Source: Sipunculus nudus
Taxonomy: Eukaryota > Annelida > Sipuncula > Golfingiida > Sipunculidae
DNA length: 64,000 bases
Assembly: GCA_026874595.1 (NCBI GenBank)
Contig: CM049317.1
Span: 43,362,401-43,426,400 of the forward strand
Direction of reading: 5' to 3'
Part shown: positions 1 through 64,000 of the stretch, piece after piece
Layout: every line of letters begins with the position of its first letter
Position numbering within the stretch: position 1 is the stretch's first letter
The notes under the pieces: generated by a model
Told to the model about the DNA's origin: nothing
Databases searched by the model: none
Seen by the model: the letters and a program-made list of their open reading frames with translations, nothing else
Translations under genes and position numbers: made by a program

Positions 1-288
1 AAATCTTTGCAGGTAACCCCTCCAGTTTTGTGTATGATAAAGAGCTATGTGAGATCTAAACACATGCACAATTTTGGCCTAATCGGTCAAATGGTTCCTG
101 AGATATGAGCTTGGATGTGTCCAGCGTTAACTAGAATGTAGGTGGCGCCACCTGTCATAAAATCAAGAAAGCTGTCCACGATGTATAAACCTGCAAAATT
201 TTAGGCAGTTATGTCGAACCACTACAGAGGAGGAGGAACTCGGTCAAAAACATAGTATCCGCAAAACTTCGTTTTGGCGGATACAAAA
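1..288 (+). mobile_element. C-family element, 3' part (C0), cut by window start
   Basis: This is the tail of a tandem-core element. It shows an exact GGTGGCGCCACC at 141-152 and ends in a hairpin at 255-284 (arms GTATCCGCAAAAC and GTTTTGGCGGATAC, loop TTC, one unpaired base) followed by AAAAA. Related copies lie at 17982-19442, 56993-57900 and 61327-62056. It runs straight into A-family sequence at 289 with the same junction as at 57900, so it is a C element nested in an A element. It is non-coding. Confidence 0.75.
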
Positions 289-2331
289 ATACAGGTGGCT
301 CCACCAGTCTGCAGAAACTAATAAAAACACTTAATGGTCAATATCCATGCAAAAAAATCATGGTGATCTCTGCATTAGTTGTTCAGATACTTCAGTTTTT
401 GTATCAAATTGTCCATTATTCTGAGGGATACTTCGGAGTCCTATAGCTTGAAGGATATGGGTAACAGAGACCTAATTTCAAGTTTCCACAGGCACCTTTC
501 ATGGGCCTCCTTGCATGACAAGAATGAAGATTCTAGGTCCAGTTGTTGCGATTTGTACATTGTTGACAGATAACCACATCTTTAAAGGTCTCAAAAAAAA
601 GAAAAAAATTCGTAAAAATTTGAAAAAAAAATAGAGGTGGCACACCCAGTCTGCAGAAACTGATGGAACAGCTCATGATCAATATGTATGCCGAAAATCA
701 TGACCATCAGTGTTGTAGTTATTGAAATACTGCAGATTTTGTATCAAATTTTCCATTATTCTGGGGGGGGGGGGGGGTATTTTGGACCCATACAGCTTAA
801 AGAATATGGGTAACAGAGACCTAATTTCAAGTTTCCATGGAGACTTTTCATGGGTCTCCCTGTGTGTCAAGAATGAAGATTCTTGGTCCAGTTTTTATGA
901 TTTGTGCCCTGTTAACAGATGGTCATATCTTTAAAGGTCTCAAAAATACAGAAAAATTTCGTAAAAAAAACCGAACAAATACAGGTGGTGCCACCAGTCT
1001 GCAGAAACTTATGAAACACTCCATGATCAATATCCATGCAAACAATTATGGTTATCTCTACATTAGTTGTTCAGATACTTTAGCTTTTGTATCAAATTTT
1101 CCATTATTCTGAGCTGTACTTTGGAGTGCCATAGCTCAAAGGATATGGGTAACAGAGACCAAAATTCAGGTTTCCATGGAGACTTATCATGGGTCTCCCT
1201 GTGTGTCAAGAACGAAGATTCTAGGTCCAGTCGTTACGATTTGTACCCTGTTGACAGATAACTACATCCTTAAAGGTCTCAAAAATGGAGAAAACAATTC
1301 GTGAACATTGAAAAATACAGGTGGCGCCACCAGTCTGCAGAAACTGATGGAACAGCTCATGATCAATATGTATGCCGAAAATCATGACCATCAGTGATGT
1401 AGTTAATGAGATATTGAAGTTTTTGTATGAAATTTTTTACTATTCTGGGGGGTAATTTTGGGCCCCATAGCTCGAAGGATATGGGTAACAGAGACCTAAT
1501 TTCTGGTTTCCATGGAGACTTTTTATAGGTCTCTCAGTGTGTCGAAAATGAAGATTCTAGGTCCAGTCGTTACGATTTGTGCCACGCTAACAGATGACAG
1601 CATCCTCAAAGGTCTCAAAAATAGAGGAAAAAATCGTAAAAAATCAAACAGTACAGGTGGCGCCACCAGTCTGCAGGAACTGATCAAACATCTCATGATC
1701 AATATGTATGCCAAAAATGAAGACCATCAGTGATGTAGTTATTGAGATATTGAAGTTTTTGTATGAAATTTTTTACTATTCTGGGGGGTACTTTGGGGCC
1801 CCATAGCTCAAAGGATATGGGTAACAGAGACCTAATTTCTGGTTTCCGAGGAGATTTTTCACGGACCTCTCAGTGTGTCAAGAATTAAGATTCTAAGTCC
1901 AGTCTTTATGATTTGTGCCTTGTTAACAGATGTTCACATTTTTAAAGGTCTCAAAAATAGAGAAAAAAATTCGTAAAAAATCGAAAAAATACAGGTGGCG
2001 CCACCAGTCTGCAGGAAGTGATGTAACATCTCATGATCAATATGTATGCCAAAAATCATGACCATCAGTCAAGTAGTTTATGAGATATTGAAGTTTTTGT
2101 ATGAAATTTTTTACTTTTCTGGGGGGTACTTTGGGGCCACATAGCTCGAAGGATATGGGTAACAGAGACCTAATTTCTGGTTTCCAAGGAGATTTTTTAT
2201 GGACCTCTCAGAATCCCAAGTTACAAGGTTCTAGGTCCAGCGGTTACGATTTGTGCCTGGTTAACGGACGGACAGACGGACAAAGAGTGATCGCTATAGC
2301 TCAGATGACTTTCAGTCAGCTGAGCTAAAAA
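289..2331 (+). mobile_element. A-family tandem-core element (A0), 3' part
   Basis: Six tandem units of about 335-340 bp. Each starts near a CAGGTGGCGCCACCAGTCTG box, carries a G-run before a GTACTT, and has the phrase GGGTAACAGAGACCTAATTT. The last unit passes into a GGACGGACAGACGG microsatellite and the A-type terminal hairpin (TAGCTCAG/CTGAGCTA) followed by AAAAA near 2331. Short open frames occur in every unit, but only because the unit repeats; they have no coding signature. The 5' head lies outside the window. Confidence 0.8.
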
Positions 2332-2609
2332 GGATGCATAAATAAAATGTTCCAGCTATAAAAGTAAGGTAAATTGAGTAAAACTAGCTGAAGGCTTATA
2401 GTCATGGCAATATGACTAAATCACAAGAACATATAAGTGATATAAGGCTTATAGTCATGGCAATACGACTAAATCACAAGAACATATAAGTGATATAAGG
2501 CTTACTGGAAACAGACAATATTTCAAAGAATTTCTCCCAAGTTTAATCTAAGGGTCCAAAAAGCTGATCATTAAATAATTTAACAAATACATACATTCAG
2601 TTATCCCAC
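2332..2609. repeat. Intronic/downstream spacer with a 53-bp two-copy tandem repeat
   Basis: Two copies of a 53-bp unit beginning AAGGCTTATAGTCATGGC occupy 2391-2443 and 2444-2496, and a third starts at 2497 and breaks off. The rest is AT-rich with no gene signal. It lies just downstream of the minus-strand exon at 2610-2762. Confidence 0.7.
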
Positions 2610-2762
2610 CTTTAAATTATCTCCAAATGGATCCCATTTATTAAAGTCCATTTTGAATTCCAACCGGAGGGTGTCATCATCACACAGTCCATTATCCAGT
2701 GGGGGGAGATCAATCTGACCATCCTCCAGGCACACAGTTCTGGAGTCTGACAGTGCAAAGCT
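2610..2762 (-). CDS. Exon, C-terminal part of a UPA-like domain (ZU5-UPA gene)
   Basis: A 153-nt open exon of 51 codons on the minus strand. An acceptor (CTTACAG, after a pyrimidine-rich stretch) precedes it and a donor (AAAG then GTGGGA) follows; both ends are in phase 0. The peptide has SRTVCLEDGQIDLPPL, then DDDTLRLEF, then WDPFGDNL. In UPA domains (UNC5, PIDD, ankyrin) a beta-rich end of this kind precedes the linker to a death domain. The phase-0 start matches the phase-0 end of the ZU5 exon at 44450-45064, which is upstream on this strand. I infer that they are consecutive exons; no other exon was seen between them. An isolated exon relic is the alternative. The next exon, possibly a death domain, would lie left of the window. 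Confidence 0.62.
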
Positions 2763-3551
2763 CTGTAAGGTTAATAACATCAAATAGATGATATAATACA
2801 AACTCTTAACACAGATGCTCAGCCATTTAATTTAAAACATTTAATAAATAAGACATTTCTTGAATCAGAGATACCATAGTATCCCCAGATTTCCCTATTT
2901 AAATAATCCCTTCTTCTGAAGCATATATTGACATATTTCAAAAGATTTTTTAAATCATTCAAAAACACAGATATGGCAATTTTTGTATAAATTTGTAGAA
3001 AAAATATGCAGAATTTTTAAAGATATGGTGTTCCCAGAAATCCTATACTTTTACAGAATTGAAATTGACATTCCAGGGGAAGTTTGCCAGTTTTAAAACT
3101 CAATGAGAAACTTAAGTAGAAACAATGTGTGTATTAAACTTGAGAATACTTTAAGTGCTGGTATTCACAGAACTCCCAAATCTTCTGTGCAGCTTTGACC
3201 TGGATCATCAGTTGTAGATTGAATTCAAGATCTTGGTTGAAATTTTTTTTTTCCATAAAATTTGAGGAAAACCTTTGTAGTACTTCAAATGTTAAGAGTT
3301 TGACAAAATTCCAAAAACTCCACAGATCTGACTTTGAAGCTCAAGGTTAGCCCTGCCAAAGCTAAAATGCATAAAAATAAAACATGATTTCCTGTGCTAA
3401 AGCTATCTGCTTACCTAAATCTGCTTGAGTTCGATTCCTGTGGGAGTAAACTGCTTAGTTTAACCTGCAATGGCTGTCTGCACATAAATGCTGAACATTT
3501 AACATCTACTTTCATCTTCAAACCCTATTTTATATTTCTATTATATTTGTT
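2763..3551. other. Intron sequence, no recognised element
   Basis: AT-rich, mostly single-copy-looking sequence upstream (minus sense) of the small exon. I see no open frame of note, no repeat family shared with the rest of the window and no clear LTR, although the 5' LTR and leader of the copia element starting by 3552 should lie here if preserved. A GTTCGATTCC string near 3429 resembles a tRNA B box, but its flanks do not pair as a T-arm. Confidence 0.5.
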
Positions 3552-3795
3552 ATGGAGCAGTTCTGGATAAACTGACAAATTTGGCCAAGACAAAGTGGAG
3601 GAGATTAGTTATGGTGGCATTACCAGTTGGTGACTCCAGTGCATGAGAAAAGCTTCGTCTTGCAGTCCAGAACGGTGGTGTAGATAAAAATTCTAAGGAT
3701 TGTGATGACAATATTTTGAATGAACTTGACAAATGTTTCAAGAAAGATGACTTTAGGTCAGTATGTAGAGCATGGAGAGATTTCATAAGTTATAG
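3552..3795 (+). pseudogene. Copia-type gag fragment, part 1
   Basis: One plus-strand frame reads with a single stop. It includes NILNELDKCFKKDDF and SVCRAWRDFISYR, which resemble the helical Gag of Ty1/copia elements (a short acidic/basic helix followed by an AWxxF motif). The frame is cut at 3795 by the head of element A1. It resumes directly after that element's A-rich tail at 10233 with TDQKMSEYITGYEKK, a good fit to the next Gag segment (the S-x-x-E-Y-I-x-x-Y/F-E motif). The identification rests on pattern memory of copia Gag and on the continuity across the insertion. It is non-functional. Confidence 0.55.
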
Positions 3796-6599
3796 AACAA
3801 GTGACCCAGGGGTCATGACGCTCAGCTGACCAGGAAGACATTGACAAAAATAATTTTATTATCTGAATGTCAAATTTGAATGAAATACTTTTTCCAAACT
3901 TGACCTTTTGTATAAAATCATCCAATATTCATTGGGGTACTATGGAGCTCTGTAGCATGAAGGATATGGGTAACAGACACCTATTTATCAAGGTTTACAA
4001 GATGACTTTTCAGGGGTCTCCCAGCATGTCAAAAAATAAAATTCTAGGTCCAGTTATTATGATTTGTGCCCTGTTAACAAATCCAAATGTTTATTCTGGG
4101 GGGTATTTCAAAGCCGCATAGGATGAAGGATATGGGTAACAGAGATGTAATTTCAGGTGCACAAGGAGACTTTTCAGGGGCGTCCTAGCATATCAAGAAA
4201 GGAGATTCTAGGTCAAGTCATTATAATTTGTGCTCTGTTAACAGATGACCAAATCTTTATTCTGGGGAGTACTTCGGAGCCCCAGAGCATGAAGGATATG
4301 GGTAACAGGGACCTTATTTCGGTTTTCCATGTAGACCTTTTATGGGCTTCCCTGGAGGTGAGGACAGAAGATTCTAGGTCCAGTCATTATGATTTGTGCC
4401 CTGTTAATATATGACCAAATCTTTATTCTGGGGGAACTTCAGAGCCCCATAGCTCACAGAATATGGGTAACAGGGACCTTATTTCGGGTTTCCATGTAGA
4501 CCTTTTATGGGCTTCCCTGGAGGTGAGGACAGAAGATTCTAGGTCCAGTCATTATGATTTGTGCCCTGTTTACAGATGACCAAATGTTTAAAGATCACAA
4601 AAGTAGAGAAAAAAAATCGTAAAAAATAAAAAAAATATAGGTGGCGCCACCAATCTCCAGAAATTGATGAAACACTCCATGATCAATATCCATGCAAAAA
4701 AACATGGTGATTAATGCATTAGTTGTTCAGATACTTGAGCTTTTGTATTAAATTTTGCATTATTCTGGGGGGTACTTCAGAACCCCATAGCTCGAAGAAT
4801 ATAGGTCACAGTGACCTAATTTCAGGTTTACAAGGAGAATTTCCATAGACCTCCCAGGATTTCAAGTAAGAAGATTCCCGGTCTTGCGGTTACGATTTGT
4901 GCCCTGTTAACAGACAGACGCCTGGATGGCCGGACGGACGACGGACAAAAGGTGATCCCTACAGCTCAGATGACTTTCAGTCAGCTGAGCTAAAAATTGA
5001 AAAAATACAGGTGGCGCCACCAGAATGCAGAAACTGATGAAACATTTCATGATCAATATCCATGCAAAGAATCATGGTGATCAATATAATAATTGTTCAG
5101 ATACTTGAGCTTTTGTATCAAATTTTCCATTATTCTGGGGGGTACTTCGGAGCCCCATAGCTCAGAGGTTATGGGTAACAGAGACCTAATTTCAAGTTTT
5201 TAAGGAAACTTTTCATGGGCCTCTCAGCATGTCAAGAGAGAAGATTCTAGGTCCAGTTGTTACGTTTTGTGCCATGTTAACAGATGACCGCATCTTATGA
5301 GGTCTCAAAAATAGAGAAAAAAATTCGTAAAAATAAAAAAAATACAGGTGGCGCCACCATACTGCAGAAACTGATGACACATTCCATGATCAATATCCAT
5401 GCAAAGAATCATGGTGATCACTGCAATAGTTGTTTAGACACTTGAGCTTTTGTATCAAATTGTCCATTATTCTGAGGGATACTTCAGATGACTTACAGTC
5501 AGCTGAGCTAAAAACACTTAATGGTCAATATCCATGCAAAGAATCATGATGATCTCCATATTAGTTGTTCAGATACTTCTGCTTTTGTATCAAATTGTCC
5601 ATTATTCTGAGGGATACTTCAGAGTCCTATAGCTTGAAGGATATGGGTAACAGAGACCTAATTTCAAGTTTCCACAGGCACTCTTCATGGGCCTCCTTGC
5701 ATGACAAGAATGAAGTTTCTAGGTCCAGTTGTTGCAATTTGTACCCTCTTGATAGATAACCACATCTTCAAAAGTCTCGAAAAAAGAGAAAAAAAATTCG
5801 TAAAAATTTGAAAAAAATAGAGGTGGCGCACCCTCTCTGCAGAAACTGATGAAACAGCTCATGATCAATATGTATGCCAAAATCATGACCATCAGTCTTA
5901 TAGTTATTGAGATACTGCACTTTTTGTATCAAATTTTCCATTATTCTGGGGTGTATTTTGGAGCCATACAGCCTAAAGAATATGGGTAACAGAGACCTAA
6001 TTTCAGGTTTCCATGGAGAATTTTCATGGGTCTCCCTGTGGGTCAAGAATGAAGATTCTAGGTCCAGTTTTTATGATTTGTGCCCTGTTAACAGATGTTC
6101 ATATCTTTACAGGTCTCAAAAATAGATAAAACATTCGAACAAAAACCCGAACAAATACAGGTTGTGCCACCAGTCTGCAGGAACTGATGGAACACCTCTT
6201 GATCAAAAGTTATGCCACAAATCATGACCATCAGTGATGTAGTTATTGAGATATTGAAGTTTTTGTATGAAATTTTTGACTACTCTGAGGGGTACTTTGG
6301 GGCCCCATAGCTCGAAGGATATGGGTAACAGAGACCTAATTTCTGGTTTCCATGGAGACTTTTCATAGGTCTCTCAGTGTATTGAGAATGAAGATTCTAG
6401 GTCCAGTCGTTACGATTTGTGCCATGTTAACAGATGACAGCATCCTTAAAAGTCTCAAAAATAGAGGAAGAAATCGTAAAAAAATCAAACAGTATAGGTG
6501 GCGCCACCAGTCTGTTGGAACTGATGGAACATCTCATAATCAATATGTATGCCAAAAATCATGAACATCAGTGATGTAGTTATTGAGATATTGAAGTTT

Positions 6600-9500
6600 T
6601 TGTATGAAATTTTTGACTACTCTGGGGGAGTACTTTGGGGCCCCATAGCTCAAAGGATATGGGTAACAGAGACCTAATTTCTGGTTTCCATGGAGACTTT
6701 TCATAGGTCTTCTAGTGTGTTGAGAATGAAGATTCTAGGTCCAGTCGTTACGATTTGTGCCATGTTAACAGATGACAGCATCCTTAAAGGTCTCAAAAAT
6801 AGAGGAAAAAATTGTAAAAAATCGAACGATACAGGTGGTGCCACCAGTCTGCAGGAACAGATGATACATCTCATGATCAATAGTTATGCCACAAATCATG
6901 ACCATCATTCAAGTAGTTAATGAGATATTGAAGTTTTTGTATGAATTTTTTTACTTTTCTTGGGGGTACTTTAGGGCTCCATAGCTTGAAGAAAATGGGT
7001 AACAGAGACCTAATTTTGGTTTCCATGGAGACTTTTCATAGGTCTCTCAGTGTGTCGAGAATGAAGATTCTAGGTCCAGTCGTTATGATTTGTGCCAAGT
7101 TAACAGATGACAGCATCCTTAAAGGTCTCAAAAATAGAGGAAAAAATCGTAAAAATCAAACAAAACAGGTGGCGCCACAAGTCTGCAGGAACTGATGGAA
7201 CATTTCATAATCAATATGTATGCCAAAAATCATGACCACCAGTGATGTAGTTATTGAGATATTGAAGTTTTTGTATGAAATTTTTGACTACTCTGGGGGG
7301 GGGGGTACTTTGGTGCCCCATAGCTCGAAGGATATGGTTAACAGAGACCTAATTTCTGGTTTCCAAGGATATTTTTCATGGACCTTTCAGTGTGTCAAGA
7401 ATGAAGATTCTAGGTCCAGTCGTTATGATTTGTGCCATGCTAACAGATGACAGCATCCTTAAAGGTCTCAAAAATAGAGGAAAAAATCGTAAAAAATCGA
7501 ACAATAAAGGTGGCACCACCAGTCTGCAGGAAGTGATGACACATCTCATGATCAATAGTTATGCCACAAATCATGACCATCAGTCAAGTAGTTAATGAGA
7601 TATTGAAGTTTTTGTATGAAATTTTTTACTTTTCTTGGGGGTACTTTGGGGCTCCATAGCTTGAAGAATATAGGTAACAGAGACCTAATTTCTGGTTTCC
7701 ATGGAGACTTTTCATAGGTCTCTCAGTGTGTCAAGAATGAAGATTCTAGGTCCAGTCTTTGGGATTTGTGCCTTGTTAACAGATGTTTACATTTTGAAAG
7801 GTCTCAAAAATAGAGAAAAAATTCGTAAAAAATTGAACGATACAGGTGGCGCCACCAGTCTGCAGGAAGTGATGGAACATCTCATGATCAATATGTATGA
7901 CAAAAATCATGACCATCAGTCAAGTATTTAATGAGATATTGAAGTTATTGTTTGAAATTTTTTACTTTTCTGGGGGGGTAGTTTGGGGCCCCATAGCTGG
8001 AAGGATATGGGTAACAGAGACCTAGTTTCTGGTTTCCATGGAGACTTTTCATAGGTCTCTCAGTGTGTCGAGAATGAAGATTCTAAGTCCAGTCATTACG
8101 ATTTGTGCCTTGTTAACAGATGTTCACATTTTTAAAGGTCTCAAAAATAGAGAAAAAAATTCGTAAAAAATCGAAAAATACAGGTGGCGCCACCAGTCTT
8201 CAGGAACTGATGGAACCTCTCATGATCAATAAGTATGCCAAAAATCATGACCATCAGTCAAGTAGTTAATGAGATATTAAGTTTTTGTATGAAATGTTTG
8301 ACTACTCTGGGGGAGTACTTTGGGGCCCCATAGCTCAAAGGATATGGGTAACAGAGACCTAATTTCTGGTTTCCATGGAGACTTTTCATAGGTCTTCTAG
8401 TGTGTTGAGAATGAAGATTCTAGGTCCAGTCGTTACGATTTGTGCCATGTTAACAGATGACAGCATCCTTAAAGGTCTCAAAAATAGAGGAAAAAATCGT
8501 AAAAAATCGAACGATACAGGTGGTGCCACCAGTCTGCAGGAACAGATGATACATCTCATGATCAATAGTTATGCCACAAATCATGACCATCATTCAAGTA
8601 GTTAATGAGATATTGAAGTTTTTGTATGAATTTTTTTACTTTTCTTGGGGGTACTTTAGGGCTCCATAGCTTGAAGAAAATGGGTAACAGAGACCTAATT
8701 TTGGTTTCCATGGAGACTTTTCATAGGTCTCTCAGTGTGTCGAGAATGAAGATTCTAGGTCCAGTCGTTATGATTTGTGCCAAGTTAACAGATGACAGCA
8801 TCCTTAAAGGTCTCAAAAATAGAGGAAAAAATCGTAAAAATCAAACAAAACAGGTGGCGCCACAAGTCTGCAGGAACTGATGGAACATTTCATAATCAAT
8901 ATGTATGCCATAAATCATGACCAACAGTGATGTAGTTATTGAGATATTGAAGTTTTTGTATGAAATTTTTGACTACTCTGGGGGGGGGGGGGGGTACTTT
9001 GGTGCCCGATAGCTCGAAGGATATGGTTAACAGAGACCTAATTTCTGGTTTCCAAGGATATTTTTCATGGACCTTTCAGTGTGTCAAGAATGAAGATTCT
9101 AGGTCCAGTCGTTATGATTTGTGCCATGCTAACAGATGACAGCATCCTTAAAGGTCTCAAAAATAGAGGAAAAAATCGTAAAAAATCGAACAATAAAGGT
9201 GGCACCACCAGTCTGCAGGAAGTGATGACACATCTCATGATCAATAGTTATGCCACAAATCATGACCATCAGTCAAGTAGTTAATGAGATATTGAAGTTT
9301 TTGTATGAAATTTTTTACTTTTCTTGGGGGTACTTTGGGGCTCCATAGCTCGAAGAATATAGGTAACAGAGACCTAATTTCTGGTTTCCATGGAGACTTT
9401 TCATAGGTCTCTCAGTGTGTCAAGAATGAAGATTCTAAGTCCAGTCTTTAGGATTTGTGCCTTGTTAACAGATGTTTACATTTTGAAAGGTCTCAAAAAT

Positions 9501-9975
9501 AGAGAAAAAATTCGTAAAAAATTGAACGATATAGGTGGCGCCACCAGTCTGCAGGAAGTGATGGAACATCTCATGATCAATATGTATGACAAAAATCATG
9601 ACCATCAGTCAAGTATTTAATGAGATATTGAAGTTATTGTTTGAAATTTTTTACTTTTCTGGGGGGGTAGTTTGGGGCCCCATAGCTGGAAGGATATGGG
9701 TAACAGAGACCTAGTTTCTGGTTTCCATGGAGACTTTTCATAGGTCTCTCAGTGTGTCGAGAATGAAGATTCTAAGTCCAGTCATTACGATTTGTGCCTT
9801 GTTAACAGATGTTCACATTTTTAAAGGTCTCAAAAATAGAGAAAAAAATTCGTAAAAAATCGAAAAATACAGGTGGCGCCACCAGTCTTCAGGAACTGAT
9901 GGAACCTCTCATGATCAATATGTATGCCAAAAATCATGACCATCAGTCAAGTAGTTAATGAGATATTGAAGTTTT
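6600..9975 (+). repeat. Higher-order repeat: 5-unit block of about 1.69 kb, two copies
   Basis: Within A1, units of about 337 bp form a block of five that occurs twice, at about 6600-8284 and 8285-9975. Matching landmarks are offset by 1685 bp on the left and 1689 bp on the right; the 4-bp shift comes from a longer G-run at about 8980. Copies of the same unit in the two blocks are almost identical, while neighbouring units inside a block differ clearly. This is the signature of a recent block duplication rather than unit-by-unit homogenisation. Confidence 0.85.
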
Positions 9976-10197
9976 TGTATGAAATTTTGGACTTTTCTGG
10001 GGGGTACTTTGGGGCCCCATAGCTCGAAGGATATGGGTAACAGAGACCTAATTTCTGGTTTCCAAGGAGATTTTTCATGGACCTCTCAGAATGCTAAGTT
10101 ACAAGGTTCTAGGTCCAGCGGTTACGATTTGTGCCTGGTTAACGGACGGACAGACGGACAGACGGACAGACGGACGACGGACAAAGAGTGATCGCTA

Positions 10198-10228
10198 TAG
10201 CTCAGATGACTTTCAGTCAGCTGAGCTA
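10198..10228 (+). repeat. A-family terminal hairpin (example)
   Basis: The outer stem TAGCTCAG (10198-10205) pairs with CTGAGCTA (10221-10228). The inner stem TGACT (10207-10211) pairs with AGTCA (10215-10219). The loop is TTC, with one A/G mismatch between the stems, and AAAA follows. The same hairpin closes A0, A2, A3, E1, E2 and E3. Only the loop changes: TTC or TAC in A, TAT in E. Confidence 0.9.
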
Positions 10229-10232
10229 AAAA

Positions 10233-10289
10233 CTGATCAGAAGATGTCAGAGTACATAACGGGATATGAAAAGAAAGTCAGTCATTTAA
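10233..10289 (+). pseudogene. Copia-type gag fragment, part 2
   Basis: A 57-bp island between the tail of A1 and the head of B1. It reads TDQKMSEYITGYEKKVSHLK in the frame that continues the fragment ending at 3795. It is too short to identify alone; the call depends on the continuity with part 1 and on the copia protease that follows B1 at 13431. Confidence 0.55.
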
Positions 10290-10434
10290 AAAACAAGGCC
10301 TATAGGCCTAATGCAAACCTGTGCAATGAGATTACACCAGGTATAATACTTCAATGCTGGACCATTACTTTTCAAGAACATGTGTAACATGTATATGAAC
10401 AATGCAAGTACTAAACACTTAGAACAAGAAACAA

Positions 10435-10652
10435 ACTAGATGTGGTCGGATAATGGTCCTCAGACGGCCCCGCGCTTCCGCTAGTGCTGGACTAGTTTAC
10501 TTATGGGTGAAAAATCAAGTTAAATTTGAAAAATATGACAAATAGAAACTGTTTCTATTTGTCATATTTTTCAAATTTAACTTGATTTTTTCTGAGAAAC
10601 AGGTATTTATCAATATGCATGAGGGAAAAATCCTACTGAATCAAATGATATT
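10435..10652. mobile_element. Small insertion carrying an 81-bp palindrome
   Basis: This 218-bp segment interrupts the B head between ACAAGAAACA and a second B head. It begins ACTAGATGTGGTCGG, reminiscent of the D-family head (ACTAGATGTGTCGG), so it may be a D-like relative without its tandem core. The centre is the palindrome at 10510-10590. Confidence 0.5.
10510..10590. repeat. Perfect inverted repeat, 40-bp arms, 1-bp centre
   Basis: Arm 10510-10549 is the exact reverse complement of 10551-10590 around a single T at 10550. The arms begin AAAAATCAAGTTAAATTTG and are AT-rich. Beyond the arms the pairing stops at once (G against T). Confidence 0.95.
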
Positions 10653-11295
10653 AAACAAGGCCTACAGGCCTAATGTGAACCTGTGCATATGGATATACAC
10701 CAGGTATAACGCTTCAATGCTGAACCACTACTTTTCATATATATGAACAATGCAAGTACTAAACATTTTGAACAAGAAACAATACACAACATCACTGCTG
10801 AAATTCTGGCATGGGTGCACACAACACAAAAATTATTGTAGGTGGCACCACCAGTCTTGTGTATGACAAAGCTATTTGACATGTATAATAATTTCAGGCT
10901 GATATATCAAATTCCTCCGTAGAATTAAGCAGGCACATACACTTTGCAAAAGTCATTTTAGATGGTGACACCTGTCTTGTGAACGAGAAAAGCCATTAAA
11001 GACACATAGACAGGTCAGAATATCAGGCCAATACATCAAACTTACCTTGAGTCTGATGCACGGGGCTGACCAGGCTTAGGTGAGAAAGGCTGTTGCCCCG
11101 AGTGTACTGTGACAAATTACTGGCTCAGGCTACTGCACTGAATGAACTCTTGACCTGTTGCATAATCTGACACAGTTGGCAGTCTGCCAAAGCTATAAAT
11201 AAATCCAGGCTGACCTTTTGCCTATTGCCAAATCTAAAATAGTAGCCACACAATTGCATAAGCTCACAGATTGGCTTCATATGCAGCCCTGAGGG

Positions 11296-11411
11296 GCATG
11301 ACACCCATGAGGTGATCACATGATACTCATGAGGTGATCACATGCTACCCAAGAGGTGATCACATGCTACCCATGAGATGATCACATGCTGCCCATGAGG
11401 TGATCACATGC
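11296..11411 (+). repeat. 22-bp tandem repeat with TGATCA core
   Basis: About five tandem copies of a unit close to CATGAGGTGATCACATGCTA. Each centres on the palindrome TGATCA. It lies inside B1 and is absent from the matching part of B2 near 19950-20100, so it expanded in this copy. Confidence 0.85.
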
Positions 11412-12240
11412 CTTGTGCTTGGCTGCACTGATTGAACTGTTGACCTATATTTGGCTGCACTGAATGAACTCTTGATCTGTTGCCAAATCTGAAACAGTTG
11501 GCAGTTTGTCAACCTATTCAAGAAACAAACACAATCTTGGCCTGTTATGTAACTCTGCTAACATTTATCCAACACAAACCATTTGAACAAACTTCAGAAG
11601 GCTCGCCTCTGGGATCATTTCTGTAAAATATTGAACAATTTGGCTGGACTGTTTACAAGAAGAAGACTTTTAAATTTTTTTTCAGCTTTTTCCCTGTAAA
11701 ATCGAAGTAAATGCAGATAGCAAAAATAAGCTGAATCCGTCAACATTTTATATGTGAATGATAATTGCATAAAATTTGGGGATGGTAGCTCCTGCTATTC
11801 CTGAGAAATTATGAGTTAGTGTACAGATGATATGTAATATCATAAATCTATATTTTTTAAAAGCTTTTAAAAAACATTCTTGTCAATATTTTCCATAGAT
11901 ATTCTGAAATCTAAATGTCTAGAGGCATGATGTAATGGATGCTGATAAACTGGTGCTAGGCTAGATGTATCTGCTTCACACAGCTAACATTTATGGTAAT
12001 ATGACTCAATTCAATCTTTATAATTCAGCCAAAATTCATTTTTTGGAACCATAAAAGACAAATATTATTAGAATGATTCAGGGAATTATTCTTGCAAAAT
12101 ATTAAACAAACTGGCCTCAGTATCATCAGCTGAAAAACGTTCTGTAGGTTTATAACTCATATGGGAAAATAAAGCAAAATGGCAAAGTTCAGCTTCCCAA
12201 AACTCAGCCAAAAAGCATTGAACCAAAACCATTTGAACAA

Positions 12241-12771
12241 ACTTGAATTATCAACTTCTAAGGATAATTAATGTGTGAGATTTAAGAATTTAGCCCAGTG
12301 GTTTTTGAGAAGAAGATTTTTGTAGCCACTTAGCTAACATGGGCTGTTATGGCATATGACTAAATTCAGCTTCCCATAACTCAGCCAAAAGTCACTGAAC
12401 TGAGACCATTTGAACAAACTTGAATTATCAACATCTAAGGATAATTAATGTGTGAGATTTAAGAATTTGGCCCAGTGGTTTTAGAGAAGAAGATTTTTGT
12501 AGCCACTTAGCTTACTTGGGCTGTTATGGCATATGACTAAATTCAGCTTCCCATAACTCAGCCAAAAGTCACTGAACTGAGACCATTTGAACAAACTTGA
12601 ATTATCAACATCTAAGGATAATTAATGTGTGAGATTTAAGAATTTGGCCCAGTGGTTTTAGAGAAGAAGATTTTTGTAGCCACTTAGCTTACTTGGGCTG
12701 TTATGGCATATGACTAAATTCAGCATCCCATAACTCAGCCAAAAGTCACTGAACTGAGACCATTTGAACAA
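12241..12771 (+). repeat. 177-bp tandem repeat, three units
   Basis: Units begin at 12241, 12418 and 12595, with the next start at 12772, giving an exact period of 177 bp. Each has ACTTGAATTATCAAC, a TTTTTGTAGCCACTTAGC stretch and CCCATAACTCAGCCAAAAG. The related B2 tail (29700-29960) carries about one unit, so this is a local expansion within B1. Confidence 0.88.
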
Positions 12772-13430
12772 ACTTGAATTATCAACATCTAAGGATAATT
12801 AATGAGTGAAACTGAACTAAGATCATTTGAATAAACTTCAGAAAGCACTACCGTAATTCTGTGCGATATTAAACAATTTGGCCATATGGTTTTAGAGAAG
12901 AAGTTTTTTGTAGCCTTCATTATGATACAGGCACTCATGACCCCCGTACAAAAAAGGCTAATGCAGGTGGCGCCACCAATACCTCAATTTCAGATATAAG
13001 TCATGTGACCAATATCTGTATAAAATTTGGTGATGACAGCTCTAGCCGTTTCTGAGATTGTAATTTTAGTATGCTTTTTTAACAGATGACTAAGTTCAAC
13101 TTTGTGTAACTCAGCCAAAAATTGCCGGATTTAAACCATTTGAACAAACTTGAGAGAGATTGTTCAAGGGATCATTTCTATGAAATATTGGACAATTTGG
13201 CTGAACAGTTTCGGAGAAGATTTTAAAAGCTTTTTTAGCTTTTTCCCTATAAAATCTAAGAAAATGCAGTTTGCCAAAAATAAGCAAAATCCGATAAAGT
13301 TTTTTAGATGACTAATTTTTTGCATAAAATTTTGTAATGCTAACTCTTGCCGTTTTCAAGATAGTATGGGTTAACGTACAGACGACGGACAACGCCACAT
13401 CATCACATAAGCTCACAGGTTCGCTAAAAA

Positions 13431-15767
13431 TGTGAAGAAAGAAGTGCTTCAGGTGAAACAGCATATGCTGCAGTGCTTGATAGTGCTTGTACATAAACAG
13501 TAGCATGCAGAGCATGGAAAGAAACTTACATAGAATCTCTGTCTGAATCAAAGTTCAAATATGGGGGAGAAACAAGAAAAGTGTCTTTTGAAAAAGTGCA
13601 TATTCCTGCATATGTTGCAGGGTACAAAGTAATGATCACAACAGATATAACTGACAATGATATTCCATTGCAGCTCAACAAGCCGGACATGAAGTTTGGA
13701 ATGAAACTTGACCTAGAGAATGACACAGGGCTCCACCATCTTTGGTTAGAAAATTGAACTTGACACTACCAGGTCAGGGCATTACTGTTTACCTCTAAGA
13801 GATTTTGAAGTGAACATGAATGAGATACATCATATAGCAATTTTAAATTCAACACAAGAAAAGGAGAAAATGGTGAAAAACTGCACAGGCAATTTGTGCA
13901 TCCTTCGGCTAAAAGTCTGAGAGCACTAATGAAAGATGCTGAAGTACTGGATAATGAAATTGAAGTATGATAAAGAACATATCTGAAAAATGTAATACAT
14001 GCAAGTGATACATAAAGACTCCTGCTAGACCTGCATGTTGTATGCCTGCCAAGGTTTAATGAAACTTTTGCAATGGATTTGAAGCATTTCAAGCCAAGGA
14101 TTTATTTTCTACATCTGATAGATCTACATTAAGATTTAGCTTGGCTAAGGTGATCTAAAGAAAGTTGCCAATTGTAATTTTTGATAAAGGTTTACTGATG
14201 AGGATTGCCTCTGGGCTTGGAGCTCCAGAGAAGCTTCTTGTGGACAATGGAGATGAAGCGTTGTGCACTTGATGTTGAGACGGCACTTGCATGGGCAGTT
14301 AATGCCAAGAATTCAATGCTCAACTGTAACAGATTTTCTCCTAACCAGCTAATGTTCTGGCAAAATTCAAAGCTGCCCTCTGTTATGACAAATAAATTGC
14401 CTGGGCTGGAGAGTTTAACAACAAGTGAAAAAGTCAGTAAACATCTGAATGCACTTCATGCTGTCAGAAAAACATATATTAAAGCTAAAGCTTCAAACAG
14501 AATAAAAAAGGCTCTGAAACATCCAGTTTATTACAAGAGAGATGAAAGCAACAGATGGCGGGAACCAAGGAAAGTGATGGGCCAAGATAATGAGATTGTG
14601 TTCACTTGTCATGGAAATCAGTTGGTAAGGGTTTCTTCATGTAGACTGGTACAAGTTGGCAAAGAATACACACACTCTGAGGAAACTTTCAAACAAATAC
14701 CTTAAAGCTCTGTATGGATAAAGGGGCTGCCACAGCCCAGATTCTTACTGGAGAACAACAGAATGAATCAACTAAAGACCTTGGAAATCAGTCTATGGAG
14801 GGATCTGAAACATTAGAAAGCCTAAATGTTAGTGGTTAGCATAAGGTGTAAAGGACAGAGGTCAAAAGACTTGGTCAACAAAATGGGGTATAACTGAAAA
14901 ACTGTTTCCAGGTAACAGAAAAGGTAGCAAAGCTAGACTTGTTGTTAGAGGTTCTGAGGAAGGTAGCAAAGCTAGACTTGTTGTTAGAGGTTCTGAGGAA
15001 GATGAAAACATTTGGTCTGACTCATCTACTGCTGGTAAATCAACCTTGAGTTTTCTTTTCTGTAGCAGCTAATGAGAAATGGAAATGTGAAACAAAAGAT
15101 ATCAAAGTAGCTTTTCTGCAAGGAAGCAAGATAGCTAGAGATGTTTTCTTAATGTCACCCTCAGGAGCCAGAGTAGATGGTTAAATATGGAAACTAAAGA
15201 AATTTGCATATGGGTTAGATGATGCTGTGTAAACAGGTTCAGTTAAATAAGTCTCTGTTCAGATGGTATGCAGATGATAAGCTACAGGGTATGTTCTTCA
15301 TGCATGCTGATGACTTTTTAAATTGCAGGAACAGATAAGTTCCTACAACAGGTGATCATTGCGAGAAATGTTCCAGGTGGGAAAGATAGAACAGGGATGC
15401 AAAAAGTATGTTGCTCTCTTCATTGATCACAATGATGATGGTCTGTCTATTCAGCAGCAGAGATACATTGATGAGATGGAGACTCTCAATATGGCATCTT
15501 TGGGATATCAGTGACTTGACTCTGCAAGTATTTGTAGATGCTGCATGGGCAAACGTGCCAGATGGCACTTCTTGTACTGGAGGGTATGTCATATATCTGA
15601 CAGGAGACAACAACATAAGTGCTCCAACAGACTGGTTTGTTAGCAAGATCAAGAGAACAGTACATAGCACACTTTCTGCTGAGGCCCTTGCAATGTTGAA
15701 TTGAGTGGAGAATGCTATTTACCTTGAGAATATGATCACAGAACTTTACAGGGATCATTTAAGGAAA
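13431..15767 (+). pseudogene. Copia-type pol pseudogene (protease, integrase, RT, RNase H)
   Basis: Recognisable Ty1/copia Pol pieces follow in the right order with many stops and frame changes. The protease is AVLDSACT, near 13470. A GHYCLPLRD segment lies near 13776 and the integrase zinc-region remnant KLHRQFVHPS (different frame) near 13880. The integrase core has AMDLKHF near 14070 and EKLLVDNGDE near 14220. The integrase C-terminal part is a long open stretch, 14205-14705, with ALAWAVNAKNSM and SPNQLMF. The RT has DIKVAFLQGSK near 15100, WKLKKFAYGLDDA and MHADDF near 15305, the last in place of the usual copia VDD box. RNase H has DAAWANVPDGTS and STLSAEALAM. The order protease-integrase-RT-RNase H is diagnostic of copia. 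The frame ends at 15767, where A2 is inserted. No LTR was identified. It is not functional. Confidence 0.85.
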
Positions 15768-16317
15768 AACAAGTGACCCATGGGTCATGATGCTCAACCA
15801 ACTGACATGTTGACAATAAGTCCTTGCACAGACAACTAATTAGGATAGGTGGCATCATTGTTCATGCTGTTAGCTTAAGTTCATCAAGACCCACAAGCAC
15901 AACAAATTTGATAACAATCAACCTTTCATGAGGAATCCGGCAATTTGTGTGTATTTTGCATTATTTCTGGGGTGCTCAAACATACTCTAAAACTCTGAGA
16001 ATATAGGTCACTGTGACCCAATTTCAGGTTTCTGGGGAGAACTTTGGAGGAAGTCTCAGGAAGTCAAGTAAGAAGATTCTAGGCCCCATGGTTATGATTT
16101 GTTCCCTACTTTGGTATTAAATTTTCAATTATTCTGGTAGTACTTCAGAACCCTATAGCTCATACAATATGGGTGACAGAGACCTACTTTCAGGTTTCCA
16201 AGGAGACTTTTCATGGGCTTCCTAGCATGTCAAGAAAGAAGATTCTAGGTCTAGATGTTAAGATTTGTGCCCTGTTAATAGAGGACCGCATCTTTTAAGG
16301 TCTCAAAAATAGATAAA

Positions 16318-17493
16318 ACTAGATGTGTCGGAATGACACGAATGCCCCGGCCTGGGGCAAATTAGAAACATTTGTTAAATTTCAGGAGGAGTTCAGGAGG
16401 TGTTGTATGGTCAAAAGTAGGTGAACAAGGGCAAAATACAAACTCGATCTGTTACGGGTCATTATCAAGCAACACACCAAAAATCAGGCCAGTATCTGCA
16501 GGCACTATGAAAAAAAGTCCATACATGTGCATTTTCCATAAAAATTTCTGTCTTTCATGAAATTTTCTATGTTTAGGAGCCGTAAAACAATCAAAAGTAG
16601 GTCAACCGGGATGAAACGCGAACTCGCTCTGTAACTGTCATTATCTGCCCACACATAAAAAATCAGGGTGGTATCTGCAGGCATTGAGGGAAAAAAGAAA
16701 GTACATATGCATTTGTTATGAAAATTTCTATTTTCATGAACTTTCTATGTTCAGGAGCAATCAAATGGTCAAAAGTAGGTCAACTGAGACAAAACAAGAA
16801 CTTGATCTGTAACTGGTCATTATTTGCCTACACACCAAAAATCAGGCCCGTATCTGCAGGCATTGCGAAAAAAAGTCAATACATGTGCACTTTTTTATGA
16901 AATTTTCTATGTTAGAGCACCGTCAAACGGTCAAAAGTTGGTCAACTGGGACAAAACATGAACTCGATCTGTAGCTGGTCATTATCTGCCCACACACCAA
17001 AAATCAGGCCAATATCTGCAGGTATTGCAAAAAAAAGTCCGTACATGTGTATTTCTCATGAAAATTTATATTTTTCATGAAATTTTCTAAGTTAAAAGGC
17101 CGTAAAACGTACAAAAGTTGGTCAACTGGGACGAAACATGAACTCGGTCTGTAACTCATCATTATCTGCCCACACACCAAAAATCAGGCCAATATCTGCA
17201 GGCATTGCAAAATAAAGTCCATACATGTGTATTTGTCATGAAAATTTATATTTTTTATGAAATTTTTTAAGTTTAGGAGCTGTAAAACGGTCAAAAGTAG
17301 GTCAACCTGGACAAAACGTGAACTCGATCTGTAACTGGTCATTATCTGCCCACACATCCAAAATTAGGCCAATATCTGCAGGCATAGCAAAAAAAAGTCC
17401 GTACAACTGTTTTATTTCGGAAAGACGGAAGGACGGAATGACAGAATGGGTAAAACTATATGCCCCGGCCACTTTGTGGCGGGGGCATAAAAA
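16318..17493 (+). mobile_element. D-family element D1, nested in A2
   Basis: The head is ACTAGATGTGTCGGAATGAC, in which GTGTC and GACAC form a small hairpin, followed by ATGCCCCGGCC. Inside are about six units of roughly 180 bp, each with GGTCAAAAGTAGGTCAAC and ATCAGGCCAATATCTGCAGG. The 3' end is a strong hairpin at 17459-17489 (14-bp stem starting TATGCCCC, loop TTT, one mismatch) followed by AAAA. The target is an A-rich stretch in an A unit. It is non-coding and lacks the GGTGGCGCCACC box. Confidence 0.82.
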
Positions 17494-17981
17494 TAGTAAA
17501 AATCAAAAATACAGGTAGCGCCATCAGTCTGCAGAAACTTATGAAACACTATGATTAATATCCATGCAAAGAATCATGGTGATCAATGCATTATTTGTTC
17601 AGATACTGGGGCTTTTGTATCAAATTTTTCATTATTTTTGGGGGTACTTTAGAGCCCCATAGCTGGAAGAATATGGGTAACAGTGACCTAATTCCTGGTT
17701 TCATAGAAGACTTTTCATGGACCTCTCTGGATGTACAGTGAGATGATTCCGGGTCCAGTGGTTAAGATTTGTGCCCTGTTAACAGATGACGGCACCTTTT
17801 GAGGTCTAAACAAGGCCTAAAAGCCTAATGCGAACCTGTGCAGAGTTTGGGAGTATGAATGGAGGTTTATTTTTAAAATTTTATATTGATCCTCTTAAGT
17901 ACTGCATATCTACCTTAGTCATTATGATTTCAGCAAAATGGACGTTTCGGACCTGCAAGTTTCAGACTAGGACATTTTAAA

Positions 17982-19442
17982 ACTAGAATATGGGTAGTCG
18001 ACAAGCGACTATGTGTATCCGCAGAAATCAGAGTGGGACTGGTGAAGTGAGGCATGGATTAAGTGGCAAGGGGAATAGAGTGAGGTGTGTTGCATATTAG
18101 CATGGATGTCTGCAGCATAAACCTGAATGTAGGTGGTGCCACCTGTCATAAAATCAAGAGAGCTGTCCAGGATGTATAAACCTGCAAAATTTCAGGTGGA
18201 AAAGTCAAACCACTCATGAGATACGAGTGATTTTATCCCAAGGCAGATGAACAGATCTACCCTGTACAGTGGTTGCAGGTGGCGCCACCAGTTTTGCCTA
18301 TGATGAAGAGCTATGTGAGATCTATACACAAGCAAAATTTTGGCCCAATCGGTCAATTGGTTCCCGAGACATGAGCTTGGATGTCTGCAGAGTAAACCTG
18401 AATGTAGGTGGCGCCACCTGTCATAAAATGAAGAAAGCTGTCTAGGATGTATAAACCTGCAAAATTTCAGGTGAATAAGTCAAAACACTGCTGAGATATG
18501 AGTGATTATATCCCAAGGCAGATGAACAGATGGACACTCTGCATCAATGGTTGCAGGTGGCGCCACCAGTTTTAACTATGATGAAGAGCTATGTGAGATC
18601 TATACACATGCAAAATTTTGGCTCAATCGGTCAAACGGTTGCCGAGATATGAGCTTGGATGTCTGCATAGTAAACCTGAATGTAGGTGGCACCTCCTGTC
18701 ATAAAATCAAGAGAGCTGTCCAGGATGTATAAACTTGCAAAATTCAGGTGGAAAAGTCAAACCACTGCTGAGATATGAGTGATTTTATCCCAAGGCAGAT
18801 GATCAGATGGACGCTGTGCATAAATGGTTGCAGTGGCGCCACTAGTTTTGCCTATGATGATGAGCTATGTGAGATCTATACACATGCAAAAGTTTGGCCC
18901 AATCGGTCAAACGGTTGCCAAGATATGAGCTTGGATGTCTGCAGAGTAAACCTATATGTAAGTGGCGCCACCTGTCATAAAATCAAGAAAGCTGTCCAGG
19001 ATGTATAAACCTGCAAAATTTCAGGTGGAAAAGTCAAGCCACTGCTGAGATATGAGTGATTTTATCCCAAGGCAGATGAACAGATGGATGCTGTGCATAA
19101 ATGGTTGCAGGTTGTGCCACCACTTTTAGTGTATGTTATAAAGCTTTCCAAGAGCTACATTTGTGCGAAATTTTTAGCCTGATCAGTCAAACGGTTCCCA
19201 AGATATGTGGGTTTATGTGTGGAAACAGACGCACAAATGGACGCTGGGCAGAGAGGAAAGGTTGGAGGTCAACCAAATATGAGGGCGCAGCAGTTCACAT
19301 GTGACTGATCATAATTCCGAATTTAAAAAAATTCTGCCCAGTGGTTAAGGAGGAGTTCTCCGGAAACCTATGTGGCGAAAGCGGCAGCATCGGCGTAGAA
19401 TGAAAACATAGTATATGCAAAACTCTGTTTTGGCGGATACAA
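17982..19442 (+). mobile_element. C-family element C2, nested in B2
   Basis: The head is AACTAGAATATGGGTAGTCG with inverted GTAGTC/GACTA(C) and then GTGTATCCGC. Inside are roughly four double units of about 280-300 bp. Each double unit has two palindromes: one followed by TGTCATAAAATCAAG and the next by AGTTTTGCCTATGATG. The 3' hairpin near 19410-19440 (AGTATATGCAAAAC against GTTTTGGCGGATAC) is more decayed than in C0. B sequence resumes at 19443. Confidence 0.8.
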
Positions 19443-20210
19443 TGATTTGTAGCTTGCACCACCACTCTTATATACAACTAGAGATATATACATATGCCCA
19501 ATGTCAGACTGATATGCAAACCCCTCCTGTGAAATAAGCAGAGACATACACTGTGCAAAAATCATTGTAGGTGCCACCACCAGTATTGTACACTATAAAG
19601 CTACCTGTTATGTATAAACATGCCGAATTTTACGCTGATGTATCAAATTCCTCTGTAGAAATAAGCAGGCGCATACACTGCAAAAGTCTATGTAGGTGGC
19701 ACCACCTGTCTTGTAAATGAGAATACCATCAAAGACGCATAGACAGGTCAGAATATCAGTCCAATACATCAAACTTCCCCAGAGTTTGATGCACTGGGCT
19801 GACAAGGCTTAGGTGGAGAGGCAGTTGCCCACAAGTGACCTGTGACAAATTGCTGCCTCAAGCTACTGCACTGAGTGAACTCTTGACCTGCACCTGGCTA
19901 GACTGAGTGAACTTTTGACCTGTACCTGGCTGCACTGAGTGAACTCGACCTGTTGCATAATCACAGTTGGCAGGCTGCCAAAGCTATAAATAGATTCAGG
20001 CTGAACTCTGGTACCAAATATGATGCAGTGAGCAGTCTGCCAAAGTTATAAATAGAATGCAGCTACTGCACTGAGTGAACTCTTGACCTATACCTGGCTG
20101 CACTTCTTCCAATCCAGGCACTGTGCCAAAACTATTTATAGAGCTGACATCATCTTGGCTAATGGTAACATCAAGGCACTGGCAATCTGCCATCTGTACA
20201 CAAGAGTGGT

Positions 20211-20228
20211 CCCTACTTGAAATAACTT
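20211..20228. repeat. Target-site duplication of the LINE, left copy
   Basis: CCCTACTTGAAATAACTT directly abuts the T-run (20227-20241) that is the LINE's poly(A) tail read on the plus strand. It matches 29099-29116 with one difference (G to A). Confidence 0.82.
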
Positions 20229-20433
20229 TTTTTTTTTTTTTATTAGCAATACATATTCAATACAAACATTCAAGACAATAAAGAATGCATACATATACAA
20301 CAAGAAACACATCATATATGAACTACACAACACAAAACACCGCAACAGAGAACACATTTCCAATAGGCTAGATAATCTTGTATAATATCATTTTTTCAAA
20401 ACCGTACATTTTTAGTACTGATTTTAATAATTA

Positions 20434-23400
20434 AACAAGAGACCCAGGGGTCTAATGTTCACTCTGTGAATTACTGTGCAATTTGGCAAGTGATTAAAAT
20501 AAAATGAATGTGAAAATACCATTCATTCCTTTCCAAGTGGACACTGTCCTATTGCACAAGGTAGGTGGCGCCACCTATCTGGTTTATGAGAAAACTTTCC
20601 AAGATGACTGCACATGCCAAATTTCAGACCAATACTCCTGAGTTATGAGCAATTTTCACCGAAAGCAAATGTATGAATGGACACCACAGGAAAATTATTG
20701 CAGATGGCACCACCAGTCTTGTTTACGAGATGGGGGTGACGAAGATCTATGGACATGCACAATTTCAACCCAATACACTGAACAAACACTAAGACAATCA
20801 GATGGCAAATGCAAAGTTGGACAATCCGCAAAAAGTATTGTAGGTGGCGCCACCTGTCTGGTAAACGAGAAAACTTTCCTAGATGGATAGACATGACAAA
20901 TTTCAGATCAATACATTGAACCACTCCTGAGATTGAGGGTTGTTATGTAAAAGAAACCCAGGTTTGTACTGCACAGAAAGGTTCTCCATCATTGTTACCT
21001 ACAACTTCATAGGTGAGGGAACAAGTATGCCAGGTTTTGGAAAGATCAGTCCAAGGGTCCTAGAGGAGACTCTGTTTTTGTGGATTATAACAAATAAATA
21101 CTTAATGACATATTTTGGATAAAAGCAGAAAACACCATTACAGCCTGCTGAAAGTAGCTAAACAGGTGGCACCACCTGGAGGTCAAAATCATTAAGCAGT
21201 CACATGATCAATATTCCTGTGTAATTTGAAACTGAAGGCTGCAGCAGTTCCTAAGATATTTGGTAACAGACAATACATCATGTATAGAAACACATCAACA
21301 TCCATAGATTTGCCATCTTGAAAATCACTTGACTGAATTTATACTCAAATTATTCCTCTTCCTCTTATTACTTTATGACTTATCTTGAAAGAAGTGGAAA
21401 GTAACATTTTGTCCCACAGAAAGTAGGTCAACATAGCTGGCGCCACCTGGAGGTCAAAATCATCTGGCAGTCACATGATCAATATTCCTGTGAAATTTGA
21501 AACTGAAGGCTGCAGCAGTTCCTAAAATATTTGGTAACAGACAATACATCCTGTATGGAAACACATCAAGTTGCTAAATTTTGCAACCCACACAATTTGA
21601 AGTACTGTAGAGATGCCATCTTGAAAATGATTTGACTGAATTTACACACAAATTATACCCCTTCCTCTTAGAAACTGCTGACTATGATATGAAGGCCAAA
21701 TTATTAATATTTTGTGACTTATCTTGAAAGAAGTGGAAAAGATTATTTCTTCCCGCAGAAAGTAGGTCAACACAGGTGGCGCCACCTAGAGGTCAAAATC
21801 ATTTAGCAGTCACATGATCAATATTCCTGTGAAATTTGAAACTGAAGGCTGCAGCAGTTCCTAAGATATTTGGTAACAGACAATACATCATGTATAGAAA
21901 CACATCAAGCTGTCATATTTTGCGATCAACAGAATCTGAAGTTACGTAGAGACGCCATCTTGAAAATGACTTGACTGAATTTATACTCAAATTATTCCCC
22001 TTCCTCTAAGGAAGGCCATGATATGAAGGCCAAAATATCAATACTTTGTGACTTATCTTGAAAGAAGAGGAAAAGATCATTTCTTCCCGCAGAAAGTAGG
22101 TCAATATAGGTGGCGCCACCTGGAGGTCAAAATCATTTAGCAGTCACATGATCAATATTCCTGTGAAATTTGAAACTGAAGGCTGCAGCAGTTCCTAAGA
22201 TATTTGGTAACAGACAATACATTATGTATAGAAACACATCAAGCTGTCATACTTTGCGATCAACAGAATCTGAAGTTACGTAGAGATGCCATCTTGAAAA
22301 TGACTTGACTGAATTTATACTCAAATTATTCCCCTTCCTCTAAGGAACTGTTGGCTATGATATGAAGGCCAAAATATTAATACTTTGTGACTTATCTTGG
22401 AAGAAGTGGAAAAGACCATTTTTTCCCGCAGAAAGTAGGTCAACACAGGTGGCGCCACCTGGAGGTCAAAATCATTAAGCAGTCACATGATTAATATTCC
22501 TGTGAAATTTGAAACTGAAGGCTTCAGCAGTTCCTAAGGTATTTGGTAACAGACAATACATCATGTATACATAGAAACACATCAAGCTGTCATATTTTAC
22601 GATCGACAGAATTTGAAGTTCCATAGAGACGCCATCTTGAATATGACTTGACTGAATTTATACTCAAATTATTCCCCTTCCTCTAAGGAACTGTTGACTA
22701 TGATATGAAGGCCAAAATATTAATATTTTGTGACTTATCTTGAAAGAAGTGGAAAAGATCATTTCTTCCCGCAGAAAGTAGGTCAACACAGGTGGCGCCA
22801 CCTAGAGGTCAAAATCATTTAGCAGTCACATGATCAATATTCCTGTGAAATTTGAAACTGAAGGCTGCAGCAGTTCCTAAGATATTTGGTAACAGACAAT
22901 ACATCATGTATAGAAACACATCAAGCTGTCATACTTTGCGATCAACAGAATCTTAAGTTACGTAGAGACGCCATCTTGAAAATGACTTGACTGAATTTAT
23001 ACTCAAATTATTCCCCTTCCTCTAAGGAACTGTTGGCTATGATATGAAGGCCAAAATATCAATACTTTGTGACTTATCTTGGAAGAAGTGGAAAAGACCA
23101 TTTTTTCCTGCAGAAAGTAGGTCAACACAGGTGGCGCAACCTGGAGGTCAAAATCATTTAGCAGTCACATGATTAATATTCCTGTAAAAAATTTGAAACT
23201 GAAGGCTGCAGCAGTTCCTAAGATATTTGGTAACAGACAATACATCATGTATTCATAGAAACACATCAAGCTGTCATATTTTACGATCGACAGAATTTGA
23301 AGTTCCGTAGAGAAGCCATCTTGAATATGACTTGACTGAATTTATACTCAAATTATTCCCCTTCCTCTAAGGAACTGTTGACTATGATATGAAGGCCAAA

Positions 23401-23659
23401 ATATTAATACTTTATGACTTATCTTGAAAGAAGTTGAAAAGACCATTTAATCCCGCAGAAAGTAGGTCAACATAGGTGGCGCCACCAAAAGCTTATTTTT
23501 GCATGTCCATCCCATGATCAGTAATTCTGCAAAGTTTTATGAAGGTAGCTGATGTGGCTGTTGAGATATTTGGTAACAGACAGTGGACGGTGGACAGTTG
23601 ACAGTGGACAGTGGACGGCGGACGCTGCGCCATGGCATAAGTTCACAGAGTGAACTAAC
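20434..23659 (+). mobile_element. F-family tandem-core element, nested in LINE 3' UTR
   Basis: The head is AAACAAGAGACCCAGGGGTC then TAATGTTCACTCTGTGAA. The tail hairpin is AGTTCAC/GTGAACT with loop AGA at 23640-23656, then AACAA. The arm GTTCACTCTGTGAA recurs inverted at the tail. The body has two short units near 20565-20930 and then about seven units of 330-345 bp (starts near 21165, 21436, 21775, 22108, 22447, 22792, 23129). Most begin with GGTGGCGCCACCTGGAGG or a near match. A GGACAGTGGACGG microsatellite precedes the tail. It is non-coding. Confidence 0.82.
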
Positions 23660-23674
23660 AATGTAAGAATATAT

Positions 23675-26600
23675 TTAATCAACTATGGTATCCCAATGGG
23701 ATAACCTTTCATTTGTATTTCCATCTTTAACTCCACATTCCACTTTTTTCTGGTAAATCAAGTATTTCTTGAAACTATCTATATTCAATTTACTAATTTC
23801 CTGTGTTATATATATAAAATATTTTGCATGTAAAAGGACTTTATTCTCTTTCTTTCTATTTCTTTCTGGTATTCCAAGAATAACGTTTTTTTCTGTTAAT
23901 AGGTCTTCTGATATTCCGCATAAATGACTGACTGCCTTCAAAAATATATTAACAACTGAACAATGAAAGAAGAAATGATCTATATTTTCCACAGCTGTAT
24001 GGCAGTATCGGCAGTATGGGTCACTACTTATACCACATTTATAAAGTTTTTCATTCAGAAAGAGATACCCATGTAATATTTTATATTGAAATTCACTTAT
24101 CCTTCTGTTTTTACATAGTTCAGGTCCAATATTATATAATATATGCCAATCATCTTCCATTATACCATATTGTAGATTATATTTTTCTTTACATACAAGT
24201 TTTCCAACATTAATCAGGCTCACCATATACTCATAAATCTGCTTTGAAACAATACATTCAACCTTTTTTACCCCTTCTTTTGTATTACATATATATAAAC
24301 TAGTCTGCTCTTCTATATACACCTCATCCCTATATCTTTCTTTTCCAACTTGGCTTAATATTGTTCGATATATAAGATAATCAACGTTTTTGGCTCCTTT
24401 GTTCACCCAATAATCGAAATTCCAAAATATCCCATTTTTATTATACAACTGTCTTTCATATTTAAGTCCTGCTTCGAACAATGATTTACAGAAAATTGGT
24501 TTACCGGCAGCTGTTATATTTTTATTATTCCACACAATTGGGCTAGGTAGATGCTGTTGGCGAATTACTTTCCATGCTAATAATGCATTTATATAGGTAT
24601 CTGGCAATTTATTTTTCAACATATTGACATCATAATTGCACTGCATTAATAGTTCTATATTTCCAAAATTTTGACAAAATTTTTCAAAAAACAATTTCCA
24701 ATCTTTTTTAGATTTATCTAAATATTTTTGTATCCACATAACATGTTGTGTCCTGATAAAACTGTTAATATCCAACATATTCATTCCGCCTTCAGATATT
24801 GGTTTTATCAATAATTCTCTCCTAACGTTCCCCCTTTTCTTCCCTTTCCATATGAACATCCAAAGTATCTTATTTAGTCTATCTTTAACTTCTTTTGGAA
24901 AAGTAAAGTTTGATGTTAAATGTGCAAGTTTAGAGAAACACAGTGTTTTTACTATCAAAATTCTACCATTTAAACTTAAATTTCTCTGCTTCCATATATT
25001 TGTTATTTCATAAATACTTTGAATCTTCGGTTCAAAATTAGATTTGCAAATATGTTTAAAATTGTTGGACACAAGGGGACCCAAAACTTTAATATGTTCC
25101 TGCCATCTTAATCCCAGTGGTTTGAAGTTTCTGTCTTTTACTCTCCCTATCCACATTGCTTCTGTTTTTTCTTTGTTTATATTTAGGCCTGAATATTTTG
25201 AAAATTGTTTAAACAAATCCAGTGCAACTTTAACAGAGTTTAGATTCCGAAAGATAACAGTTGTATCATCTGCATATAATACAAGTTTTAATTCTTTTTC
25301 CCTTATATGTATACCATTTATTTCTGTGTTACCACATAAAGTTATAGCTATCATTTCTAAACATAAGATAAAAAGGTAAGGTGAAAGTGGATCTCCTTGT
25401 CTTACTCCTCTTTCAATTTTAAAATACCCAGAGGAGTGACCATTATTCATTACACAAGCTTCAACATTACTGTATATCAATTTCACCCATTTTATAAGTG
25501 TTCCCTAAATTAAGATATTTAATTGTATCATATATAAAACTACATTCTAACATGTCAAAAGCTTTCTCAAAATCTATTGCGATTACTATTCCATTGAGCT
25601 TTCTTTGATTAGTAAAAAAGATAACATCCAAAATAGTTCTAACTGCTTCTGTAATAGATGTATGCTTCATAAAACCATGCTGATTTTCATGGATTTATTT
25701 TGATAAAACTTTTTGTAATCTGAAGGATAATGCTTTTGTCATAATTTTGTAGTCAATATTTAATAAAGAAATTGGGCGCCAGTTCTTTATTTTTGTTCTG
25801 TCCTTATCCTTCTTCTCCACCAAAGTGATGACAGCTTGTTTTTGCGAGGGTGTTAAATTTCCACTATCTAAAAAATTGTTAAAGCTTTCAACCATTAACC
25901 AGCCTAATTTATCCCAAAAACAAGTAAAAAATTCAATGGTCAGACCATCATTTCCCGGTGACTTATTTTTTTTAAAATGTTTTCATAACTTTAAAACATT
26001 CTTCAACTGACAAGTATCCTTCACATGTTTCCTGATCTACATCTGTGAGCTTAGGAATATCTTTATTTTTAAAGAAGTAATTTTCCTCTGTTTGATCTAT
26101 TGTAGATCTCTTAGAAGTATACAGTTCTTTAAAAAATCTTTTTTCTTCATTTAAAATGTTTTTTTATACCAGTAATAATATGTCCCTTATCATCTACTAA
26201 TTTCTTGATATGTTTCCTTGTTCCATTTCTTTTTTCTAAATTATAAAAATACTTGGTACTTTTTTCTCCTTTTTCAATCCATCTAATTTTTGCTCTAGTT
26301 ATTATTCCTTCAGTTTTACTATCATATAATTCTTGCAATTCATTTTGGAGTTGTATATATCTATCAGATTCATTTTCTTTATCCTCTAACTCTTGAAGTT
26401 CTCCAACTTAGCATAATTCTTTCTCACGTTTCTCTCTACATTTACTTTTTGAATATTGAATGGTTTCTTTCCTAATTTTATATTTAAGAAATTCCAAGTG
26501 TAAATTTGGATTGCTATAATTATCTTCTTTCACCCATTCTTCTAATTTTGAATATATCATCCTTTTATATAGCTTATCTTGTAGAAGATTATTATTAAAT

Positions 26601-27362
26601 TTCCAATATCCTCTACCCCTTCTTTCTGTTATAGTTTCTTTGAATGAAATACTAATTCCTGAATGGTCTGATTTAAAGGCTGGAATAATTGAAACTTCTG
26701 AAACTTTATCATGTAATATTGACGATGTAAGAAAATAATCTATTCTAGAATGAATTTTCTTCGAAGCCTGTCTCCATGTATATTGATATACTTCTGGGTA
26801 TCTTATCCTCAATATATATTGTAGATCAAAGTTTCCTTTTAAACTTATTATTTCTTTTATTGCCCTTTCTTTTAGAATATTTGTACCACCTTTTTTTGTC
26901 TTTTATTGTTAGAGCTGTATTCCAATCACCTCCTATTATTATATTTTCATCCTGATTAATGTTAAGACATTGCAACTCTTTACAAATTGCTTTAAAAAAC
27001 TGCACTTGTTTACTCTCTTCATTTGGAGAGTATATGTTCACAATTACAAAGGTAGTCTCATTTATTTCTAATCTTAAAATAATTAACCTTCCTTCAGGAT
27101 CTTTATATAAAACTTTATAATCATAATGTAACTGCCCTGATATAAAACATGCTACCCCTCTGCTATGCTTACTACCATGACTCATTATAACCTTTCCTCC
27201 CCACTCATTTCTCCAAATGATTTCATCTGCTGGTTCACTTTTCGTTTCCTGTAGCAAAATTATCCCAGCTTTATGTTTCCTTGCCCAAGTAAAAATTGAT
27301 CTTCTCTTTTTAAAATTTCTTAAACCTCTAACATTAATACTCAATATCTTTATATCTGTCAA
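23675..27362 (-). pseudogene. LINE ORF2 (endonuclease-reverse transcriptase), frameshifted
   Basis: About 1,230 codons long, broken into six frames. The endonuclease (27362-26826) has INVRGLRN, LLQETKSE, RGVACFI, IVNIYSPNEE and GGDWNTA. After a frameshift near 26820, SRIDYFL and SDHSG complete that fold (26812-26408), which then meets an in-frame stop. RT pieces are NWRPISLLNIDYK (25895-25695) and AIDFEKAFDML (25670-25467). The last, 603-codon frame (25486-23675) has RQGDPLSPYLF at residues 29-39, the catalytic YADD at 71-74, a thumb/connection region and a C-terminal CxxC...HxxxxHC zinc-binding pattern near residue 510. All catalytic motifs looked for are present. At least five lesions separate the frames. 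Length and domain order fit L1/Tx1-type ORF2 proteins, which nick target DNA and copy the LINE RNA. Confidence 0.88.
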
Positions 27363-27757
27363 TGTATTGTTGAGGTTTTTCCACTAGGAATACAAACTAA
27401 ACATAAATTTCTATAGAAGGCGTATCTGTAAGTTTTTCGTAATTTATTTCTGTTCATCTCTTTTAACTGAATATTAAAACTAACTGTTTCTTTTTTGTTT
27501 CTTTTCCCTTTACATTTACATATATATATCCACATATATTCATACAATGTCAAAGTCTTCTGGAACATATCACTATCAAAACTATTTTTGAATGCTTCCG
27601 ATTTACCTCTAACATGACCATAACTAAATACATCTGACTTTGTTTCTCTAATTTTTTGTGTCTTTCTAAAGACACTGTAAACATGTGATCTCATCATTGA
27701 ACCAAAGTCTAAAACAATAGCTCGATGTATTTTTGTGACTAACACTGTGGTCTTCAT
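27359..27757 (-). CDS. 132-codon frame between LINE ORF1 and ORF2
   Basis: Starts at an ATG (27757) and stops with a TGA (27361-27359) that overlaps by two bases the first codon (TTG) of the readable ORF2 frame. The product is basic, with MRSHVYSVFRKTQKIRE and an IYICKCKGKRNKKE stretch; no domain was recognised. It may be an extra LINE frame, a relic of ORF2's 5' end in another frame, or chance. The duplication breakpoint at 27642 falls inside it, so copy 2 at 36063 has only its 5' part. ORF2 has no ATG before its endonuclease motif, and an in-frame TAG lies eight codons upstream. Reinitiation or a frameshift from this frame could therefore supply its start. Confidence 0.35.
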   Translation of the reverse strand: MKTTVLVTKIHRAIVLDFGSMMRSHVYSVFRKTQKIRETKSDVFSYGHVRGKSEAFKNSFDSDMFQKTLTLYEYMWIYICKCKGKRNKKETVSFNIQLKEMNRNKLRKTYRYAFYRNLCLVCIPSGKTSTIH

Positions 27758-28165
27758 TATTTCTATTAAATTTGTGTTTATAAATTAAAAGTATATAAAT
27801 TCAAGTGCCTGTTCTTACAAATTAAATCATTATACTAATAATACTAATATTAATAATAATAATAATAATAGCCACATAATTGTTTTAAATTGCAGCTTCC
27901 TATTTAAATATGATTCTATTATCCCGAGAGAGATGTGGAATTTACCATACAGATGGCGCTATCGTATCATAAGTCTTGTTCTTATTTTGAAAATATCCGA
28001 TAGGAGGCACTCTTGCTTAGTTAGACGCCCACTGTTTTTTGAAACCAAGTCTTTTGTTAATGTTATTTGCGGTTTCGTACTGACCACAAAGTTTAAATGT
28101 CTATGCAAATCTCTGGGTCCTCTTTACTGGTCACTAGGACCTATTTTCACCGTTACTGGGTGTCT

Positions 28166-29011
28166 CTATTCAATTGCCACAAATCTCCCATTCACAATCA
28201 GCTTTCCCCGGTAAAATTTGACCTTTTTTCCCTCATTGTGCGCCCTTTTCATTAGAGGTAAAGCCTTTTTCTTTAATTCCCAGTCTGTCTTTGTTAAATC
28301 TTCAGCTACCATATTTTTACCATCTGGCCCTCTTCTTTTCGTTTTGAACAATATTTCTCGCCTATCCTCTCTGCTATACAGTCTTACAAGAACATGTCTG
28401 TCTCTATTATCCTGCAATTTTCCAATTCTGTGCGCCACCTCGATCTTTTCACTCAGTTCGTCTGCTCTACCCGCACCTTGCTGTTCTAAAGCAATAATCA
28501 CTTTTTGCCGTATGTTTTCTCCTTTCTCCTCTTTTACCCCTTTCACGCGAATATTGTTTTCTCTGCTATGTCTCTCCAGTTGATTTACAGCTTCTAGCAT
28601 TTCTTTTTTGAATGAGTTCATTTCTGTTTCATTTTCGGTCAATTTCTGTTCAAGTTGTTGAACTCTCTTCTCTAGTTTATCTTTATCTTCTTTAAGACTG
28701 TCTACCTCTTGCTGTGTGAATTCTACGCTTTCCTGTAATTGTTGAGTTGTGTTTTTGAACTGTTCACCTAATTCTCTATGAATCTTTTCACACTCAGTCT
28801 TAATGCTTTCGGCCACTGTTGTTATTAACTTGGTCAACCGGTCCTCAAGGGCACAGATACCCACATGGCTCGCCTCAGGTAATTCACCTGTTGACGGTGT
28901 GCTTGGTGGCTGTTCAGTTTCTCGAGACAAATATGCCTCTATGGACTCGGACTTATCGGTATCACTAACCTTATCTGCCCCTCTCGGTTTTCTTTGTGAT
29001 TTTTGTGGCAT
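28166..29011 (-). CDS. LINE ORF1 protein (L1 ORF1p-like), intact
   Basis: 281 codons from an ATG at 29011, uninterrupted. Residues 1-50 are polar and probably disordered. Residues about 52-148 form a long coiled coil (heptads such as LKEDKDKLEKRVQQLEQKL). Residues 150-230 match the RRM-like core of L1 ORF1p (ENNIRVKGVKEE, then VAHRIGKLQDNRDRHVLV). Residues 232-281 match the C-terminal domain (KKALPLMKRAHNEGKKV, ending KLIVNGRF). Such proteins trimerise and coat LINE RNA as nucleic-acid chaperones. The length is usual for the family. That ORF1 is intact while ORF2 is broken suggests the LINE is fairly young. A near-identical second copy lies at 36587-37432. Confidence 0.88.
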   Translation of the reverse strand: MPQKSQRKPRGADKVSDTDKSESIEAYLSRETEQPPSTPSTGELPEASHVGICALEDRLTKLITTVAESIKTECEKIHRELGEQFKNTTQQLQESVEFTQQEVDSLKEDKDKLEKRVQQLEQKLTENETEMNSFKKEMLEAVNQLERHSRENNIRVKGVKEEKGENIRQKVIIALEQQGAGRADELSEKIEVAHRIGKLQDNRDRHVLVRLYSREDRREILFKTKRRGPDGKNMVAEDLTKTDWELKKKALPLMKRAHNEGKKVKFYRGKLIVNGRFVAIE

Positions 29012-29098
29012 AATTCCAAAATGTTCAGGCTACAAGAAAAAAATTTCCGGAGACCCTCACAGACACGTCCTTATGCCTCCATGTTAGTCACGTGACCC

Positions 29099-29116
29099 CC
29101 CTACTTAAAATAACTT
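29099..29116. repeat. Target-site duplication of the LINE, right copy
   Basis: CCCTACTTAAAATAACTT lies just beyond the LINE 5' end and repeats 20211-20228 with one mismatch. B-family sequence follows on the right. Confidence 0.82.
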
Positions 29117-31301
29117 ACAAAATGCTTTTCTGCTGACTTATTATAAAAAAGAAATCAGGAATATATGTAAAATTATTACAGATACATACTGAATGCAAAA
29201 TTAAAATACAGATATATCTCATTGATGGCAAATTCTTGAATTAAGTTGAGTAGGGATACCAATAATTTATAATCAACATACAGTTGTCTTTATATAGCTA
29301 CAGAGAGCTCAATATCCATGATTGTAACATTGCCTAGTATGATTAATAACTTAAACCATAAATCTAAATTTTTTAAAAGCTTTTAAAAAAACTTTCAAGT
29401 CAATATTAACCAAAGACAACCTGAAATCTAAATGTTTAGTGGCATGATGTAATAGATGCTGATAAACTAGCGCCAGGCTAGATGTAACAGCATCACACAG
29501 CTAACATATATGGTAAAATGACTCAATTCAATCTCCATAATTCAGCCAAAAATCATTCATGTGGAACCATTAATGACAATTATTATAAGAATTATTGTAG
29601 GGATTATTCTTGTAAAAAATTTAACAAACTGGCGTCAGTGGCATCAGTCGAAAAACGTTTCGCAGGTTTATAACTCATATAGGAAGATACAGCAAAATGG
29701 CCAAATTCAGTTTCCCATAACTCAGCCAAAAAGCACTGAACCAAAACCATTTGAATAAACTTGAATTATCAACATCTGTGGATAATTAATGTGTGAGATT
29801 TAAGGATTTGGCCAAGTGGTTTTTGAGAAGAAGATCTTTGTAGCCACTGAGCTAAAATGGGCTGTTATGGCATATGACTAAGTTTAGCTTCCAATAACTT
29901 AGCCAAAAGTCACTGAAAAGAGACCATTTGAACAAACTTCAGAAAGCACTACCCTAGGATCATTTCTGTGCAATATTAAACATTTTGGCCATATGGTTTC
30001 AGAGAAGAAGTTTTTTGTAGCCCACAGTGTCATACAGGCACTGATGACCTCGTACAAAAAAGGCGGATGCAGGTGGCGCCACCAATACCTCAATTTCGAA
30101 TATGACCTATGTGACCAACATTGGCATATAATTTGGTGATGATAGCTCGAGCCGTTTCTAAGATTTAAATTTTAATATGCTTTTTTGCAACGTTAATAAA
30201 GTTCAACCTCCTGTAACTCAGCCCGAAATCTCCGAACTGGAACCATTCGAACAAACTTGAGAAAGATTGTTCCAGGGATCATTTCTGTGAAATATTGGAC
30301 AATTTGGCTTGACAGTTTCAGAGAAGAAGATTTTTAAAGCTTTTTTAGCTTTTTCCCTATAAAATCTAAGAAAATGCAGTTAGAAAAAAAATAAACAAAA
30401 TCCCATATAGTTTTTTCAATGACTGATTATTTGAAAAAAAATTGGTGATGCTAGCTCCTGCCGTTTTTGAGATAGCTATGATTAACGTACAGACGACGTA
30501 CAACCTACGACGCACGACGGACGCCGCCGCACCATTGCATAAGCTCTCAGGTTCGCTAAAAAAAAGAGAAAAAAACTTGTAAAAATTTTTTTTAAAATTC
30601 AGGTGGTGCCACCAGTCTGCAGAAACTGATGAAAAACTCCATGATCAATATCAATGCAAAAAATCATGGTGATCAATACATTAGTTGTTCAGATACTGGG
30701 GCTTTTGTATCCAATTTTTCATTATTCTGGGGGGGTACTTTAGAGCCCTATAGCTGGAAGAATATGGGTAACAGAGACCTAATTCCAGGTTTCCAAGAAG
30801 ACTTTTCATGGGCCTCCCAGCATGTCAAGAAAAACAATTCTAGGTCTAGTCGTTACGATTTGTGCACTGTTAATAGATGACCGCATCTTTTTAGGTCTTG
30901 AAAATAGATAAAAAAATAGTAAAAAAATAAAAAAATACAGATGGGGCTACCAGTCTGCAGAAACTGATGAAACACTCCATGATTAATATCCATGCAAAGA
31001 ATCATGGAGATAAATGCATTAGTTGTTTAGATACTTGAGCTTTTGTATTAAATTTTTCGTTATTCTGGGGGGTACTTTGGAGCCCCATTGCGGGAAGAAT
31101 ATGGGTAACAGTGACCTAATTCCAGGTTTCCAAGAAGACTTTTCATGTACCTCTCTGGATGTAAAGCTGGAAGATTCAAGGTCCAGTGGTTACTATTTGT
31201 GCCTTGTTAACGGACAGACGGCCAGATTGCCGGATGGCAGGACGCCCGGCAGCCAAAGAGTGATCGCTATAGCTCAGATGACTTACAGTCAGCTGAGCTA
31301 A

Positions 31302-31420
31302 CAACTTAGTATCCTTTTAACACAAAGTCGCCTTGTTCTGCATTCAAACACAAGTGTACAAGTGAGGTAACACATGAAAAGAATGTGGAAATGGTACATT
31401 ACAAATAGGTAACTACATTT
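31302..31420 (+). pseudogene. Possible copia RNase H continuation
   Basis: If A2 is set aside, the frame ending at 15767 meets this stretch. Short pieces such as SRLVLHSNTSVQ resemble the SLxxALHSTxSV motif of copia RNase H. The match is weak and needs a frame change. The position, right after the A2 tail, is the main support. A copy lies at 39723-39841. Confidence 0.3.
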
Positions 31421-31429
31421 TGCTGATTA

Positions 31430-32175
31430 ATGTTTTATGTTAAATGTTTTCTTGTTAGAAGCATGGGAAAGATCAATGAATGTTCCATGCATAGCCATTA
31501 TTATACATGCAGTGTAAAGATGGATGGGATATGCTTGAATATGATCCAAGCATGTTCCATGCATAGCCATGCATTGTTAAAGGTACATAATCAGGAGTTA
31601 ATTATGCCTATTCATTCACACTATCAGTTCAGTTTTATTTTATACAAATGTTTCCATTCAAAACCATGCCAGCACACGCTCTCATTTCCTTGCATACGAT
31701 TGTTTAACAACATGTTATGGCTCTGCTTGTTGATAAACACAGTCTGTTTACCATAACAAGGCCGTCTGACCGGAGGTCCAATTAAGAGGGGCAACATGCA
31801 GTTTTTCAGCCAGCAGAAACATGTGTTACATTTTTTGGGACAAGTCAGTCAGGGCATCTCCTGATTGACATGTGTTTTGACTCAAAGATGCAAACAGGCC
31901 CCACGCGGTGTTTATGTTTACACCTGTAATCGCGCCCAGTCCACTGTTTTTAACATTGGTTTACAGGAGAAAGCAAACGGTTTCAGGACAATATTTTGGC
32001 AGGTACAGATTTATTTTAAAGGGAAGAAGCTATTTTTCGTGTTAACTCAACATGCTCTTTAGGTGATTGGGCCCCTTTAACATGCATGGAACATGCCTGG
32101 ATATTATCCAGGCATGTTCCATGCATAACCATGCATTTTAGAGATGCATGGAACATGCACGGATTATATCCAGTT
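31430..32175. repeat. Region with repeated CATGTTCCATGCAT foldback motif
   Basis: The motif ATGTTCCATGCATAGCCAT occurs at about 31482 and 31554. Its inverse ATGCATGGAACATG occurs at about 32082 and 32145. At 32082-32126 two 22-bp arms are perfect inverse copies around one base. The rest of the stretch has no clear coding content. It is probably a small foldback element. A duplicate lies at 39851-40596, with the palindrome at 40503-40547. Confidence 0.65.
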
Positions 32176-32179
32176 GGCA

Positions 32180-33075
32180 GGGGACATGGTGAGCGTCTGT
32201 CCGTCCTTCTGTGTGTCAGTCTGTCCATCTGTCAGTCAGACATTTGTTAACATGATAACTCATGAAGAATTTTAGATTCAGTCACCAATCTTGCAGCACT
32301 GATGGACTTTATCAACGGCCAGGTCAAATTTGAAACAAGGATGAAACATTTTTCAAGGTCACAGTGAAGAGAATGCTAAAATGATGTTAACGCAATAACT
32401 CAAAAAGAATTTGAAGTACAATCACAAAACTTGAAGCATTGATGAACCTTATCATGGGCTAAGTCAAGTCCGAACATGGATGACTTTGACGATTTTCCGA
32501 TGTCACAGAGCGATAATGCTAAATGATGTTACCCTAATAACTCAAAAGACTTTGAGGTACAGTCACCAATCTTGCAGCATTGATGAATCTTTTCAAAGGC
32601 TGGGTCAAGTTTGAATATGGATGACCTTCAAACATTTTTCAAGGTCACAGCGGCACTGCTTAAATGATGCTAACGCAAAAACTACAAGAGAATTTAAGGT
32701 ACAGTCACTAAACTTGAAGCATTGATGAACCTTATCAAGAATTAGATCGAAGTCAGAACATGCATGTTCTTGACACATATTTCAAGGTCACAGCGGCGAT
32801 AATGCTTAAGTGATGTTAATGCAATAACTTGAAAAGAATATGAGGTACAGTCAACAAACTTGCAGCATTGATGCCTTTTATCAAGGACTATGTCAAGTTA
32901 GAACATGGATGACCTTAACCCATTTTCAAGGTCACAGCGGCAATAATGCAAAAATGATAATGCAATAACTCAAAAAGAATCTGAGGCACAGTCACCAAAC
33001 TTGCAGTATTGACATACCTCATGAAGGGCCATGTCAGGTTTGAAAATGGATGACCTTCATGTTGTTTTCAAGGTT
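32180..33075. repeat. Family G: about 144-bp tandem units with TCAAGGTCA
   Basis: About six units. Each has GCAATAACTCAAAAAGAAT, ACAGTCACCAAACTTGCAGC and TTTTTCAAGGTCACAG. Four units keep an intact TCAAGGTCA, spaced about 144 bp apart where adjacent. A TGTCCGTCC-rich stretch starts it, and CCTCATCAGGCGGGGACA follows at about 33165. It is duplicated at 40600-41500. Confidence 0.8.
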
Positions 33076-33222
33076 GCAGAGATAATCTGGCTGTGTGATA
33101 TAGACCCATCTCAAATTTCATACATGTATTCAAAACTTTTTTTTATAATTATCCCTCATCAGGCGGGGACATACTAGATCTGTTTCACAGATCAACTTTC
33201 ACTTGTCTTTATTTTGAGACTG

Positions 33223-33495
33223 CCAAATTATATTGATACTATCAGATTTGCAACTGTGGTGCCAAATTATATTGATACTATCAGATTTGCAACTGTGGTG
33301 CCAAATTATATTGATACTATTAGATTTGCAACTGTGGTGCCAAATTATATTGATACTATCAGATTTGCAACTGTGGTGCCAAATTATATTGATACTATCA
33401 GATTTGCAACTGTGGTGCCAAATTATATTGATACTATCAGATTTGCAACTGTGGTGCCAAATTATATTGATACTATCAGATTTGCAACTGTGGTT
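33223..33495. repeat. 39-bp minisatellite, 7 copies
   Basis: Seven head-to-tail copies of a 39-bp unit starting CCAAATTATATTGATAC, nearly identical. Because 39 is a multiple of three, two plus-strand frames stay open through it, but this is a by-product of the period. In the duplicate (41644-41760) there are only three copies. Confidence 0.97.
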
Positions 33496-33549
33496 TCATC
33501 TAGTGGCCTGAAACCTTGTGTGTTTATTAGGGCCCTGCCTGAATAAGCC

Positions 33550-35000
33550 GATGCTCTGTGATAATCACCTTGTCCGTCCATCTGTTTGTCTTTCTGTATG
33601 TCAGTCAAATTTGTATCCTGGTGATAACTCCAGTTTGGATTGACACACCTATTTCAAACTTGACCTACATTAAAAACTCACATATAAGTCAAGAATTTTT
33701 CCTCCTGAAAAAACATCCAAAGTTTGGGGGCGAATTTTGTGAGGGTATGAGTTCGAGAGCCAAAATTTGTGGCTTGAATGTCTGACCAACCTGTTTATGT
33801 CACAAGTAGGACAAGCTATTCAGAGCCAGCAAGGATGATGAATTGATGGGTTTTAATGTAATGTTATCACTGTTGGCTATTACTGTACGTGTTGAAAGAG
33901 TAGACTTTCAAATAATGAGTGAAATTTTTTTATACTCAGTGATACTCAAATAATAAGTGATATTTATGGTGCTTGCAATAAAGGTTTGTATCATATTTAT
34001 TTGTTTCTTGTATTTAATTCTCAATTTCCACACAACCATTTATTATCCTTTCTCTTTCTAACACCTGAAAATCAAATCAGTGTTGATCCTAAGGCCTTGC
34101 CTTCCTATTCATTCTAATCAATATTTCAAACAGATTGCTTTCTAAAATAATATTATTTTATATCTTATGAAATATTTATTCTTGATAAATGGTATATTTA
34201 TTAAAGTTTATCTCTTCATTCTTTTCAACTGCAAAGATAAAATAGACATTCTTACAGTTTATGCTTTATAGTACAACCACTAAAACCGAGTCCTCCACTC
34301 ACCTGTAAGAAATTTACCCCTCACTCAGATGGTTAAAAAATTTGTACCTTATTTAACACCCTTAAAATCGCCCTGTATGCTTATATGCAAGTTTTTACTG
34401 TAAATATGGCCTATCTCTAAAGCAAGAACTCTGTTGTTTTTGGAAATTATTTAGAAAGATTTTGGGTGCATTTTCAGCCAAAATTTTCATCTAAAACCTT
34501 ATATCTATCACATATAGCTGACCTGCCAATATGGGAGAAACTGATTGATTTTGGGGTCACAAGGTCTGAAAGGGGCCATCTGTCCACATATTTGTTTCCA
34601 GATAATAACTCCAGGTTGGATTGAAATATTGGTTTCAAACTTGACTTGTATATGGCCCACCACTATTGTGAGAAACCCTTTTGATTTTAGGGTCATGAGG
34701 TCAAAGATCATGTTCACAGGACCCACTTTTTTTAAAAAGATTGTGGATGCATTTTAAGTCAAACTTTTCATCAAAAACCTTCAATCTTCCACATGTAGCT
34801 CACCTGCCAATATGGGAAGATTCTGTTTGATTCTGTCATAGGGCCCATTTTTTCACAAATTAGTTTTTGGCTGATAACTCCAGTTTGGGTAGACAGTTTT
34901 GCTTCAAACTGAATCACGAGGCCCATATTTTTGAAAAGCTGAATACTGAGCCCTATGGGTCCCTAGTTTTGAAAGGTAATTAAGCCTAAAATAAGACTTT
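33550..35000. repeat. Family H: degenerate tandem with GATAACTCCAGTTTGG
   Basis: The phrase GATAACTCCAGTTTGGATTG or a near match, followed by TTTCAAACTTGAC, recurs at about 33622, 34607 and 34872. The units are decayed. No open frame has protein-like features. It is duplicated at 41815-43265. Confidence 0.6.
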
Positions 35001-35904
35001 AATGGTAAAACAAAGCCAGATATACCATAAAACCTGTTTTTATCTCCGCAGTCTTAAAAACAAACTCAAAATTGAAAATCTCACCTTTTTTTTCTGAACT
35101 TGGGCTGCTGCCTTAAAAAGAAGGTTTGTCTGAAATTGACTGTGAAAAGCCTTCTCCGGCCAGACACGATATACTTGTGGGTGATAAAAAATTGTATGGT
35201 GTAAATGTTCATATACAATGTAAAATGTTAATTTTGAACAATGTCAGCACTCATGACGATTAAAATGAATGAGATTATTTAGGGCGAGACTTGTAGACGT
35301 TTGTTAGACAGGCTCGGTATCACCATACAACTGTTCATAAACTGACTAAGCCGGACAGCCTTGGTTTCTATGGAAACTGTTTATGAAAAGAGGTATAAGA
35401 AATTTAATATTTAATTTAGAACACTATAACATCTCTATAAAAGTTTAAATTTCGTTTGCTATTTTATTGATTTTTTAATATATATCTGATATATGTACTG
35501 TCATATCAAACAGTGATGTTCTCGCAAACTTGTCACTTTTCTGCCATCCTTCATCCTTGAATGCTTATGGCCCGGTCATTTACTTTTGTTTAATCTCAGG
35601 TTTTATTTTTTATACATTCAAGGCAATATTATACACATTTAATCCTGTTAGAGGGGGAAATCTGCTTCTGGATGTAAATGGTATAACATCTTACAATGGC
35701 TGGTGGAATATGGCAAAAAAACGTATTTTATAGGCTGCCTCTGAAGTGCAGTATTCTTGTTTGCTACCAATTTTCAATTAGATTAGGAAAAACTGCTCTG
35801 CTGATCTGTACAAACCACTATGATTAAAACTGTATTTTCTTTATTCAACCAAAAAATGGAATCATTTTTGCACCAGTTACGGTGGTATAATTTTTGTCAC
35901 ATAT
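35001..35904. other. Intron sequence, nothing recognised
   Basis: AT-rich sequence, present twice only because of the tandem duplication (copy at about 43266-44169). A 67-codon frame at 35530-35733 has no recognisable motif, and I do not call it a gene. Confidence 0.5.
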
Positions 35905-36042
35905 AGTGAAAAATTTTAATCCGTTAAATCAGTCATTTCATGTAATGATTGGGCATTAATTTCTGTCATTTTGTGACATTTTGCCATTTTGTGTAATTTC
36001 GTGACATGAAATGACTTTTTTCACAGATTAAAATTTACACTT
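35905..36042. repeat. 138-bp foldback element beside the duplication breakpoint
   Basis: The left end (AGTG..AAATTTTAATCCG, then CAGTCATTTCATGT) is an imperfect inverse copy of the right end (ACATGAAATGAC, then GATTAAAATTTACACT), with arms of about 38 bp. The copy at 44170-44306 has a better-matched arm. It may be a miniature inverted-repeat element. It ends 20 bp before the junction at 36062/36063. Confidence 0.75.
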
Positions 36043-36062
36043 ATTCTGATTACCATTCAAAG

Positions 36063-37519
36063 GTTTCTCTAATTTTTTGTGTCTTTCTAAAGACACTGTA
36101 AACATGTGATCTCATCATTGAACCAAAGTCTAAAACAATAGCTCGATGTATTTTTGTGACTAACACTGTGGTCTTCATTATTTCTATTAAATTTGTGTTT
36201 ATAAATTAAAAATATATAAATTCAAATGCCTGTTCTTACAAATTAAATCATTATACTAATAATACTAATATTAATAATAATAATAATAATAGCCACATAA
36301 TTGTTTTAAATTGCAGCTTCCTATTTAAATATGATTCTATTATCCCGAGAGAGATGTGGAATTTACCATACAGATGGCGCTATCGTATCATAAGTCTTGT
36401 TCTTTTTTTGAAAATATCCGATAGGAGGCACTCTTGCTTAGTTAGACGCCCACTGTTTTTTGAAACCAAGTCTTTTGTTAATGTTATTTGCGGTTTCGTA
36501 CTGACCACAAAGTTTAAATGTCTATGCAAATCTCTGGGTCCTCTTTACTGGTCACTAGGACCTATTTTCACCGTTACTGGGTGTCTCTATTCAATTGCCA
36601 CAAATCTCCCATTCACAATCAGCTTTCCCCGGTAAAATTTGACCTTTTTACCCTCATTGTGCGCCCTTTTCATTAGAGGTAAAGCCTTTTTCTTTAATTC
36701 CCAGTCTGTCTTTGTTAAATCTTCAGCTACCATATTTTTACCATCTGGCCCTCTTCTTTTCGTTTTGAACAATATTTCTCGCCTATCCTCTCTGCTATAC
36801 AGTCTTACAAGAACATGTCTGTCTCTATTATCCTGCAATTTTCCAATTCTGTGCGCCACCTCGATCTTTTCACTCAGTTCGTCTGCTCTACCCGCACCTT
36901 GCTGTTCTAAAGCAATAATCACTTTTTGCCGTATGTTTTCTCCTTTCTCCTCTTTTACCCCTTTCACGCGAATATTGTATTCTCTGCTATGTCTCTCCAG
37001 TTGATTTACAGCTTCTAGCATTTCTTTTTTGAATGAGTTCATTTCTGTTTCATTTTCGGTCAATTTCTGTTCAAGTTGTTGAACTCTCTTCTCTAGTTTA
37101 TCTTTATCTTCTTTAAGACTGTCTACCTCTTGCTGTGTGAATTCTACGCTTTCCTGTAATTGTTGAGTTGTGTTTTTGAACTGTTCACCTAATTCTCTAT
37201 GAATCTTTTCACACTCAGTCTTAATGCTTTCGGCCACTGTTGTTATTAACTTGGTCAACCGGTCCTCAAGGGCACAGATACCCACATGGCTCGCCTCAGG
37301 TAATTCACCTGTTGACGGTGTGCTTGGTGGCTGTTCAGTTTCTCGAGACAAATATGCCTCTATGGACTCGGACTTATCGGTATCACTAACCTTATCTGCC
37401 CCTCTCGGTTTTCTTTGTGATTTTTGTGGCATAATTCCAAAATGTTCAGGCTACAAGAAAAAAATTTCCGGAGACCCTCACAGACACGTCCTTATGCCTC
37501 CATGTTAGTCACGTGACCC
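36063..37519 (-). mobile_element. LINE 5' portion in duplicate 2
   Basis: The matching part of copy 1 runs 27642-29098. It keeps the LINE 5' end and ORF1 but is cut inside the 132-codon frame, so no ORF2 follows. Its right flank has CCTTACTTAAAATAACTT, a one-base variant of the target-site copy. Confidence 0.9.
36587..37432 (-). CDS. LINE ORF1 protein, duplicate copy
   Basis: 281 codons, intact, identical to 28166-29011 except for one visible change, N152Y, at the start of the RRM-like core. It arose by the segmental duplication, not by retrotransposition, because the flanks are duplicated too. Without ORF2 downstream it is an orphan ORF1. Confidence 0.85.
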   Translation of the reverse strand: MPQKSQRKPRGADKVSDTDKSESIEAYLSRETEQPPSTPSTGELPEASHVGICALEDRLTKLITTVAESIKTECEKIHRELGEQFKNTTQQLQESVEFTQQEVDSLKEDKDKLEKRVQQLEQKLTENETEMNSFKKEMLEAVNQLERHSREYNIRVKGVKEEKGENIRQKVIIALEQQGAGRADELSEKIEVAHRIGKLQDNRDRHVLVRLYSREDRREILFKTKRRGPDGKNMVAEDLTKTDWELKKKALPLMKRAHNEGKKVKFYRGKLIVNGRFVAIE

Positions 37520-39722
37520 CCTTACTTAAAATAACTTACAAAATGCTTTTCTGCTGACTTATTATAAAAAAGAAATCAGGAATATATGTAAAATTATTAC
37601 AGATACATACTGAATGCAAAATTAAAATACAGATATATCTCATTGATGGCAAATTCTTGAATTAAGTTGAGTAGGGATACCAATAATTTATAATCAACAT
37701 ACAGTTGTCTTTATATAGCTACAGAGAGCTCAATATCCATGATTGTAACATTGCCTAGTATGATTAATAACTTAAACCATAAATCTAAATTTTTTAAAAG
37801 CTTTTAAAAAAACTTTCAAGTCAATATTAACCAAAGACAACCTGAAATCTAAATGTTTAGTGGCATGATGTAATAGATGCTGATAAACTAGCGCCAGGCT
37901 AGATGTAACAGCATCACACAGCTAACATATATGGTAAAATGACTCAATTCAATCTCCATAATTCAGCCAAAAATCATTCATGTGGAACCATTAATGACAA
38001 TTATTATAAGAATTATTGTAGGGATTATTCTTGTAAAAAATTTAACAAACTGGCGTCAGTGGCATCAGTCGAAAAACGTTTCGCAGGTTTATAACTCATA
38101 TAGGAAGATACAGCAAAATGGCCAAATTCAGTTTCCCATAACTCAGCCAAAAAGCACTGAACCAAAACCATTTGAATAAACATGAATTATCAACATCTGT
38201 GGATAATTAATGTGTGAGATTTAAGGATTTGGCCAAGTGGTTTTTGAGAAGAAGATCTTTGTAGCCACTGAGCTAAAATGGGCTGTTATGGCATATGACT
38301 AAGTTTAGCTTCCAATAACTTAGCCAAAAGTCACTGAAAAGAGACCATTTGAACAAACTTCAGAAAGCACTACCCTAGGATCATTTCTGTGCAATATTAA
38401 ACATTTTGGCCATATGGTTTCAGAGAAGAAGTTTTTTGTAGCCCACAGTGTCATACAGGCACTGATGACCTCGTACAAAAAAGGCGGATGCAGGTGGCGC
38501 CACCAATACCTCAATTTCGAATATGACCTATGTGACCAACATTGGCATATAATTTGGTGATGATAGCTCGAGCCGTTTCTAAGATTTAAATTTTAATATG
38601 CTTTTTTGCAACGTTAATAAAGTTCAACCTCCTGTAACTCAGCCCGAAATCTCCGAACTGGAACCATTCGAACAAACTTGAGAAAGATTGTTCCAGGGAT
38701 CATTTCTGAAAAATATTGGACAATTTGGCTTGACAGTTTCAGAGAAGAAGATTTTTAAAGCTTTTTTAGCTTTTTCCCTATAAAATCTAAGAAAATGCAG
38801 TTAGAAAAAAAATAAACAAAATCCCATATAGTTTTTTCAATGACTGATTATTTGAAAAAAAATTGGTGATGCTAGCTCCTGCCGTTTTTGAGATAGCTAT
38901 GGTTAACGTACAGACGACGTACAACCTACGACGCACGACGGACGCCGCCGCACCATCGCATAAGCTCTCAGGTTCGCTAAAAAAAAGAAAAAAAAACTTG
39001 TAAAAATTTTTTTAAAAATTCAGGTGGTGCCACCAGTCTGCAGAAACTGATGAAAAACTCCATGATCAATATCAATGCAAAAAATCATGGTGATCAATAC
39101 ATTCGTTGTTCAGATACTGGGGCTTTTGTATCCAATTTTTCATTATTCTGGGGGGGTACTTTAGAGCCCTATAGCTGGAAGAATATGGGTAACAGAGACC
39201 TAATTCCAGGTTTCCAAGAAGACTTTTCATGGGCCTCCCAGCATGTCAAGAAAAACAATTCTAGGTCTAGTCGTTACGATTTGTGCACTGTTAATAGATG
39301 ACCGCATCTTTTTAGGTCTTGAAAATAGATAAAAAAATAGTAAAAAAATAAAAAAATACAGATGGGGCTACCAGTCTGCAGAAACTGATGAAACACTCCA
39401 TGATTAATATCCATGCAAAGAATCATGGAGATAAATGCATTAGTTGTTTAGATACTTGAGCTTTTGTATTAAATTTTTCGTTATTCTGGGGGGTACTTTG
39501 GAGCCCCATTGCGGGAAGAATATGGGTAACAGTGACCTAATTCCAGGTTTCCAAGAAGACTTTTCATGTACCTCTCTGGATGTAAAGCTGGAAGATTCAA
39601 GGTACAGTGGTTACTATTTGTGCCTTGTTAACGGACAGACGGCCAGATTGCCGGATGGCAGGACGCCCGGCAGCCAAAGAGTGATTGCTATAGCTCAGAT
39701 GACTTACAGTCAGCTGAGCTAA
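37520..39722 (+). mobile_element. B2 tail and A2 tail in duplicate 2
   Basis: B-family sequence runs 37520-38983, ending CAGGTTCGCTAAAAA, with GGTGGCGCCACC near 38491. A-family core units follow at 38984-39722, ending in the A hairpin (loop TAC) and AACAA. They are copies of 29099-30562 and 30563-31301. Confidence 0.9.
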
Positions 39723-42700
39723 CAACTTAGTATCCTTTTAACACAAAGTCGCCTTGTTCTGCATTCAAACACAAGTGTACAAGTGAGGTAACACATGAAA
39801 AGAATGTGGAAATGGTACATTACAAATAGGTAACTACATTTTGCTGATTAATGTTTTATGTTAAATGTTTTCTTGTTAGAAGCATGGGAAAGATCAATGA
39901 ATGTTCCATGCATAGCCATTATTATACATGCAGTGTAAAGATGGATGGGATATGCTTGAATATGATCCAAGCATGTTCCATGCATAGCCATGCATTGTTA
40001 AAGGTACATAATCAGGAGTTAATTATGCCTATTCATTCACACTATCAGTTCAGTTTTATTTTATACAAATGTTTCCATTCAAAACCATGCCAGCACACGC
40101 TCTCATTTCCTTGCATACGATTGTTTAACAACATGTTATGGCTCTGCTTGTTGATAAACACAGTCTGTTTACCATAACAAGGCCGTCTGACCGGAGGTCC
40201 AATTAAGAGGGGCAACATGCAGTTTTTCAGCCAGCAGAAACATGTGTTACATTTTTTGGGACAAGTCAGTCAGGGCATCTCCTGATTGACATGTGTTTTG
40301 ACTCAAAGATGCAAACAGGCCCCACGCGGTGTTTATGTTTACACCTGTAATCGCGCCCAGTCCACTGTTTTTAACATTGGTTTACAGGAGAAAGCAAACG
40401 GTTTCAGGACAATATTTTGGCAGGTACAGATTTATTTTAAAGGGAAGAAGCTATTTTTCGTGTTAACTCAACATGCTCTTTAGGTGATTGGGCCCCTTTA
40501 ACATGCATGGAACATGCCTGGATATTATCCAGGCATGTTCCATGCATAACCATGCATTTTAGAGATGCATGGAACATGCACGGATTATATCCAGTTGGCA
40601 GGGGACATGGTGAGCGTCTGTCCGTCCTTCTGTGTGTCAGTCTGTCCATCTGTCAGTCAGACATTTGTTAACATGATAACTCATGAAGAATTTTAGATTC
40701 AGTCACCAAACTTGCAGCACTGATGGACTTTATCAACGGCCAGGTCAAATTTGAAACAAGGATGAAACATTTTTCAAGGTCACAGTGAAGAGAATGCTAA
40801 AATGATGTTAACGCAATAACTCAAAAAGAATTTGAAGTACAATCACAAAACTTGAAGCATTGATGAACCTTATCATGGGCTAAGTCAAGTCCGAACATGG
40901 ATGACTTTGACGATTTTCCGATGTCACAGAGCGATAATGCTAAATGATGTTACCCTAATAACTCAAAAGACTTTGAGGTACAGTCACCAATCTTGCAGCA
41001 TTGATGAATCTTTTCAAAGGCTGGGTCAAGTTTGAATATGGATGACCTTCAAACATTTTTCAAGGTCACAGCGGCACTGCTTAAATGATGCTAACGCAAA
41101 AACTACAAGAGAATTTAAGGTACAGTCACTAAACTTGAAGCATTGATGAACCTTATCAAGAATTAGATCGAAGTCAGAACATGCATGTTCTTGACACATA
41201 TTTCAAGGTCACAGCGGCGATAATGCTTAAGTGATGTTAATGCAATAACTTGAAAAGAATATGAGGTACAGTCAACAAACTTGCAGCATTGATGCCTTTT
41301 ATCAAGGACTATGTCAAGTTAGAACATGGATGACCTTAACCCATTTTCAAGGTCACAGCGGCAATAATGCAAAAATGATAATGCAATAACTCAAAAAGAA
41401 TCTGAGGCACAGTCACCAAACTTGCAGTATTGACATACCTCATGAAGGGCCATGTCAGGTTTGAAAATGGATGACCTTCATGTTGTTTTCAAGGCTGCAG
41501 AGATAATCTGGCTGTGTGATATAGACCCATCTCAAATTTCATACATGTATTCAAAACTTTTTTTTATAATTATCCCTCATCAGGCGGGGACATACTAGAT
41601 CTGTTTCACAGATCAACTTTCACTTGTCTTTATTTTGAGACTGCCAAATTATATTGATACTATCAGATTTGCAACTGTGGTGCCAAATTATATTGATACT
41701 ATCAGATTTGCAACTGTGGTGCCAAATTATATTGATACTATCAGATTTGCAACTGTGGTTTCATCTAGTGGCCTGAAACCTTGTGTGTTTATTAGGGCCC
41801 TGCCTGAATAAGCCGATGCTCTGTGATAATCACCTTGTCCGTCCATCTGTTTGTCTTTCTGTATGTCAGTCAAATTTGTATCCTGGTGATAACTCCAGTT
41901 TGGATTGACACACCTATTTCAAACTTGACCTACATTAAAAACTCACATATAAGTCAAGAATTTTTCCTCCTGAAAAAACATCCAAAGTTTGGGGTCGACT
42001 TTTGTGAGGGTATGAGTTCGAGAGCCAAAATTTGTGGCTTGAATGTCTGACCAACCTGTTTATGTCACAAGTAGGACAAGCTATTCAGAGCCAGCAAGGA
42101 TGATGAATTGATGGGTTTTAATGTAATGTTATCACTGTTGGCTATTACTGTACGTGTTGAAAGAGTAGACTTTCAAATAATGAGTGAAATTTTTTTATAC
42201 TCAGTGATACTCAAATAATAAGTGATATTTATGGTGCTTGCAATAAAGGTTTGTATCATATTTATTTGTTTCTTGTATTTAATTCTCAATTTCCACACAA
42301 CCATTTATTATCCTTTCTCTTTCTAACACCTGAAAATCAAATCAGTGTTGATCCTAAGGCCTTGCCTTCCTATTCATTCTAATCAATATTTCAAACAGAT
42401 TGCTTTCTAAAATAATATTATTTTATATCTTATGAAATATTTATTCTTGATAAATGGTATATTTATTAAAGTTTATCTCTTCATTCTTTTCAACTGCAAA
42501 GATAAAATAGACATTCTTACAGTTTATGCTTTATAGTACAACCACTAAAACCGAGTCCTCCACTCACCTGTAAGAAATTTACCCCTCACTCAGATGGTTA
42601 AAAAATTTGTACCTTATTTAACACCCTTAAAATTGCCCTGTATGCTTATATGCAAGTTTTTACTGTAAATATGGCCTATCTCTAAAGCAAGAACTCTGTT

Positions 42701-44169
42701 GTTTTTGGAAATTATTTAGAAAGATTTTGGGTGCATTTTCAGCCAAAATTTTCATCTAAAACCTTATATCTATCACATATAGCTGACCTGCCAATATGGG
42801 AGAAACTGATTGATTTTGGGGTCACAAGGTCTGAAAGGGGCCATCTGTCCACATATTTGTTTCCAGATAATAACTCCAGGTTGGATTGAAATATTGGTTT
42901 CAAACTTGACTTGTATATGGCCCACCACTATTGTGAGAAACCCTTTTGATTTTAGGGTCATGAGGTCAAAGATCATGTTCACAGGACCCACTTTTTTTAA
43001 AAAGATTGTGGATGCATTTTAAGTCAAACTTTTCTTCAAAAACCTTCAATCTTCCACATGTAGCTCACCTGCCAATAGGGGAAGATTCTGTTTGATTCTG
43101 TCATAGGGCCCATTTTTTCACAAATTAGTTTTTGGCTGATAACTCCAGTTTGGGTAGACAGTTTTGCTTCAAACTGAATCACGAGGCCCATATTTTTGAA
43201 AAGCTGAATACTGAGCCCTATGGGTCCCTAGTTTTGAAAGGTAATTAAGCCTAAAATAAGACTTTAATGGTAAAACAAAGCCAGATATACCATAAAACCT
43301 GTTTTTATCTCTGCAGTCTTAAAAACAAACTCAAAATTGAAAATCTCACCTTTTTTTTCTGAACTTGGGCTGCTGCCTTAAAAAGAAGGTTTGTCTGAAA
43401 TTGACTGTGAAAAGCCTTCTCCGGCCAGACACGATATACTTGTGGGTGATAAAAAATTGTATGGTGTAAATGTTCATATACAATGTAAAATGTTAATTTT
43501 GAACAATGTCAGCACTCATGACGATTAAAATGAATGAGATTATTTAGGGCGAGACTTGTAGACGTTTGTTAGACAGGCTCGGTATCACCATACAACTGTT
43601 CATAAACTGACTAAGCCGGACAGCCTTGGTTTCTATGGAAACTGTTTATGAAAAGAGGTATAAGAAATTTAATATTTAATTTAGAACACTATAACATCTC
43701 TATAAAAGTTTAAATTTCGTTTGCTATTTTATTGATTTTTTAATATATATCTGATATATGTACTGTCATATCAAACAGTGATGTTCTCGCAAACTTGTCA
43801 CTTTTCTGCCATCCTTCATCCTTGAATGCTTATGGCCCGGTCATTTACTTTTGTTTAATCTCAGGTTTTATTTTTTATACATTCAAGGCAATATTATACA
43901 CATTTAATCCTGTTAGAGGGGGAAATCTGCTTCTGGATGTAAATGGTATAACATCTTACAATGGCTGGTGGAATATGGCAAAAAAACGTATTTTATAGGC
44001 TGCCTCTGAAGTGCAGTATTCTTGTTTGCTACCAATTTTCAATTAGATTAGGAAAAACTGCTCTGCTGATCTGTACAAACCACTATGATTAAAACTGTAT
44101 TTTCTTTATTCAACCAAAAAATGGAATCATTTTTGCACCAGTTACGGTGGTATAATTTTTGTCACATAT
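39723..44169. repeat. Second copy of foldback region, G and H families and spacer
   Basis: Same order as 31302-35904: ATGCATGG foldback (39851-40596), G tandem units (40600-41500), minisatellite (41644-41760), H units (41815-43265), spacer. Nothing extra was seen. Confidence 0.9.
41644..41760. repeat. 39-bp minisatellite, 3 copies
   Basis: Contracted allele of the array at 33223-33495. The four-unit difference (156 bp) accounts exactly for the change in offset between the two duplicates (8421 to 8265 bp). Confidence 0.97.
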
Positions 44170-44306
44170 AGTGTAAATTTTAATCCGTTAAATCAGTCAT
44201 TTCATGTAATGATTGGGAATTAATTTCTGTCATTTTGTGACATTTTGCCATTTTGTGTAATTTCGTGACATGAAATGACTTTTTTCACAGATTAAAATTT
44301 ACACTT
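44170..44306. repeat. Foldback element, duplicate copy
   Basis: Copy of 35905-36042. Arms AGTGTAAATTTTAATC and GATTAAAATTTACACT are exact inverses at the tips. It ends 20 bp before the right edge of the duplication. Confidence 0.78.
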
Positions 44307-44449
44307 ATTCTGATTACCATTCAAAGCTGCAGATACAGGGAAATATTATGAGGTATTAAGAATCACTATAAACCAGATGAAAACTACAAGGGAATAACAA
44401 ATACACTGTAAAGCTCCATAAACACATTTGTTTATATATAATGAATTAC

Positions 44450-45064
44450 CTTTATGAGACACTCCCACAGATGAACTGTCCTCACCACATAGACAAATAT
44501 CTGTACATCCTGGGTGATGTGTCCAGTATGATCTTCATCAACTGTGTTGTACTCAGCTACTACAAATGTTGCCATATCAGATGGTAGTTTATCAGAGGGA
44601 CATGTGACTAGAAACTCTGAGCAATGTCTAGTATAGATATCCACAGATCTTGGCTTTGTCATAAAATACACATCATCCTGGGGTGTACCCCTGGGTACTG
44701 CCATCCAGTATCCTGCTTGTACAGTCCTGTGGTACACCTTGATGTACTGCTGTAGGTGATCCTGGTGGAGTCTGTGGGGGACAGACACCTGTACATGTTG
44801 GGTAAAGGTCTGTTTGTGAAGAAACTGGAGCACCGGAGCCAGGACAGTCTCCCCGTCTGGAACTTGGTCTTCTAATGAACTAAGATCAATCACTTCGCTA
44901 AAGTGTGATGTTAAGTTAGGCTCTGTGTTCAAATACTGTTCAGGGAGAGTCAGCACCACACCATAGCCTGGCATAGCCATGGTCATCCATTTATCTTGAG
45001 CACAGACATGGTGATTAGCCTCCACTAGGTGATCCATCTGTTCTGACTTCAATCTAGTTGGTAA
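44450..45064 (-). CDS. Exon, ZU5 domain and start of UPA domain
   Basis: A 615-nt open exon (205 codons). On the minus strand a T-run and CACAG acceptor precede 45064 and a donor (AAAG, then GTAATT) follows 44450; both ends are phase 0. Residues about 30-105 look like ZU5: GYGVVLTLPE, then DGETVLAPVLQFL, then HVQVSVPHRL, matching the family pattern of a 'ge.l.sPv..f' strand and a 'v.l.iPH' strand. About 40 residues later VDIYTRHCSEFLVTC matches the TxHFSxF strand that opens UPA, with C for the usual F. ZU5-UPA pairs occur in UNC5 receptors, ankyrins and PIDD, usually before a death domain. The exon at 2610-2762 fits the remaining UPA. Base composition is clearly less AT-rich than the flanks. 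Which family member it is cannot be told. Confidence 0.75.
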
Positions 45065-45313
45065 CTGTGAAAAAAAAAAAAAAAGCCAGCTAAATGTTTA
45101 TTAACATTGCTTGTCTGATAAAAATCTAGTAAAACCTTGCCTAAGGACCACCTGGAAATTAAGACATTTTCATTGTCCTGATCCTTAACCTCTTAATATT
45201 ATTTACTTTAACACTGAAATTGTGGGCACTGGAGAGGGAGGGGTGCAAAATGATGGGAGTTACAACATCACTGCATATACACACAGGATCTTAAGCTTAA
45301 TTTTAACAATGCT

Positions 45314-47944
45314 AAACAAGGGACCTATGGGTCACTACGCTCAGCTGTTATATATGACAAAAAAATATTATTTAGAAATGAGGCACATGCTGGTTTTGTG
45401 TGGTAATAAATATAAGCTGTATCATGAGTTGTTGTTGTTTAGCTTATGTATGATTTTGATAGTACCTTTGGAGACAGGGAAGAGGATTGATTTCATTTAT
45501 TTTATTAACAAATGGAGTACTATTGTCACACAGATTTTGACTTGGCCATATAACTCATAAGCAGAACATATAATATAAGAGTTTAACTATTTATTAAAAA
45601 AAAATACAAATATTGTCCCAAATATAATTTTTATTAAAAATAATAAGAGAATCATATGATTTTTTAAAATGAAATATAACTGAAATGATTATTAAAATAA
45701 TATTAAAGAATATATTCATGAATGCATTCATGAATACATTTTGAAAGTATTTGCACGAGTATTCTTATACTTTCATTTTTACCTGAATTCCCATTCTTTA
45801 TGCAAGAAATTTTATAATGGAGTACATAATCATATTCGTATTTAAATACAATTACAAAGTATTCGCACCATGTCTGGTATTTATTCAGTTTTCACCAAAC
45901 AATGATGTTGAGAATCCAGAATATACAAAATTCACACATTTAAACAATGATCATAAGTACCTGGTTTTATGGCTTTTATTTATATTAAAAAATAACTGTA
46001 AAAAATTCATTTTTGGACTAATTTCACATCAATATACACACTAGACACAGTAGGAATCTAGATTAATATTATCAACTGCATCTTTGTCTATCATTGATTT
46101 CCTTCATATGATCCCTAATGATTAGTAATGAATAATATGATTTACTTCTTTATCATTAAAATTGAACTGAAAAATGCCATAGGTGACTGCATGGTGTTAT
46201 TTGGAATACGTGACATTCTACCCATCGATACCAGATTCTTATATCATCAGTAACTGCAAGTTAATTTCCTGTTATTATAAACTAACAAATTCCTTTTCTA
46301 TTTTTCTTTAATTTGTTATTAAAAACCAATAAAAATTTATTAATTTATTGTTTATTGTTATGTTGTTGGTTAAAACTACTAGATGAGTTGGGTTGGACAC
46401 CTGGATCAATTGTGGCTGGCCATAAGCTGCCTGGATTCCGTGTATGCCTCGCCTCAAGCATGCATAATACAGGTGACTCAAGAGGGGCTGGAGAGAGCCA
46501 AAGTCGGACAGGGTCTCATAAAAAACATTAATAAAAGCTACAATTTTTGGCCAATTTCTTTCAGCTCTCTAAACTAAAAAGCTGAAATCCTTATGTATGC
46601 ATGATATGAAAATTATATCAACAGTGCTCATGGGAAACAAACGTGCCATGGTCACAGTTGGGCAAAATTTAAGGTACTAATTTTTTTTTATACTAATAAC
46701 TTATAAAATTTGAAAAATTCAGAACCAATTTTGGGTATTCAATTGAATCTTGATTAAATAATGTTACATCCCTGACAAAAAAATCTCTAGCTTCAGCAAT
46801 GCCCTTGTTAAGGGAGTAAATATATTTCTTGATTTTTTACAAAGTGCATTATGTTTGGGCCCATAACTTAAAACAATTACACAATACTGACATCATTCTG
46901 GCATGTGCATAGAGAATGAAAAATATGTATATTATTTATGATTAAAGTCAGATCAGTGGTTTTGATATTAGGCAGTCTTGAAGTGTAACAATGGGTTTTT
47001 AATGGAAAATGAAGTTTTTCATTAATATCTCAAAGGTATTAAGTCCTAGTGACCAAATTCTTGGCATGGTAGGGGATTTTGGAGACATCTACCTGTATGT
47101 CGAATTTAAGGAACTTGGAGCTGAAGCAGGGGAGCTGAGCTCTTGCAAACTGCATAACACTAGCTTGATGTAAACAATATGTTACATGGTGCTGAAAACT
47201 TGAATAAAATCTAGTTTTTGATCAACTGGTTTCAAATTTTTGGTGTTAACAGTTGAAATGCTAACAAAAACATGCTGAGAAAATTAAATCCACAGTACTT
47301 ACAGGAAAAAAATGTGCCATGGTCAAATTTGGGCAAAATTTAAGGTACCATTTTATTTAATTTTTTTATTTTTATTAATATTTTAAAAAATTTAAAAGAT
47401 TTTCATCTAATTTTGGGTATACAATTTAATTTTGATTAATTAAAGTTATATTACTGGAAAAAAGATCCATAGCTTTAACATTTTTTGTGTTAAGTGATCA
47501 AATATCTTTCCTGATTTTTTACAAAATGCATTATGTTTGGGCCCATAACTTTTTTAAATTAAATAATACAGACATAATTTCTGGCATGTACATAGGAACT
47601 ATATAGAGGAATATTTATGGTAAATATGAGGAAAAACAGATGAGTGGTTTTGACATTAGGCAGTCCTGAAGTGTGAAAATAGGTTTTAAATAAAAAATTG
47701 AGGTTTTTCCTTAATTTCTCAAAGGAACAAAGTTGCAAAGACCCAGTTTTCGGCTTGGTAGGAGATCTTGGGGACATCTAACATTATGTAGAATTTTGGA
47801 TTCCTAGGTCTTACAGTTTCAAAACGTGCCACATTTACGGACGGACGGACGGACGGACAGACGGACGGACAGACGGACGGACGACAGACAATGGACCACG
47901 TTCGTACTATAGCTCAGATGACTTATAGTCAGCTGAGCTAAAAA
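45314..47944 (+). mobile_element. E-family element E1, complete
   Basis: The head is AACAAGGGACCTATGGGTC then ACTACGCTCAGCTG; the tail is the A-type hairpin with loop TAT near 47908-47940. It is about 2.63 kb. After a unique AT-rich 1.3 kb come two degenerate core units of about 650 bp. Each starts near ACGTGCCATGGTC and contains GCATTATGTTTGGGCCCATAA and a GGAGACATCT/GGGGACATCT phrase. A GGAC microsatellite lies at about 47836-47882. It serves as the empty-site reference for D2 and E3. Confidence 0.85.
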
Positions 47945-48601
47945 TAAAGAACAAATGTTTGCATTAGATCCTTACTTTTTTATATTAACTTTTAGAGTTG
48001 ATAAATATTATACATTTGCAATCTATAATATACATATGGAATATATATAATGGGCTTTCAAATTTCAGACTTTAATAGCTTAAATCCATATACATACATT
48101 ATATGAAAGTTAATTCAATAATACTTACAGGATTAAACTTTATTCATAATTATAATATATTTAATGATAAAGAGAGTGATAGACAGACAGAGCTGACCAC
48201 TTTATGTCCCACTCTGCTGAGTATATTGTTTCAATCAGATCAAAGCTTTTTTATTTTATCATTTTTTTTTTTAAGTTTATAAATTTTATGCATTTGCAGT
48301 ATAACATATAAATCTGAATACATAAGTTGATTCGTAATTCTAAATTGCATCAACTGTTTTCCCTAATTTCGTCAGATAACATCACATTATGCATACAGAT
48401 TTATTTTATTGTTCACCAAAAAAATATATTTTCTAAATTTCCAAAGCATAGATTTTTGAAAATAAAACTTGATTCAGAATTCACAATTCTAAAGGCACCA
48501 TTATTTATCCATAATTTGGGTAATATATTATCAAGTAATGCATACTGATGGGCTTTAATTATATTTTATTAAAATAATTTAAAAAGGAAATTAATTTCTT
48601 T
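47945..48601. other. AT-rich spacer between E1 and E2
   Basis: No gene or complete element. A stretch near 48055-48140 (AAATTTCAGACTTTAATAGC, ending TACTTACAGG) resembles 59635-59710, so both may be remnants of one further repeat. GATAGACAGACAGAGC near 48180 may be microsatellite debris. Confidence 0.5.
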
Positions 48602-49273
48602 AACAAGGGACCTATGGGTCACGACGCTCAGCTGTTATATATGATAAAAAAATATTTTTTAGAAATGAGGCACATGCTGGTTTTGTGTGGTAATAAATAT
48701 AAGCTGTATTATGAGTTGTATGTATGATTTTGATAGTATCTTTGGAGACAGGGAAGAGGATTGATTTCATCTATTTTATTAACAAATGGAGTGCTATTGT
48801 CACACAGATTTTGACTTGGCCATATAACTTATAAGCAGAACATATAATATAAGAGTTTAACTATTTATTAAAAAAATTACAAATATTGTCCCAAATATAA
48901 TTTTTATTAAAAATAATAAGAGAATCATGATTTTTTAAAATGAAATATAACTGATATGATTATTAAAATAATATTAAAGAATATATTCATGAATGCATTC
49001 ATGAATACATTTTGAAAGTATTTGCACGAGTATTCATATACTTTCATTTTTACCTGAATTCCCATTCTTTATGCAAGAAATTTTATAATGGAGTACATAA
49101 TCATATTCGTATTTAAATACAATTACAAAGTATTTGCACCATGTCTGGTATTTATTCAGTTTTCACCAAACAATGATTTTGAGAATCCAGAATATACAAA
49201 ATTCACACATTTAAATAATGATCATAATTACCTGGTTTTATGGCTTTTATTTATATTAAAAAATAACTGTAAA

Positions 49274-51135
49274 CTTGATGTGTCGGAACGACACTAATGC
49301 CCCCGCCTTGGGCTAATTAGAAACATTTGTAAAATTTGGAAAATTTTTTAAGTTCAGGAGGTGTCGTATGGTCAAAAGTAGGTCAACAAGGGCAAAATGC
49401 AAACTCAATCTGTAACGGGTCATTATCAAGCAACACACCAAAAATCATGCCAGTATATGCAGGCATTGTGAAAAAAAGTCCATACATGTGCATTTTCCAT
49501 AAAAATTTCTGTCTTTCATGAAATTTTCTATGTTTAGGAGCCGTAAAACAATCAAAAGTAGGTCAACCGGGATGAAACGCAAACTCGATCTGTAACTGTC
49601 ATTATCAGTACAAAAAAGTCAATACATATGAATTTGTTATGAAAATTTATATTTTTCATGAAACTTTCTATGTTCAGGAGCAGTCAAATGGTCAAAAGTA
49701 GGTCAACTGAGACAAAACAAGAACTCGATCTGTAACTGGTCATTATCTGCCTACACACCAAAAATCAGGCCTGAATCTGCAGGCACTGCAAAAAAAAGTC
49801 CATACATGTGCACCTTTTTATGAAAATTTCTATGTTAGAGCACCGTCAAACGGTCAAAAATAGGTCAACTGGGACAAAACGTGAACTTGATCTGTAACTG
49901 GTCATTATCTGCCCACACACCAAAAATCAGGCCAATATCTGCAGGTATTGTGAAGAAAAGTCTGTACAAGTGTATTTGTCATGAAAATATATATTTTACA
50001 TGAAAATTTCTATGTTCAGAAGCCGTAAAACAGTCAAAAGTAGGTCAACCGGAACGAAATGCGAACTCCATCTGTAACTGGTCAATATCTGCCAACACCA
50101 AAAATCAGGCCAATATCTGCAGGCATTGCCAAAAAAGGTCCGTACATGTGTATTTGTCATGAAATTTCATATTTTTCATGAAATTTTCTATGTTCAGGAG
50201 CCTTAAAACGGTCAAAAGTAGGTCAACCGGGATGAAACGCGAACTCGATCTGTAACTGGTCTATATCTGCCCACACACCAAAAATTAGGCCAATATCTGC
50301 AGGCATTGCGAAAAAAAGTCTGTACATGTGTATCTGTCATGAATATTTCTATTTTTCATGAAATTTTCTAAGTTTAGGAGCCGTAAAACGGTCAAAAGTA
50401 GGTCAACTGGGACGAAATGTGAACTCGATCTGTATCTGGTCTATATCTGCCCACACTACAAAAATCAGGCCAATATCTGCAGGCATTGCGAAAAAAAGTC
50501 CGTACATGTGTATCTGTCATGAATATTTCTATTTTTCATGAAAATTTCTAAGTTTAGGAGCCGTAAAACGGTCAAAAGTAGGTCAACCGGGACGAAACGC
50601 GAACTCAATCTGTAACTGGTCTATATCTGTCTACACACCAAAAATCGGGCCAACATCAGCAGGCACTGCGAAAAAAAGTCTGTACATGTGTATTTGTCAT
50701 GAAATTTTATATTTTTCATAAAAATTTCTAAGTTTAGGAGCCGTAAAATGGTCAAAAGTAGGTCAACCGGGACAAAACGCGAACTCGATCTGTAACTGGT
50801 CTATATCTGCTCACACACCAAAAATCAGGCCAATATCTGCAGGCATTGCGAAAAAAAGTCCGTACATGTGTATCTGTCATGAATATTTCTATTTTTCATG
50901 AAATTTTCTAAGTTTAGGAGCCGTAAAACGGTCAAAAGTAGGTCAACCGGGACGAAACGCGAACTCGATCTGTAACTGGTCTATATCTGCCCACACACCA
51001 AAAATCAGGCCAATATCTGCAGGCATTGCGAAAAAAGGTCCGTACAACTGTTTGATTTCGGAAGGACGGAAGGACGGAATGACGGACATGGGTAAAACTA
51101 TATGCCCCGGCCACTTTGTGGCGGGGGCATAAAAA
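49274..51135 (+). mobile_element. D-family element D2, nested in E2
   Basis: The head is CTTGATGTGTCGGAACGACAC (GTGTCG and CGACAC pair around GAA), followed by TAATGCCCCCGCC. The tail hairpin lies near 51101-51130, then AAAAA. It has about nine core units. From 50196 to 50916 the landmark AGGAGCC recurs at exactly 180-bp steps. The empty site is seen in E1, E3 and E4: GTAAAAAATTCATTTT in E1 becomes GTAAA, then D2, then TTCATTTT. No target duplication beyond the A-run is visible. Confidence 0.9.
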
Positions 51136-51537
51136 TTCATTTTGGACTAATTTCACATCAATGTACACACTAGACACAGTAGGAATCTAGATTAATATTA
51201 TCAACTGCATCTTTGTCTATCATTAATTTCCTTCATATAATCCCATATAATGATTAGTAATGAATAATATGATTTACTTCTTTATCATTAAAAATGAACT
51301 GAAAAATGCCATAGGTGACTGCATGGTGTTATTTGGAATATGTGACATTCTACCCATCGATACAAGATTCTTATATCATCAGTAACTGCAAGTTGATTTC
51401 CTGTTATTATAAACTAACAAATTCCTTTTCTATTTTTCTTTAATTTTTTATTAAAAACCAAGAAAAATTTATTAATTTATTTTTTATTGTTATGTTGTTG
51501 GTTAAAACTACTAGATGAGTTGGGTTGGACACCTGGA

Positions 51538-51717
51538 TCAACTGTGGCTGGCCATAAGCTGCCTGGATTCTCGCCTCAAGCGTGCATAATTTGATGAAAG
51601 GTCAACAAGGTCAACATACAGGTGACTCAAGAGGGGCTGGAGAGAGCCAAAGTCTGACAGGGTCTCATAAAAAACATTAATAAAAGCTACAACATTTGGC
51701 CAATTTCTTTCAGCTTT
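51538..51717 (-). other. 59-codon antisense frame inside E elements
   Basis: Minus-strand open frame between stops with protein-like composition (VVAFINVFYETLSDF, then YVDLVDLSSNYARLRRES). The same 59 codons stay open in E4 (63674-63853) with several substitutions. In E1 a deletion of 27 bp, a multiple of three, removes part of it. E3 has a 1-bp shift. No ATG and no known family were recognised. It could be a captured host exon or chance. Confidence 0.3.
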
Positions 51718-52523
51718 CTAAACTAAAAAGCTGAAATCCTTATGTGTGCATGATATGAAAATTATATCAACAGTGCTCTCAGGAAACAAACGTGCCATGG
51801 TCACAGTTGGGCAAAATTTAAGGTACTAATTTTATATTTATACTGATAACTTATATATTTTAAAAATTCAGAACTAATTTTGGGTATTCAATTGAATCTT
51901 GATTAAATAATGTTACATCCCTGACAATAAAATCTCTAGCTTCAGCAATACCCTTGTTAAGGGAGTAAATATATTTCTTGATTTTTTACAAAGTGCATTA
52001 TGTTTGGGCCCATAACTTAAAAAAAAATACATAATACTGACATCATTTCTGGCATGTGCATAGCGAATGTATAGAAAAATATGTATATTATATATGATCA
52101 AAGTCAGATCAGTGGCTTTGATATTAGGCAGTCTTAAAGTGTAACAATGAGTTTTTAATGGAAAAATGAAGTTTTTCATTGATATCTCGAAGGAATTAAG
52201 TCCTAGTGACCAAATTCTTGGCATGGTAGTAGATTTTGGAGAAATCTAACTGTATGGCAAATTTAAGGAACTTAGAGCTGAAGCTCGGGAGCTGAGCTCA
52301 CACAAACTGCATAACACTAGCAATATGTGACATGGTGCTTGAAAACTTGAATAAAATCTACAGTTTTTGATCAACTGGTTTCAAATTTTTGGTGTAAACA
52401 ATTGAAAAGCTAACAAAAACATGCTGTGAAAATTAAATCCACAGCAGTTACAGCAAAAAAACGTGCCATGGTCAAAGTTGGGCAAAATTTAAGGTACCAA
52501 TTTTTTATTTTTGCTAATATTTA

Positions 52524-55155
52524 AAACAAGGGACCTATGGGTCACGACGCTCAGCTGTTATATATGATAAAAAAATATTATTTAGAAATGAGGCACATGC
52601 TGGTTTTTGTGTGGTAATAAATATAAGCTGTAATATGAGTTGTTGTTGTTTATCTTATGTATGATTTTGATAGTACTTTTGGAGAAAGGGAAGAGGATTG
52701 ATTTCATTTATTTTATTAACAAATGGAGTACTATTGTCACACAGATTTTGACTTGGCAATATAACTTATAAGCAGAATATATAATATAAGGGTTTAACTA
52801 TTAATTAAAAAAAAATACAAATATTGTCCCAAATATAATTTTTATTAAAAATAATAAGAGAATCATATGATTTTTTAAAATGAAATATAACTGAAATGAT
52901 TATTAAAATAATATTAAAGAATTTATTCATGAATGCATTCATGAATACATTTTGAAAGTATTTGCACTGGTATTCATATACTTTCATTTTTACCTGAATT
53001 CCCATTCTTTATGCAAGAAATTTTATAATGGAGTACATAATCATATTCGTATTTAAATACAATTACAAAGTATTCTCACCATGTCTGGTATTTATTCAGT
53101 TTTCACCAAACAATGATGTTGAGAATCCAGAATATACAAAATTCACACATTTAAATAACGATCATAAGTACCTGGTTTTATGGCTTTTATTTATATTAAA
53201 AAATAACTGTAATAAATTCATTTTGGACTAATTTCACATCAATGTACACACTAGACACAGTAGGAATCTAGATTAATATTATCAAATGCATCTTTGTCTA
53301 TCATTAATTTCCATCATATGATCCCTAATGATTAGTAATGAATGATATGATTTACTTCTTTATCATTAAAATTGAACTGAAAAATGCCATAGGTGACTGC
53401 ATGGTGTTATTTGGAATATGTGACATTCTATCCATCGATACAAGATTCTTATATCATCAGTAACTGCAAGTTAATATCCTGTTATAATAAACTAACAAAT
53501 TCCTTTTCTATTTTTCATTAATTTTTTATTAAAAACCAATAAAAATTTATTAATTTATTGTTTATTGTATGTAGTTGGTTAAAACTACTAGATGAGTTGG
53601 GTTGGACACCTGGATCAACTGTGGCTGGCCATAAGCTGCCTGGATTCCCTGTATGCCTCGCCTCAAGCATGCATAATTTGATGAAAGGTCAACAAGGTCA
53701 ACATACAGGTGACTCAAGAGGGGCTGGAGAGAGCCAAAGTCTGACAGGGTCTCATAAAAACATTAATAAAAGCTACAATTTTTGGCCAATTTCTTTCAGC
53801 TTTCTAAACTTAAAAGCTGAAATCCTTATGTGTGCATGATATGAAAATTATATCAACAGTGCTCACAGGAAACAAACGTGCCATGGTCAAAGTTGGGCAA
53901 AATTTAAGTTACTAATTTTACATTTATACTAATAACTTATAAAATTTGAAAAATTCATAACTAATTTTGGGTATTCAATTGAATCTTGATTAAATAATGT
54001 TACATCCCTGACAAAAAATCTCTAGCTTCAGCAATCCCCTTGTTAAGGGAGTAAATATATTTCTTGATTTTTTACAAAGTGCATTATGTTTGGGCCCATA
54101 ACTTAAAACAATTACGCAATACTGACATCATTCTGGCATGTGCATAGAGAATGAAAAATATGTATATTATTTATGATTAAAGTCAGATCAGTGGTTTTGA
54201 TATTAGGCAGTCTTGAAGTGTAACAATGGGTTTTTAATGGAAAAATGAAGTTTTTCATTAATATCTTGAAGGTATTAAGTCCTAGTGACCAAATTGTTGG
54301 CATGGTAGGGGATTTTGGAGACATCTAGCTGTATGCCGAATTTAAGGAACTAAGAGCTGAAGCTGGGGAGCTGAGCTCTTGCAAACTGCATAACACTAGC
54401 TTGATGTATACAATATGTTACATGGTGCTTGAAAACTTGAATAAAATCTACAGTTTTTGATCAACTGGTTTCAAATTTTTGGTGTTAACAGTTGAAAAGG
54501 TAACAAAAACATGCTGTGAAAATTAAATCCACAGTACTTACAGGAAAAAAACGTGCCATGGTCAAAGTTGGGCAAAATTTAAGGTACCAATTTTTTATTT
54601 TTATTAATATTTTAAAAAATTTAAAAGATTTTCATCTAATTTTGGGTATACAATTTAATTTTGATTAATTAAAGTTATATTACTGGAAGAAAGGTCCATA
54701 GCTTTAACATGTTTTGTGTTAAGTGATCAAATATCTTTCCTGATTTTTTACAAAATGCATTATGTTTGGGTCCATAACTTTTTTAAATTATATAATACAG
54801 ACATATTTTCTTGAATGTACATAGGAACTATATAGAGGAATATTTATGGTAAATATGAGGAAAAACAGATGAGTGGTTTTGATATTAGGCAGTCCTGAAG
54901 TGTGAAAATAGGTTTTTAATGAAAAATTCAGGTTTTTCCTTAATTTCTCAAAGGAACGAAGTCGAAAAGACCCAGTTTTCGGCTTGGTAGGAGATCTTGG
55001 GGACATCTAACATTATGCCGGATTTTGGATTCCTAGGTCTTACGGTTTCAAAACGTGCCACATCTACGGACGGACGGACGGACGGACGGACGGACAGACG
55101 ACGGACAATGGACCACGACTATAGCTCAGATGACTTATAGTCAGCTGAGCTAAAA
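52524..55155 (+). mobile_element. E-family element E3, complete, nested in E2
   Basis: 2,632 bp, with head AACAAGGGACCTATGGGTC and the A/E hairpin at its end. It is inserted in E2 at AATATTTAAA / TTTAAAAGATTTT. The uninterrupted sequence is visible in E1 near 47375. Two core units start near ACGTGCCATGGTC (about 53876 and 54551). A GGAC run lies at about 55066-55102. Confidence 0.9.
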
Positions 55156-55705
55156 ATTTAAAAGATTTTGATCTAATTTTGGGTATACAATTTAATTTTG
55201 ATTAATAAAAGTAATATTACTGGAAAAAAAGTGCTTAGCTTTAACATGTTTTGTGTTAAGTGATAAAATTTCTTTCCTGATTATTTACAAAATGCATTAT
55301 GTTTGGGTCCATAACTTTTTTAAATTATATAATACAGACCTAATTTCTGGCATGTACATAGGAATTATATAGAGGATTATTTATAGGAAATATGAGGAAA
55401 AACAGATGAGTGGTTTTGATATTAGGCAGTCCTGAAGTGTGAAAATAGGTTTTTTTATAAAAATTGAGGTTTTTCCTTAATTTCTCAAAGGAATGAAGTC
55501 GCAAAGACCCAGTTTTCGGCTTGGTAGGAGATCTTGGGGACATCTAACATTATGCTGAATTTTGGATTCCTAGGTCTTATGGTTTCAAAACGTGCCACAT
55601 CGACGGACGGACGGACGGACGGACGGACGGACGGACAGACGGACGGACGACGGACAATGGACCACGACTATAGCTCAGATGACTTATAGTCAGCTGAGCT
55701 AAAAA

Positions 55706-56808
55706 TGCTACATTACCACAACATGGCATCTTCTAGTTCACTCCTTGTATTACAATTTCCAGAAAAGTTTTGTATGCTTTGGTTAGCTAGGGGAAACAGA
55801 TTTACAACTAAAATGATTTTGTTTTTCACTTCAAAAGTGATTGGGTTCACAAGACTAACTGTAATTTGACTGATTTAACCTTGAGGAACCTCCAATAGGT
55901 CACCAGGTTTTGAACCTGTCTGAGAACTTTGTAGGAACAATTAGTGTACCAAATTTGAGGACAAAATGTTAAATACTTCAATAATTATGGGGTTCACAAT
56001 AATTTCACATTTTGGCAGATATGACCTTCAGGATGAAGGTCAAGGTCACCAGTTCCGAATTCTTATGAGATTTGTGTAAGAACAGAGAGTATAAAACTAT
56101 GGAGGAAAATCTGCAGCTCTTCAAAAGTTATTGCATTCACCAGACAATAAACATAATTCAGCGGATTTGACCATGAAGAACCTGGTCAAGGTCATAGGTT
56201 TTGAACTCATCTGAGAAATTGGTGGGAATGACTGGTGTATCCAATTTGAGGACAAAATGATTAATATTTCAAAAGTTATGAGGTTCACAACAATTTCACA
56301 TATTGGCAGATTTGACCTTGAAGATTAAGGTCAAGGTCATTGTGTTTCAAACTCTTCTGAGCTTTTTGGGATGAGTGTTTAAAATTTTGGAGAAAAATGC
56401 AGCCCTTCAAAAGTTATCACTTTCAGAAGACTAACTATAATTTGGCTAATTTGACCTTGATGATCCCGGTCAAGGTCACTTGGTTTTGAACTCCTGTGTG
56501 AACTTGGAAGGAACAATTGGTGTTCCAAATTTGAGGATAAAAGGATAAATACTTAAAAAGTTATCACATTCACAAAATATCCTACAGACAATGACTGAGG
56601 ATGGCACTGAAAACAACATGTCTCCCCTTGAGGTGGGGCGGGGGGATTTAAGGACGTACAGTACAAACAATATTTATTGCATTACATTTAGTGGGGGGGG
56701 GGGGGGCTGATATGAGAAAACCTGTACATCTGTAACAGCATGGTTGCTCAACCATTGAATTAGGTATACAGAGGCTGTATTAAGAAAGTGGCCTGCCTGA
56801 AGCTTGAC
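55706..56808. repeat. Family J: degenerate units with GGTCAAGGTCA
   Basis: From about 55850 to 56600, units of very roughly 150-300 bp repeat the phrases TTTGACCTTGA, GGTCAAGGTCA, TTTTGAACTC and CCAAATTTGAGGACAAAATG. Then come GGCACTGAAAACAACATG and a purine-rich GGTGGGGCGGGGGG. A 14-16 base G-run lies at about 56691. There is no coding potential. Confidence 0.6.
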
Positions 56809-59602
56809 AAACAAGTGACCCATGGGTCATGATGCTCAGCTGACTGGGAAGAGATTCGCAAAAGGAAATTTTACCATCAGAATGGTAGTATATACCCATT
56901 CAACTGAAGCATCAAACAGATTAACCAACAGGCCAAGATTTAGTCTGTATTTATATATCTCAAAAATAGATAAAAAATGTGTAAACTTTAAAAACTAGAA
57001 TACGGGTAGCCGACAAGTGACTACGTGTATCCGCCAAAATCAGAGTGGAACGGTTGAATTGAGGCATGGATTGAGTGGCAAGGGGAAATAGAGTGAGGTA
57101 TGTTGCATATTAGCATGGATGTCTGCAGCCTAAATGTGTATGTAGGTTGTGCCACCTACCACAAATCCAGAAAGCTGTCCAAGTTGTATACAAATGCAAA
57201 ATTTTAGGCAGAAAAGTCAAACCACTACATGTATATGAGTGATTTTAGCCGACAGCAGACAAACAGACAGGCGCTGTGCAAAAATGGTTGCAGGAGGCAC
57301 GACCAGTTTTGCGTATGATAAAAGAGCTATGTGAGATCTATACACATGCAAAATTTTGGCCCAATTGGTCAAACAGTTCCCGAGATATGAGCTTGGATGT
57401 GATCAGCGTGAACGTGAATGTTGGTGGCGCCATCTGTCATAAAATCAAGAAAGCTATCCTGGATGTATATGCATGCCGAATTTCAGGTGAATTAGTCAAT
57501 TCACTGCAGAGATATGAGTGATTTTAACCCAAGGCAGATGAACAAATGGACACTGTGCAAACATGGTTACAGGTGGCGCCACCATTTTTGTGATGTTATA
57601 AAGCAATCCAAGGGCTACATTTGTATAAATTTTATTTCCTGATTGGTCAATTGGTTCCCAAGATATGAGGGTTTATGTGTGGAAACAAACGCACAAATGG
57701 ACGCTGGATAGAGGGCAAAGGTCAGAGGTCAACACAAATTTGTTAGGCACTAGTTCACATGTGACTCGATAATTGGTGTAAGTTTCAGAAAAATTGGTCC
57801 ATTTTTCTCAGAGGAGCTCTCTGGAAACAAATGTGGTTGCGGCGGAGGAACCTGGTCAAAAACAAAGTATCTGCAAAACTTCGTTTTGGAGGATACAAAA
57901 ATACAGGTCGCTCCACCAGTCTGCAGAAACTAATAAAAAAACTTAATGGTCAATATCCATGCAAAGAATCATAATGATCTCCGCATTAGTTGTTCAGATA
58001 CTTCAGCTTTTGTATCAAATTGTCCATTATTCTGAGGGATACTTCAGAGTCCTATAGCTTGAAGGATATGGGTAGCAGAAACCTAATTTCAAGTTTCCAC
58101 AGGCACTCTTCATGAGCCTCCTTGCATGACAAGAATGAAGTTTCTAGGTCCAGTTGTTGCAATTTGTACCCTGTTGACAGATAACCTCATCTTTAAAGGT
58201 CTCAAAAAAGAGAAAACAAATTCATAAAAAATTGAAAAAAATAGAGGTGGCACACCCAGTCTGCAGAAACTGATGGAACAGCTCATGATCAATATGTATG
58301 CCGAAAATCATGACCATCAGTGTTGTATTTATTGAGATACTGCACTTTTTGCATCAATTTTCCATTATTCTGGGGGGTATTTTGGAGCCATACAGCCTAA
58401 AGAATATTGGTAACAGAGACCTAATTTCAGGTTTCCATGGAGAATTTTCATGGGTCTCCCTGTGTGTCAAGAATGAAGATTCTAGGTCCAGTTTTTATGA
58501 TTTGTGCCCTGTTAACAGATGTTCATATCTTTAATAGTCTCAAAAATAGAGAAAAAATTCGTAAAAAAAACCCCAAACAAATACAGGTTGTGCCACCAGT
58601 CTGCAGGAACTGATGGAACACCTCTTGATCAATATGTATGCCAAAAATCATGACCATCAGTGATGTAGTTATTGAGATATTGAAGTTTTTGTATGAAATT
58701 TTTGACTTTTCTGGGGGGTACTTTGGGGCCCCGAAGCTCGAAGGATATGAGTAACAGAGACCTAATTTCTGGTTTCCATAGAGACTTTTCATAGGTCTCT
58801 CAGTGTGTAGAGAATGAAGATTCTAGGTCTAGTTGTTACGATTTGTGCCACGTTAACATATGACAGCATCCTTAAAGGTCTCAAAAATAGAGGAAAAAAT
58901 CGTAAAAAATCGAACAATACAGGTGGTGCCACCAGTCTGCAGGAACTGATGGAACATCTCATAATCAATATGTATGCCAAAAATCATGACCATCAGTGAT
59001 GTAATTATTGAGATATTGAAGTTTTTGTATGAAATTTTTGTTTTTTCTGGGGGGTACTTTGGGGCCCCATAGCTCGAAGGATAAGGGTAACAGAGACCTA
59101 ATTTCTGGTTTCCATAGAGACTTGTCATAGGTCTCTCAGTGTGTAGAGAATGAAGATTCTAGGTCTAGTCGTTACGATTTGTGCCACGTTAACAGATGAC
59201 AGCATCCTTAAAGGTCTCAAAAATAGAGGAAAAAAATCGTAAAAAATTGAACAATACAGATGGCCCCACCAGTCTTCAGGAACTGATGGAACATCTCATG
59301 ATCAATATGTATGCCAAAAATCATTACCATCAGTCAAGCAGTTAATGAGATATTGAAATTTTTGTATGAAATTTTTGACTTTCTAGGGGGTACTTTGGGG
59401 CCTCATAGCTCGAAGGATATGGGTATCAGAGACCTAATTTCTGGTTTCCAAGGAAGTTTTAAATGGACCTCTAAGAATCCCAAGTTACAAGGTTCTAGGT
59501 CCAGCGGTTACGATTTGTGCCTGGTTAACGGACAGACAGACGGACGACTGACAAAGAGTGATCGCTATAGCTCAGATGACTTTCAGTCAGCTGAGCTAAA
59601 AA
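56809..59602 (+). mobile_element. A-family element A3 with nested C3
   Basis: The head is AACAAGTGACCCATGGGTC, then ATGATGCTCAGCTG. About 180 bp of leader ends in an A-run where C3 is inserted. Core units continue from 57901 (boxes near 57905, 58247, 58586, 58922, 59258, all one or more bases off the palindrome). It ends with a GGACAGACAGACGG run and the hairpin with loop TTC. It corresponds unit by unit to 289-2331. Confidence 0.82.
56993..57900 (+). mobile_element. C-family element C3, nested in A3
   Basis: The head is AACTAGAATACGGGTAGCCG and GTGTATCCGCCAAAATC. The tail hairpin GTATCTGCAAAAC/GTTTTGGAGGATAC is slightly decayed. It has two to three double units, with an exact GGTGGCGCCACC at about 57574. 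Confidence 0.85.
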
Positions 59603-61326
59603 CTTCAATAACTAGCCTGATTCTAGTGCTTTCATTTTCAAATTTCAGATTTTAACAGATTAAATACTTATTTGCACATGCAGTGAAAATTAAATTAACA
59701 GTACTTACAGGAAACAAGGGACCCATGGGTCAAAGCGCTCAGCTGAAGTTTGAAAATTTAGCAAATGCATAATATGCTGATTTCTATTGTAATATTTTCC
59801 ATATATATAAGCATGTCAGAAGCTAAGAGGAAGCAGCCCTCCTACTTGGTTACAGAAAAGTTCTGAATAAATGATTGCAAAACGATTACTCAGAAAAATA
59901 TTGAAGAACAAGAGACCCATGGGTCACGGTGCTCAGCTGATCGTGATTGGACTATAAATGTTTCTCCACTGTGATACTATATCAAGTCGATAAAGCTTAT
60001 GAATATCATGGACATGTTGGGCTATTTTAAAGGAATGTAATGTAATATGTGAGTAAATGATAAATGAAATTACCTGACTGATGGATTAATAGAGTCAAAT
60101 ATAGTGGTTTATTTTTTATTTATTTAGGAGGGGTTGAAAATTGTGATATATTTGAGCAAATATGAATGCAATGACAGCAGTAATAAGCAGTAGTAGAATG
60201 ATGATAAGGCTATTTGTTGAAGGATCTAAAGTGTATGGTAGTCTGAAAGCTTTCAATTTGACAGATATGATGTTATGATTAACTATGCTGATGAAGTGAT
60301 TTATGAATTTGTGACTGTATGACACAATATCTCTTTAGTCTTGACAAGGTACATTATTGTGATGCCCACTATGTCTACATATTACACAATATTGACATTA
60401 TTTCTGGCATGTACATAGGTACCTATGGATGAATAGTTATACAAAATATTAAAGTATGAATATATCTGATTCATCTTGTTCTTGCTTACTGAGGGTGACT
60501 TTGGGATGGGGTTCGGATAAGGGAAAAGTGAGGACAGCACGAAGGTGGAAGTAGAAATATTCTATTGTAATGTTTTTCATTTACATAAGAATATGAAAAG
60601 CTAAGAGGAAAGAGGCCCTCCTACTTGGTTATAGTAAAGTTCTAAATATATGATTGCAAACTAATACTCTGACAAGACTGTCATGAAGAAAAACAGTAAA
60701 AGTTTTGAGATACTGTGATGCATATGAAAATTTACAGATGGACAGGCAAGTGGACAGAATGGACTAATACCTTTATTTCACTTTCAAGGGAATAATGCAT
60801 TTAAGTTTATATATAAGCCTATTTTTTAGCATATCCACTTTTTCCATTAAGAAGTTTTTATATGAATCATTTTTTTATTTACAGGTTTTACAGATTTTTA
60901 TAAAAAAAACTGAAAATATAAGTTTAAGTATTAGAATTGTTGCAAAAGTTGCAATCATTATATATACAGAGTAAAAAAACTGAAACTATAAGTTAAAATA
61001 TTAGAATTGTTGCAAAAGTTGTAATCATTATATATCCAGAGTGTAGCTCATATTGGGTCATATTATGCATACACATATATTTTATTATTTTTAAATCATA
61101 AATGTTTAAATTGAATTTAAAAGAAAATAATGCCACAACATGGCATCTACAAGAATATTCCTTGAATCACTATTAAAAAGTTTTGTACACTGGAGTTTTC
61201 AGGACATGTTTAATTTTTTTCACCGAAATGAAAGATTATAAGTAAATTTGTTAAAATAAAAACATCCTACTCAAATAAAGTATACATACTGTTGGTTGAA
61301 TAAGGGAGAAACAATATCATTGTTCT
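59603..61326. repeat. Spacer with two solitary A/E-type heads and small tandem repeats
   Basis: Heads AAACAAGGGACCCATGGGTC (about 59712) and AACAAGAGACCCATGGGTC (about 59906), each followed by GCTCAGCTGA, have no matching 3' hairpin here. The sequence after the first head (CTAAGAGGAAGCAGCCCTCC, 59825) recurs at about 60602, so the second head is probably inserted in a first element of the same kind. A 70-bp unit is repeated twice at 60903-61042. A 69-codon minus frame at 60116-60325 has a hydrophobic stretch but no other support as a gene. Confidence 0.55.
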
Positions 61327-62056
61327 AACTAGAATACTGGTAGTCAACAAGCGACTACGTGTATCCGCCTAAATCAGAGTGGAACGGGTGAAGTGAGGCA
61401 TGGATTAAGTGGCAAGGGGAAACAGAGTGAAGTGTTGCATATTAGCATGGATGTCTGCAGCCAAATTGTGTATGAAGGTTGCGCCACCTACCAAAAATCC
61501 AGAAAGCTGTCCAAGTTGTATACATATGCAAAATTTAAGGCAGATAAGTCAAACCACTACATGTATATGAGTGATTTTAGCCCGTAGCAGACAAACAGAT
61601 GGACGCTGAGCAAAAATGGTTGCAGGTGGCGCCACCAGTTTTGCGTAAGATAAAGAGCTATGTGAGAACTATACACATGCAAAACTTTGGCCCAATCGGT
61701 CAAACGGTTCCCAAGATATGAACTTGGATGTCTGCTGCATAAACAAGAATGCAGGTGGCGCCACCTGTCATAAAATCAAGAGAGCTGTCGGGGATGTATA
61801 AACCTCCAAAATTTTAGGCAGATATGTCAAACCACTGCCGAGATATGAGTGATTTTATCCTGTGGCAGACAAACAGACGGGAGCTGTGCAAAAATGGCTG
61901 CAGGTGGCGCCACAAGTTTTGTGTATGATAAAGAGCTATGTGAGATCTATACACATGCAAAATTTTGGCCCAATCGGTCAAACGGTTCCCGAGATATGAG
62001 CTTGGATGTCTGTAGCGTAAACGTGAATGTAGGTGGCGCCACCTGTCATAAAATCA
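61327..62056 (+). mobile_element. C-family element C4, 3' truncated
   Basis: The head is AACTAGAATACTGGTAGTC, with GACTAC and GTGTATCCGCC. It has about two double units with exact palindromes near 61626, 61754 and 62030, and one altered box (GGTGGCGCCACA) near 61903. It stops abruptly in CATAAAATCAG and has no terminal hairpin. Confidence 0.85.
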
Positions 62057-62588
62057 GACTAGAATATCAGCAGAAGCTGACAAAAGCCCTCAGCCAAAAG
62101 AACAGTGTTTAGAGGTGGTAACAGTAACAAGTACTAAATATCTGTTCTCACATGGATGTATATCTGTACATGTCTCAGTTATAAATTTAAAATGGAGAGG
62201 TATGTATCATGATTCATAACAATCCACCAAATGCTTCCTGAAAAATAAGCTTCTAAGTTTTATTCTAATATCTGCTCTGTGACCTTGAAAAGTAGGTCAA
62301 GGTCACCCATCTTCGAACTTGACCAAGATTTTGTCGATATACATTTTCACCAAAGAAATAAAGTTCCTATTGTGAATCCTTTTAGAGATATCCCGCTCAC
62401 AAGCCCAAAGTTGAAAAATCGGATAAAAATTCATTAAAAATCAGATATTGTAGGTGGCGCCACCAAACTTGTGTAGCAGGTACAGATTATCAGTCCAAAT
62501 AATCATAGTAAGTTTTGTGAAAATCAATCAAATGGTTCCTGAGTAATAAGCATCTAAGTGTTTTTCTATAATCAGCTCTAAAATGTAG
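62057..62588. repeat. Family I fragment with GGTGGCGCCACC
   Basis: Starts ACTAGAATATCAGCAG. It contains GTAGGTCAAGGTCACCC near 62292, and at about 62454 an exact GGTGGCGCCACC followed by AAACTTGTGTAGCAGG and, 70 bp on, AATGGTTCCTGAGTAATAAG. This last phrase matches the C-family GGTTCCCGAGATATGAG. It is cut by the E4 head. Confidence 0.6.
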
Positions 62589-64000
62589 AACAAGGGACCT
62601 ATGGGTCACGACGCTCAGCTGTTATATATGATAAAAAAATATTATTTAGAAATGAGGCACATGCTGGTTTTGTGTGGTAATAAATATAAGCTGTATTATG
62701 AATTGTTGTTGTTTATCTTATGTATGATTTTGATAGTACCTTTGGAGACAGGGAAGAGGATTGATTTCATTTATTTTATTAACTAATGGAGTACTACTGT
62801 CACACAGATTTTGACTTGGCCATATAACTTATAAGCAGAACATATAATATAAGAGTTTAACTGTTTATTAAAAAAATTACAAATATTGTCCCAAATATAA
62901 TTTTTATTAAAAATAATAAGAGAATCATATGATTTTTCAAAATGAAATATAACTGATATGATTATTAAAATAATATTAAAGAATATAATCATGAATGCAT
63001 TCATGAATACATTTTGAAAGTATTTGCACGAGTATTCATATACTTTCATTTTTACCTGAATTCCCATTCTTTATGCAAGAAATTTTATAATGGAGTACAT
63101 AATCATATTCGTATTTAAATACAATTACAAAGTATTCGCACCATGTCTGGTATTTATTCAGTTTTCACCAAAGATGTTGAGAATCCAGAATATACAAAAT
63201 TCACACATTTAAATAATGATCATAAGTACCTGGTTTTATGGCCTTTATTTATATTAAAAAATAACTGTAAAAAATTCATTTTGGATTAATTTCACATCAA
63301 TGTACACACTAGACACAGTAGGAATCTAGATTAATATTATCAACTGCATCTTTGTCTATCATTAATTTCCTTCATATAATCCCTAATGATTAGTAATGAA
63401 TAATATGATTGACTTCTTTATCATTAAAATTGAACTGAAAAATGCCATAGGTGACTGCATGGTGTTATTTGGAATATGTGACATTCTACCCATCGATACA
63501 AGATTCTTATATCATCAGTAACTGCAAGTTAATTTCCTGTTATTATAAACTAACAAATTCCTTTTCTATTTTTCTTTAATTTGTTATTAAAAACCAATAA
63601 AAATTTATTAATTTATTGTTCATTGTTTTGTTGTTGGTTAAAACTACTAGATGAGTTGGGTTGGACACCTGGATCAACTGTGGCTGGCCATAAGCTGCTT
63701 GGATTCTCGCCTCAAGCGTGCATAATTTGATGAAAGGTCAACATGGTCAACAAAGTGGTGACTCAAGAGGGGCTGGAGAGAGCAAAAGTCTGACAGGGTC
63801 TCATAAAAAACATTAATAAAAGCTACAATATTTGGCCAATTTCTTTCAGCTTTCTAAACTAAAAAGCTGAAAACCTTATATGTGCATGATATGAAAATTA
63901 TTTCAACAGTGCTCACGGGAAACAAACGTGCCATGGTCACAGTTGGGCAAAATTTAAGGTACTAATTTTATATTTATGCTAATAACTTATAAAATTTGAA
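62589..64000 (+). mobile_element. E-family element E4, cut by window end
   Basis: The head is AACAAGGGACCTATGGGTC with ACGACGCTCAGCTG. It matches E1 for its first 1.4 kb, to the beginning of the first core unit (ACGTGCCATGGTCAC near 63928). There is no D insertion at the D2 site (63270). Confidence 0.9.

What the first reader, a model, noticed from the sequence alone, without database searches (positions are those of the whole stretch)
141..62465. A 12-bp palindrome, GGTGGCGCCACC, shared by otherwise different tandem-repeat families
By eye there are about 30 exact copies (for example 141-152, 1656-1667, 5010-5021, 12966-12977, about 18279, 20562, 22447, 30071, 57574, 61754, 62454) and many one-base variants. 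In random 64-kb sequence fewer than one would be expected. It heads the core units of families A, B, C, F and I, which differ in length and most of their sequence. It keeps a CG in its centre in AT-rich DNA. A loose common order follows it: about 25-35 nt on, an ATGATCAATATNCATGCAAA-like phrase, then a GTTCCTGAGATATGAG-like phrase. This suggests either a common ancestor with one site held by selection, or a protein-binding or processing site that different elements share.
Basis: seen in the sequence. Interest (0 to 1): 0.85.

Follow-up and report, generated by a model that had tools for sequence, protein, structure and literature searches.

The report
Shared palindrome inside rolling-circle transposon repeats
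A 12-letter symmetrical DNA word, found about 110,000 times in this animal's genome, is the one fixed part of the repeats carried inside several families of small rolling-circle transposons, and further transposons are often found landed just beside it.

Summary
The window has 30 exact copies of GGTGGCGCCACC; the genome has 111,729, against 14 for the letters read backwards. Copies examined sit in modules with a loose common order, mostly repeated in tandem inside non-autonomous Helentrons (HINEs): recurring 3' ends, 13-bp subterminal inverted repeats in two A-type elements, (ACGG)n tracts. The genome encodes Rep-helicase-endonuclease proteins, but no autonomous partner with these ends was found.

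Between close copies the CpG changes 3.6-5.6 times faster than flanks and the other ten bases at about 0.6 of the flank rate. Between six family consensuses (palindrome masked) flanks differ by 53% and the word by 0. Its non-CpG divergence stays at 8-13% while flanks go from 13% to 43%. This fits constraint on multiplying lineages more than on resident copies.

An A-run ends 8-14 bp upstream in 11 of 13 representatives. A-type HINE 3' ends lie 0-30 nt upstream of the word 1,306 times (about half one amplified junction), 31-61 nt upstream 93 times, and before a control A-run 31 times.

Best reading: a protein-binding box used in propagation. The protein is unknown.

The parts
141..152 (+). exact palindrome, B-type module
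285..2265 (+). A-type array, 336-bp unit; first unit carries GGTGGCTCCACC at 294; exact palindromes at 1320, 1656, 1994
2218..2331 (+). A-HINE 3' end (about): (ACGG)n, then ...CAGCTGAGCTAAAAA
4640..4651 (+). exact palindrome, A-type
4888..4996 (+). A-HINE 3' end that stops 13 bp before the palindrome at 5010
5010..5021 (+). exact palindrome, A-type, just after a HINE 3' end
5347..5358 (+). exact palindrome, A-type
5583..10143 (+). A-type array, 337-bp unit, 13.5 copies; exact palindromes at 6497, 7845, 8183, 9534, 9872
10142..10232 (+). (ACGG)n and A-HINE 3' end (about)
10841..10852 (+). F-type module (GGTGGCACCACC); uninterrupted version of a site that holds a B-HINE in L011
12966..12977 (+). 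exact palindrome, D-type module
13391..13431 (+). D-type 3' end (about) ...CACAGGTTCGCTAAAAA
17514..17525 (+). A-type module (GGTAGCGCCATC) 25 nt after another HINE-like end, GGCGGGGGCAT
17975..19451 (+). B-HINE (approximate ends) with 278-bp array; 5' TGTATCCGC at 18014 matches the 3' end at 19433 in inverse; exact palindromes 18278, 18407, 18556
20564..20575 (+). exact palindrome, G-like module
20843..20854 (+). exact palindrome, G-like module
21365..23486 (+). C-type array, 339-bp unit; exact palindromes 21775, 22109, 22448, 22791, 23475
30072..30083 (+). exact palindrome, D-type
30550..30613 (+). D-type 3' end followed 40 nt on by an A-type module (GGTGGTGCCACC at 30602)
38493..38504 (+). 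exact palindrome, D-type, in the second copy of the 8.4-kb duplication
56810..59602 (+). composite HINE (approximate ends): 5' subTIR GCTCAGCTGACTG at 56834, nested B-HINE (exact palindrome 57572), A-type array 57900-59450, 3' subTIR CAGTCAGCTGAGC at 59584
61327..62056 (+). B-HINE fragment with 278-bp array; exact palindromes 61625, 61754, 62032
62453..62464 (+). exact palindrome, E-type module

Best explanation
GGTGGCGCCACC is the invariant box of the central tandem repeats carried by several families of non-autonomous Helentrons (HINEs), in what is probably a mollusc. The families seem to descend from one module: A-run, 8-14 bp, YA, the palindrome, then a GATCAATA/CATGCAAA phrase and a GTTCCTGAGATATGAG phrase. 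The rest of the module has drifted almost beyond recognition. The box is kept because copies that have it multiply. Most likely it is a dyad-symmetric binding site, with an A-tract about one helical turn upstream, for a protein (element- or host-encoded) that helps HINEs to be mobilised, amplified or placed. After insertion the copies decay. Further HINEs are often found inserted at the 3' edge of the A-runs just upstream, mostly in the same orientation, which builds nested composites. Shown: copy number, anatomy, decay pattern, excess of A-type 3' ends upstream. Inferred: that a protein binds, that propagation is what is selected, and that the same protein explains the insertion excess.
For: 111,729 exact copies against 14 for the reversed word. 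HINE anatomy: ten printed A-type copies (two pairs look like duplicates) end at ...CAGCTGAGCTAA; 13-bp inverted subTIRs and 8-bp 3' stems in two of two A-type elements tested. Open frames with Rep-type, PIF1 helicase and endonuclease domains in the genome. Non-CpG divergence of the word stays at 0.08-0.13 while flanks go from 0.13 to 0.43; 0 against 0.53 between six masked family consensuses. With B1 flanks fixed, 13,623 of 22,419 sites hold the exact word. An A-run of three or more ends 8-14 bp upstream in 11 of 13 representatives. A-type 3' ends 0-30 nt upstream of the exact word: 1,306; 31-61 nt: 93; before a control A-run in the same module: 31. Of the first 100 of the 1,306, 52 were classed as one amplified junction; the other 48 comprise 42 distinct gap sequences.
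Against: No protein, binding or expression data. Symmetric double changes are not enriched over asymmetric ones (130 and 431 against 927 in two classes together), so symmetry itself is not shown to matter in resident copies. First units of A arrays carry a fixed non-palindromic variant and still spread with the element (GGTGGCTCCACC), and one F-like kind of module has lost the palindrome (GCTTGCACCACC and similar). In B1 the word is among the best kept 12-column windows (6 of 141) and the non-CpG ratio of 0.6 in close copies may mean some protection in residence. Pairs are not independent, and misalignment can raise flank divergence in distant pairs. The insertion excess may be due to A-run length: the control run has 5 A, the nearby runs 5-7. 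The loci read for autonomous elements carry neither these ends nor the word.
Confidence: 0.5

Rival explanations
1. Shared descent only: one ancestral module, with a box that happens to have drifted slowly, no function.
For: The modules share a loose order of phrases. Within families the word is an unremarkable 12-column window in five of six families (rank 32, 86, 40, 32 and 62 of 140 or 141, low being best kept; mask one column off in three of the six).
Against: Between the six masked family consensuses flanks differ by 53% on average (minimum 21%) and the word by 0, although its CpG changes 3.6-5.6 times faster than flanks in close copies. Families without the word would have been missed by my seeds.
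Confidence: 0.15
2. Host-factor site: the extended box YAGGTGGCGCCA is a core site of a host zinc-finger protein such as CTCF, spread by HINEs as rodent SINEs spread CTCF sites (recalled).
For: A precedes the word in 128 of 131 typed sites and C/T before that in 119 of 131, giving YAGGTGGCGCCA, a fit to the recalled consensus YAGRKGGCRSYV (from no call). CTCF arose in the bilaterian ancestor and its sites were reported at domain borders in a squid (PMC10658181, passages).
Against: The CCA half of the recalled consensus is missing upstream. A one-sided site does not need the right half ACC, which is as invariant. The motif was looked at after the fact. No binding data. A search for AGGTGGCGC with CTCF listed four papers, none opened.
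Confidence: 0.13
3. Recombination or template-switch joint: in single-stranded transposition intermediates every copy can pair with every other, so the word drives unit gain, loss and module exchange, and arrays without it do not form.
For: The predicted fold of one single strand pairs two neighbouring palindromes (z -3.1). Modules with alike left and unlike right flanks (B2/B3) and one kind of right flank (D) with three left flanks meet at the word. In R. philippinarum 13 of 16 junctions of phBglII400 map to a 12-bp palindrome (PMC5139131).
Against: Pairing between identical palindromes is expected whatever their role. Homology starts cluster 0-20 bp upstream of the word but homology stops do not cluster after it, which fits insertions upstream better than exchange at the word; alignments that run on through the shared word bias this count. 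Read by eye, natural ends of A arrays lie about 47-66 bp upstream of it.
Confidence: 0.15
4. RNA-level element (ribozyme, small-RNA source or processing site).
Against: None of the 14 Rfam matches at E up to 5 in the window lies on a palindrome site, and none is a ribozyme.
Confidence: 0.03

Closest known systems
Cg_HINE elements of Crassostrea gigas (PMC7492417; abstract, first part of Results and passages seen)
   Same: Non-autonomous Helentrons with central satellite-like repeats (138-181 bp consensus units), subTIRs, microsatellite and 3' palindrome; elements with related flanks but unlike repeats; two relatively conserved segments shared by five of 13 repeat clusters.
   Different: No 12-bp palindrome common to all repeat families is described in what I saw. 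In A-type elements here the microsatellite lies between array and 3' end, and units are often 278 or 336-339 bp.
phBglII400 satellite of Ruditapes philippinarum (PMC5139131; abstract, first part of Results, Discussion and passages seen)
   Same: Unit with two alignable halves, one 12-bp and one 10-bp palindrome; 13 of 16 junctions at the 12-bp palindrome. The A unit here has GGTGGCGCCACC and the 10-bp TGGGGCCCCA 138 bp on.
   Different: Its letters were not available to me, so identity of the palindrome is not shown. The A unit is 336 bp. The B unit here also has another 10-bp palindrome, so the parallel may be chance.
DTC84 / pearl elements of bivalves (mentioned in PMC5139131 and PMC7492417; original papers not seen)
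   Same: Modular elements with short arrays; a conserved palindrome near the repeat junction in DTC84.
   Different: Sequence not seen.
DINE-1 / HINE class (PMC4067079; passages seen)
   Same: subTIRs, 5' inverted repeat, 3' stem-loop, T-rich insertion sites, central repeats in some, Rep-helicase-endonuclease partners.
   Different: An invariant box shared by the central repeats of different families is not described in the passages seen.

Membership tests
HINE (non-autonomous Helentron) | subTIRs of at least 11 identical bp at both ends | tested here: met
   A-type: 13 bp GCTCAGCTGACTG/CAGTCAGCTGAGC in 2 of 2 elements. B-type: longest exact inverse match 9, 6, 11, 7 and 6 bp in five copies, so met in 1 of 5.
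HINE (non-autonomous Helentron) | stem-loop near the 3' end | tested here: met
   A-type 8-bp stem in 2 of 2; B-type 8-bp stem in 2 of 5 copies, none of 7 bp or more in the other 3.
HINE (non-autonomous Helentron) | inverted repeat next to the 5' subTIR | tested here: inconclusive
   B-type 6-7 bp stem in 4 of 5 copies; A-type only 6-bp stems by the script, which passes over loopless palindromes.
HINE (non-autonomous Helentron) | insertion into T-rich (A-rich) sites, no target duplication | tested here: inconclusive
   3' ends abut A-runs. One empty site aligned (window 10841 against L011): A-run at the junction, with some target letters missing.
HINE (non-autonomous Helentron) | microsatellite and central tandem repeats | tested here: met
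   (A-type)
HINE (non-autonomous Helentron) | autonomous partner with the same ends and Rep/helicase/endonuclease | tested here: inconclusive
   Two frames with Helitron_like_N, PIF1 and endonuclease domains exist. The two 10-kb loci hold none of these ends, but may stop short of their own ends. 143 matches in all, a lower bound.
phBglII400 satellite | 400-bp unit with the published sequence | not testable with these tools
   Sequence not in the text I could read; unit here 336 bp.
CTCF site | full YDRCCASYAGRKGGCRSYV match (recalled) | tested here: not met
   The part YAGRKGGCRSYV fits; the upstream CCA does not, read by eye.
Self-cleaving ribozyme satellite (retrozyme) | match to a ribozyme family | tested here: not met
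   No Rfam ribozyme match at E up to 5 in the window.

The most novel reading that the evidence does not exclude
HINE arrays carry their own landing pads. A protein that binds the palindrome, helped by A-tracts upstream (helically phased in some families), tethers donor and target, so new copies insert within about 25 bp upstream of a palindrome, at the 3' edge of an A-run and in the same orientation. Every insertion brings more pads. The feedback explains the copy number, the nested composites and the stretches in which different families all point the same way.
Probability: 0.2. Interest if true: 0.82.

Novelty: new variant of a known kind. Interest (0 to 1): 0.58.

Why it matters
Satellite-like arrays in Helentrons are known, but why unlike repeat families keep one small word is not. 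A box that decays in resident copies and yet is the same in every family consensus tested points to a function in transposon propagation, and its sites can be counted, aged and tested. If the upstream insertion excess depends on the box, it gives a concrete route by which rolling-circle transposons nest and grow satellite clusters.

Tried and rejected
Ribozyme or known RNA: none of the 14 weak Rfam matches lies on a palindrome site. Earlier report of the word: the 12-mer occurs in 1 of 5.39 million held papers, an unrelated one by its title (listing only). Searches for mollusc satellites, palindromes and Helitrons led to no shared word in the parts I read; most listed papers were not opened.

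Symmetry kept by compensation: AGTGGCGCCACT 130 sites, GATGGCGCCATC 431, asymmetric AGTGGCGCCATC 464 forward + 463 reverse; no excess of symmetric doubles. The product test (56,030 against at most 214,832) cannot exclude independence if the two asymmetric classes are very unequal.

Family swaps exactly at the palindrome as the general rule: homology starts pile up 0-20 bp upstream (137 and 158 of 213 sites, other bins 15-107) but stops do not pile up after it. Masking the word there gave no usable answer, because alignments break at the mask. A first left/right comparison used a faulty identity measure and was discarded; one search replaced it.

Orientation domains: striking in the first 1.47 Mb of C1, weak beyond 1.1 Mb (28 of 40 pairs agree at 20-50 kb, three classes summed; runs tests beyond 1.1 Mb p 0.12 and 0.25; with the first part included p 0.011 for B and 0.13 for D). 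The B list there mixes (all B1) up to 3.08 Mb (exact B1 only) beyond, and some sites of one tandem cluster at 3.08 Mb were not typed.

In one search the masked columns were one off for A, B3 and D (consensus GTGGCGCCACCA); one search located the word by its letters instead. In one search the split into one amplified junction (52) and others (48) was made by a letter pattern; 18 of the 42 distinct others do not look A-type, but some are too short to assign (T, ACT).

'Probably a mollusc' is an inference from the style of the elements.
Full report
Check. The window holds 30 exact, 21 one-mismatch and 12 two-mismatch copies of GGTGGCGCCACC. The genome (1.43 Gb, 153 contigs; window at C12:43362401-43426400) holds 111,729 exact copies; the letters read backwards occur 14 times. 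Ten arbitrary 6-kb stretches (60 kb) held 1 exact and 2 one-mismatch copies.

What carries it. I fetched 16 stretches of chromosome C1 around listed sites (about 90 kb), the ten arbitrary stretches, and 18 small stretches around isolated sites. All-against-all comparison shows that the 278- and 336-bp arrays and the D-type modules belong to stretches that recur with common ends. The ten A-type ends printed read ...CAGATGACTTTCAGTCAGCTGAGCTAAAAA or close to it, after (ACGG)-like letters; two pairs look like duplicates. B-type elements start near ACTAGAATACGGGTAGTCGACAAGCGACTACGTGTATCCGCC and end near GTATCCGCAAAACTCTGTTTTGGCGGATACAA, with variants. Two of two A-type elements tested have 13-bp inverted subterminal repeats and an 8-bp 3' stem; five B-type copies have 6-11 bp and a 3' stem in two. 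This is close to HINE anatomy as given in PMC4067079 (passages) and in oyster Cg_HINEs (PMC7492417). The genome has at least 143 matches to Helitron_like_N. Two loci read with 10 kb each hold a 2,234-aa open frame and 2,303 aa of a frame that one search gives as 2,420 aa, both with Helitron_like_N, PIF1 and endonuclease domains. Neither carries the ends or the word found here, though the fetched stretches may stop short of their ends. The autonomous partner is not identified.

The module. Across 15 family representatives the palindrome is identical, flanking columns average 45% pairwise identity, and the best other block is the GTTCCTGAGATATGAG-like phrase at 69%. Nine of the 15 were chosen for holding the exact word, so the fair test uses six families (A, B1, B2, B3, C, D) aligned with the palindrome masked. 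Their seeds had at most two mismatches, so a family without the word would be missed; one F-like kind of module does seem to have lost it. A is at -1 in 128 of 131 typed sites.

Decay against constraint. In pairs of modules of one family with flank divergence under 3%, the ten non-CpG bases differ at 0.56 of the flank rate and the CpG at 4.7 times it. As flank divergence rises to 13, 17, 22, 27, 35 and 43%, the non-CpG bases stand at 9.4, 9.7, 9.3, 9.5, 12.9 and 8.2% (pairs are not independent). Between the six family consensuses flanks differ by 53% on average and the word by nothing. Genome-wide, with B1 flanks fixed, 13,623 of 22,419 sites hold the exact word. Decaying resident copies over constrained source lines would give this pattern. 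Within families the word is a middling window in five of six and a well kept one in B1 (6 of 141). First units of A arrays carry a fixed variant, GGTGGCTCCACC.

Symmetry. Double changes that keep the palindrome (130 and 431 sites) are not in excess of those that break it (927 in two classes). One predicted single-strand fold pairs palindrome with palindrome, which any identical palindromes would do.

The upstream side. An A-run of three or more ends 8-14 bp upstream of the palindrome in 11 of 13 representatives; the B2 and G ones lack it, though several other B2 copies read GCAAAAATGGTTGCA or close to it. In A the runs end at -4, -13, -24, -36 and -47, phased at about 11 bp (0 of 500 shuffles reach it); E and J also (p 0.014 and 0.006), C and K borderline (0.054, 0.056); the other eight show no phasing. 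The A-type 3' end CAGCTGAGCTAAAAA lies 0-30 nt upstream of an exact palindrome 1,306 times and 31-61 nt upstream 93 times. A control landmark in the same A module, right behind another run of five A, gives 31, of which 30 abut that run; in my sample the landmark occurs 38 times, against 21 typed exact A-type palindromes. Of the first 100 of the 1,306, 52 were classed as one amplified junction; the other 48 comprise 42 distinct gap sequences, 18 not A-type in look, with gap lengths between 1 and 13 or 22 and 25. Nine of the first 100 listed A-type ends (19-mer; 12,195 in all) are of this kind. In the window and first 26 stretches, 16 of 45 ends of four kinds have a palindrome-like word (up to 3 mismatches) within 60 nt, several of them copies of one junction, in stretches mostly picked for palindromes. 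An uninterrupted target aligns to the joined flanks of a B-HINE in L011 near the A-run before the word. Run length is not matched in the control, so how far the palindrome itself matters is open.

Mechanism. Shown: a box the same in every family consensus tested, decaying in place, mostly one turn downstream of an A-run, with an excess of A-type element ends just upstream. Inferred: a protein binds it during propagation, and the same binding may bring insertions there. Rivals are given with their odds. The closest precedent is phBglII400, where 13 of 16 junctions map to a 12-bp palindrome and a 10-bp palindrome is also present (PMC5139131). The A unit here has a 12-bp and a 10-bp palindrome, but I could not see those letters.

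Novelty. HINEs with satellite-like repeats are known. A single box common to many repeat families, its decay pattern and the insertion excess are not described in the parts of five papers that I read (PMC7492417, PMC5139131, PMC4067079, PMC8268682, PMC10658181; searches).

Noticed in passing
G000 C1:0.1-1.5 Mb: In the listings, B1 modules (45 entries, many in tandem), D modules (15) and A-type 3' ends (19) up to about 1.10 Mb all point one way; from 1.10 to 1.47 Mb the 13 B1 entries and 10 A-type ends all point the other way. Beyond, agreement is weak. The 131 typed sites in the window and first 26 stretches are all on one strand. Cause unknown: A-strand asymmetry, replication direction or duplication.
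   Followed up: partly
window 27800-33500 and 36200-41800: An 8.4-kb duplication; the 39-bp tandem repeat inside has 7 copies in one and 3 in the other.
   Followed up: no
window 23675-29029, - strand: A LINE-like element: endonuclease and reverse transcriptase with zf-RVT, and a 287-aa frame without a Pfam match that looks like a coiled-coil ORF1.
   Followed up: no
window 10510-10590: A perfect 40-bp inverted repeat with a 1-nt loop, weakly matched by microRNA models below their thresholds.
   Followed up: no
window 18278-19127 and L013, L015, L038: B2 and B3 modules have alike left flanks but differ for some 75 bp after the palindrome and then agree again (read by eye), as if a patch had been replaced.
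   Followed up: partly
L050 (C11:50378501-50388500), L049 (C13:9106500-9116499): Long uninterrupted Helentron-type frames with helicase and endonuclease domains, L050 also OTU; possibly still active.
   Followed up: partly
window 44432-45097, - strand: An open frame with a weak ZU5 domain match, one of few hints of host coding sequence.
   Followed up: no
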